Below, in pieces: positions 1 to 44,592 of a stretch of 44,592 nt of DNA. The notes beneath the pieces are model-generated. The model did no database searches, was not told where the DNA came from, and worked only from the letters and a program-made list of their open reading frames with translations. Where the stretch lies: the NCBI GenBank assembly GCA_012034765.1, contig JAAUOU010000025.1:1-44592 (forward strand), given 5' to 3'. A program made the position numbers and the translations under genes. Position 1 is the stretch's first letter, and each line of letters starts with the position of its first letter. The DNA is from Pleurocapsaceae cyanobacterium CSU_1_1. Its GTDB lineage: Bacteria; Cyanobacteriota; Cyanobacteriia; Cyanobacteriales; Xenococcaceae.

Positions 1-279
1 TTTTAAAAGAATTTGAACTAACTATTTAGCGTATTACAAAATACTTCGAATTTGTACTCTGTTATAGATTTTGTTTTTTATGCGAAAAGGCTATTTTGCT
101 ATTATGTGATTGCTTAAAGACATTGATAGGTTCTACCTTTAAAATTCAACTTTTACAAAAATGCTAGAGTTGACATGGATGTGTAAGGTAGCTAGATTCG
201 AGGGTTATGATTGTGGACATTTTAAAATTACTAAATTATATTTTAACAATGTTAATTATATCTAATACTTTGATCAAAT
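1..279. other. AT-rich leader before the first gene
   Basis: Very AT-rich sequence with stops in all frames. I see no gene, no strong hairpin and no recognisable regulatory box. It presumably carries the promoter of the secreted-protein gene that follows, but no sigma-70 pair stands out. Confidence 0.5.
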
Positions 280-1953
280 ATGCTGTTTCGTAATTTTTCT
301 AAAATAGGGTTAGTGATAATATTGTCTCTTGTTACCACTAAGACAAATGCTAGTTTAAATAATAAACAACCTAATTTTAATAATAGAGCTAAAGAAGTTA
401 CTAGCTATTGGTCAGCGCGAAAGATTCAAGATAGTGATACTTCTCAGCATAAAATCTATCAAGCCATAGCAGCTTATCAAGTAGGAAAAATAAACTTGGC
501 TAATGAGATTATTGATGATGTAATCAATCTTAATTATGACAATTCGTCTCAATCTCATATTGGCGCATTTCTTTCTATGCCTTTAACTTATGCTTATATG
601 CGCTATGGACAGTCAATGGGAGATCAACGTAAGTCTGTTTTAATTAAAAAAGTTAAAAGTTTTGACCCGTTTACTGGTGCTTCAGAAAATCATAAATTGC
701 TCAACATTTCTGCTGCTTATATTCTTGCGGAATACTTACCAGGATCTAATTGGAAAAACTATTCAAATGAAATAGTCTATCAAAAAGCCAAAGAGTTTCT
801 CCAAAAAGAAGGAAAAGATGAATTTAAAAACGGCTTATGGGAATTTGATTCTTCTAACTATATAGCGTTTCATATAAATTCATGGCTTTTATTACATGAT
901 TTTGCCAAAGATACAAAAATTAAAAAACTTGCTAAAATTTCTTTAGATAGCATATTTTCTGGTATAGCACCTGAAATAATTGATGGCACTTGGGCAGCTT
1001 CTACTTCAAGAACGTATACTCCTACAAATGCTAACTATAGAGATATTGACGGTAATATTTCATTTAGTTGGCTGGCTTTTGGACATAACAGAAAAACAAT
1101 GGGTGAAGCGCGAACAATGATTTTAGCAGTTTCCAATTATCGTATTCCTATAGAAATTGTTGCATCTGCCGTGAAGAGGGATAAATCATCTGTACCTTAT
1201 GTACATAGAGAAAAACATTCACGGGTAAAAAGTGGAGCATATCCTTTTTATAAATATTCATGGATTGATCGCAAATATGGTATTTATTCTACTTATGATG
1301 GTAATGAAGTAACAGACTTTACAAGCGGACAATATCATAAATGGGGAATTGCTTGGAATAATGGTTTTTTTACTCTCAAAGATGTTAACAATGCTAATTA
1401 TCCAACAGGAGATACAGCTTATAACCAAGTATTTCAATATAAAAATGTATTATTGGGTGTAACAATTAAACCAAGGGAAATAAAACGCTATGAGAAAAAC
1501 ATCGTAGAACGTTTTTTTGAAAATGAATGGGAATTTATGCAAGGTGGCGATGGTGTTTACATAGCCTTCCATAACATTAAAAATTATCGAGGTTGGGTGA
1601 TTGAAACAGCTTCTCAAGATCAATTTCCATCATTGCAAGAATTTGCAAATCGTATTTTAAACAAATCTAAGCTAAATACTAGTAAGATTGATAATATTGC
1701 TCCTAATTTAAGTTATATTTCTACTAATGGAGATAGTATAGAAATTACCTATCAAAATGATAAAACATATATCAACAAAACGCAGCGTGTGAATGGTAAT
1801 CTTATGAATTATCAATCTTGGTCTTTAATTGAAAATCCCTGGATGAAATTTGACGAAGAAAACTCCGAACTCATTTTGAAAGGAGAAGGATACATCAAAA
1901 AGTACAACATTGACAAATTAACTGTTACTAAAGTTACAGGTAAGGATTACTGA
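280..1953 (+). CDS. Secreted hypothetical protein, possible polysaccharide-lyase-like fold
   Basis: A 557-aa protein starting with a typical Sec signal peptide (MLFRNF, a hydrophobic stretch at about residues 9-19, then a likely cleavage after TNA near residue 24). Residues 30-270 read as mostly helical. The rest is rich in aromatic and polar beta-like segments with many Trp, Tyr and Asn. A helical barrel followed by a beta-sandwich is the plan of several secreted polysaccharide lyases (heparinase II/III and related families), but I cannot point to a catalytic motif, so this is only a structural guess. Its AT content is higher than that of the housekeeping genes downstream. The neighbours, a methyltransferase and a glycosyltransferase, support a role in extracellular glycan processing, by inference only. 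Confidence 0.55.
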   Translation: MLFRNFSKIGLVIILSLVTTKTNASLNNKQPNFNNRAKEVTSYWSARKIQDSDTSQHKIYQAIAAYQVGKINLANEIIDDVINLNYDNSSQSHIGAFLSMPLTYAYMRYGQSMGDQRKSVLIKKVKSFDPFTGASENHKLLNISAAYILAEYLPGSNWKNYSNEIVYQKAKEFLQKEGKDEFKNGLWEFDSSNYIAFHINSWLLLHDFAKDTKIKKLAKISLDSIFSGIAPEIIDGTWAASTSRTYTPTNANYRDIDGNISFSWLAFGHNRKTMGEARTMILAVSNYRIPIEIVASAVKRDKSSVPYVHREKHSRVKSGAYPFYKYSWIDRKYGIYSTYDGNEVTDFTSGQYHKWGIAWNNGFFTLKDVNNANYPTGDTAYNQVFQYKNVLLGVTIKPREIKRYEKNIVERFFENEWEFMQGGDGVYIAFHNIKNYRGWVIETASQDQFPSLQEFANRILNKSKLNTSKIDNIAPNLSYISTNGDSIEITYQNDKTYINKTQRVNGNLMNYQSWSLIENPWMKFDEENSELILKGEGYIKKYNIDKLTVTKVTGKDY

Positions 1954-1992
1954 AAAACTCCGAATAAAACTCATGTTTTATATGACGAATTA

Positions 1993-2063
1993 TCAAGTGA
2001 CACTTGACATTGTCTTGTTGAAAAGCATCTTATAGAAAAAAATAGTTACTTTAAGTAACTATT
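1993..2063. promoter_or_regulatory. Two perfect palindromes upstream of the methyltransferase/glycosyltransferase pair
   Basis: Positions 1993-2007 form a palindrome with 7-nt arms (TCAAGTG / CACTTGA) around one base. Positions 2041-2063 form a second with 11-nt arms (AATAGTTACTT / AAGTAACTATT) around one base. They lie in the 181-nt gap between the secreted protein and the methyltransferase. The one-base centres are poor for RNA hairpins and suit DNA-binding dimers, so operators are one reading. The second could also end the upstream transcript. Confidence 0.4.
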
Positions 2064-2134
2064 AACTTACTTATATTTAAAAAAGCATATAATAAAATTA
2101 TTTGTCAAGGTACATAATTCAATCGTAACAAGTT

Positions 2135-2892
2135 ATGAACAACAATTTAATGCAAGAAATGTGGAACCAACGGGCAAAACAAGATGCCTTTTACTATGTA
2201 GAATCTGCATTTTGGAATGGCAATATTGATGCTTTTTTTGCCCTTGGAGAAGAAAGAGCTAAATTGATTATTGATCCACACATTACTCAATTCATACCTA
2301 ATACAAGTAACGCATCTGCATTAGAAATTGGATGTGGTGTTGGAAGATTTAGTCGTGCTTTAGCAAAAAGATTTTGTAAAGTAGTGGCAGTTGATGTATC
2401 TGAAGAAATGATAAAAAAAGCTAAAGAATTACATCCAGTTCAAAAGTATCCTAATCTAGAATTTCAGGCAACTGATGGCAAATCTATTTCTTTTTGCCTA
2501 CAGAAAGTACTGATTTTATTTTTTCTTATGAAGTTTTCCAACATATGCCTTCTTATGAAGTTATCTTGAATAACCTTCAGGATATTCACAAAGTTCTTAA
2601 ATCAAAAGGTGTAGCATTTATTCACCTCCGAACAGAATCGTTATTTTCACCAAATACTGTCAAAAAAACTCTTAAAAGAATTATTCCTAATTCGATATGG
2701 ACGACTTTAGGGTTTAAACCATTTACGTTTGATGATACTTGGACAGGGACATCTTTAACTCGCAAAAATATTCAACAACTATGCACTTCAGCAAACCTAA
2801 AAATTTTACAGTTTATTGATGACCCAACTCATTCTCCTGGAACACGAATATTTCTTGTGGCTACTCCGATGCCTCTTCCAATAACTTCATAG
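2135..2892 (+). CDS. Class I SAM-dependent methyltransferase (frameshifted)
   Basis: Reads as one protein of about 252 aa split by a one-base deletion. The first frame (2135 on) has the SAM-binding motif I LEIGCGVGRFSRALAKRF at about residues 64-81, followed by the acidic strand end VAVDVSEEM. The second frame picks up at the T run 2491-2495 (five T; six would restore SFLPTESTDFIFSYEVFQHMP) and continues to the stop at 2892. This is the Methyltransf_11/25 type, substrate unknown. It lies 27 nt upstream of a glycosyltransferase and is probably cotranscribed with it, so a sugar or glycan substrate is plausible. The break matches homopolymer breaks elsewhere in the window and is probably a sequencing error. 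Confidence 0.75.
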
Positions 2893-2919
2893 CATTATAG
2901 ACAAAGCCCTAGAGTTTTA

Positions 2920-4064
2920 ATGACTGAAATTAAAAGCTTTCAGATAGGAATGGGTTGGTTTTCCGAACAACCAGGAGGACTAAATCGCTACTATTATGAC
3001 TGTTGCCAATATCTACCCCAAGCAGATATCAAGATTACAGGCTTGTTAGCTGGCTCACATCAAGTTGCCCAAGACAGCAAAGGACAAGTTACAGCCTTCG
3101 CTTCTCCCAATGATTCTCTGTTGCAGCGTTGGCTAAAATGAGGGCAATCTTTGCTCAAACTGTAGTGGAAAATCAATATGACCTCATAGTATCCCATTTT
3201 GCTCTCTATACTTTCCCTATTCTGAATCAACTAAAAACCCTTCCTTTAGTTACCCATTTCCATGGTCCTTGGGCATTAGAAAGTGATGTGGAAGCCAAGA
3301 AAAATGTAGCGGTTAAAGTTAAAAAGCTCTTAGAAAAAACTGTATATAATCGTTCTTCTCAATTTATCGTTCTTTCTCAAACTTTTCGCAATATTTTACA
3401 TCAAGAATATCAAGTTCCTCTGGAAAAAATCCAGATTATCCCTGGTGGAGTAAATATAGGTCGCTTTAATATCAATTTATCTCCCACCGAAGCCCGCGAT
3501 CTCCTAAACTGGCATCAAGATCGACCAACTATTTTTTGTATCCGTCGTTTAGCCAAACGTATGGGACTAGAAAACCTAGTTAGCGCAATGGCACAAGTAC
3601 GCGATCGCCATCCCGATATTTTGCTTTATATTGCTGGTAAAGGTGCATTAGCTGCAACCCTCCAAACTCAAATTACCGAATTAGACTTAGCTAATCACGT
3701 CAAACTATTAGGATATGTACCAGATGAACAATTGCCTTTATGCTATCGTGCTGCAAATTTTTCAGTAGTGCCTACAATTGCTCTAGAAGGGTTTGGTTTG
3801 ATCGTCATCGAATCCTTGGCTGCTGGTACTCCTGTATTAGGAACTCCCATCGGGGGGATTCCTGAAATACTCAAACCTTTTTCCGAAGATTTAGTATTTG
3901 AAGGCTGCAATCGGGATCAATTAGCCACAGGAATTATCGAAGCCTTATCGGGCGATCGCTCTTTGCCTAGTAGTCAAGACTGTTTAGACTATGTGGAAGC
4001 CAATTATAATTGGAAGGAGATCGCACAACAAATTAAGCTTGTATATCAGCAAGCGATAGGATAA
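2920..4064 (+). CDS. Family 4 glycosyltransferase (frameshifted)
   Basis: A GT-B glycosyltransferase of about 381 aa. The N-terminal 73 aa (QIGMGWFSEQPGGLNRYYYD) are in one frame and the rest, from residue 74, in another. The break is at the A run 3136-3139: four A, whereas five would restore the reading RWLKMRAIFAQ. The C-terminal half carries the family signature, including IPGGVNIGRFN, then EGFGLIVIESLAAGTPVLG (the E-x7-E nucleotide-sugar site) and GGIPEIL. It probably transfers a sugar from a nucleotide donor onto a lipid- or polysaccharide-linked acceptor at the cytoplasmic face of the membrane. It follows the methyltransferase in the same direction and converges on recR. Confidence 0.85.
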
Positions 4065-4094
4065 GTTTTAGTTAAAACAAGGATCGGGAGAAAA

Positions 4095-4688
4095 TCAATC
4101 CAATTCTCGTCTGCCTTCTAAAGCCCTAGCGAGGGTAACTTCATCGGCATATTCCAAGTCTCCACCCATCGGCAAACCAAAAGCAATTCTAGTGACTTTA
4201 GTAAAAGGTCTAACTAGACCATTAATATACAGTGTCGTGGTTTCCCCTTCAACGCTGGGACTGATCGCTAAAATCACCTCTTCAATTTGCTCTTTAGTTA
4301 GGCGACGCACCAATGCCTCGATATTAAGCTGCTCAGGGCCAATACCGTCCATCGGTGAGATTACTCCCCCCAAGACATGATATAGACCACGATATTCTCT
4401 AGTTTTTTCTAGGGCAATGGTATCACGAGAGTCAGCGACTACACAAATAGTAGTGCGATCGCGATTTTGATTACTACAGATCGAACAGACAGGTTCGGCA
4501 GAAAGATGGAAACAAACCTTACATAAGCCCACCTGTTGTTTGGCAGCGACAAGTGCCTGAGCTAGTGCCTGGACTTCTTTTTCGGGGCGTTTGATGAGGT
4601 GTAGGGCTAATCTCTGGGCGGTTTTAGGTCCTACTCCAGGCAAAAGCTGTAACTGCTCAATTAAACGAGCTAAAGGAGGCGTATAAAT
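4095..4688 (-). CDS. recR: Recombination protein RecR, probable AUU start
   Basis: RecR works with RecF/RecO at single-strand gaps and loads RecA. The helix-hairpin-helix [17 protein letters not shown] is at residues 14-30, the four-Cys zinc finger [16 protein letters not shown] follows near residue 55, and then comes the Toprim domain ([24 protein letters not shown]). The only standard start codon in frame is a TTG at 4643, which would delete the beginning of the protein. Reading upstream gives [14 protein letters not shown], the normal RecR N-terminus, preceded by ATT at 4686-4688. A Shine-Dalgarno AGGAG lies six bases ahead of that ATT and an in-frame stop (TAG) is four codons upstream. 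With ATT as start the product is 197 aa, the usual RecR size. Confidence 0.9.
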
Positions 4689-4999
4689 GGCGAACTCCTA
4701 TAATTATTTAGATGTTTAAGAAAATGTATTATATCAAATCAGTACTTAAATACCGACAAGGGTTACCTAAATTCAGCAATTAATAGCTACTTCTTAATCA
4801 ATCCTTAGACAGCATTTATTACTATGGGCAGATAACGTTCTTTGATTGATTCGGGATAAGATTTGAACAGCCAGGTTTATTGCCTAAAATACTTTTAAGA
4901 TGAAATACAAAAATGACTCCCCCAGTCATGCCATTTGTAGTAAACATTTAAGTATTTCAAATAATCTCTCTACATATTCATTCGGTAAGCGCGCAAACA
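4689..4999. other. Divergent recR-ppk1 spacer with a small hairpin
   Basis: A 311-nt AT-rich spacer between divergently transcribed recR and ppk1, so it should hold both promoters. The only structure I see is a hairpin at 4913-4929 (ATGACT / AGTCAT around five C), 70 nt before ppk1. I found no convincing Pho box although ppk genes are often phosphate-regulated. Confidence 0.5.
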
Positions 5000-7156
5000 A
5001 TGACTAGCACCAAATCCACCAATAGTGCCATTAATCTCAGCGATCCTCAGTATTATTTCAATCGAGAATTAAGTTGGCTAGAATTTAATCGACGAGTTTT
5101 AGCTGAAGCACTAGATGAGAGAACGCTATTGCTAGAACGTCTTAAGTTTATGGCGATTTTTAGCTCGAACCTAGATGAATTTTTCATGGTCAGAATTGCT
5201 GCTTTAAAAAAACAGGTGGAAGCAGGAGTGAGTAAACTATCGGCAGATGGTCGTACAGCCCAACAACAGCTAGAGGCAATCACCAAGGTTTTGACACCGA
5301 TGTTTCAAGAGCAACATCGGCATTTTGAAAAAGTACTCAAAAAATCCTTGGTTAAATCAGGGATTCATTTGCTAAATTATGTCGATCTCAATCAAGAGCA
5401 ACGAGCCTATATCAATAGTTATTTTGAGGACTATATTTTTCCTGTTTTAACTCCGCTAGCTGTAGATCCCTCTCATCCTTTTCCCTACATTTCTAATCTC
5501 AGCTTGAATCTGGCAGTGGTTTTAAAAGATCCTCAAATCGATGAGGAATTGTTTGCCAGAGTAAAAGTCCCTAAAGTACTACCTCGCTTTGTCGCTTTAC
5601 CAGAAGAATTAAGACAAAAGTATCGAGGTAATCCTGGAGTTTGGACAGGAGTGCCGATGGAACAGATTGTGACTCATAATTTAGAGTATTTATTCCCTGG
5701 AATGAATATTTTAGAGTCTTACGCCTTTCGAGTAACTCGTAATGCCGATATTTCAGTAGAAGAAGACGAGGCAGATGATTTATTGCTAGCAATTGAAAAA
5801 GAGCTACAAAAAAGGCGTATTGGAGGGTCTGCGGTGCGCTTAGAAGTAGAAGCTTCGATTCCTGCCGAACTGCGCTCGATGATTATTCAAGAACTTAGTT
5901 TGGAAGAAAACGATGTTTATGATGTTGATGGCTTACTCAGCTTAGGGGATTTGATGTCTTTCTTATCCCTACCCCTAAGCGAGCTTAAAGATAAACCCTG
6001 GAACTCCGTACTGCCCCCTCGTTTGAGTTGGTTACAGGAAGAAAATGAATCCATGAGTGAAGGCAAAAACTTTTTCAACGTGATTCGCAATGGTGATTTG
6101 CTAGTACATCATCCCTATCATTCCTTTAGTAACACTGTTCTGCGCTTTGTCACCGAAGCTGCTCACGATCCCAATGTTCTGGCGATCAAAATGACTTTAT
6201 ATCGTACCTCTGGAGATTCACCAATCATCAAAGCTTTGATTGCCGCAGCACAGAATGAAAAGCAGGTAGTGGCATTAGTTGAGCTTAAGGCGCGCTTTGA
6301 TGAAGAGAATAATATCCTGTGGGCAAAAAAACTAGAGCAGTCAGGAGTTCATGTAGTTTATGGTGTCACTGGACTTAAAACCCACACCAAAATTACTTTA
6401 GTAGTGCGACAGGAAAAAGATAAAATTCGCCGTTATGTTCATATTGGGACAGGCAACTATAATCCTAAAACCGCCAAGCTTTATACAGATTTGAGTCTAT
6501 TAAGCTGTCGAGAAGACTTGGGGGCAGATTTAACGGATTTATTCAATTTCTTAACTGGTTATTCTCGGCAAAAATCCTATCGTAAGTTGCTGGTTGCTCC
6601 AGTTAATCTGCGAGAGCGCATGGTCGAGATGATCAATCGCGAGGCAGAAAATTGTCGTCAGGGCAAAACAGGACGGATTGTCGTCAAAATGAACTCACTA
6701 GTCGACCAGCCAGTAATTGAGGCGCTATATGAAGCTTCCCAGGCTGGAGTTGAAATTGATTTAATTATTAGAGGGATCTGCTGTCTGCGACCAGGATTGC
6801 CCAAGATCAGTGAGAAGATTCGCGTTATTAGTATTATTGGGCGCTTTTTAGAACATTCGCGTATTTTCTATTTCCATAATGACGGACAAGAAGAAATTTA
6901 TATCGGTAGTGCCGACTGGATGACCCGTAATTTGAGTCGTCGAGTCGAAGCGGTTACACCAATTGAAAGCCCTGAAATCTTTCGCGACCTTCAGGAAATT
7001 TTGGGAGTAATGCTGGCGGATAATCGTAAGGCTTGGGAGTTGCAGTCAGACGGAAGTTTTATCCAAAGAAAACCGCAAAAAGGAGAAGAGGTTCATAGTA
7101 CCCACGATATCTTTATGGAAATGGCGCAACAATCGGCTGGAATGGCTTCTAATTGA
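5000..7156 (+). CDS. ppk1: Polyphosphate kinase 1
   Basis: Transfers the gamma-phosphate of ATP reversibly onto polyphosphate. At 718 aa it is full length. The N-terminal domain (YFNRELSWLEFNRRVL, residues 18-33, and FSSNLDEFFMVR) and the two phospholipase-D-like catalytic domains are present. The autophosphorylated histidine is H462 (TGLKTHTKI) and the second active-site histidine is H619 (LEHSRIFYFHND). Their spacing of 157 residues equals that of E. coli H435 and H592. HIGTGNYNPKTAKLYTDL is the family signature. The start at 5000 has no clear Shine-Dalgarno, which is common in cyanobacteria. It is monocistronic, with no exopolyphosphatase gene beside it. Confidence 0.97.
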   Translation: MTSTKSTNSAINLSDPQYYFNRELSWLEFNRRVLAEALDERTLLLERLKFMAIFSSNLDEFFMVRIAALKKQVEAGVSKLSADGRTAQQQLEAITKVLTPMFQEQHRHFEKVLKKSLVKSGIHLLNYVDLNQEQRAYINSYFEDYIFPVLTPLAVDPSHPFPYISNLSLNLAVVLKDPQIDEELFARVKVPKVLPRFVALPEELRQKYRGNPGVWTGVPMEQIVTHNLEYLFPGMNILESYAFRVTRNADISVEEDEADDLLLAIEKELQKRRIGGSAVRLEVEASIPAELRSMIIQELSLEENDVYDVDGLLSLGDLMSFLSLPLSELKDKPWNSVLPPRLSWLQEENESMSEGKNFFNVIRNGDLLVHHPYHSFSNTVLRFVTEAAHDPNVLAIKMTLYRTSGDSPIIKALIAAAQNEKQVVALVELKARFDEENNILWAKKLEQSGVHVVYGVTGLKTHTKITLVVRQEKDKIRRYVHIGTGNYNPKTAKLYTDLSLLSCREDLGADLTDLFNFLTGYSRQKSYRKLLVAPVNLRERMVEMINREAENCRQGKTGRIVVKMNSLVDQPVIEALYEASQAGVEIDLIIRGICCLRPGLPKISEKIRVISIIGRFLEHSRIFYFHNDGQEEIYIGSADWMTRNLSRRVEAVTPIESPEIFRDLQEILGVMLADNRKAWELQSDGSFIQRKPQKGEEVHSTHDIFMEMAQQSAGMASN

Positions 7157-7244
7157 TGACAACCTTATGATCCGCCGTTATTCTGGGTTTAATTATCATT
7201 TCTGGGCATCACAGTTAATCACCTACGCCACATTTTTTGATACA

Positions 7245-7400
7245 CCACTAGTACCGCTATGCGGAAGTCAAAAGTCCTAAAGGACGACGCGGAGCTAGTG
7301 TGATGCGAAGCGAATCCTTTAGGGCTTTAGCATAAGCTTCGCGACGCGATATGCGGAGCGGTATCCTTTAGGACGTAAGGAGCTAGTCCTTTAGGGCAAA
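7245..7400. repeat. Cluster of palindromic repeats (TCCTTTAGGR family)
   Basis: This intergenic stretch is built of short repeated words. TCCTTTAGG occurs at 7315, 7363 and 7387, and its reverse complement sits inside 7274-7285. GCGGAGC or CGGAGC, GCTTCGCG and GCTAGT recur between them, many in inverted orientation. The 14-mer GAATCCTTTAGGGC at 7312-7325 is identical to 39865-39878 in the left flank of the TnpB element. This looks like an expanded small mobile palindrome family. It is non-coding in all frames. Confidence 0.75.
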
Positions 7401-7447
7401 TCAAAAGTCTTTTATTTCAAAGGTTTCAAACTTTTTGAATAGGTGCT

Positions 7448-7660
7448 TTATTTATGTTCACGTCCACTAGCTGTTGTCCAATTTTGTGCAACACTGCCAG
7501 AAATCCACATACCAGTAGTAGTAAAAGCGATCGCCATGATTCCAGGAATCCAAGCTAACCATCCTCCTTGGAGCAAAATTACCCAGCAGACACCAGTTAA
7601 CACAACTACACAACCAGCCACAATCAGACATCGAAGGTTGCTTTTTCTTGCAAAATATCT
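7448..7660 (-). pseudogene. Small two-helix membrane protein, broken at its start
   Basis: Not recognised as a family. An open frame of 70 codons on the minus strand contains two obvious membrane helices: one around CLIVAGCVVVLTGVCWVILL, the other around AWIPGIMAIAFTTTGMW. It ends SGREHK. A stop lies just upstream and there is no good start in this frame apart from a GTG at 7621. The adjacent frame further upstream reads LVTIRDILQEKATFD and would join with one extra base near 7630, so this may be another frameshifted gene, or a remnant cut by the recombinase fragment that begins divergently at 7690. Confidence 0.45.
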
Positions 7661-7689
7661 CTAATCGTTACTAAACAATAACGAATAAA

Positions 7690-7887
7690 ATGCTGCTTGG
7701 TTATGCTCGTATTAGTACAAAAAATCAGAATTTGGATTTACAGCTTGATGCTTTGCGTTTGCATGGATGCAAAAGTTTTTTTACGGATACTGTTAGCTGG
7801 GCTACCTCTGCTCGTCTGAATTCGGGTATGATTCAGGCGAAATGCGATCGCTGTTATCGACATAGAAATAGGTCACTTGGTTGGTGA
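7690..7887 (+). pseudogene. Truncated serine recombinase (resolvase/invertase family) fragment
   Basis: The first 45-50 residues are the start of a Tn3-resolvase or Pin-type serine recombinase: GYARISTKNQNLDLQLDAL contains the catalytic Ser of the YARVST motif (S9), and CKSFFTDTVS follows. The similarity then stops near residue 50 and the frame runs into unrelated sequence, so the remainder of the catalytic domain and the DNA-binding helix-turn-helix are missing. It is a dead remnant of a mobile element. Confidence 0.75.
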
Positions 7888-7981
7888 GTCGGCGCAGGGT
7901 ATCGCCAAAGTAGGATCGATAACTTCTGGTGTGAATTTAATTTTAGATAGAAGTCTCAAGAATCAAAATATTCTAGATTAA
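7836..7981 (+). pseudogene. 3' remnant of an unidentified gene
   Basis: In a different frame from the recombinase fragment, the plus strand is open with protein-like composition from about 7838 to a TAA at 7979-7981 (AIAVIDIEIGHLVGESAQGI, then AKVGSITSGVNLILD and a short polar tail). There is no start codon of its own. It looks like the C-terminus of a gene whose 5' part was replaced by the recombinase fragment. I do not recognise the family. The minus strand is also open over part of this stretch, so the assignment is tentative. Confidence 0.35.
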
Positions 7982-8195
7982 AGAATTTTAGCTATTTGCC
8001 CAAATAAATATCATTTGTTATCTAATATTAATAGTATAGCTGGCAAACCGTAACAATTATTGCTTTATAATTTACGTTTTGTCGGTTTAATGAAAGGTCA
8101 ATACTTGACCTCGCTCAAAGGCAGTTAGAAATTTTCATTGCTGCTTCTTTCTAATTAACTCGGAAAACTCTTCACCCTAGAAACTTAATTTAATT

Positions 8196-10603
8196 ATGGT
8201 CACAACACCAATTAACAGAAATATTGCATCAGAATCAGTTTTAACTCCCGAACAACTTCGTAAAATTCATGCTTACTGGCGCGCCTGTAACTATCTTGCC
8301 ATTGGCATGATTTACCTTAGAGATAATCCTCTGTTAAAAGAATCCCTAAAACCGGAACATATCAAACAACGATTACTAGGACATTGGGGATCATCTCCCG
8401 CCCTTAGTTTTATCTACATTCATCTCAATCGACTGATTAAAAAATACGACCTTAACGCCATCTATATCGCTGGTCCAGGGCATGGTGCGCCAGGGGTATT
8501 AGGCCCTGTTTATCTAGAAGGTACTTATTCGGAAATTTATCCCGATAAAAGCGAAGATACAGAAGGAATGCAGAAATTTTTCAAGCAATTCTCGTTCCCA
8601 GGTCATATTGGTAGCCATTGTACTCCCGAAACTCCAGGTTCAATTCATGAAGGAGGCGAACTCGGTTACAGTCTTTCCCATGCCTTCGGCGCAGTTTATG
8701 ACAACCCCGATTTAATTGCAGCTTGTGTTGTGGGAGATGGAGAAGCAGAAACAGGAGCTTTAGCAACTGCTTGGCATTCCAATAAGTTCCTTAATCCCGT
8801 CCGTGATGGGGCAGTATTACCCATACTCAACCTCAACGGCTATAAAATAGCTAACCCAACCATTCTCGCTCGTATTAGCCCAGAAGAACTCGATAGCTTA
8901 TTCCGAGGCTATGGCTATACACCCTATGTAGTCGAAGGTTCTGACCCAGAACTGATGCACCAACAAATGGCAGCCACAATGGAGGAATGCATTGTCAAAA
9001 TTCGGGAGATTCAGCAAGAAGCCCGCAGTCAAAATAAAGCTTTCCGTCCTCGTTGGCCGATGATTATCCTGCGTAGTCCTAAAGGTTGGACAGGCCCCAA
9101 AGATGTAGACGGTCATAAAGTTGAAGGATTCTGGCGATCGCACCAAGTGCCGATGGGAGAAATGCACTCTAATCCCGAACACGTCAAACTTCTAGAAGAG
9201 TGGATGAAGAGTTATCGACCAGAAGAACTATTTGATGAGAATGGTACTTTGCTCCCCGAATTAAAAGAACTTGCACCTGTGGGGATACGTCGTATGAGTG
9301 CTAATCCAGTAACGAACGCTGGTTTGGTGCGTAAAGACCTTAAGCTTCCCGATTTCCGTAACTATGCAGTGGCAATGGACAAGCCTGGCACGGTGGAAGT
9401 AGAAAATACGGCGGTATTAGGGAAATTTTTACGGGATGTAATGCGCAACAACCTGAATAACTTTCGCGTTTTTGGCCCCGACGAAACCGCTTCTAATCGT
9501 CTCTCTGCGATCTATGAAGTCACTAAAAAAACTTGGTTGGCAGATTATTTACCTGAAGATGAAGACGGCAGTCAATTATCTCCTGACGGTAGAGTTATGG
9601 AAATGTTGAGTGAGCATACCCTGGAAGGATGGCTAGAAGGATATTTATTGACAGGGAAACACGGCTTTTTCCACACTTACGAAGCTTTTGTTCACGTCAT
9701 TGACTCGATGTTTAATCAACACGCTAAATGGTTAGATATCTGCAAAATTATGTACCTTGGCGAACTTCGGTTTCTTCTCTCAATATCATGTTATCTTCTT
9801 TGGTTTGGCGACAAGACCATAATGGCTTTTCTCACCAAGATCCAGGTTTTGTCGATCTGGTAACTAATAAAAGTGCTGATGTTACCCGTGTTTATTTTCC
9901 TCCTGATGCTAATTGTTTGCTTTCGGTTGCCGATCATTGTTTACGGAGTAAGGACTATGTAAATGTCATCGTCTCTGACAAACAAAAGCACCTGCAATAC
10001 CTCACGATGGAAGAAGCAATCAAGCACTGTACGAAAGGGATTGGTATTTGGGAGTGGGCGAGTAATGACGACTGTGGTCAAGAACCAGATGAGCCTGATG
10101 TAATTATGGCTTGTTGTGGTGACATTCCCACTAAGGAATCTTTGGCAGCCACGGCAATTCTAAGGGAAGAGTTTCCCGACTTAAAAGTCCGCTTTATTAA
10201 TGTGGTAGATTTATATCGTCTACAAACCGAAACTGAACATCCTCACGGTTTATCTAACAAGGAATTTGACATTCTCTTTACTGCCGATAAACCTGTAATT
10301 TTTAACTTCCACGGTTATCCCTGGCTGATTCATAAACTTGCTTATCGCCGTACGAATCAAGAACGAATTCACGTTCGTGGTTACAAAGAACAGGGTAATA
10401 TCAATACGCCTTTGGAACTAGCAATTCTCAATCAGATCGATCGCTTTAATTTAGTGATTGATGTAATCGATCGCGTTCCTCACTTGGGTTCTCGTGCTGC
10501 TTATGTCAGAGAACGAATGAGAGATGAGATTATTGATAATTTGGCTTATGCTCATTCTGAGGGTATGGATCAACCTGAAGTGGTTAATTGGCAGTGGAGT
10601 TAA
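8196..10603 (+). CDS. xfp: Xylulose-5-phosphate/fructose-6-phosphate phosphoketolase (frameshifted)
   Basis: A thiamine-diphosphate enzyme that cleaves xylulose-5-P or fructose-6-P with phosphate to acetyl-phosphate plus a C3 or C4 sugar phosphate. It reads as about 802 aa, the usual length. The first frame carries GPGHGAPG, the motif [18 protein letters not shown] and the TPP/Mg motif GDGEAETG (about residue 183). The frame breaks near 9734, where restoring one A gives [13 protein letters not shown]. The second frame continues with [26 protein letters not shown] and the C-terminal domain. No acetate kinase gene is adjacent. The nearby acs could link acetyl-phosphate-derived acetate to acetyl-CoA, but it is 22 kb away. 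The break is probably a sequencing error. Confidence 0.93.
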
Positions 10604-10604
10604 T

Positions 10605-10626
10605 GGTCATTTAGTCATTGGTCATT
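10605..10626. repeat. Short tandem repeat, 7-8-mer GTCATT type
   Basis: Three near-identical units (GGTCATT, AGTCATT, GGTCATT) lie just after the xfp stop, with an inverted relative (ACTAATGAC) at 10651-10659. This is the style of short tandemly repeated repetitive sequences seen between cyanobacterial genes. Confidence 0.6.
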
Positions 10627-10754
10627 ATTTCTTAAAACAAAGGACGAGTGACTAATGACAAAAACAAAGGAGAAAATATGTTAAAAAAACTTTTCTTTCT
10701 GAAGAAAGAGGTAAAACTTTTGACTTATGAAAATTATTTAAAGAGGTAATCTTA

Positions 10755-11369
10755 ATGATAGAAGTAATTTGTGCTGGTTCTTTGTTCTTCTCAACAAACA
10801 TCTCTGTTAAGCCAAAATTAAATGATTTTGCTTTCATAGATATGGCAAAATCTAGCTTGGTTCAACAAAATATCTGGCGCAATCAGATATATCTGGCAGA
10901 TAACGAGTCTGGGTCGGGTCGTAATACCGAACTAGAACAACTTTTCCAGAGATTTAACATTATTATCGATGATTCTCAGACCGACACGAGCGATCGCGAT
11001 GCCGATGAACGTCGCCAAGAATTAGAATTAGAAAACCCAGAACCTGAGTCTGAGAATAACTATGAATCAGATTATCGCCGTCAAGCAGACGAAGCCAGAG
11101 AAGAAAACGATATCTTTAATTCAGATTCAGATTCAGATTTAGATTCAGACAGCGATCGCGATGCGGACGAACGCCGTCGAGAATTAGAAACACAACAAAA
11201 CGAATCTTATCCAGGGGAGTACTCTGATAATGAGCATCAATCGGATTATCGCCGCCAAGCAGATGAGGCAAGAGAGGGGTCAGAAATTACTGTTCCCAAC
11301 TCAAATTCAGATTCAGACAGCGATCGTGATGCGGATGAGCGCCGACGAGAATTAGAAGATAATAACTAG
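10755..11369 (+). CDS. Acidic repeat protein with alternating charged helical motifs
   Basis: A 204-aa protein I cannot place in a known family. Residues 1-70 are unremarkable and mildly hydrophobic. Residues 74-204 consist of two alternating charged motifs. Motif A, SDRDADERR(R/Q)ELE, is at about 79-91, 134-146 and 189-201. Motif B, SDYRRQADEARE, is at about 105-116 and 163-174. The order is A-B-A-B-A with a period of about 54-58 residues, separated by Ser/Asp/Asn-rich linkers. The composition predicts disordered linkers joining short charged helices, and there is no membrane segment. A Shine-Dalgarno-like AGAGG lies about eight bases before the ATG at 10755. An ATG at 10842 is an alternative start. 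Two copies of A contain a HIP1 octamer in the DNA. Confidence 0.7.
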   Translation: MIEVICAGSLFFSTNISVKPKLNDFAFIDMAKSSLVQQNIWRNQIYLADNESGSGRNTELEQLFQRFNIIIDDSQTDTSDRDADERRQELELENPEPESENNYESDYRRQADEAREENDIFNSDSDSDLDSDSDRDADERRRELETQQNESYPGEYSDNEHQSDYRRQADEAREGSEITVPNSNSDSDSDRDADERRRELEDNN

Positions 11370-11495
11370 AAAATTGGCAAAAATTGCTAAATCTTCTGAC
11401 TTTTAAACTTCAAACTCGTCTTGAGCATTCAAATGTTAAATTTGCTTGCTCCATCATCGATGTAATTCCCTTGATATTTATTTTGTTAGATCTTG

Positions 11496-11884
11496 TTATA
11501 CAGATCTGCCCTCGGTTGGGCCTTGAATTGCCTTCCAACCAGCTATACCGCCCTGAAGTTGCGACACACTCTCAAAACCTTCCTTACGTATCTGATTAGC
11601 TACTGTTTCAGCTTCTTGATCATTGCTGCTGTAGACATAGATCTCGCGGTTTTTGGTAAATTTACCACGGTTTCCATCAACATTGCGCCTGTAATTCTTT
11701 CTTCTAAATAAGATTCGCGCTCGCGGGCATCGATAATGGTTAAACTAGGTTCGCCCCACTGTAAGCGTTCTTTTAAAGCCTGAGCGCTCGATTTAGGCGT
11801 AGCTGGCGGGGGAGTGGGAATACCTTTGGTGATTTTTTCTTTAGCTTTGGAGATGGCTTGAGCTTCTGCTTTTTGTTCAGACAT
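11496..11884 (-). CDS. Rhodanese-like domain protein (frameshifted)
   Basis: A small cytoplasmic protein of about 129 aa with a Pro-rich N-terminus (TPPPATPKSS) and a single rhodanese domain. The first frame gives LTIIDARERESYLEERITGA. The second frame gives EIYVYSSNDQEAETVANQIR and then LQGGIAGWKAIQGPTEGRSV to a TAA at 11496-11498. The break is at the T run 11650-11654 (minus-strand A run): five bases, whereas six would join NLPKNREIYVYS. The active-site loop reads YSSND, so the usual catalytic Cys of sulfurtransferases is Ser. It may be a non-catalytic rhodanese, as many cyanobacterial ones are. The ATG at 11884 is preferred over the TTG at 11899. Confidence 0.8.
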
Positions 11885-12081
11885 AAAATTTTTATCCAAT
11901 AAATTCTTATTATTACTAATTTATGCAGGTTTCTGCTGCTAATGAATCCCTCTAAAGGAATAAATATTGATGATGATCTGAGCTATAAATATTTCTTTTG
12001 ATTTATGGCGATCGCTAATGGATGAGAAGACGCTTTGTTATAATAGTTGCTCTATTAAACTCAACAAGCGCTCTATTTTTA

Positions 12082-12471
12082 ATGCAGACTACTGTTAATT
12101 TTGAACTTCAAGCTATAGATGATGAGCTATCTAAACGCCCTATAGCTCTCGATCCTGGGGGCTACTATATTATCTACCTAGATCGAGAGGCGGGGCTAAT
12201 TTGCGCCAAACACTATACTAATATTATTAACGAGCAGGGATTAGCAGCAGATCCAGAAACAGGAGAAGTGATTGCCTGTGGTGGGAAGAAAGTTGAGCGC
12301 AGCGTGGAAAAGCTCTATACCGCCAGAACTGCTAAAGAATTGTGTGTCGAGGTAATTGAAAAGCCTCAACCCTGTCCTCTGACTATGTTAGACCATGCTG
12401 CCTACTTAGGGAGAGAGTTTACCAGGGCTGAGTATGCTTTAGTTAATGGTACTGAATATACTCAGGATTAA
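12082..12471 (+). CDS. DUF4346 protein
   Basis: A 129-aa protein matching the conserved cyanobacterial DUF4346 pattern: LDPGGYYIIYLDREAGLICAKHY at about residues 23-45, then INEQGLAADPETGEVIACGG and the C-terminal YLGREFTRAEYAL. In other organisms this domain can be attached to dihydropteroate-synthase-like proteins. Its biochemical role is not established. The frame is open upstream to an ATG at 12022, but those 20 residues look unlike the family, so I place the start at 12082. Its stop overlaps the stop of the convergent psb32 by three bases. Confidence 0.75.
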   Translation: MQTTVNFELQAIDDELSKRPIALDPGGYYIIYLDREAGLICAKHYTNIINEQGLAADPETGEVIACGGKKVERSVEKLYTARTAKELCVEVIEKPQPCPLTMLDHAAYLGREFTRAEYALVNGTEYTQD

Positions 12472-13190
12472 TTCCCCAATCCCACATACCAGTAGTAAGT
12501 GACCATTGGCACGACAGTCGCTACAATCAAAAATCCAATTACCCAAACAGTAGCGCTTCCTTGATCTGTATCTTCGGCTTTGGTAAAAGTACCTTCAGTT
12601 TGGATCTCATCTTCAATGATTGGTGGTCCTGGATCTTCTTGTCCTGACAATACTGCCACTAAGCGATCGCCTGCATCAAGGAAAGCCTGGTTATATTTAT
12701 TACCCTTGCGAATGTTATAGCCAACAGTGTCATCAACAATACTTTTGGCGACTTCTGCACCAATCAATTCTTGGGCGGAATCTCCTGAACGAATAGCCAC
12801 ATTGTTTGTTAGGGTATCTAATACCAACAACGTCTGATTCGCTTTAACTTCAGCATCAGGATACCAATTCTCAAATATTTCGTTTGCCAGAGTGTCCACC
12901 GTCTCACCGTAGTCTAGACGGCGAATTGCGACCATTCTAACTTCTTGACCTGCTTCCGTCGCCAAGTCTTTAAAAGTGTTGCTTAACTTGTTTTGATTGG
13001 CGCTACTAATAGCATCGGCAGTATCCACTACCCATAAGTTTTCCGCATCAAAGTTAGGTAGGTCAAATAGTCCTGTGGCGATCGCTGGTGTGGTAAAGCA
13101 AAATATTGTTAACATCAGCAATAGGGTAGAGAAAGCTGATTTTAATAGATTAGTTCGCGGTAAAACCGCTTTTATAGACAAAAGATTCAT
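12468..13190 (-). CDS. psb32: Psb32-like TPM-domain protein
   Basis: A 240-aa membrane-anchored lumenal protein of the TPM family. It has an N-terminal signal segment (residues 13-36, ending near TPAIATG) and a TPM domain from about residue 45 to 185 (WVVDTADAISSANQNKLSNTF, VDTLANEIFENW, TLLVLDTLTNNVAIRSGD). A C-terminal transmembrane helix (VWVIGFLIVATVVPMVTYYW) follows. In cyanobacteria and plants Psb32/TLP18.3-type proteins help photosystem II repair and D1 turnover. The ATG at 13190 is chosen over an in-frame start four codons upstream because MNLLSIKAVLPRTN gives a normal signal peptide. Confidence 0.85.
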   Translation of the reverse strand: MNLLSIKAVLPRTNLLKSAFSTLLLMLTIFCFTTPAIATGLFDLPNFDAENLWVVDTADAISSANQNKLSNTFKDLATEAGQEVRMVAIRRLDYGETVDTLANEIFENWYPDAEVKANQTLLVLDTLTNNVAIRSGDSAQELIGAEVAKSIVDDTVGYNIRKGNKYNQAFLDAGDRLVAVLSGQEDPGPPIIEDEIQTEGTFTKAEDTDQGSATVWVIGFLIVATVVPMVTYYWYVGLGN

Positions 13191-13289
13191 TGTTGTTCTC
13201 AAATAACTAAATAACTACTTACACTTACTTTAAAGATATATTTAGCCCTCAACATAAAATAACTGCTGAATGCCTATATAAATAATAAT

Positions 13290-13316
13290 AGAGCCTCGGA
13301 GTTACCTCCAGGCTCT
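13290..13316 (-). terminator. Hairpin downstream of psaL
   Basis: A stem with outer arms AGAGCCT / AGGCTCT and inner arms GGAG / CTCC around TTAC lies 69 nt after the psaL stop. On the minus strand the following bases are only moderately T-rich (TATTATTATTT), so it is a weak intrinsic terminator or a 3'-end stabilising hairpin. Confidence 0.6.
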
Positions 13317-13384
13317 AATCTAATCGATTGATCGGCTAAAAATCTCTTAATGCCTCAAGTTAGGCAATTTGGGATTTTAAGCAA

Positions 13385-13867
13385 TTAATTGCCAATTAAG
13401 CTTTTAATGCCTCCCAAATAAACTGTCGACAGCAGGAAGTATGCAAAGAATGCTCCACCGCCACCGCCGATGAAGAAACCTGTAGTAAAATCACTCCAAC
13501 CTTCTTTGGAAGCAAAAGCAGAAGGCACTTTGCCAGTTGTGATGGTTTCTGTTGGTTTGCCACCCATCGCACTAGAATATAGGGATAGACAGAGAGTTAA
13601 GATAACTATTAAACCAAAAGATGATAGCAGCGCTGCTATATCTGCATGTTCAGTGTTTCTTAAAGGACCTAAAACCATAAAAGGTCCATATAGTAAGTAG
13701 CCGTGAGCCATACCTACCTCTAATCCGCGACGTAGAGGTGCTAAACCCTCACGATAGGCAGGAAGGTTACGGATCAAAGATAAGCTAAAATCAGAAGAAT
13801 TTAGCGGTGTCGCTAGATTACCAATTTGAGGATCTCCTGCGGGCTGAATCGCATTATATTCGTTCAT
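13385..13867 (-). CDS. psaL: Photosystem I reaction centre subunit XI
   Basis: A 160-aa thylakoid membrane subunit needed for PSI trimers or tetramers. MNEYNAIQPAGDPQIGNLAT is the typical N-terminus and supports the ATG at 13867 rather than the longer upstream frame. NLPAYREGLAPLRRGLEVGMAHGYLLYGPF, with its chlorophyll-binding residues, follows near residues 34-63. Two more hydrophobic segments end in GGAFFAYFLLSTVYLGGI. An AGGAG lies about 12 nt upstream of the start. It is divergent from psaI, whereas many cyanobacteria keep the two genes in one operon. Confidence 0.97.
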   Translation of the reverse strand: MNEYNAIQPAGDPQIGNLATPLNSSDFSLSLIRNLPAYREGLAPLRRGLEVGMAHGYLLYGPFMVLGPLRNTEHADIAALLSSFGLIVILTLCLSLYSSAMGGKPTETITTGKVPSAFASKEGWSDFTTGFFIGGGGGAFFAYFLLSTVYLGGIKSLIGN

Positions 13868-14050
13868 AAAGTTTGATTTCTCCTTATATCTATTGGATTC
13901 AATATTCAATGAATCCTTTAAATAGCATCACTCTAACTTGGTTTAAGTTCGCTTTTTGTTAAGAATCTTTATAACTAAACCTAATCAGGTTAAGCTTCAC
14001 AGTAATATCCATGTTGTTAACGTTTGATTTAAAAAATAGGGAAAATAAAT

Positions 14051-14176
14051 ATGATTGGCGATTATGCAGCTTCTTGGTTACCCGTAGCGATGGTTCCTTT
14101 AGTAGGTCTTGTTGGAGCAGGAATTGCAATGGCTCTGTTGTTTATCTATATTGAAGGCGAAAGCCCAGCAAAATAG
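14051..14176 (+). CDS. psaI: Photosystem I reaction centre subunit VIII
   Basis: A 41-aa single-span membrane protein: MIGDYAASWLPVAMVPLVGL, followed by VGAGIAMALLFIYIEG. The length and the D-Y-A-A-S-W-L-P-x-x-x-V-P start are diagnostic of PsaI. It sits 183 nt from divergent psaL, so that gap should hold both photosystem I promoters. It is followed by an intrinsic terminator and is therefore monocistronic. Confidence 0.95.
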   Translation: MIGDYAASWLPVAMVPLVGLVGAGIAMALLFIYIEGESPAK

Positions 14177-14234
14177 TCTCACCATAGCAATACTATCAGT
14201 AAGTAACTTGATTGTACTTATAGAAACTTAATAC

Positions 14235-14260
14235 TCTGCCTTTAGTGGCAGATTTTTTTT
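14235..14260 (+). terminator. Intrinsic terminator of psaI
   Basis: A perfect 6-bp stem, TCTGCC / GGCAGA, with a six-base loop is followed directly by eight T, 58 nt after the psaI stop codon. Confidence 0.85.
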
Positions 14261-14466
14261 AGTAATTATTTTAATACGAAGTGATTATGGTTACAGCTAT
14301 CAGCGATCGCTTAATCTCAACTACTATTACAATTTAAATAACTTTCAGAAAATCTTTAATGATTTTTCAAGGGAAAGCGATCGCCCACAATCGCTACTAA
14401 TTCAATTATGAGAAGAATGTGAAAGAAAAGTGATATGATTATGAAATCGGATTCACTTATTTTTCT

Positions 14467-15468
14467 ATGGCACAAATTATTTTGAGACGAGGCATTATCT
14501 TATTCTTTAGCATCGCGCTAGGGATGGGGATCCTTGGCTGTAATAGAACAGAGGAAAACCCCTCAGCAGCTACATCAAATAATGCAGATGCAAGTAGCGT
14601 TGCTGCCGACTCATCAGCAGACGCAGACGGTAAAAAGAAAGTCCTCACCACCTTTACTGTCCTAGCAGACATTGCTCAAAATGTGGCAGGGGACAAGCTG
14701 AATGTAGAATCGATTACTCGCATTGGCGCGGAAATTCACGGCTACGAACCTACTCCTAGTGACATAGTAAAAGCCCAGTCTGCCGACTTAATTCTGTACA
14801 ACGGCATGAACCTAGAACGCTGGTTCGAGCAGTTTTTAGGTAATGCAAAGGATGTACCCTCGGCGGTACTGACAGAAGGAATTAACCCGATTCCCATAGT
14901 CGAAGGACCATACGAAGACAAACCTAACCCTCATGCCTGGATGTCGCCTCGCAATGCCCTGGTTTACGTGGAAAATATTCGTCAAGCCTTTGTGGAACTA
15001 GATCCAGCTAATGCCGATACCTACAATGCTAATGCAGAAGCATATAGCGAACAGTTAAAAACAATTGATGAAGAACTAAGGGCGGATTTAGAGCAAGTAC
15101 CCCCAAACCAACGCTATTTAGTAAGCTGCGAAGGGGCATTTTCTTATCTAACTCGCGACTACGACATGAAAGAAATTTATATGTGGCCGATCAATGCCGA
15201 ACAGCAGTTTACTCCTAAGCAGGTACAGGGCGTAATTGAATCCGTGAAAGCAAACGATGTGCCGACTGTTTTTTGTGAAAGCACCGTCAACGATGAAGGG
15301 CAAAAACAGGTTGCTAAAACCACAGGGGCAAGGTTTGGGGGCAATCTCTATGTAGATTCCCTTTCTACCGAAGAAGGGCCAGTTCCCACCTTTTTAGATT
15401 TACTCGAATACGATGCCCGCACTATTAGTAATGGTTTGCTGGCGGGTAGCAATGCCAGTAAACAGTAA
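14467..15468 (+). CDS. mntC: Manganese ABC transporter substrate-binding lipoprotein
   Basis: A 333-aa cluster A-I metal-binding lipoprotein. The lipobox LGC (Cys25) follows a hydrophobic signal, then a Ser/Ala/Asp-rich linker to about residue 55. The four metal ligands are all present at H91 (EIHGYEP), H156 (NPHAWMS), E222 (SCEGAF) and D297 (LYVDSLS). They are in the same spacing as H89, H154, E220 and D295 of Synechocystis MntC, and the paired cysteines C221 and C270 match its redox-sensitive disulfide. That spacing favours manganese over zinc. It is the first gene of mntCAB, 24 nt before mntA. Confidence 0.95.
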   Translation: MAQIILRRGIILFFSIALGMGILGCNRTEENPSAATSNNADASSVAADSSADADGKKKVLTTFTVLADIAQNVAGDKLNVESITRIGAEIHGYEPTPSDIVKAQSADLILYNGMNLERWFEQFLGNAKDVPSAVLTEGINPIPIVEGPYEDKPNPHAWMSPRNALVYVENIRQAFVELDPANADTYNANAEAYSEQLKTIDEELRADLEQVPPNQRYLVSCEGAFSYLTRDYDMKEIYMWPINAEQQFTPKQVQGVIESVKANDVPTVFCESTVNDEGQKQVAKTTGARFGGNLYVDSLSTEEGPVPTFLDLLEYDARTISNGLLAGSNASKQ

Positions 15469-15492
15469 ACAATAATCATTAATTAAAAGATT

Positions 15493-16284
15493 ATGCCAAC
15501 AGCAATACAAACTCTAGATATCAGCGTCAATAACCTCAGCGTTACCTACAGCAATGCTAAACTCGCTCTTTATAATGCTAACTGCACTATAGAACCAGGC
15601 AGTATCACAGCTTTAGTAGGACCAAACGGCAGTGGTAAATCTACCTTGTTTAAATCCATTATGGGATTTTTAAAACCCAGCCAGGGACAAATTCGCATTG
15701 CTGGTCTGCCCGTGCAAAAAGCTCAGAAAAAACAGTTAATGGCGTATGTGCCTCAGTCGGATGAAGTGGACTGGAATTTTCCCGTGAGCGTATTTGATGT
15801 AGTAATGATGGGTCGCTATGGTTACATGAACCTGCTGCGTATCCCTGGTTCTAAAGACCGTCGGCTGGTGATGGAAAGTTTAGAACGGGTGGGTATGATT
15901 GATTTTCGCACTCATCAAATCGGCGAACTGTCTGGTGGTCAGAAAAAACGAGCATTTTTAGCCCGTGCTTTGGCTCAAGAAGGAAAAGTAATTTTACTCG
16001 ATGAACCTTTTACAGGAGTAGATGTTAAAACCGAAAAACGGATTATCGATCTGCTGATCCAGCTACGAGATGAAGGACACACTATTTTGGTATCCACTCA
16101 CGATTTAGCCTCAATTTCTACGTTTTGCGATCGCACTATTCTTCTCAACCAAACCATTCTGGCTGCTGGAAAAACTGAAGAAACCTTTACCGAAGAAAAC
16201 TTAGCCATGACCTTTGGTGGTTTACCAGTTAATAGCTTACGCCAGATGTTTCATAATTCTGAAGTAGAGGCAAGGTATGAGTAA
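15493..16284 (+). CDS. mntA: Manganese ABC transporter ATP-binding protein
   Basis: A 263-aa ABC ATPase. Walker A is GPNGSGKST (residues 43-51), the Q-loop is [11 protein letters not shown], the signature is LSGGQKKR (around residue 147), Walker B is VILLDEP and the switch histidine is in STHD. It powers Mn uptake through the permease encoded next, whose start overlaps this stop by eight bases, suggesting translational coupling. Confidence 0.95.
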
Positions 16285-17188
16285 TTTAATTGCCAAGATT
16301 CCCCTGGTAGACTGGCTGATTGAACCCTTTCAGTATGGGTTTTTAGTTCAGGCGATCTGGGTTAGTGCCTTTGTGGGTTTAGTCTGTGCGGTGCTTTCTT
16401 GCTACATTACCCTTAAGGGTTGGTCGTTGATGGGAGATGCGGTTTCTCATGCGGTTGTGCCTGGGGTAGTAGTAGCTTATGCCTTAAATATTCCCTTTGC
16501 GATCGGTGCGTTTGTCTTTGGATTTGGGGCTACAGTGGCTATTGGCTATATTAAGTCAAAGACTCGCCTTAAAGAAGATGCCGTTATTGGAGTAGTTTTT
16601 ACAGGCTTTTTTGCTTTTGGTTTGGTGTTGATTACTAAAATCCCCAGTAATATCGATCTATTTCATATTCTGTTTGGTAACGTACTAGGTATATCCCAAC
16701 AGGACATCATTCAAACTCTGATTGCAGGTACAATCACTTTATTGGTGATTTTGATTCGACGCAAAGATCTACTATTGTTTTGTTTTGACCCCAATCACGC
16801 TAAAGCCATTGGTCTTAATACGCAATTTATGTATTATACTCTGCTTTCGGTGCTGGCTCTTACCATCGTCACCGCCCTACAAACCGCAGGTATTATACTT
16901 GTTATTGCCATGCTGGTAACTCCAGGATCGACAGCTTACCTGTTAACCGATCGCTTTGACCATATGTTAGGAATTTCTATCGCTACGAGTGTCTTTTCTT
17001 GTGTTGGGGGAACTTATCTTAGCTACCATTTTGACGTATCCACAGGTGGAGCGATCGTGGTACTTTTGACGGTGTTGTTTATGGTAGCAATGGTCTTTGC
17101 ACCCAAATATGGCATCTTGGCTCAAAATTCTCATCAACAATTAGTGCCAGTTGAAAATCAAGCAGAAGCTAATAAAATTGTGGATTGA
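16277..17188 (+). CDS. mntB: Manganese ABC transporter permease
   Basis: A 303-aa ABC-3 family inner-membrane permease with about eight hydrophobic segments. The conserved coupling region [15 protein letters not shown] is at about residues 52-66 and the loop [10 protein letters not shown] at 170-179. It is the last gene of mntCAB. There is no recognisable terminator after it. Confidence 0.95.
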
Positions 17189-17458
17189 CAAGCTCTTATG
17201 ATCGAGAAAGTTCTCTAAAATCTCTATAACTAGTTAGTCTGCCTAGAATCGATAATAAATTTCAACGATCCTCAAGGTGAAGCTCTCAGATACGTTATAA
17301 TTCAATCTGTTCAACATCAAACAGCACTGTCAATCTGCAAGTATTCAGTGGCGGACTCAAATATACGGCTAAACAATACGGTTAGTAAAAAGCTAACAGC
17401 TATTAGCTTGTATAACAGCAAATCAACTTAATCTCGATTTATTTAAATTTTAGTAGTA

Positions 17459-19183
17459 ATGGCAGCAGATAATTCCTCCAATCAGCCTCAGAGTGGTTCT
17501 AACTTAGACGAAATTCGCGCTACCAGAATCGAAAAGGTAGCCCAGATAAAAGAGTTGGGCTTAAATCCCTATGCTTATAAATGGGAATCGAGTCATCATG
17601 CTGCTAAACTACAGGAAAAATACGTCGATCTGGCTGCGGGAGAGGAAGTAGCAGATCTAGTGGCGATCGCTGGTAGAATTCGAGCGCGCCGAGTCTTCGG
17701 TAAACTGGCATTTTTTGAACTCCAAGATGAAACGGGATTAATTCAGCTTTACCTAGAGAAAAAAAGAATTAACCAGACCATGGCGGCAGAGTTAGAAGGG
17801 GCGTTTAATCACCTCAAAAAGCTTTCCGACACAGGGGATATTTTGGGTGTCAAAGGTACTATTAAACGGACGGAAAAAGGCGAACTTTCGGTCTATGTCA
17901 GTGAGTTTCAAATTCTGACTAAATCTTTATTGCCTTTGCCTGATAAATGGCATGGTCTAACAGATACAGAGAAACGCTATCGTCAGCGTTATGTAGATTT
18001 GATCGTCAACCCCCAAGTAAGACAAACCTTCCGCATCCGCGCAAAAATTACTGCTGCTATTCGTCGTTATTTAGAAACTAGAGACTTTTTAGAGATTGAA
18101 ACTCCAGTCTTACAAACCGAAGCAGGAGGCGCAGAAGCTCGTCCCTTTATCACTTATCACAATACTTTGGAGATGGATTTATATCTCCGTATCGCCACCG
18201 AGTTACACCTCAAAAGGCTTATCGTCGGAGGATTTGAGCGAGTATTTGAACTGGGCAGAATCTTCCGCAACGAGGGAGTTTCTACGCGCCATAATCCAGA
18301 GTTTACATCCATTGAGGTATATCAAGCCTACGTCGACTATCACGACATGATGGCGCTGACAGAAACCATGATTAGCGATGTAGCCCAAGAAGTGTTAGGC
18401 ACAACTAAAGTTACCTACCAGGGAGAAGAAATAGACTTAACTCCCCCCTGGCGCAGAGTAACCATGTACGAAATTGTGCAAGATGCTACAGGAGTTGACT
18501 TTGCTCAGTTTACTAACTTCGAGTCGGCAAAAACTGCTGCCAAAGATGCGGGTATTGAAGTCCCCAGCGACTGTCAAACTATCGGTAAATTGTTGAACGA
18601 GGCTTTTGAACAGAAAGTCGAAACCACTTTGATCCAGCCAACTTTTATCACCGATTATCCCGTTGAAATATCCCCCTTAGCAAAACCTCACCGCGACAAA
18701 CCAGGATTAGTAGAAAGGTTTGAACTATTTATGGTGGGTAGAGAAACTGCCAATAGCTTCTCGGAGTTAACCGATCCTCTAGATCAACGGGCTAGACTTG
18801 AAGCTCAAGCCGCCAAAAAAGCAGCAGGAGATCTCGAAGCTAACGATATTGACGAAGACTTTTTAGCAGCCTTAGAATACGGAATGCCTCCTACTGCTGG
18901 CTTAGGCATCGGTATAGATCGTCTAGTCATGCTGCTAACCGATTCTCCCAGCATCCGCGATGTAATTGCTTTCCCTCTACTCAAAAATCAAAGTACGGCA
19001 GTTAAAGAGTTTGACTATGATGTAGACAAGCAAATTCTGCGGATTGTCTTTGGTAACGGTAGTGTCTATAAATATGCCGAAGTGCCTGAAAAGATCTATA
19101 AAGAATTAAAAGAAACTGGCTCTGTGGGACAGTATTTTAATTCCCAAATAAGAGATAAGTTTGGCTTTGATCGCGAACTGTAA
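17459..19183 (+). CDS. lysS: Lysyl-tRNA synthetase (class II) with a C-terminal KTSC domain
   Basis: Charges tRNA-Lys. The N-terminal OB fold covers about residues 60-165 ([21 protein letters not shown]). Class II motif 2 is [20 protein letters not shown] and motif 3 is [15 protein letters not shown]. Ordinary LysRS ends near residue 505 with DVIAFPLLK. This protein continues for about 65 residues ([20 protein letters not shown] up to FGFDREL), which is the KTSC domain, named for its occurrence at lysyl-tRNA synthetase C-termini. The function of that domain is unknown. The gene is monocistronic with a 270-nt upstream spacer. Confidence 0.95.
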
Positions 19184-19371
19184 AGGCGTACCTTTTACTA
19201 GACGGTGTTTGCAGTGTATTATTTGTGTTTCTTAACTCGTCTAGAGTTTGCTTCAGTGGCGGAATGCAGAAGTCATCATAAAGTTCCGCCTCGCTTTGAT
19301 ACCTTAGCTTTTGTAGTTGAAAATTACTATCGTATCCATGGAGAAATTTAATAGATAGTTTTAGTCACAGT

Positions 19372-20892
19372 TTATAGTCCCAGGTCTACTGCTACGCGGT
19401 GTCCACAGCTCATGCCTGAGAAAGCCACAGCGTTTAAACCTTGACCAGGAAAAGTGCTGTCACCCACACAATATAATCCAGGAATGCTGGTGCGATTAAA
19501 GGGCATTCCTAATAAGCCAGCCAGTTTACGGCTTGGCACTGGTCCATAAGTACCGTCTTCTCGACCCAAAAAGCGACGATGAGTACGGGGAGTACCCACT
19601 TCCTGATAATCTAAAGCAGCAGAAAGTCCTGGAAAAATTGCTTCTAAACGGTGAATGAGTTTATTTGCAGCCAGTTCTTTTTTCTCTTGATATGCTTGAG
19701 GTGATAGTCCTTGCCAATCGTCGATCCAACTAGGGGTAAAGGTATGAATGATATGATGTCCAGGCGGTGCCAGACTAGGATCGAGCAAAGTAGGAATTGA
19801 GACAAAAATTGTGCCTTCGTTTGCCTCCATTTTGTCCCAGCTTTCTAACAAAATATGATGACAGTCTGTATCTTTAGGCAACAAGCTAGCCTCAACTCCT
19901 AAATGCAAACTGAGGAAGCTAGGAGATTTGTGATATCGTTGCTGCCATTTGATTTCTTGTTTGGGAGTTTGTTCAGGGGGAATTAGTTTACCAAAAGTGT
20001 CCCAGCGGGTGGCATTGGAAACTATTTTTTTAGCTCGATATTCGGTGTTGTCGGCGAGTTTAACCCCAACAGCTTGACCATTTTCTAAAATAATTTTGCT
20101 AACTCTAGCTTTATACTTAATTTCCCCCCCAAACTGAATTAAACCCTCAGCTAGTTTTTGGGCAATTTGCCCCACACCACCTTTAGGATAGTTGATTCCT
20201 CCGTAATGGCGATCGCTAAATACCATGCCTGCGTTAATCATTGGGGTTTTATCAGCAGGTACTACCGACCAGAGATAGCACTCCATGTCAATAAATTGCA
20301 GCAGCTTGGGATCTTTAATATGCTTGCGGGCAAGATCCCCCACATTCAAGGGTAGATATTTAGCTAAACCGAGACAGGAAAAGGGCTTTTGGAAAAATAC
20401 TCGCGCTAGATAGCGGGGTTCTTCTAAGGAAAGCAACTCCATGGAATTAAGATAGTTAAATACTTCCCAACACTTGCCATAAAATGCTCTAATTCCCTCT
20501 TCTTCATGGGGAAAAATAGCAATTAGCTCTTGCAAAAATTTTTCATAATCGCGATGAACCTTTAATTCTAAGTCATCGGGTAAATGATAGTGAATCTGAA
20601 CAGGATCGGCGAAGGTTTCTAACTTCATGTCCACCGCTGCTAAAGCACGGGTTAGTAGGTTAGTTGTACCCCTGTCCCCAAAACCAAAAATCATTGATGC
20701 TCCAACATCAAAGCGGTATTCCCCGCGTTCAAAGTAACCACCACTCCCGCCAGGAATTAAATAACGCTCCAAAACTAATACTTTTGCTCCCTTGGCTGCT
20801 AGTTGAGTAGCCGTTACCAAACCACCAATACCAGAACCTATAACCACCACGTCATAAGATGTTGTGGCAGGAGTTGTTGCGATCGCATTCAT
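19372..20892 (-). CDS. crtH: Carotenoid (prolycopene) isomerase CrtISO
   Basis: A 506-aa FAD-dependent enzyme that converts poly-cis-lycopene to all-trans-lycopene. The Rossmann dinucleotide motif [21 protein letters not shown] is at residues 15-35. The CrtISO-specific words [31 protein letters not shown] and [11 protein letters not shown] follow, and the FAD-closing [19 protein letters not shown] sits at the C-terminus. It is distinguished from phytoene desaturases of the CrtI type by length and these motifs. It is divergent from gntK with an 81-nt gap. Confidence 0.95.
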
Positions 20893-20973
20893 ATAATTAA
20901 TTAAAAAGATGCTGAAATAGAGTCAAGCAATGTTTAGATATATAGTTTACCGTCAAAGCTAGATTTTAAGTGT

Positions 20974-21456
20974 ATGTTTTACGTGATTATGGGAGTTTCA
21001 GGTACGGGAAAATCAACTATTGGCAGACTACTGAGCGATCGCACTGGCTGGGATTTTTATGATGCTGATGATTTTCATTCTCCAACAAATCTTGACAAAC
21101 TGAATCGCGGTATTGCTTTGACAGATAGCGATCGCCTCCCCTGGTTAAAAGAACTTCAGCAGTTAATCTCTCATGCTCTAGGCAGCAAACAGAATGGCAT
21201 ATTAGCCTGTTCTGCACTCAAGGCACAATATCGTCAAATTCTGCGGGGAGAAAGTTCTGAGGTTGTTTTTATCTATCTCAAAGGAGACTATGCCCACGTT
21301 CAAAGCAGAGTTAAGCAGCGCCAAGGGCATTTTATGAATTCTAATTTGCTTCACAGTCAGTTTGACACCCTCGAAGAACCACAAGATGCGATCGCTATTG
21401 ATATTGCTCTTGATCCTGAAGCGATAGTAGAAGAGATTATGACTAGGATTACTTAA
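20974..21456 (+). CDS. gntK: Gluconokinase
   Basis: A 160-aa P-loop kinase of the GntK/shikimate-kinase-like group. Walker A GVSGTGKST is at residues 7-15. YDADDFHSPTNLDKLNRGIALTDSDRLPWL (residues 28-58) is the gluconate-binding signature, and ACSALKAQYR follows. It phosphorylates gluconate to 6-phosphogluconate for the pentose-phosphate pathway. The TAA stop merges into the A run that forms the groEL terminator on the other strand. Confidence 0.93.
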   Translation: MFYVIMGVSGTGKSTIGRLLSDRTGWDFYDADDFHSPTNLDKLNRGIALTDSDRLPWLKELQQLISHALGSKQNGILACSALKAQYRQILRGESSEVVFIYLKGDYAHVQSRVKQRQGHFMNSNLLHSQFDTLEEPQDAIAIDIALDPEAIVEEIMTRIT

Positions 21457-21492
21457 AAAAAGACCATCTCACAAATAACATGAGACAGTCTT
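21455..21492 (-). terminator. Intrinsic terminator of groESL
   Basis: On the minus strand, a stem of AAGAC-TCTCA against TGAGA-GTCTT (with a 2-base internal mismatch on each side and a nine-base loop) is followed by a run of T. It starts about 48 nt after the groEL stop and abuts the end of convergent gntK. Confidence 0.7.
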
Positions 21493-21539
21493 AAATGCTG
21501 TATAGCCAGCTTAGAGCCTAGAGCTTAAAGCTTTGCCAA

Positions 21540-23164
21540 TTAATAATCAAAATCACCAGCACCGCCACCAGCAGCACCTTGACTTTTTTCTGGCTTATCA
21601 ACGACGATACATTCGGTAGTCAAAACCATTCCCGCGATCGAAGCAGCATTTTGTAATGCGGAGCGAGTTACCTTAGCAGGGTCAATAATACCAGCTTCAA
21701 ACATGTTGACAAATTCATTAGTAGCAGCATTAAAACCAATGCTCAGGTCTTTTTCTTTGACTCTTTCGGCAACTACCGCGCCGTTTTGACCAGCGTTTTC
21801 GGCAATTCTTTTTAAAGGTGCAGTTAAGGCACGGGCAACTATTGTTGCGCCAGTCAAAGCTTCATCTTTAAGGTTAGCCTTTGCCCACTCTTCTAAGCCA
21901 GGAACTAAGTGAGCGAGGGTAGCACCACCACCAGGAACAATCCCCTCTTCTACCGCAGCTTTAGTTGCGTTGATCGCATCTTCTAAACGCAATTTACGGT
22001 CTTTCATTTCGGTTTCCGTCGCAGCACCAACTTTGATGACAGCAACACCACCAGAAAGTTTAGCCAAACGTTCCTGTAGTTTTTCTTGGTCATAAGAAGA
22101 CTCAGTGGCTTCTATTTGACGACGAATTTGCTCACAACGGCTTTTAACTGCCGCTTCATTACCTTCGGCAACAATAGTAGTGCTGTCTTTAGTAATATTG
22201 ATCCGACGAGCAGTACCAAGCATGTCTACATTAGCACTCTCTAGTTTCAAACCAGCATCTTCGGAGATAACCTGACCACCAGTTAGAACGGCAATATCTT
22301 CTAACATTTGCTTACGGCGATCGCCAAAACCAGGAGCTTTAATTGCAGCTACATTAAGTACCCCACGTAAACGGTTCACTACCAAAGTAGCCAAGGCTTC
22401 TTTTTCAATATCTTCAGCAATAATTACCAAAGGCTTGCCCTGACGTGCTACCTGTTCTAATACAGGTACAAGATCCTGTACAAGATTGATTTTCTTGTCG
22501 GTAATCAAGATTAGAGGTTCTTCTAAGGCTGCCTCCATTCTTTCAGTGTCAGTGACAAAATAAGGAGAGATATAGCCTTTATCAAAGCGCATCCCTTCAG
22601 TAATTTCTAGTTCGGTAGTCATAGACTTACCTTCTTCTAGGGAGATAACTCCTTCTTTACCGACTTTATCCATTGCCTGAGCAATCATATCGCCCACTTC
22701 TTGGTCGTTACCAGCAGAAATAGTTCCTACTTGAGCGATCGCTTTAGAATCACCTACCGGCCGTGCCTGTTCTTTAATCTTGCCCACTAAATGCTCGATC
22801 GCCTTGTCAATTCCCCGTTTGATGGCAATAGGATTTGCCCCTGCGGCGACGTTGCGTAGACCTTCTTTAACGATGGCATGAGCCAAAACTGTAGCAGTAG
22901 TAGTTCCATCTCCCGCTACATCATTGGTTTTGGAGGCGGCTTGACGAATCAAAGATACGCCAGTATTCTCAATGTGATCTTCTAATTCAATTTCTTTGGC
23001 GATCGTTATCCCATCATTAACAATTTGGGGCGCGCCAAATTTTTTTCAAGGACAACATTACGTCCTTTAGGCCCAAGGGTAACGGCTACCGCTTCAGCCA
23101 ATAGATCGATTCCTTTTTCTAACGCACGACGGGCTTCGTCGTTATAAATAATAGATTTAGCCAT
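21540..23164 (-). CDS. groEL: Chaperonin GroEL (frameshifted)
   Basis: The 60-kDa chaperonin, about 541 aa when the frame is repaired. The first 40 residues ([34 protein letters not shown]) run from the ATG at 23164. The frame breaks at the T run 23040-23046, the minus-strand A run: seven bases, whereas eight restores [20 protein letters not shown]. The rest is intact, with [11 protein letters not shown] for ATP binding and the ending GGGAGDFDY. That tail, without the Gly-Met repeats of the enterobacterial protein, and the position after groES mark it as cyanobacterial GroEL1. Since a groEL in a groESL operon is essential or nearly so, the break is most likely a sequencing error. Confidence 0.95.
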
Positions 23165-23293
23165 TTGTTTTGTATTTGCCTTAATGAAAAGATAAACAGT
23201 GAATAGTAAAAATTCTTGATGCTGTGATTAACAGTTGCCAGTAGCTACAACCTTAATCTGGGTAACTAACTGATAACCTCATCAAAAGACAAA

Positions 23294-23605
23294 TTAAGCA
23301 ACTGCTGCCAAGATATCTTTCTCAGATAGCAAAACATAGTCTTCACCACCTAGCTTGATATCAGTCCCTGCATATTTGGAATACAGAACTTTATCTCCGA
23401 CTTTCACTTCTAAAGGTGCGTAACCGCCGTCATCTTTGGGTTTACCAGGGCCAACACCCACAACTTCACCCACTTGAGGCTTTTCTTTGGCTGCATCGGG
23501 TAACAAAATTCCACCAGCAGTTTTTTCTTCACTAGCACTAACTTTGATGAATACGCGATCGCCTAGTGGCTTTACAGTTGTAACGTTGATACTAATAGCT
23601 GCCAT
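23294..23605 (-). CDS. groES: Co-chaperonin GroES
   Basis: The 103-aa lid of the GroEL chamber. [26 protein letters not shown] is at residues 11-36 and covers the mobile loop. [32 protein letters not shown] closes the protein. It is first in the groESL operon, 129 nt before groEL, and has a CIRCE operator about 80 nt upstream of its start. Confidence 0.97.
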
Positions 23606-23687
23606 GCAAAATTCTCCAGATAACTAAAAAGTTAAATATTCCGAGTCATACTTCGTAATCAATGTGAAAGCTGCCTCTTTGTTTAGA

Positions 23688-23714
23688 TTAGCACTCTCAC
23701 CATCCGACTGCTAA
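23688..23714. promoter_or_regulatory. CIRCE operator (HrcA site) of groESL
   Basis: TTAGCACTC, nine bases, then GACTGCTAA. The consensus is TTAGCACTC-N9-GAGTGCTAA, so one base in one arm differs. It lies 83-109 nt upstream of the groES start. HrcA is expected to repress groESL here and release it under heat stress. Confidence 0.93.
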
Positions 23715-24030
23715 TTTAGCTAAACTACGTAACCTCTGGCAACAGTTTTTTTAGTGTGGTTTACCGTACAAAGTAAGCAGTTATCTACCCAGAAGTGATT
23801 GAGACAGAGATATTTGAAAAGCAAAAGCAAGCTTAAAGCAATGGTGTAAATTTACATTTCTTTTTGGGGGGTTTGGGGATCGATTCAAGCCAAAATTGCA
23901 GCAAAAAATCGCCCCAATCTTTAAAATAAAATTCAAAATTATTTAGGGACGATTTGTCAATTTGTCAAGATGATTATCTAAAAGATTTTTACTTGTGTAA
24001 TCTATACAAAAGTTAATAGCCTACTTATAA
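23715..24030. other. Spacer between the groESL promoter and the apcF 3' end
   Basis: No gene, repeat or clear hairpin. The part next to CIRCE should contain upstream promoter elements of groESL. No intrinsic terminator for apcF stands out. Confidence 0.4.
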
Positions 24031-24540
24031 TTACACAGAAAGCTCACTTAATTCTCTGGTCATATACTCAAAAGGTTCATCAATAAAACTAGTATTTTCC
24101 ACTCCCTGACTAGCTGCCATTTCTTTAAGCATGTCTTTCATAATCTGGATACCTACCACTGTAGGACCGATTGGCACTCCCAAAGAATTATAAGTCTCTC
24201 GCAAACCCTGGAGAACCCTTTCATCTAGAACATCCATACTTCCTGCTACTAGAGCATAGCTAGCGTAGCGAAGATAGTAATCCATGTCTCGCAAACAAGC
24301 AGAATAGCGACGAGTAGTATAGGCATTCCCCCCAGGACTAATAAGTTCAGGAACTTCCTCAAATAATTGAAGTCCAGCGTCTTTAACAATGGTGGCAGCA
24401 TTACCACTGACCATCGTAGCCACAGCTACCCTGGCATTACCCGAAGCAAAAAAGTCTTTGAGGCTATCCATGGCGTTACGGTCTAGGTAACGACCAGCAA
24501 TATCATAATTTCTAATTAAGTTGGTAACAGCGTCTCGCAT
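24031..24540 (-). CDS. apcF: Allophycocyanin beta-18 subunit
   Basis: A 169-aa phycobilisome core subunit. MRDAVTNLIRNYDIAGRYLDRNAMDSL starts the protein. TTRRYSACLRDMDYYLRYASYALVAGS carries the bilin-attachment Cys near residue 82. LQGLRETYNSLGVPIGPTVVGIQIMK and DEPFEYMTRELSE are typical of ApcF rather than ApcB, which is about 161 aa. It is a minor core subunit associated with the terminal emitter. The gene stands alone, as apcF usually does, and is divergent from glnN across a 479-nt region holding an NtcA box. Confidence 0.9.
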   Translation of the reverse strand: MRDAVTNLIRNYDIAGRYLDRNAMDSLKDFFASGNARVAVATMVSGNAATIVKDAGLQLFEEVPELISPGGNAYTTRRYSACLRDMDYYLRYASYALVAGSMDVLDERVLQGLRETYNSLGVPIGPTVVGIQIMKDMLKEMAASQGVENTSFIDEPFEYMTRELSELSV

Positions 24541-24655
24541 TTTCTCTAATTTCTCCCAACAGCAATTTTTTAAATTTATCTAAATTCGACTATTAATTCT
24601 AGCCTTCAGTTTTAAGCTATGTCTTAAGCTACTTTTATTAATAATCCCATAACTC

Positions 24656-24699
24656 GTAGCAACGACTACGGTTTAGTTTAAATTTTGACATCTTAAATT
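24656..24699 (+). promoter_or_regulatory. NtcA-type promoter of glnN (shared with apcF)
   Basis: A perfect NtcA box, GTA-N8-TAC, is at 24656-24669. It is followed after 24 bases by TAAATT (24694-24699), which fits the -10 pattern TAN3T at the canonical spacing of a class II NtcA-activated promoter. The predicted transcript would start near 24706, giving a leader of about 315 nt before glnN. The box is palindromic and lies 116 nt upstream of the divergent apcF start, where NtcA could repress. Confidence 0.7.
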
Positions 24700-25019
24700 T
24701 TTGTTGCCCTTACAGCCCTTACAATAGGTCAAATTTAAAACAAAGCTTAACAGCTTAACTTTATTTGAATCATCCCAATGATCTGAGCGAGTGAACGAGA
24801 AATTGAGTGGGGACTTATGACCAGGGTAAAATTCAGCTTTAGCTTTGAGGCATTACTTTACAAGGATAAGCAGTAAACTAACTGTCAAGAGATTCTTTGG
24901 AGAGCTTTCTAATGTTTATCAGGGGACAAAGTTCTGTTACCAAATTGACATTTTACAAAATTGCGAACAAGTACGATCAATAAAACTAAGTATTTATTTG
25001 TAAGAAGAACATAACTGTC

Positions 25020-27194
25020 ATGGGATACGAATCTCGCACACAAGCAATCTATCAAATTACTGATCGTGAACCAATTCCTGTTGGAGCTGCATCACGTTTA
25101 GAAGATCTTTGGGCAGTAGACGTTTTTAGCCTCAGCAAAATGAAGCAGTGTCTGCCAAAAGCAGTGTTCAAGTCTTTAAAGAAAACCATTGAAGCTGGTG
25201 AACAGTTGGATGTTTCGATTGCTGATACTGTGGCATCGGCGATGAAAGATTGGGCTATTTCTAGAGGTGCGTCCTATTATGCCCACGTTTTTTATCCCAT
25301 GACCAATGCCACTGCTGAAAAGCATGATGGTTTCATTTCAACTCAAAGTGACGGTAGTGCGATCGCCGAATTTGCAGGCAAGCTTTTGGTCCAGGGTGAA
25401 CCTGATGGTTCATCTTTCCCTAACGGTGGTATCCGCTCGACTTTTGAAGCCAGAGGATATACTGCTTGGGATGTAACCAGTCCTGCCTATCTAATGGAAA
25501 CAGACAACGGGGTAACTCTTTGTATCCCCACCATCTTTGTATCCTGGACTGGAGAAGCACTAGATAAGAAAACTCCTTTGTTACGCTCGATTAGAGCAAT
25601 GAACAAGGCAGCGAATAGAGTACTAAAATTATTGGGCTATAGCGATGTCGCTCCCGTAAATTCTAGCTGTGGTGCAGAACAAGAATACTTTTTAGTAGAT
25701 TCTCTCTTTGCCAACAGTCGTCCTGACTTACTATTAGCAGGCAGAACCTTGTTTGGCAAACCTCCCGCCAAAGGTCAACAGTTCGATGACCATTACTTTG
25801 GCGCAATTCCTGAACGGGTTCAGGTCTTTATGCAGGACGTGGAAAAGAAAATGTACCGTTTAGGTATTCCTGCGAAAACCAGACACAATGAAGTAGCTCC
25901 TGGTCAGTTTGAAATTGCACCCTTTTTTGAAGCCGCCAACGTTGCCTCCGATCATCAGCAGTTAACCATGACCCTGTTGCGTCAGACTGCGAAAAAACAC
26001 GGCTTTGTCTGTTTGCTGCATGAAAAACCCTTTGCTGGTATCAATGGCTCTGGTAAACACGTCAACTGGTCTGTGGGTAACTCAACTCAAGGCAATCTAC
26101 TCGATCCTGGTGACTCTCCCCATGAAAATATTCAGTTTTTGGTTTTTTGTGCTGCCGTAATTCGTGGAGTACATAAATACGGGCCTTTAATGCGGGCGGT
26201 CATTGCTAACGCTAGCAACGATCACCGTTTAGGTGCTAATGAAGCTCCTCCTGCAATTATGTCGGTTTATCTAGGTTCTCAATTAGAAGAACTATTTAAT
26301 AAAATTGCTCAGGGAGAACTTGACGGTCAATATATTCAAAGTGGCAAGTTGGACTTTGGCGTAGAAACCTTACCTCCTTTATCTAAAGATGCGGGCGATC
26401 GCAATCGAACTTCTCCGTTTGCCTTTACTGGAAATCGCTTTGAATTCCGTGCGGTAGGTTCTGGGCAATCGGTTTCTGGTCCCTTGATTGCCCTCAACAC
26501 CATGTTGGCAGATTCTTTAAGTGCGATCGGCGATCTTCTGGAAGCAGAACTGGGCAAGGGGACAAAGCTCAATGATGCTGTGGTTGAGGTCATCAAAGAA
26601 ACAATGCAGAAACACAGTGCCGTAATCTTTGGTGGTGATGGCTATTCCGCTGAGTGGCACAAAATGGCAGTGGAAGAGAGAGGTTTAGCTAACCTACCAA
26701 CAACCGCTGATGCGCTGCCAGTGCTGAAAGAGAAATATATTGAAGAACTGTTTGAGAAAACTGGAGTTCTTTCTCCTGTAGAGCTAGAAAGCCGTTTTGA
26801 AGTCTATGCCGAGCAGTATGTTCTCTCCATTGAGGTTGAAGCTAAGTTAGTCGTCGACATAGCAAAAACTGCGATTTACCCTGCTGCTATGCGCCATTTA
26901 GCAGACATTGCTGCCACCGTTGCTGGTTTAGAAGAAATGGGTATTAATCTCGATCAGGACAACATCAAGGCAGTTGCTAAATTAACCAATTCTTTGACTA
27001 CAAAGGTGTCTAAGTTGGCTTCGGCTTTGGCTAAAGATGATTTTGACACTATTGAAGAACACATGAAGTATTCGGCTACCATTCTTCGTTCTTTAATGGA
27101 TGATGTTAGAGCCGATGTGGATGCTTTGGAATCGGAAGTTGCTGACGATCTTTGGCCTCTACCAACTTATCAAGAAATGTTGTTTATTAAATAA
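25020..27194 (+). CDS. glnN: Glutamine synthetase type III
   Basis: A 724-aa GSIII, the large type found in many unicellular cyanobacteria and in Bacteroides. It forms glutamine from glutamate, ammonium and ATP. Family-specific stretches include [17 protein letters not shown] (about residues 89-105), the Glu-rich metal site around [28 protein letters not shown], and the ATP/glutamate region [12 protein letters not shown]. The C-terminal 150 residues are helical. GSIII genes are typically induced in nitrogen starvation, matching the NtcA box upstream. An intrinsic terminator follows, so it is separate from amt. Confidence 0.97.
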
Positions 27195-27231
27195 CCTCCT
27201 TAAAGTTTTTAACTTTGAATTTATTTCATCA

Positions 27232-27256
27232 GGTCGTATTATCTACGACCTTTTTT
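27232..27256 (+). terminator. Intrinsic terminator of glnN
   Basis: A perfect 7-bp stem, GGTCGTA / TACGACC, around a five-base loop is followed by six T, 37 nt after the glnN stop. Confidence 0.92.
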
Positions 27257-27728
27257 AATGAAATGAGATCTATATTCATCAAACCAAGAAGCCTTATATG
27301 TATTAATTACTTACTATAATAACTTTTAAATATTTAATTTAGGCTCTGTGTTGATTAGGAGCGAATTGGAGATATTGTATTTTTCTGTAAAATATAGATA
27401 GAATAAATATATACAATCGACACATATTTTATTACTAGTTACTACGTTTTGTCGGTAATTCAAGATCAAAAAAAGCAATTAACCAGCGCTAAAGTAACTT
27501 AATTTAATCTAAATTATTCTCTATAAAAAAGTTTCTCATTATACAGTTTTATGTGAAAAAAAATTGTATTAATAAATACGGTAAAAAAAATAAAAATCGA
27601 GCAGACTTAATAAAATTAAGTTTGTCATTTAACTACAGACCAACTATATTTGGTGATTTAATCTGAAGTCTGGCTGAATGGATGCCGAATTATCTAAAAC
27701 TTAAAAAATACTCGAGTATAGAACTATT
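27257..27728. other. Spacer upstream of amt
   Basis: A 472-nt, very AT-rich region with no gene. Its one clear element is the NtcA box at 27566-27579, annotated separately. The A-rich tract 27581-27596 directly after that box could bend the DNA. Confidence 0.5.
27566..27579 (+). promoter_or_regulatory. NtcA binding box upstream of amt
   Basis: A perfect GTA-N8-TAC, 150 nt before the amt start codon. The best TAN3T -10 candidate (TAAAAT, 27611-27616) lies 31 bases after the box, longer than the usual 20-24, so the exact promoter geometry is uncertain. Ammonium transporter genes are established NtcA targets in cyanobacteria. Confidence 0.6.
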
Positions 27729-29167
27729 ATGAATAATGGAACACAAGTTGGAAACTTGCTTCCAAGACCTTTAAGAACAGTCTTTAAATCGTTCTCCTCT
27801 GCATGGTTTCTGTGTATTCCTTTGGCAGCAGTAATTGTCGTAGTTTGGAATACAGCAGCTACAGCTCAAGGATTAGAAGCGCCTAAAAGTTTAGAAGAAT
27901 TAACAGTTGTTGTAAATACAATATTTATCTTAACTAGCGCGATTCTAGTAATCTTTATGAATGCTGGATTTGCGATGGTAGAAGCAGGATTTTGTCGCCA
28001 AAAAAATGCGGTAAATATTCTTGCTAAAAATTTAATTGTTTTTGCTGTGGCAACTTTAGCTTATTGGGCGATTGGTTATGCTCTGATGTATGGTGAGGGG
28101 AATCCTTTTATTGGCTTACAAGGTTTCTTTTTAATGGCAATCCTGCCCCCTATGGAAATGACGCTTATCCCGCAGCAGTACCTGAATCGGTTTCCTTTTT
28201 ATTCCAAGTTGCTTTTGCGGCAACCGCAGCAACAATTGTCTCTGGGGCAGTAGCAGAAAGAATCCATTTTGGTGCTTTCCTAATTTTCAGCACCTTACTA
28301 GTAGCTGTTTCCTACGCTGTTACTGGACACTGGGTTTGGGATGGCGGCTGGTTAGCTGAAATGGGCTTTAGAGACTTTGCTGGTTCGTCAGTAGTCCACT
28401 CCGTTGGCGGGTGGGCAGCTTTGGTTGGTGCAGCTATGCTAGGTCCTAGGCTGGGTAAATACCAAAATGGTAGAATTAATGCTATTCCTGGTCATAACAT
28501 GGGTTTTGCCACTTTAGGATGTTTGATTTTGTGGATTGGCTGGTTTGGTTTCAACCCTGGTTCAGAGCTGGCAGCGACAGCTAACGTTCCCTATATTGCG
28601 CTGACGACTAATTTAGCAGGAGCAGCAGGTGGAGCGGCATCTACTGTAACATCCTGGCTTAAAGATGGTAAGCCTGACTTATCCATGATCATCAACGGTA
28701 TTCTAGCTGGTTTAGTTGGTATTACTGCTGGTTGTGCAGATGTTAGCTATTTGTCCGCCATAATTATCGGCTTAATTGCTGGTGTGATTGTAGTTTTTTC
28801 TGTTGGTTTCTTTGACAGTATTAAAATTGATGATCCTGTCGGTGCAACTTCTGTCCACTTGGTATGTGGTATTTGGGGAACTTTAGCAGTAGGTATCTTT
28901 AGTACTAATCCAGAACATAATATAGTTACTCAGCTAATTGGTGTTCTTGCTATTGCTGCATTTACTATAACTTTTAGTGCAATTGTCTGGGGTATTCTCA
29001 AATTTACTATTGGGATCAGAGTAGACGAAGACGATGAAAGAAAGGGTTTAGATATCAGCGAACACGGTATGGAAGCATACAGTGGCTTTGTTAAGGAGGC
29101 TGATGTATTGTCTGGTGGTGCAGGCGTTCATACTAGAATGGGTTCAGTTGAAACTTCTGAATTCTAA
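27729..29167 (+). CDS. amt: Ammonium transporter (frameshifted)
   Basis: An Amt/Rh family trimeric ammonium channel of about 479 aa. It has an N-terminal signal-like helix ending near TAATAQG and then the helices [22 protein letters not shown] (residues 77-98). After the break come [20 protein letters not shown], with the first pore His, [10 protein letters not shown], and [21 protein letters not shown], with the second pore His. The frame is lost near 28133: one more A would give [22 protein letters not shown]. The region between the two frames is open in the second frame throughout. The break is most likely a sequencing error. Confidence 0.93.
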
Positions 29168-29212
29168 TCCCGATTAATCTGGACATTTAGATATTAGAGA
29201 CGATTTAGTACT

Positions 29213-29259
29213 GGCGATCGCAACTATCAATAATATTAAGATAGCGATCGCCTTTTTTT
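29213..29259 (+). terminator. amt terminator built from two HIP1 sites
   Basis: The arms GGCGATCGC (29213-29221) and GCGATCGCC (29244-29252) are perfectly complementary, with an additional TATC/GATA pairing inside, and seven T follow. Each arm contains a complete HIP1 octamer, GCGATCGC. The position between the convergent amt and midA genes suits a terminator for amt. Confidence 0.85.
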
Positions 29260-29278
29260 GCTCGTAATCAAACCTAAA

Positions 29279-30479
29279 TTAATAATCAGGTACGGCAAAA
29301 CCTTTAAGAGAATCTGATTGGGTTAAATTTTTGACTTGGATTAGCACCCCATATCCCCCTAAGCCAGTCGGCTCGATTAACTGATGCAAAGCATCGCGAC
29401 GTTTGAATATTTCAGGAAGGCTAAATTTACCACTGGATAATTCGTTAAGGCGATCGCCCAAACCTAAAGCCATTAAAAACAGTCCCTGTTGGGTAAAGCC
29501 GATCTGATGGAGATTATAAAGCTCACCATAAAGCTCTAGGGCAGTAAAGTTAACGTGAGCCGTAATATCCTGATACCCCAAATTGGCATAAGGATTGTTA
29601 TGACGACGGTGTTGATAGTAGCATTGTAGAGTACCCTGATGGCGCGAGGGACGGTAATATTTCTCGGCGCTATAGCCATAGTCGATAGTTAATATATATC
29701 CCCGCTTTAGCTTGCTGGCAACGGTTTCCAGCCAATCCAACGCTTGCAGATTAACTTCCGTGCGATAGCCTTGGGGATATTGCTGCTGCGATAAGTCTAC
29801 ACCTATGCGTTCAAAGTACTGGGTTAGGTTTTCGCTGGAAATATCATCGATAATTTCGGTTAATTTATGATCTCGAATACTCAGATATACTTCTTTTAGC
29901 TGCTGCCCTTCTTTTTGCACCAAATGCACGGGAAAGGCATCAACTAGCTCATTCGAAAAAAAACAGCCTTCAATACTTTCAGGATTAATGTCAGACCAAC
30001 TCTGCCATTTTAGGTCAACCGTTCCCTGCCTTCCGCGGTCAAAATTAAGCCAAGATTTAAGTCGTTCTTGCTGCTGTTTAACTAAGTTTGGCGATCGCTC
30101 AATAATAATATATTGCAAAGCCTCTAAAAAAGACTGGTGAGCGTTACTTTGAAAGTAATTTAAAAGATCTTGTGCTAGTTCGCCATTTCCTGCCCCCATT
30201 TCCACTAAATAAAAAGGATTTGGACAGCCTAGAATATGCCACATTTGTTGAAGCTGCACTCCTAACAATTGACCAAAATCTTGACCCAGAGAAGAAGCAG
30301 TAAAAAAAATCTCCCTGAGAACCAATACTTACTTTCGTCGTATAGTAGCCATACTGCTGATGATATAAAGCTAAAGCCATATACTGAGCAAAAGTAATTT
30401 GCTGGGACGGGGCGCTGTGAATTTGGGCTAGCAGAATCTCCTGTAACCTTTGAGAATTAGAAAATTCTGACAAACTCAT
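29279..30479 (-). CDS. MidA-family SAM methyltransferase (COG1565/DUF185, frameshifted)
   Basis: A class I methyltransferase of the MidA/NDUFAF7 family, about 399 aa after repair. The first frame (from 30479) gives ITFAQYMALALYHQQYGYYT and IGSQGDFF. The second gives FFTASSLGQDFGQLLGVQLQ, the SAM motif LVEMGAGNGELAQDLL, SNELVDAFPVHLVQ and the GYILTIDYGYSAEKYYRPSR motif. The break is at the A run 30302-30309 (minus-strand T run): eight bases where seven would be in frame. This is an insertion, unlike most other breaks in the window. The mitochondrial homologue methylates an Arg of a complex I subunit. The cyanobacterial target, possibly an NDH-1 subunit, is inference. Confidence 0.88.
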
Positions 30480-30691
30480 AATTAAATCTGCGCCGACTTG
30501 AGACTATCTATTTATATTATCCGTCTAAGAGGACTATTCTCAAGGTGTCACATTAATACTCGGATATAACCTTAGTTATTGTAAGCTGTGGGGGAATTTA
30601 ATTACTCCAGACCAAGATTATGCCCTAGTTTCTACTGAGATTCTCAATTATAAGATATGGTGTAAATCGATTTTAATAATCCGTAATGTGA

Positions 30692-32524
30692 ATGAGTGGT
30701 TTGAAAAACAAGATTAAAGCAGTGACCGCGGAAGGCGGTCAAGCGCAAGCCCTGCCTTCGCAAGGCAGGGAACGCTTGACCTTAGTCGATATTCTCCAGA
30801 TACGGGCTATGGAGCAGCCTCATCAGACAATATATAATTTTCTGTTGGATGGAGAAACAGAGTCGGTTAGTCTCACTTACGGACAGCTTGAGCAAAAAGC
30901 ACAGGCGATCGCTGCACATCTACAGTCTGTATGTTCCCCTCAAGATCGGGTTTTATTATTATTTCCTGCGGGGCTAGATTACATCGCTGCTTTTTTTGGC
31001 TGCCTTTATGCTGGGGTGATAGCTATTCCTGCTTATCCTCCTCGCCCCAATCGCTCTTTAAACCGCATCCACAATATTTTAGATAACGCTCAGACTGATA
31101 TTGCTTTAACTGACAGCGAGACTCTGCAAAGCTTAGAGCGTCAATTAGCAAGCACCACAGAATTACAGAATTTACGCTGGATTACTATAGATTCAATTGA
31201 TGAAAATATAGCTTCACAATGGCAAAAACCTTCCCTTGCCACCGAAGATATTGCTTTTCTCCAATACACCTCTGGTTCAACAGCAGAACCTAAAGGAGTC
31301 AAGATTGCCTATCAAAACTTACTCCACAACCTAGAAGCAATTCATACCTGCTTTCGTCATTCGCCCCAAAGCAAAGGGGTAATTTGGCTACCTCCTTATC
31401 ATGATATGGGTTTAATTGGTGGGGTACTCCAGCCGTTATTTGGCGATTTTCCCGTAACTCTTATGTCACCTTTGATGTTTTTGCAAAATCCTCTACGCTG
31501 GCTCAAGGCGATCGCCAGCAATGGAGCAACCACCAGCGGAGGACCAAATTTTGCCTACGATCTCTGCGTGCGTAAATTTAAGCCAGAACAGATGCGAGGG
31601 TTGGATCTAAGTACTTGGCAAGTAGCATTTAACGGCGCAGAACCAATTAACCATGAGACTTTAACTAAGTTTGCTGAAACTTTTGCTCCCTACGGATTTA
31701 ACTATGATGCTTTCTACCCTTGTTATGGCATGGCAGAGGCAACCCTAATTATTTCTGGGGGTTCTAAAAATTCAGCTATTGTGACCAAAACAGTTCAGGG
31801 TAAAGCTTTAGAGCAAAATAAAATTGTGCTTGCCGACATTAGCGAAACACATCCCCACACATTAGTTAGCTGCGGTCAAAGTTTACCAGATCAACAATTG
31901 GCGATCGCTAATCCTGAAACCTTGACTACTTGCCCAGCAGGAGAAGTTGGTGAAATTTGGGTGTCTGGGGCTAGTATTGCTCAAGGATATTGGCGACAAC
32001 CAGAAATTACCACAGCCACTTTTGGTGCTTACCTCAAGGATACAGGCGCAGGACCTTATTTAAGAACGGGAGACTTAGGCTTTATCGATCACGGAGAGCT
32101 ATTTTTTACTGGTCGTTTAAAAGACATGATTGTAATAAAAGGACGCAATCATTATCCCCAAGATATTGAGAAAACGGTAGAAGAAGCTAGTGTTTGGATT
32201 AGACCTAGCTGCGTTGCCAGCTTCTCCGTGGAGTTAGAAGGGGAAGAAAAGTTAATAATCTTAGCTGAAGTAGAACGAAAATACTGGAGTAGTAATCGGA
32301 CTAAAATTAAATCCAACGGTAAGACTACTTCGGAAGAAATCATGACAGTCAAGCAGCTTACTCAATTAATTCGCCGAGAAATAGCCAAAAATCATGATAT
32401 TCAGGTACATACCACCTTCTTACTTAAGCCAGGCAGTTTACCCAAAACCTCTAGTGGTAAAATTCAGCGTCATGCCTGCCGTGCAGATTTTCTCGACCAG
32501 GCGATAGAAGGTTTACCTCTATAA
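30692..32524 (+). CDS. Fatty acyl-AMP ligase (FAAL)
   Basis: A 610-aa adenylate-forming enzyme that activates fatty acids as acyl-AMP. The P-loop is YTSGSTAEPKGVK. The acyl-AMP motifs are PPYHDMGLIGG, YGMAEATLIISGG and RTGDLGFIDHGELFFTGRLKD. PAYPPRPNRSLNRI and the hinge KDMIVIKGRNHYPQDIE are FAAL hallmarks. It has no ACP, polyketide or peptide synthetase module attached, and none is encoded next to it, so acyl transfer would use a partner elsewhere. Codons about 12-30 lie on a nested palindromic repeat, annotated separately, whose translation (TAEGGQAQALPSQGRERL) is unlike the family. The downstream neighbour is acs in the same direction, 217 nt away. Confidence 0.9.
   Translation: MSGLKNKIKAVTAEGGQAQALPSQGRERLTLVDILQIRAMEQPHQTIYNFLLDGETESVSLTYGQLEQKAQAIAAHLQSVCSPQDRVLLLFPAGLDYIAAFFGCLYAGVIAIPAYPPRPNRSLNRIHNILDNAQTDIALTDSETLQSLERQLASTTELQNLRWITIDSIDENIASQWQKPSLATEDIAFLQYTSGSTAEPKGVKIAYQNLLHNLEAIHTCFRHSPQSKGVIWLPPYHDMGLIGGVLQPLFGDFPVTLMSPLMFLQNPLRWLKAIASNGATTSGGPNFAYDLCVRKFKPEQMRGLDLSTWQVAFNGAEPINHETLTKFAETFAPYGFNYDAFYPCYGMAEATLIISGGSKNSAIVTKTVQGKALEQNKIVLADISETHPHTLVSCGQSLPDQQLAIANPETLTTCPAGEVGEIWVSGASIAQGYWRQPEITTATFGAYLKDTGAGPYLRTGDLGFIDHGELFFTGRLKDMIVIKGRNHYPQDIEKTVEEASVWIRPSCVASFSVELEGEEKLIILAEVERKYWSSNRTKIKSNGKTTSEEIMTVKQLTQLIRREIAKNHDIQVHTTFLLKPGSLPKTSSGKIQRHACRADFLDQAIEGLPL
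30724..30781. repeat. Nested palindromic repeat inside the FAAL coding region
   Basis: Three hairpins overlap: GACCGC / GCGGTC (30724-30740), GGTCAAGCG / CGCTTGACC (arms 30737-30745 and 30773-30781) and, inside the latter, CCCTGCCTT / AAGGCAGGG (arms 30750-30758 and 30762-30770, loop CGC). All arms are perfect. It is GC-rich against an AT-rich background, so it looks like an inserted mobile palindrome that kept the reading frame. Confidence 0.85.
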
Positions 32525-32563
32525 AGCAAAGCTTGGTGTTATATCATCAGGAGATGCTAATTA

Positions 32564-32595
32564 GGGACTTGGGGACTTGGGAACTTGGGGAAGAG
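32564..32595. repeat. Short tandem repeat, 8-nt unit
   Basis: Four consecutive 8-nt units, GGGACTTG, GGGACTTG, GGAACTTG and GGGAAGAG, lie in the FAAL-acs gap. This is an STRR-like repeat of the kind scattered in cyanobacterial intergenic DNA. Confidence 0.7.
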
Positions 32596-32741
32596 TTAAT
32601 CCTCATTAGTCAGAAATATAGCTGTAATAAATAATTAACGAAATATTGCTCAACTTGCCCAACTTTGTAAATATTAAAATTAATTTGGCAAAATCGACGT
32701 TACAAATAACTGTAGAACAAGCCTGATGGTTAAAAATAATT

Positions 32742-34706
32742 ATGTCAGAAAGCAATATAGAATCAATTCTGCAAGAAAAAAGAGTATTTAACCCCCCCCA
32801 GGAGTTTGCCGATCATGCCGCGGTCAGAAGTATGGCAGAGTATCAAAAACTCTACGATCTAGCAGCGCAAGACCCTGCTGGCTTTTGGGCAAAATTGGCG
32901 GAAAGAGAGCTTCATTGGTTCAAAAGATGGGGGAAAACCCTAGATTGGCAACCACCTTTTGCTAAATGGTTTGTCAACGGCAAAATCAATATCTCCTATA
33001 ACTGTCTCGATCGACATTTAACTACCCAGCGCCGAGATAAACCTGCCTTAATTTGGGAGGGAGAGCCTGGAGATTCGAGAACTCTAACCTATGCCCAACT
33101 GCATCAGGAAGTATGTCAGATGGCAAATGCAATCAAGCAATTAGGAGTAAAAAAAGGCGATCGCGTGGGCATATATATGCCGATGATTCCCGAAGCAGCG
33201 ATCGCGATGCTTGCCTGTGCCAGAATAGGTGCTGCTCACAGTGTCGTGTTTGGCGGTTTTAGTGCCGAAGCTTTGAAATCTCGTCTTCAGGATGCAGAAG
33301 CCAAGTTAGTTATTACTGCCGACGGTGGCTGGCGCAAAGATAAGATCGTCCCCCTCAAAGATGCCGTAGATCGAGCGATCGCCCTTGATGTTCCCACTGT
33401 GCAAAATGTTCTAGTCGTGCAGCGTACCCAGCAAGAAGTGACGATGCAGCCAGGGAGAGATCATTGGTGGCATGAGCTTAAGGCAGGAGTTAGTAGTAAT
33501 TGTCCTGCCGAACAGATGGACAGCGAAGATCTTTTGTTTATTCTCTACACCAGTGGTACTACTGGTAAACCAAAAGGAGTAGTCCACACCACAGGAGGAT
33601 ACAATCTTTATACCCACATGACCTTTAAGTGGACATTTGATATCAAAGAAAATGATGTCTATTGGTGTACTGCTGATGTGGGCTGGATTACAGGACATAG
33701 TTATATTGTTTACGGTCCTTTGTCCAATGGTGCAACTACCCTCATGTATGAAGGCGCGCCCCGTCCCTCTAATCCTGGCTGCTTTTGGGATGTGGTAGAA
33801 AAATATAAGGTGACCATTTTTTATACTGCGCCTACGGCCATTCGAGCTTTTATCAAAATGGGCGATGAACACCCCAATCGTCGCGATCTATCATCTCTGC
33901 GTCTGCTGGGTACAGTAGGTGAACCTATTAATCCCGAAGCCTGGATCTGGTATCATCGGGTCATTGGTGGGGAACGCTGTCCGATTGTGGATACCTGGTG
34001 GCAAACTGAGACAGGAGGCTTTATGCTGACTCCCTTACCAGGAGCAACTCCCACTAAACCTGGGTCAGCAACTCTACCTTTCCCTGGGATTGTGGCAGAT
34101 GTGGTAGACCTTGGCGGTAATCCTGTCGGGGAAAATCAAGGAGGGTACTTAGTAATCAAACATCCTTGGCCTAGTATGATGCGGACTGTCTATAAAGACG
34201 ACGATCGCTTTCGGCGCACCTATTGGGAACATATCCCCCCTAAAGATGGTAAATATCTCTACTTTGCAGGAGATGGCGCGCGTAAAGACGAAGATGGCTA
34301 TTTCTGGGTCATGGGTCGAGTTGATGATGTGATGAATATCTCAGGTCACCGTCTAGGTACGATGGAAGTTGAATCAGCCTTGGTATCCCATCCTGCGGTG
34401 GCAGAAGCAGCAGTAGTATCTCGTCCCGACGAACTCAAAGGGGAGGATGTCTATGCTTTTGTAATTCTCAATGGAACTTATACTTCTAGTGATGAATTGA
34501 AGCAAGAATTAAAGCAACATGTAGTTCAAGAGATCGGCGCGATCGCTCGTCCAGGCGAAATTCGCTTTACTGATGCTCTGCCTAAAACTCGTTCGGGTAA
34601 GATTATTCGCCGTTTCTTGCGTAACCTAGCAGCAGGAGAAGAGCTAGTGGGAGACGTTTCCACCATGGAAGACCTGAGCGTCCTCGACCAATTGCGTCAA
34701 GGCTAA
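32742..34706 (+). CDS. acs: Acetyl-CoA synthetase
   Basis: A 654-aa AMP-forming enzyme converting acetate, ATP and CoA to acetyl-CoA. It has SYNCLDRHL near residue 85, the P-loop [14 protein letters not shown] (about residues 269-282), [18 protein letters not shown], the hinge region [20 protein letters not shown], and [11 protein letters not shown] with the catalytic Lys that is regulated by acetylation in other bacteria. Length and motifs are complete. The start at 32742 has no strong Shine-Dalgarno. It may follow the acyl-AMP ligase in one transcript, although the 217-nt gap with tandem repeats makes a separate promoter likely. Confidence 0.96.
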
Positions 34707-34771
34707 TTAATGAGCAATTGTGATCAAGAAAGCTATTAGTTCTTAAATAAATCAACCTAATTACTGGTAGC

Positions 34772-34797
34772 ATGGGTCTGGCGATCGCCAGACCCAT
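34772..34797. terminator. 26-bp perfect palindrome centred on HIP1, 3' of acs
   Basis: The 13-nt arms begin ATGGGTCTGGCG and the centre is GCGATCGC. The dyad is perfect over 26 bp, 65 nt after the acs stop and before the convergent dnaJ gene. No T run follows on the plus strand, so termination would be weak. It may instead protect mRNA 3' ends or be a HIP1-cored DNA site. Confidence 0.6.
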
Positions 34798-34939
34798 TAA
34801 TTATTTCCTGTCGTTGGATTTGATCTGACAAACAACGTTAGCGAACTACCTGTGGAGTCGATAAGCAAGCTAAAATACAAACAGAATATAAGTTGAGCAA
34901 GGCACTCTCCCCTAACGCAAATTGACTGTCATGCTGGAA

Positions 34940-35907
34940 TTACAGCTTAATATTATCGAGCTTTTGTCGTGGATTAAAGTTACTAGCCTGTCGCAGTTTT
35001 TGATAATATTCTTGTTCAACTTCGTTAATATCTTTAGGAGTCACTATCTTTAAGGTCAGCATTAAATCGGTACGCTGCATACTTGGTTTCCACCAGCCTT
35101 TACCTTTGAGCCTTAAAGATTGTCCTGAGTCTACACCTGGCGGAATTTTCATCGCTACCTTGCCGTCGGGAGTTGGCACCTGAATTTCTGCACCTAACAC
35201 TGCTTCTTCGGGAGTTATCGGTATTTCAGCAACTAGATTATCCCCTTGAAATTTAAAAAAAGGATGAGGCTGTAGTTCAATATTGAGATATAAATCTCCC
35301 CTTTGTCCAGAAAGAGAACTAGATGGACCTTTACCTTTAATTTTTAAACGGCTTCCTGATTTAGCACCAGAGGGAATCCGCACCTTCACTGTCTCATTAC
35401 CCAAGACAAACTGTTTCTCTGTACCGTTAAAAGCTTCCGAGAAAGAGAGTGCAATTGACCCCTCACTATCTGGAGGAGGCATATTGTTACCATAGCTAGT
35501 GCTAGCGCTGTTAGCAGAAGATCGATAGCTTCGCGTGCACGTGCTACACCACGACCTAACATTTCGTTGATAAAATCTTCAAAATTGCCATATTGACCAA
35601 AATCAAAATCGCCAAAATCTACACTGACTCCAGGATTGGTTGACGACCTTGAGGACGTACCTGATTGTCCCATTTGTGACCAATATTGACCGTATTGATC
35701 GTATTTGCGACGTTTGTCGGGGTCTGATAATACTTCTTGTGCCTCGTTAACTTCCTTAAAACGAGCTTCCGCATTCTTGTCTCCCGAATTGAGGTCAGGA
35801 TGATATTTGCGGGCTAATTTGCGATAAGCTTGCTTAATTTCGTCAGAACTGGCATTTTTGTTAATACCTAGTACCTGGTAGTAATCTTTAAAGTCGTTAA
35901 CAGCCAT
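34940..35907 (-). CDS. DnaJ/CbpA-type Hsp40 co-chaperone (frameshifted)
   Basis: A type II J-domain protein of about 322 aa. The J domain is at residues 8-70 ([20 protein letters not shown], then RKYHPDLN with the HPD motif). A Gly/Ser/Phe-rich linker follows ([20 protein letters not shown]). The C-terminal substrate-binding domains are in another frame: ISLTFSEAF-like [54 protein letters not shown] and [17 protein letters not shown]. The frame break lies between about 35500 and 35560. Adding one base near 35540 joins the linker to [15 protein letters not shown]. There is no zinc-finger domain. It stimulates DnaK. Probably a sequencing error rather than a real break. Confidence 0.88.
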
Positions 35908-36237
35908 AGGCTTGAATTGATCTTTTCAACTAAGAATTTGTGTTCTTAACCTAGAATAACTACAAATTCTTTTTTTTTGGCACTTTTTTATTTTAGCTAT
36001 GGTCAGCAAGATCTTGTTCGTAATTATGTTGATTTAGTAACCTGAGTTGGGCTAGTTACATTTATACTCTTGGCTATTTCTGATCCTATTAACCGCAAAA
36101 AACAGTCATCGTCACACCTTAGTTTTAAGGTAGTGTAACGATGACTTTTCTTAAGCAAGGCAATGTGACTTTGGACTTTAAAAATTAAACTGACTTTGGC
36201 GATCGCCAAGAGTGAACATTGCCTAATCGCCTAAATT
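35908..36237. other. Spacer between dnaJ start and the ChaB-domain gene
   Basis: 330 nt without a gene. It holds the dnaJ promoter region (with a run of nine T near 35969-35979) and the terminator hairpin of the upstream minus-strand gene at 36097-36146. Confidence 0.5.
36097..36146 (-). terminator. Intrinsic terminator of the ChaB-domain gene
   Basis: Arms AGTCATCGT and ACGATGACT at 36104-36112 and 36138-36146 extend inward (ACAC-CTTA against TAAGG-TAGTGT) with a small bulge and a loop of about four bases. On the minus strand the hairpin is followed by G and six T. It lies about 90 nt after the stop of the 255-aa gene. Confidence 0.85.
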
Positions 36238-37005
36238 TTAGGCACTTATTTTTTCTTTCGACCATACACCTTGGTCGTCTTCGTCGTATTTGTCTTTAAT
36301 GGTTGCCCAAGCTTGATGTTCTGCTTTGGTTTCGTCGTTGGTTTCCGCCAAAACCGTATTGTAGCTAGCGATAAAGTCTTGCTGTGCTGCTTCTGATAAA
36401 TGAGAACGAATTTCAGGAGATAGATCCGCTGCATCCTCACACTTACCAAGACAAGGACGAGGCAGGATCGAATCGTTAATATGAATCTCCTCACCGCCAG
36501 CACTTTCAATCAAGAGCTGATATTCCCCAGACTTATCAGCAGGGACTTCTGCCATCAATAAAAATTCCCCAGCTTGAACACGGGTTTCGTAAACTGCTGC
36601 CTTTTCTTTGGGCATCCCTAGAGTAGCTAAAGCCGAAGCCAATCCTGCCCCAGCACTACCAGCGATCGCCCCAGTAGCTGCCCCTAATAAGACTGCGGTG
36701 ATTGGACCTGCCGCTACTACAGAACCGATGAAGGGAATAAATAGCACCCCTATACCAGTAAAAAGACTAAGCAGAGAACCAAACAAAGAGCCAAAAACTG
36801 CTCCTGTCCGTAAACCACCGAGAATTACATCTTTTTTAGAAATGAAGCCTGCAATCCGAGTTTCAGATTGAAAATTTTGACCCATCAAGGAAATATGGTC
36901 TTGGGCTACACCGCGATCGATGAGCCGACGAACCACATTATCTACCTGCTTTTCTTCTTTGAATACAGCAGTAATCGTCCGTTCTGCTTGATATGTTTCT
37001 GTCAT
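36238..37005 (-). CDS. Glycine-zipper membrane protein with C-terminal ChaB domain
   Basis: A 255-aa protein in three parts. Residues 1-55 form a small alpha/beta domain ([29 protein letters not shown]) like those in general-stress proteins that bind membranes. Residues 60-130 are Gly/Ala-rich and hydrophobic, with glycine-zipper spacing ([35 protein letters not shown]). Residues 190-250 match ChaB, once called a cation transport regulator ([20 protein letters not shown], then [19 protein letters not shown]). Two Cys in CLGKC (about residues 187-191) precede ChaB. The function is unknown. Stress-related membrane association is inference, supported by the dps neighbour 187 nt upstream on the same strand. 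Confidence 0.8.
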
Positions 37006-37192
37006 ATTACTAAAAATTTTATGTGACTATTTTTATGGTGGAAATCAAAAAAATGGAGTAAAAATAAGCTTAATTTACCAAGTTTAAGTCTTATTTCCAC
37101 TCACAAGCCGACTGCAAGAATACTTTTACTCTGCATTGGGCGAGAAACTTCTTACTAAAATGCACCTTATAAATCGTGCAAGAAATTTATTC

Positions 37193-37732
37193 TTATGCAT
37201 TGACTGCTGGTTTAGTTTCTGTACCAGTGCGCTCGCCATCGCCTTTTAAATTTTCTCCTTCAATAAAGGAACGTAGCATCCAAGCCATTTCTTCATGCTG
37301 TTCCATCAAGCCCGTTAGAAAGTCCGCAGTACCTTCATCATGGTAATTTTCACCGCACTTATCAATGTCTTCTCTAAAGTTACGGATAATTTGTTCGTGA
37401 TCCTGTACCAGACGACTAACCATTTCATTAGCAGGTGGCAAATCGTTGGCATGTTCTTTAATCGAACTATACTGAATAAATCCTGCTGCTGTACCCAGAG
37501 GATAACCACCCAAAGCGCGCACTCTCTCTGCTGTCGCGTCTATATTGATGGTTAAAGTATTATAATGTTCTTCCCAAAGGGTATGTAGAGTACGGAATTG
37601 AGGCCCAACTACATCCCAATGATACTTTTTGGTTTTGATGAGCAATAGGTATTGATCTGCTAGATCTTTATTTAACAACTCAATAACGCCATGACGTTGT
37701 TCTTCGGTTAGTCCAATATTTGGCTGTGGCAT
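37193..37732 (-). CDS. dps: Dps family ferritin-like DNA-protection protein
   Basis: A 179-aa Dps-type miniferritin that oxidises and stores iron and protects DNA. Helix A begins GVIELLNKDLADQYLLLIKTKKYHWDVVGP, with the inter-subunit ferroxidase His (H42). HTLWEEHYNTLTINIDATAERVRALGG supplies the second His and the Asp/Glu ligands (residues 49-75). The C-terminal helix GLMEQHEEMAWMLRSFIE is followed by a hydrophilic tail of about 20 residues. It is monocistronic and divergent from the HxlR regulator. Confidence 0.93.
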   Translation of the reverse strand: MPQPNIGLTEEQRHGVIELLNKDLADQYLLLIKTKKYHWDVVGPQFRTLHTLWEEHYNTLTINIDATAERVRALGGYPLGTAAGFIQYSSIKEHANDLPPANEMVSRLVQDHEQIIRNFREDIDKCGENYHDEGTADFLTGLMEQHEEMAWMLRSFIEGENLKGDGERTGTETKPAVNA

Positions 37733-38088
37733 AAAACTTTTGGTTGTGTAGTTACATCTTTATTAAACCAACCAGCCAAGCGATCGCACATCTATTGTAG
37801 GAAAGAAACTTATAATTAAAAGTCTGACTAAAGATGTATATATATCTAAAGACAAAAAATTAATACTAAGTACTACATACTATATTTTTTGCAACAGGGC
37901 TTGACTCAAATATATCTAGTTTCTGATTTTTGATTACTTGAGTTTATAAACTTAATTACTGGAAAATCAATCCTCAAATCTCAGTATTCTGGGAAAAAGT
38001 GTGTATCTAAGTAATAAAGGCACTGGATTTGTGGTAATGATGCTTCAAAGAAACGATCAGAACTGATTTGTGGTGTCCTGAAGTTGTT
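37733..38088. other. Divergent dps-hxlR spacer
   Basis: 356 nt with promoters for both genes expected. It contains one HIP1 site near 37778 and strongly AT-rich DNA, including alternating TA around 37835-37850. A TTGACT at about 37911 could be a -35 element, but I see no matching -10. No obvious HxlR operator palindrome was found. Confidence 0.4.
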
Positions 38089-38457
38089 ATGACAAAGCAT
38101 AATTTTATGAAAAAATCGCCGTCGTGTCAGGAATCAACCGATCTGCAAAAAAATGTAAACGTGGCTGCTGTAGTAGAAGCAGTTTTTGGCTGTAAATGGT
38201 CATTGAGTATACTAGGTTTAATTCGTCGTGGTGTATGTCGTCCTAGTGCGATTGAGCGAGAAATAGAAGGCTTAACTCCCCGCGTCAAAAACTATTATTT
38301 TCGTCGCATGATGAATTTAGGTATTTTAGAAAAGATTGTTTATCCTGAAGTTCCGCCCCATGTAGAATATCGACTGACAGACTTTGGCAAGCGTTTTCTG
38401 CCAATTATTGATGCAATTGAAAAGCTACAAGAAGATCTAAAGCAAGAAAATCAATAA
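38089..38457 (+). CDS. HxlR-type winged-helix transcriptional regulator
   Basis: A 122-aa regulator. The HxlR winged helix covers residues 20-105: VVEAVFGCKWSLSILGLIRRG, then IEREIEGLTPRVKNYYFRRMMNLGIL (recognition helix) and the wing EYRLTDFGKRFLPII. A Cys at residue 35 next to KW is the position used for redox or electrophile sensing in some HxlR proteins. It is divergent from dps, which makes dps a candidate target, by inference only. ATG starts exist at 38089 and 38107. The open frame also extends upstream to a TTG. Confidence 0.88.
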   Translation: MTKHNFMKKSPSCQESTDLQKNVNVAAVVEAVFGCKWSLSILGLIRRGVCRPSAIEREIEGLTPRVKNYYFRRMMNLGILEKIVYPEVPPHVEYRLTDFGKRFLPIIDAIEKLQEDLKQENQ

Positions 38458-38556
38458 TTTGAAGTAACAATATTTTTGCTCAAATAAGCGATCGCCCTAA
38501 AAAAATCTCTCATACCATTTGTCGAAAATAAGAGGAGACTTGCTAAAAATACTTGA

Positions 38557-39714
38557 TTACACCTTTAGCACTACCAATTTTTGTTTGGTTTCATCCCAAT
38601 TCCAGCGCAATAGATTAGCCTGTTGCCCTACAGCAATATCTGGTAGGGCGATCGCTTGGCGGGGAGATTTTGTTGCCATGGCGATCGCTTTTTCAAGATC
38701 GCAACCCCACTTCACTAAATTCTCTACACCGACTAATAGCGGTAAGGTAGTACCCGATAACGTCCCATCCTCTAATCTGGCTGTGCCTTTGGTGACGGTA
38801 ATTTGTCGTTGATCCCAAGGATAAACCCCGTCGGCTAAACCCATCGGAGAGAGGGCATCACTTACAAGAAAGATACCCTGTTCGTAGTTACTAGCCTTGA
38901 GGAGAATTTCGATCATGGTGGGACAGACGTGATTGCCATCGGCGATTAAACCACAGTAGACATTAGGGTTGACGATCGCTGCTCCTAATAATCCTGGTTG
39001 GCGATGATGCAAACTAGGCATGGCATTAAAAGCATGAGTAACCATTGATGCACCCTGCTTAAATGCCTCTTGTGCTTCAGTGACTGTCGCCTGAGAATGT
39101 CCTAAACTAACGATGATATTTTTCTTCCTTAAATAGGGAATTGTTGTCTTGCTACTGTCTAACTCTGGTGCAAGGGTAATTAGCTTGACAATCTGGCTAT
39201 AGTTGCCCAAAATTCGTTTAATATTTTCAATGGTTAAGGGTAATAAATATTGTTCTGGATGAGCGCCTCGCTTCTGGTAGTTTAAAAAAGGGCCTTCTAG
39301 ATGAACTCCTAAAATCTGTGCTGTATTGACTGGATCTTGAATTGTCATAAATTGAGCGATGGTGGCAAGCGATCGCTGGATTTTATCTACGGAAGTAGTT
39401 ACAATTGTTGGTAAAAAGCCATCTACTCCCTGTTGCCATAGAAAATCGCAGATCTGCTTAAGCCGAGGTAAGTCTGTTGCTGCTAAATCAGGAAAAGCCA
39501 AACCCAAACCACCATTGATCTGAAGATCGATTCCCCCCAAAGATAGCCAATCTTTTTGTAAGTCTAGTATGGGAATATCTGTTGCTCTTAGCTGGGTTGC
39601 ATCACCGCTATTAGTCGCAGACATCTGGTTAATTTTGCCAGCAGCGATCGCCACCTGGTACAGCCCTTCATGTCCTACAATCTGAGCATTTTGAATTAAT
39701 AAATCTGCTTTCAT
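38557..39714 (-). CDS. nagA: N-acetylglucosamine-6-phosphate deacetylase
   Basis: A 385-aa amidohydrolase that deacetylates GlcNAc-6-P in amino-sugar or peptidoglycan recycling. MKADLLIQNAQIVG starts the protein at the ATG 39714, with GAGGGAA-like purine-rich sequence just upstream. The longer open frame upstream is rejected because the sequence before this Met is unlike the family. HLEGPFLN (metal Glu), SLGHSQATVTEA and VTHAFNAMPSLHHRQPG (metal His residues), LIADGNHV and FLVSDAL with the catalytic Asp are all present. No nagB or transporter is adjacent. Confidence 0.93.
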   Translation of the reverse strand: MKADLLIQNAQIVGHEGLYQVAIAAGKINQMSATNSGDATQLRATDIPILDLQKDWLSLGGIDLQINGGLGLAFPDLAATDLPRLKQICDFLWQQGVDGFLPTIVTTSVDKIQRSLATIAQFMTIQDPVNTAQILGVHLEGPFLNYQKRGAHPEQYLLPLTIENIKRILGNYSQIVKLITLAPELDSSKTTIPYLRKKNIIVSLGHSQATVTEAQEAFKQGASMVTHAFNAMPSLHHRQPGLLGAAIVNPNVYCGLIADGNHVCPTMIEILLKASNYEQGIFLVSDALSPMGLADGVYPWDQRQITVTKGTARLEDGTLSGTTLPLLVGVENLVKWGCDLEKAIAMATKSPRQAIALPDIAVGQQANLLRWNWDETKQKLVVLKV

Positions 39715-39952
39715 CTTAATCTTCCCTCTTGATTTCCTTCGTTTAAAGATAAAGCTAAATTTTGTCGGATTACCGATAATTTTGAGTTTAAAGCCCCGTA
39801 CTTGACCGAAGGGAATGCTAAAGCACATTGTACCCCTGTGGTATACCGCTTCGTGACCGATAGGGAATCCTTTAGGGCAGGACGGCTTCTTGATGCACTT
39901 CTTCCTCGACGGAAACCGCCAAGACCAGAGTGCGTCGCTTTATATGATATTT

Positions 39953-39976
39953 CTTATGCTGATATGTTAGCATAAG
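39953..39976 (+). promoter_or_regulatory. Hairpin abutting the tnpB start codon
   Basis: A perfect 8-bp stem, CTTATGCT / AGCATAAG, with an 8-nt loop ends three bases before the tnpB ATG. It would occupy the ribosome-binding region, so it could limit TnpB translation. It may also be a left-end subterminal hairpin recognised by TnpA. Confidence 0.65.
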
Positions 39977-39979
39977 ATT

Positions 39980-41116
39980 ATGTTAGTTTTAGAAGCCAAG
40001 ATATACGGAAAACCAGCTCAATATCAAGCGGTGGATGAAGCCATAAGAACGGCTCAATTCATACGCAACAAAGCACTGCGTTATTGGATGGACAATAAAG
40101 GAGTAGGAAAATACGACTTAAGTGCGTACTGCAAAGTATTAGCTCAAAAGTTTCCTTTTGCTCAAAAGTTAAATTCCATGGCAAGGCAATCTAGTGCTGA
40201 TAGAGCTTGGGCTGCGATATCTCGTTTTTATGATAACTGTAAGAAAAAAGTAGCTGAAAAAAAAGGATATCCTAAATTTAAAAAGCATTCTCGCTCAGTT
40301 GAATATAAAACAAGTGGTTGGAAACTTTCTGAAAATAGAAAACAAATAACTTTTACTGACGGTAATAATATTGGCACTGTTAAGCTCAAAGGTACTCGGG
40401 ATTTGAATTGGTATGACCTTAAACAAATCAAGCGAGTAAGAATAGTTAAACGTGCTGATGGCTATTATTGTCAGTTCTTAGTTGATGCAGACAATCGAGA
40501 AAAAGTAGAGCCGTCTTATTCGGAGATTGGTCTTGATGTTGGTTTAAACCATTTTTATACAGATGACAAGGGAAATCAAATTGATAATCCGCGTTTTTAT
40601 CGAAAGGTCGAAAAATCTCTTAATCGATTAAACAGAAGTAAATCTAGGAAGTATAAAAAAGGAGCAAAACCCCAGTCTAAAAATTATCACAAAGCCAGAA
40701 AAAGATACGCCTTAAAGCACCTCAAAATAAGTAGGCAGCGTAAAGATCATGCTGTGAAGTTGGCACGATGCGTAGTCACATCTAACGATGTAGTCGCCTA
40801 TGAAGATTTGAGAATTAGCAATATGGTGAAGAATCATAATTTAGCTAAGTCGATAACTGATGCTGGCTGGTATCAATTCAGAGTTTGGTTAGAGTATTTT
40901 GGGTATAAATTTGGCAAGATAACTATTGCCGTTCCGCCCCAATATACTTCTATCAATTGCTCTAGTTGTGGAGCGAAGGTGAAGAAAGCTCTAAGCACCA
41001 GAACACACAAATGTAAGTGTGGCTGCATTTTAGATCGTGATGAGAATGCCGCCAAAAATATTCTCTCATTAGGATTAAACACCGCAGGGCGTGCGGTGCG
41101 GTCACGTTTTGAGTAA
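39980..41116 (+). CDS. tnpB: RNA-guided nuclease TnpB (OrfB)
   Basis: A 378-aa, apparently intact TnpB. The RuvC-like triad is D186 (GLDVGL), E275 (AYEDLRISN) and the Asp pair D352/D354 (LDRDENAAKN). The zinc-finger cysteines are C327, C330, C345 and C347-349. The N-terminal REC-like region (VDEAIRTAQFIRNKALRYW, SSADRAWAAISRFYDN) is complete. TnpB proteins of this family are omega-RNA-guided DNA endonucleases that help element retention. The catalytic residues are all present, so the protein could be active. The reading frame is free of the indels that affect so many neighbours. Confidence 0.95.
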   Translation: MLVLEAKIYGKPAQYQAVDEAIRTAQFIRNKALRYWMDNKGVGKYDLSAYCKVLAQKFPFAQKLNSMARQSSADRAWAAISRFYDNCKKKVAEKKGYPKFKKHSRSVEYKTSGWKLSENRKQITFTDGNNIGTVKLKGTRDLNWYDLKQIKRVRIVKRADGYYCQFLVDADNREKVEPSYSEIGLDVGLNHFYTDDKGNQIDNPRFYRKVEKSLNRLNRSKSRKYKKGAKPQSKNYHKARKRYALKHLKISRQRKDHAVKLARCVVTSNDVVAYEDLRISNMVKNHNLAKSITDAGWYQFRVWLEYFGYKFGKITIAVPPQYTSINCSSCGAKVKKALSTRTHKCKCGCILDRDENAAKNILSLGLNTAGRAVRSRFE

Positions 41117-41271
41117 GAGTATTCTTACTCAAAAGCTGACCTGGTCAGCCTGGGGAGACACAACCTCTATTTAAGTTGGTGCAAACCTGCTTGAGTAAGT
41201 TTTGTCTGTGAACTAGGAATCCCTGCTCGTTTACACCCCAATGGGATGGGTGCAAGCGACGGGGAGCGTCA
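41050..41271 (+). ncRNA. Candidate omega-RNA / right end of the TnpB element
   Basis: By analogy with characterised TnpB elements, the guide RNA overlaps the tnpB 3' end and runs to the element's right end. Three hairpins support this. The first spans the stop codon with a perfect 12-bp stem (TTTTGAGTAAGA, 41107-41118, loop GTAT). The second is at 41135-41149 (GCTGACC / GGTCAGC). The third is a long imperfect stem at 41220-41265 (CGTTTACACCC against GGGTGCAAGCG). The guide would then be the chromosomal sequence just after about 41271. The 5' boundary is a guess. Confidence 0.55.
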
Positions 41272-41319
41272 AGTCAATAAAAAAGATAAAATACAAAACT
41301 AAGAATTTTAACAACAACT

Positions 41320-41843
41320 TTGAGTGAAACTACACCATTAATTGGCATTATTATGGGCAGCGATTCCGATCTGCCCACGATGGAAAAAGCGATCGCTGTT
41401 TGCGAAGATTTTGCTATATCTTATGAGGTAGCAATTATTTCTGCCCATCGTACTCCAGACAGAATGGTTGAGTATGCCCGCAATGCTCACCAAAAGGTAT
41501 TAAAATAATCATTGCTGGGGCGGGAGGCGCTGCCCATTTGCCAGGAATGGTAGCTGCTTTGACTCCTCTACCTGTAATCGGTGTCCCTGTGACAACTCGT
41601 CAGCTACAGGGGGTTGATTCTCTCTATTCTATTGTCCAGATGCCTAGAGGTATTCCCGTTGCGACAGTGGCGATCGGCAATGCTCAAAATGCAGGGTTGT
41701 TAGCCGTGCAAATATTGGCGACAAGTGAGCCACAACTACAAAATAAGATTCAACAATATCGCCAAAATCTAGCTCAAACTGTTCTTGACAAACAAGAGCG
41801 CCTTGATAAATTAGGTTATCAAACTTACTTAACTCAGATGTAA
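41320..41843 (+). CDS. purE: N5-carboxyaminoimidazole ribonucleotide mutase (frameshifted)
   Basis: The PurE step of purine synthesis, about 174 aa. [16 protein letters not shown] is at residues 9-24, SAHRTPDRM follows near residue 42, and [11 protein letters not shown] and [28 protein letters not shown] come after the break. The frame is lost at the A run 41492-41495: four bases, whereas five restores [14 protein letters not shown]. The start codon appears to be TTG at 41320, with no clear Shine-Dalgarno. As a single-copy purine gene it should be intact, so a sequencing error is likely. Confidence 0.92.
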
Positions 41844-42055
41844 ATTTATCGCTCAATCTACCAAATTACACTGATTTTTCAATCAAAATTCTAATTAAAA
41901 TCCTAAAATCATTAGGCAAATTAATCGTTATTTGACCGTTAAATGAGAAAATGCTGTAGAACACGTTACAATTCTTTACCCAGGATGGGAATTAGTGTAA
42001 ACTACCTGAGAAAACTCGTATATCATATCAAAATTTAAGAGGAGCAAACGAAAAG

Positions 42056-42931
42056 ATGCAGTCGGCTCAAACACTGCGAACAGTACCTAGAGAGTATTTA
42101 AAAGCTCCTGGGGGATTAAATCCCAATGTGTTGATGGTGATTGCAGCGATCGCGTTGCTGATAATATCGACCACGGGTTATTTTTGCTGGGGATTCCCAG
42201 ATTGGTTCTCTTTTACGGCTAATGTCTTGGCACTACATTTATCAGGAACAGTTATTCATGACGCTTCTCACAATAGCGCCCACAGCAATCGTATAATTAA
42301 TTCTATCTTGGGTCATTGCAGTGCCTTGATGCTAGGTTTTGCATTTCCCGTGTTTACCAGGGTACATTTACAACATCACGCCCACGTCAACGATCCTGAA
42401 AATGACCCCGACCATTTTGTCTCGACAGGAGGACCTTTATGGCTCATCGCTGCTCGCTTTTTCTACCATGAGTTTTTCTTTTTTCAAAGACGCTTATGGC
42501 GTAAATACGAATTGCTGGAGTGGTTTCTTAGTCGTCTATTTTTAGTAACGATAGTTATGTTGGGAATTCATTACGGCTTTATTGGTTATGTGATGAACTT
42601 TTGGTTTGTCCCTGCGATGGTAGTGGGTATGGCTTTAGGTCTATTTTTTGATTATTTACCCCATCGCCCTTTTCAAGATCGCGATCGCTGGAAAAGCTCT
42701 AGAGTTTATCCTAGTCCGATTCTCAATCTACTTATTTTGGGGCAAAACTACCACTTAGTACATCACCTCTGGCCATCTATTCCTTGGTATAAATATCAGT
42801 CGGCTTATTACGAAACTAAGCCTTTATTAGATGCTAAAGGTTGCGAACAATCTTTGGGTTTATTAGATGGCAAAAACTTTTTAAACTTTTTATACGACAT
42901 TTTTTTAGGTATTCGCTTCCATAAACATTAG
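42056..42931 (+). CDS. crtR: Beta-carotene hydroxylase (CrtR, desaturase-type diiron enzyme)
   Basis: A 291-aa membrane di-iron hydroxylase that makes zeaxanthin or hydroxylates myxol. The His boxes are HDASHNSAH (residues 68-76), HLQHHAHVNDPENDPDH (104-120) and YHLVHHLWPSIPWYKY (around 240), with four hydrophobic segments between them. MQSAQTLRTVPREYLKAPGG is the normal CrtR N-terminus. A strong Shine-Dalgarno AGAGGAG lies about ten bases before the ATG. It precedes menC by 31 nt on the same strand, so the two may be cotranscribed. Confidence 0.93.
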   Translation: MQSAQTLRTVPREYLKAPGGLNPNVLMVIAAIALLIISTTGYFCWGFPDWFSFTANVLALHLSGTVIHDASHNSAHSNRIINSILGHCSALMLGFAFPVFTRVHLQHHAHVNDPENDPDHFVSTGGPLWLIAARFFYHEFFFFQRRLWRKYELLEWFLSRLFLVTIVMLGIHYGFIGYVMNFWFVPAMVVGMALGLFFDYLPHRPFQDRDRWKSSRVYPSPILNLLILGQNYHLVHHLWPSIPWYKYQSAYYETKPLLDAKGCEQSLGLLDGKNFLNFLYDIFLGIRFHKH

Positions 42932-42962
42932 ATTTTATGAAGTAGTTAAAACTAATTCAAGA

Positions 42963-43901
42963 ATGGACTATGAACTAAAGTTTCACTTTAAGCTATATCA
43001 AAATTATTTTAAACAGCCCTTGCAGACTAGCCATGGTGTTTGGTCAATACGTGAGGGCATTATTATTAGCCTGACAAATTCAGCAGGAGTTACCCGCAGA
43101 GGAGAAATTGCTCCTTTGCCTTGGTTTGGTTCAGAAACTTTAGCTCAAGCAGTAAAATTTTGTCAGCAGTTAGGAGAGGCTATTACTAAACAGGAAATTA
43201 TGACTATTTCCGATCACCTTCCCTGTTGTCAGTTTGCCTTGGAATCAGCATATTTGGCATTAACTCAAGATGATTTGGTTCGTTCCTCTCACACTTTAAA
43301 TTTCTGTTATCTTTTACCTGCTGGACAAGAAGCCTTGATTGCTTGGCAAGATTTATATCAAGCTAATTCCACCACTACTTTTAAGTGGAAAATTGGAGTT
43401 TTAACTCTCGCTGAAGAAATCGCCATTCTTAAGCAGCTTCATAACAATCTTCCCCCAGAGGTTAAATTAAGACTGGATGCCAATGGGGGATTTAATCTAA
43501 CTCAAGCTCAACAGTTACTGTCTGTCACAGATGGTTTGCAGAGAATAGAATTTATCGAACAACTTTTATCTCCAGACAAATTTACCGACATTTTGCAACT
43601 CAGCCAAAAACATACCACTGTTCTAGCATTAGATGAATCTGTTGCTAGTTTTCAACAGTTACAACAAACCTATCGACAAGGATGGCAGGGAGTATACGTA
43701 ATTAAAGCAGCAATTATGGGCTTCACCACTAGATTAAGGCAATTTTGTCAGAACAATGACTTAGATGTGGTTTTTTCTTCGGTGTTGGAAACTGAAGTTG
43801 GTCGTGAGGCAGTATTAAACCTAGTACAACAATTGGATCATCCCCGTGCGGTTGGTTTTGGAGTACAGCATATTTATAATAAACCTCTTACTCGATTATA
43901 A
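42963..43901 (+). CDS. menC: o-Succinylbenzoate synthase
   Basis: A 312-aa enolase-superfamily enzyme of phylloquinone synthesis, which supplies the photosystem I quinone. The barrel residues are visible: the KxK pair in FKWKIGV (K142 and K144 region), the metal ligands D (LRLDANGG), E (IEFIEQLL) and D (ALDESVAS), and the catalytic Lys in YVIKAAIMG. Family length is normal. It follows crtR closely. No other men gene is nearby. Confidence 0.92.
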   Translation: MDYELKFHFKLYQNYFKQPLQTSHGVWSIREGIIISLTNSAGVTRRGEIAPLPWFGSETLAQAVKFCQQLGEAITKQEIMTISDHLPCCQFALESAYLALTQDDLVRSSHTLNFCYLLPAGQEALIAWQDLYQANSTTTFKWKIGVLTLAEEIAILKQLHNNLPPEVKLRLDANGGFNLTQAQQLLSVTDGLQRIEFIEQLLSPDKFTDILQLSQKHTTVLALDESVASFQQLQQTYRQGWQGVYVIKAAIMGFTTRLRQFCQNNDLDVVFSSVLETEVGREAVLNLVQQLDHPRAVGFGVQHIYNKPLTRL

Positions 43902-44130
43902 AGATTAATTATTTTTCCCCACAAATTCTCTTTTTAGATCGTGGTCAAAACAACTGCATCTATATTTCATTTCGGCTTGGTCTCTACTATGACAAATCAA
44001 TTGAGCTTGTTTATTTTATGCTATAAAATCTCCAGGCGTTTTCTGAAGTAAGGGAAGAATATTTGACATTCTAGTTGATTTCTTTATTTAATATGTTACT
44101 ATGTATTCCGTGGCAAATAAAAGACAAATT
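43902..44130. other. AT-rich spacer between menC and tRNA-Asp
   Basis: 229 nt with no gene and no clear terminator. It should contain the tRNA promoter. Confidence 0.4.
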
Positions 44131-44204
44131 GGGACTGTAGTTCAGCTGGTTAGAATGCCTGCCTGTCACGCAGGAGGTCGCGGGTTCGAGTCCCGTCAGT
44201 CCCG
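44131..44204 (+). tRNA. tRNA-Asp (GUC)
   Basis: A complete cloverleaf: acceptor GGGACTG / CAGTCCC, D arm around GTTCAGCTGGTTAGAA, anticodon stem CTGCC with the anticodon GTC in CTGTCAC, and T arm CGGGTTCGAGTCCCG. The discriminator base is G and CCA is not encoded. Confidence 0.97.
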
Positions 44205-44239
44205 TCATGCGCTATCGCTTATGACCTATAACTCTTATT

Positions 44240-44269
44240 CACGACCTCCTGCTTAGACAGGCAGGCATT
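44240..44269 (-). repeat. Inverted partial copy of tRNA-Asp
   Basis: The minus strand here repeats the tRNA's anticodon-arm and variable region (44154-44182): AATGCCTGCCTGTC, then TAAG instead of ACG, then CAGGAGGTCG. About 27 of 29-30 positions match. It lies 36 nt after the tRNA 3' end in opposite orientation. Confidence 0.8.
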
Positions 44270-44321
44270 TATCCAAAACTTACTCAAAAGTGAATATAGC
44301 AAGGCTAGCTAGATAAGTAAA

Positions 44322-44390
44322 TGGGGTACATAGATACCCCAATTATTTAAGCGCTTAATAAAAAACAGGGCATTATAGCACCTGTTTTTG
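44322..44390. terminator. Two hairpins beyond the tRNA, one terminator-like
   Basis: GGGGTA / TACCCC forms a small palindrome near 44323-44340. AAAACAGG (from 44362) and CCTGTTTT (44381-44388) form a hairpin with an 11-base loop that is flanked by A and T runs, so it could terminate transcription in either direction. Confidence 0.6.
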
Positions 44391-44425
44391 GTTCTCTAAA
44401 ACTATTTTGCTGATAAGTCTAATCT

Positions 44426-44570
44426 CAGGCTAGGTACTGTATAGCTATGTACAGATGCAAAACAGGCTAAATAAGTTTGAGCAGGCTAAATCACCTCACT
44501 TGAACAGGGTATCAACCCTATGTATACGGGCATACATAGCACAGGCTAAAACAGCATAAAGCAAGTTAAA
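44426..44570. repeat. CAGGCTAAA direct repeats with interspersed palindrome
   Basis: CAGGCTA(AA) occurs at 44426, 44463, 44482 and 44542, with a degenerate copy CAAGTTAAA at 44562. Between them lies a palindrome at 44518-44539 (CTATGTAT / ATACATAG). No open reading frame of note covers the stretch, which continues past the window edge. Confidence 0.65.
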
Positions 44571-44592
44571 CGGATGTTGTAGCTGCTTATTT

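What the first reader, a model, noticed from the sequence alone, without database searches (positions are those of the whole stretch)
2135..41843. Nine conserved genes broken by single-base indels, mostly in homopolymers
The breaks are at 2491-2495 (T5, needs 6), 3136-3139 (A4, needs 5), near 9734 (one A), 11650-11654 (T5, needs 6), near 28133 (one A), 23040-23046 (T7, needs 8), 30302-30309 (A8, needs 7), near 35540 and 41492-41495 (A4, needs 5). The genes include groEL, purE, amt and xfp. In each case both frames give conserved family sequence that joins after a one-base change. This argues for systematic read error, so gene breaks here should not be read as biology.
Basis: partly seen in the sequence, partly recalled or inferred. 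Interest (0 to 1): 0.75.

Follow-up and report, generated by a model that had tools for sequence, protein, structure and literature searches.

The report
Gene breaks from sequencing errors
Nine ordinary cyanobacterial genes look broken here most likely because the assembly has single-base length errors, which also occur elsewhere in this genome but not in the close relatives checked, so the breaks should not be read as biology.

Summary
The window is from a cyanobacterium close to Pleurocapsa sp. CCALA 161. Eight of nine breaks are single-base length differences where congeners keep one open frame; the ninth (near 2491) has no close relative in hand and rests on complementary domain halves. 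Congener G002 gave 3 calls in 233 kb, each made only by this genome's own frames; 80 other loci gave 8 in 515 kb. At DNA level 19 of 21 changes are losses and 10 of 21 lie in runs of four or more; in-frame stops are not in excess and broken genes are as constrained as unbroken ones. Both psbB-like copies change frame at the same 13-mer, hard to square with a living oxygenic phototroph. New detail: four or five of 21 breaks sit at the edge of GCGATCGC (HIP1), a motif linked to DNA methylation, which hints at unpolished native long reads, perhaps nanopore. An artefact of low interest, useful as a data-quality warning.

The parts
2135..2892 (+). SAM-dependent methyltransferase in two frames, break near 2491-2495
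   Evidence: Complementary Pfam pieces; no close relative found: probable only
2920..4064 (+). group 1 glycosyltransferase in two frames, break near 3135-3138
   Evidence: tblastn by 5 references; DNA alignment to L169 and L165; Pfam of second piece only
8196..10603 (+). phosphoketolase (xfp) in two frames, break at 9743-9747
   Evidence: G005 and G002 DNA, G002 DNA, tblastn
11499..11899 (-). rhodanese-domain protein, break at 11649-11654
   Evidence: G005 and G002 DNA, G005 DNA; the G005 copy matches Rhodanese 1-101 of 102, the window piece only 1-37
21540..23164 (-). groEL beside groES, break at 23039-23046
   Evidence: a second groEL on contig C168 is one open frame
27729..29167 (+). ammonium transporter (amt), break at 28127-28134
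   Evidence: Pfam Ammonium_transp in both pieces
29279..30482 (-). Methyltransf_28 family protein, break at 30302-30309 (window one base longer than G002)
   Evidence: G002 DNA and tblastn; Pfam of the long piece, none for the short piece
34940..35907 (-). DnaJ-type chaperone in two frames, break at 35536-35537
   Evidence: G005 and G002 DNA, G005 DNA; DnaJ and DnaJ_C in separate pieces; not called by the tblastn runs
41273..41843 (+). purE in two frames, break at 41491-41495
   Evidence: AIRC parts 2-54 and 68-147 in separate pieces

Best explanation
The breaks are assembly errors. Shown: length differences of one base in coding sequence occur in many of this genome's sampled contigs, 19 of 21 resolved at DNA level are losses, they favour runs of one base and the edges of the GCGATCGC motif, and a close relative lacks them. 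Inferred: the assembly was made mostly from native long reads (perhaps nanopore) without accurate polishing; the basecaller miscounts short runs and stumbles next to methylated HIP1 sites, and the consensus keeps the miscall because many reads make the same one. The real genes are then intact.
For: Beyond the window: 17 frame changes in 149,350 aligned bp outside and 7 in 29,488 bp inside. G002 had 3 calls in 232,979 bp, each made only by this genome's own frames, two at sites where it is itself broken and one unresolved (L215/L304). 80 named loci had 8 in 515,016 bp (earlier run 22 in 135,870 vs 0 in 122,800). G005 probed with G002 genes gave one multi-gap call in 42,886 bp. At DNA level one search found 24 frame changes in 144 gene segments (143,149 bp); after dropping two with four gaps and one of four bases at a start codon, 21 remain: 18 lose one base, 1 loses two, 2 gain one (sign test P 1e-4). 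10 of 21 fall in runs of four or more against 8% of bases (P 2e-6). In-frame stop differences: 4 in 128 kb here vs 8 in 119 kb in G002. Pooled dN/dS is 0.099 in 22 broken and 0.093 in 121 unbroken segments. Both psbB-like copies change frame at the shared 13-mer GTCAAAAATATGC. HIP1: 5 of 21 breaks lie within 2 bases of GCGATCGC against 1.6% of positions (P 1.6e-5); 4 of 20 without one doubtful case (P 2.5e-4). One published long-read assembly showed mostly false deletions, in runs of two to eight (passages of PMC12007338), and base modifications cause systematic nanopore errors (passages of PMC10687267; abstract of PMC12506013).
Against: No reads or assembly metadata were available, so platform and coverage are unknown. 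Not every sampled stretch is affected: 12 of 23 loci with aligned genes had a single-gap change, and L101 had none in 14 kb. Several calls outside the window are weak (see Tried and rejected). The window's rate is about twice that outside (P 0.055), perhaps because the window's breaks were the reason for the finding. The HIP1 link was noticed after the fact, is seen only outside the window (0 of 7 inside), and rests on four or five events. In PMC10687267 the modification-linked errors were mostly mismatches, not indels. A recent wave of true frameshifts would also leave dN/dS unchanged.
Confidence: 0.95

Rival explanations
1. Real frameshifts: the genome is decaying (for example a symbiont or dependent strain) and these are young pseudogenes.
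For: The assembly (4.6 Mb) is smaller than 11 of 12 congeners; the length differences are present in the deposited sequence.
Against: Nonsense changes are not in excess; losses of one base dominate; both psbB-like copies and the groES-linked groEL are hit; constraint is unchanged, though that does not exclude very recent loss.
Confidence: 0.03
2. A mismatch-repair-deficient (mutator) culture that accumulates slippage mutations in runs.
For: Enrichment in runs of four or more.
Against: As aligned, 10 of 21 breaks have a run of only one or two bases (two of these, 9746 and 28134, may belong to A or T runs of five or six in G005), whereas slippage mutation favours long runs (established knowledge). 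A shared frame change of both psbB-like copies at one 13-mer fits a sequence-dependent miscall better.
Confidence: 0.015
3. Programmed ribosomal frameshifting or transcriptional slippage restores the products.
For: Two window sites are runs of seven and eight bases (23040, 30302).
Against: Congeners encode the same genes in one frame at the same sites; unrelated genes and many short runs are involved.
Confidence: 0.005
4. Same verdict (error), different machine: 454, Ion Torrent or low-coverage PacBio reads rather than nanopore.
For: All these platforms miscount runs (established knowledge). Among the 80 named loci, the one with most calls (L019, 3 in 7.3 kb) has a contig named unitig_34, a naming style I recall from PacBio-era assemblers.
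Against: Of five losses in runs of two, four touch HIP1 by my reading of the alignments, against 171 of 21,929 such runs in the reference genes; this suggests a base-modification effect, which native nanopore reads show.
Confidence: 0.35

Closest known systems
Gene-fragmenting indel errors of long-read assemblies (Kastor, PMC12007338; passages seen)
   Same: Mostly false deletions, associated with runs of two to eight, A/T most often; genes are fragmented
   Different: Platform not known here; that paper's test assembly Pss508 had 2900 errors of all kinds, while here only about one frame change per 9 kb of aligned coding sequence was seen outside the window
Methylation-linked nanopore errors (PMC10687267 passages; PMC12506013 abstract)
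   Same: Errors concentrate at a modified motif and survive consensus
   Different: In PMC10687267 mostly mismatches, in Listeria; here length errors at the edge of HIP1, and methylation itself was not measured

Membership tests
Sequencing or assembly indel error | Close relatives have one open frame through the site | tested here: met
   8 of 9 window sites; the site near 2491 had no relative to test
Sequencing or assembly indel error | Occurs across the assembly irrespective of gene function | tested here: met
   17 calls in 149 kb outside the window, some weak; includes metH, a sigma factor and psbB (gene names by recall)
Sequencing or assembly indel error | Raw reads disagree with the consensus | not testable with these tools
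   No reads available
Nanopore-type error | Deletion-biased, in short runs, plus methylated motifs | tested here: inconclusive
   19 losses of 21 and HIP1 association; methylation not measured; two full-length MethyltransfD12 matches and several C5 methylase matches are in the genome but their target sites were not assigned
Pseudogene | Relaxed selection and excess nonsense changes | tested here: not met
   dN/dS 0.099 vs 0.093 (insensitive to very recent loss); 4 in-frame stop differences against 25 frame-change clusters
Programmed frameshift | Frame change conserved in relatives | tested here: not met
   Relatives are in one frame at 8 of 9 window sites

The most novel reading that the evidence does not exclude
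The base losses next to GCGATCGC are real: HIP1 edges are hotspots of single-base loss in this lineage, and the cell tolerates or compensates for them.
Probability: 0.02. Interest if true: 0.7.

Novelty: not a real feature. Interest (0 to 1): 0.12.

Why it matters
Gene absences, pseudogene counts and split proteins from this genome should be distrusted. Scaling the rate outside the window to 4.6 Mb gives about 500 frame changes (17 in 149 kb, 95% range 0.7-1.8 per 10 kb); this is rough, because it treats the whole genome as coding and includes weak calls. If the HIP1 link holds, unpolished long-read cyanobacterial assemblies may share a predictable error motif, because HIP1 is frequent in many cyanobacteria (start of the abstract of PMC4390886, seen).

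Tried and rejected
Synteny around ppk: stretches of G005 and G002 around their ppk matched the window only at ppk (with recR in G005), so genes were located by DNA searches of three window segments. Using this genome's own frames as references gave 8 clusters in G002 and 5 in G005. Most of these mirror this genome's own breaks. Not mirrors: L301 16521 in G002 (near an alignment end), and L157 1546 in G005, where the window carries one base more than G005 near 12076, at the start of ORF 12022-12471; I left that one unresolved. L215/L304 is called from both sides and which side is broken is not settled. Weak calls kept in the counts: L109 18401, L208 2879, L209 18467, L215 2840, L222 5101 (low identity or several gaps) and the two in L212 (the psaB reference may be a paralogue). 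Dropping L208, L209 and L215 from the DNA set leaves 17 losses and 1 gain of 18. The four-base gap at 37732 lies at the start of ORF 37193-37732 and is not a gene break, though it counts among the 22 broken segments; one of the 144 segments, with a multi-gap change only, is in neither group. For the two gains, the run length is this genome's, not the reference's. A suspected recR break (its frame seems to start late) was rejected: relatives are the same. Early calls in L106 and L206 disappeared at the stricter threshold. Homopolymer-length counts over whole alignments lean the same way (in runs of two or more, G005 as reference: 16 runs one base shorter here, 3 longer), but numbers are small and include intergenic sequence. 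Plasmid searches for the methyltransferase near 2491 gave two distant hits to the first piece and none to the second; among the loci held, four weak hits to the first piece and none to the second.

Full report
What the window is. It is contig C39 of a 4.61 Mb, 196-contig assembly. The genus has twelve other genomes among the 30 drawn. Relative G005 carries DNA identical over 8,725 bases to Pleurocapsa sp. CCALA 161 and is about 93% identical to this genome over 55 kb aligned, so this is a Pleurocapsa-like cyanobacterium.

The nine breaks. Alignments to G005 and G002 show a single-base gap at seven of the nine places. The glycosyltransferase break near 3136 is confirmed by more distant copies. 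The methyltransferase break near 2491 has no close relative and is only probable, from complementary Pfam pieces. In eight the window is, or for 2491 appears to be, one base short; in one (30302) it is one base long.

Not confined to the window. I took 34 stretches (529,027 bases) from other contigs of the same genome plus one short one, and used proteins from G002, other congeners and 80 named cyanobacterial loci as probes. This genome gave 24 frame changes in 178,838 aligned coding bases, 17 of them outside the window, some of these weak. G002 gave 3 in 232,979, each called only by this genome's own frames (two at sites where it is itself broken, one unresolved). The 80 named loci, 66 of them with 3 kb or more aligned, gave 8 in 515,016, in six loci, three of them in one contig (L019). 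Genes broken elsewhere include metH, a sigma factor, a phosphohexomutase-type enzyme, an ABC-transporter permease and a radical-SAM protein (named from the sequences by recall), and a MraW-family methylase.

Why error and not biology. At DNA level 21 single-gap changes of one or two bases were kept from 24 frame changes in 144 gene segments (143,149 bases): 19 losses and 2 gains. Ten are in runs of four or more, against 8% of bases. In-frame stop differences are not in excess (4 here in 128 kb, 8 in G002 in 119 kb; the G002 figure uses this genome's own frames as references, broken ones included). Broken and unbroken segments have nearly the same pooled dN/dS (0.099 and 0.093); this speaks against old decay but not very recent loss. 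Both psbB-like copies, 92% and 71% identical to the G002 probe, change frame at the same 13-mer. Two paralogues failing at one shared word, in a subunit that photosystem II needs (established knowledge), is what a sequence-dependent miscall would do.

A second error context. Five of the 21 lie within two bases of GCGATCGC, a zone that covers 1.6% of positions (P 1.6e-5); without the doubtful L209 site, four of 20 (P 2.5e-4). Of five losses in runs of two, four touch the octamer by my reading of the alignments, against 171 of 21,929 such runs. HIP1 contains the targets GATC and CGATCG of cyanobacterial methyltransferases (PMC4390886, start of abstract and passages), and the genome holds matches to a D12-type and to C5-type methylase families, specificity untested. 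The association was noticed after the fact and is absent from the window's own seven DNA-aligned breaks. It fits native nanopore reads, but the platform is inference. A search of the held library for HIP1 with nanopore and cyanobacteri gave three papers, none on this by title.

Verdict. The feature is ordinary. What is added is the measurement beyond the window, the control genomes and the HIP1 context.

Noticed in passing
window 4095-4688 (-), recR: The recR frame has no ATG, GTG or TTG between an upstream stop and its conserved N-terminus; the likely start is ATT, 6 bases after GGAG. The same ATT codon is present in the copies of 7 of 7 genomes of the genus in hand, this one included; one of them (G006, L162) also has an upstream in-frame GTG. 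Across the order, 124 of 195 genomes match a RecR motif pattern, and by my reading nearly all listed rows have ATT or GTT there, with about ten ATG, GTG or TTG; GTT rows may start further upstream.
   Followed up: partly
L113 and L208 (contig C100 of the same genome): Looks like a far-red photoacclimation cluster: a second psbB, a short ApcE-like linker and a response-regulator protein with Hpt domain on one contig (the cluster name and ApcE are recalled).
   Followed up: no
L019 (Cyanothece sp. BG0011, unitig_34): Three frame changes in 7.3 kb of aligned coding sequence; perhaps another assembly with the same problem.
   Followed up: no
Possibly acquired horizontally.
   Followed up: no
window 39980-41116 (+): IS200/IS605-type TnpB-like protein between two housekeeping genes (named by recall from its sequence).
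   Followed up: no
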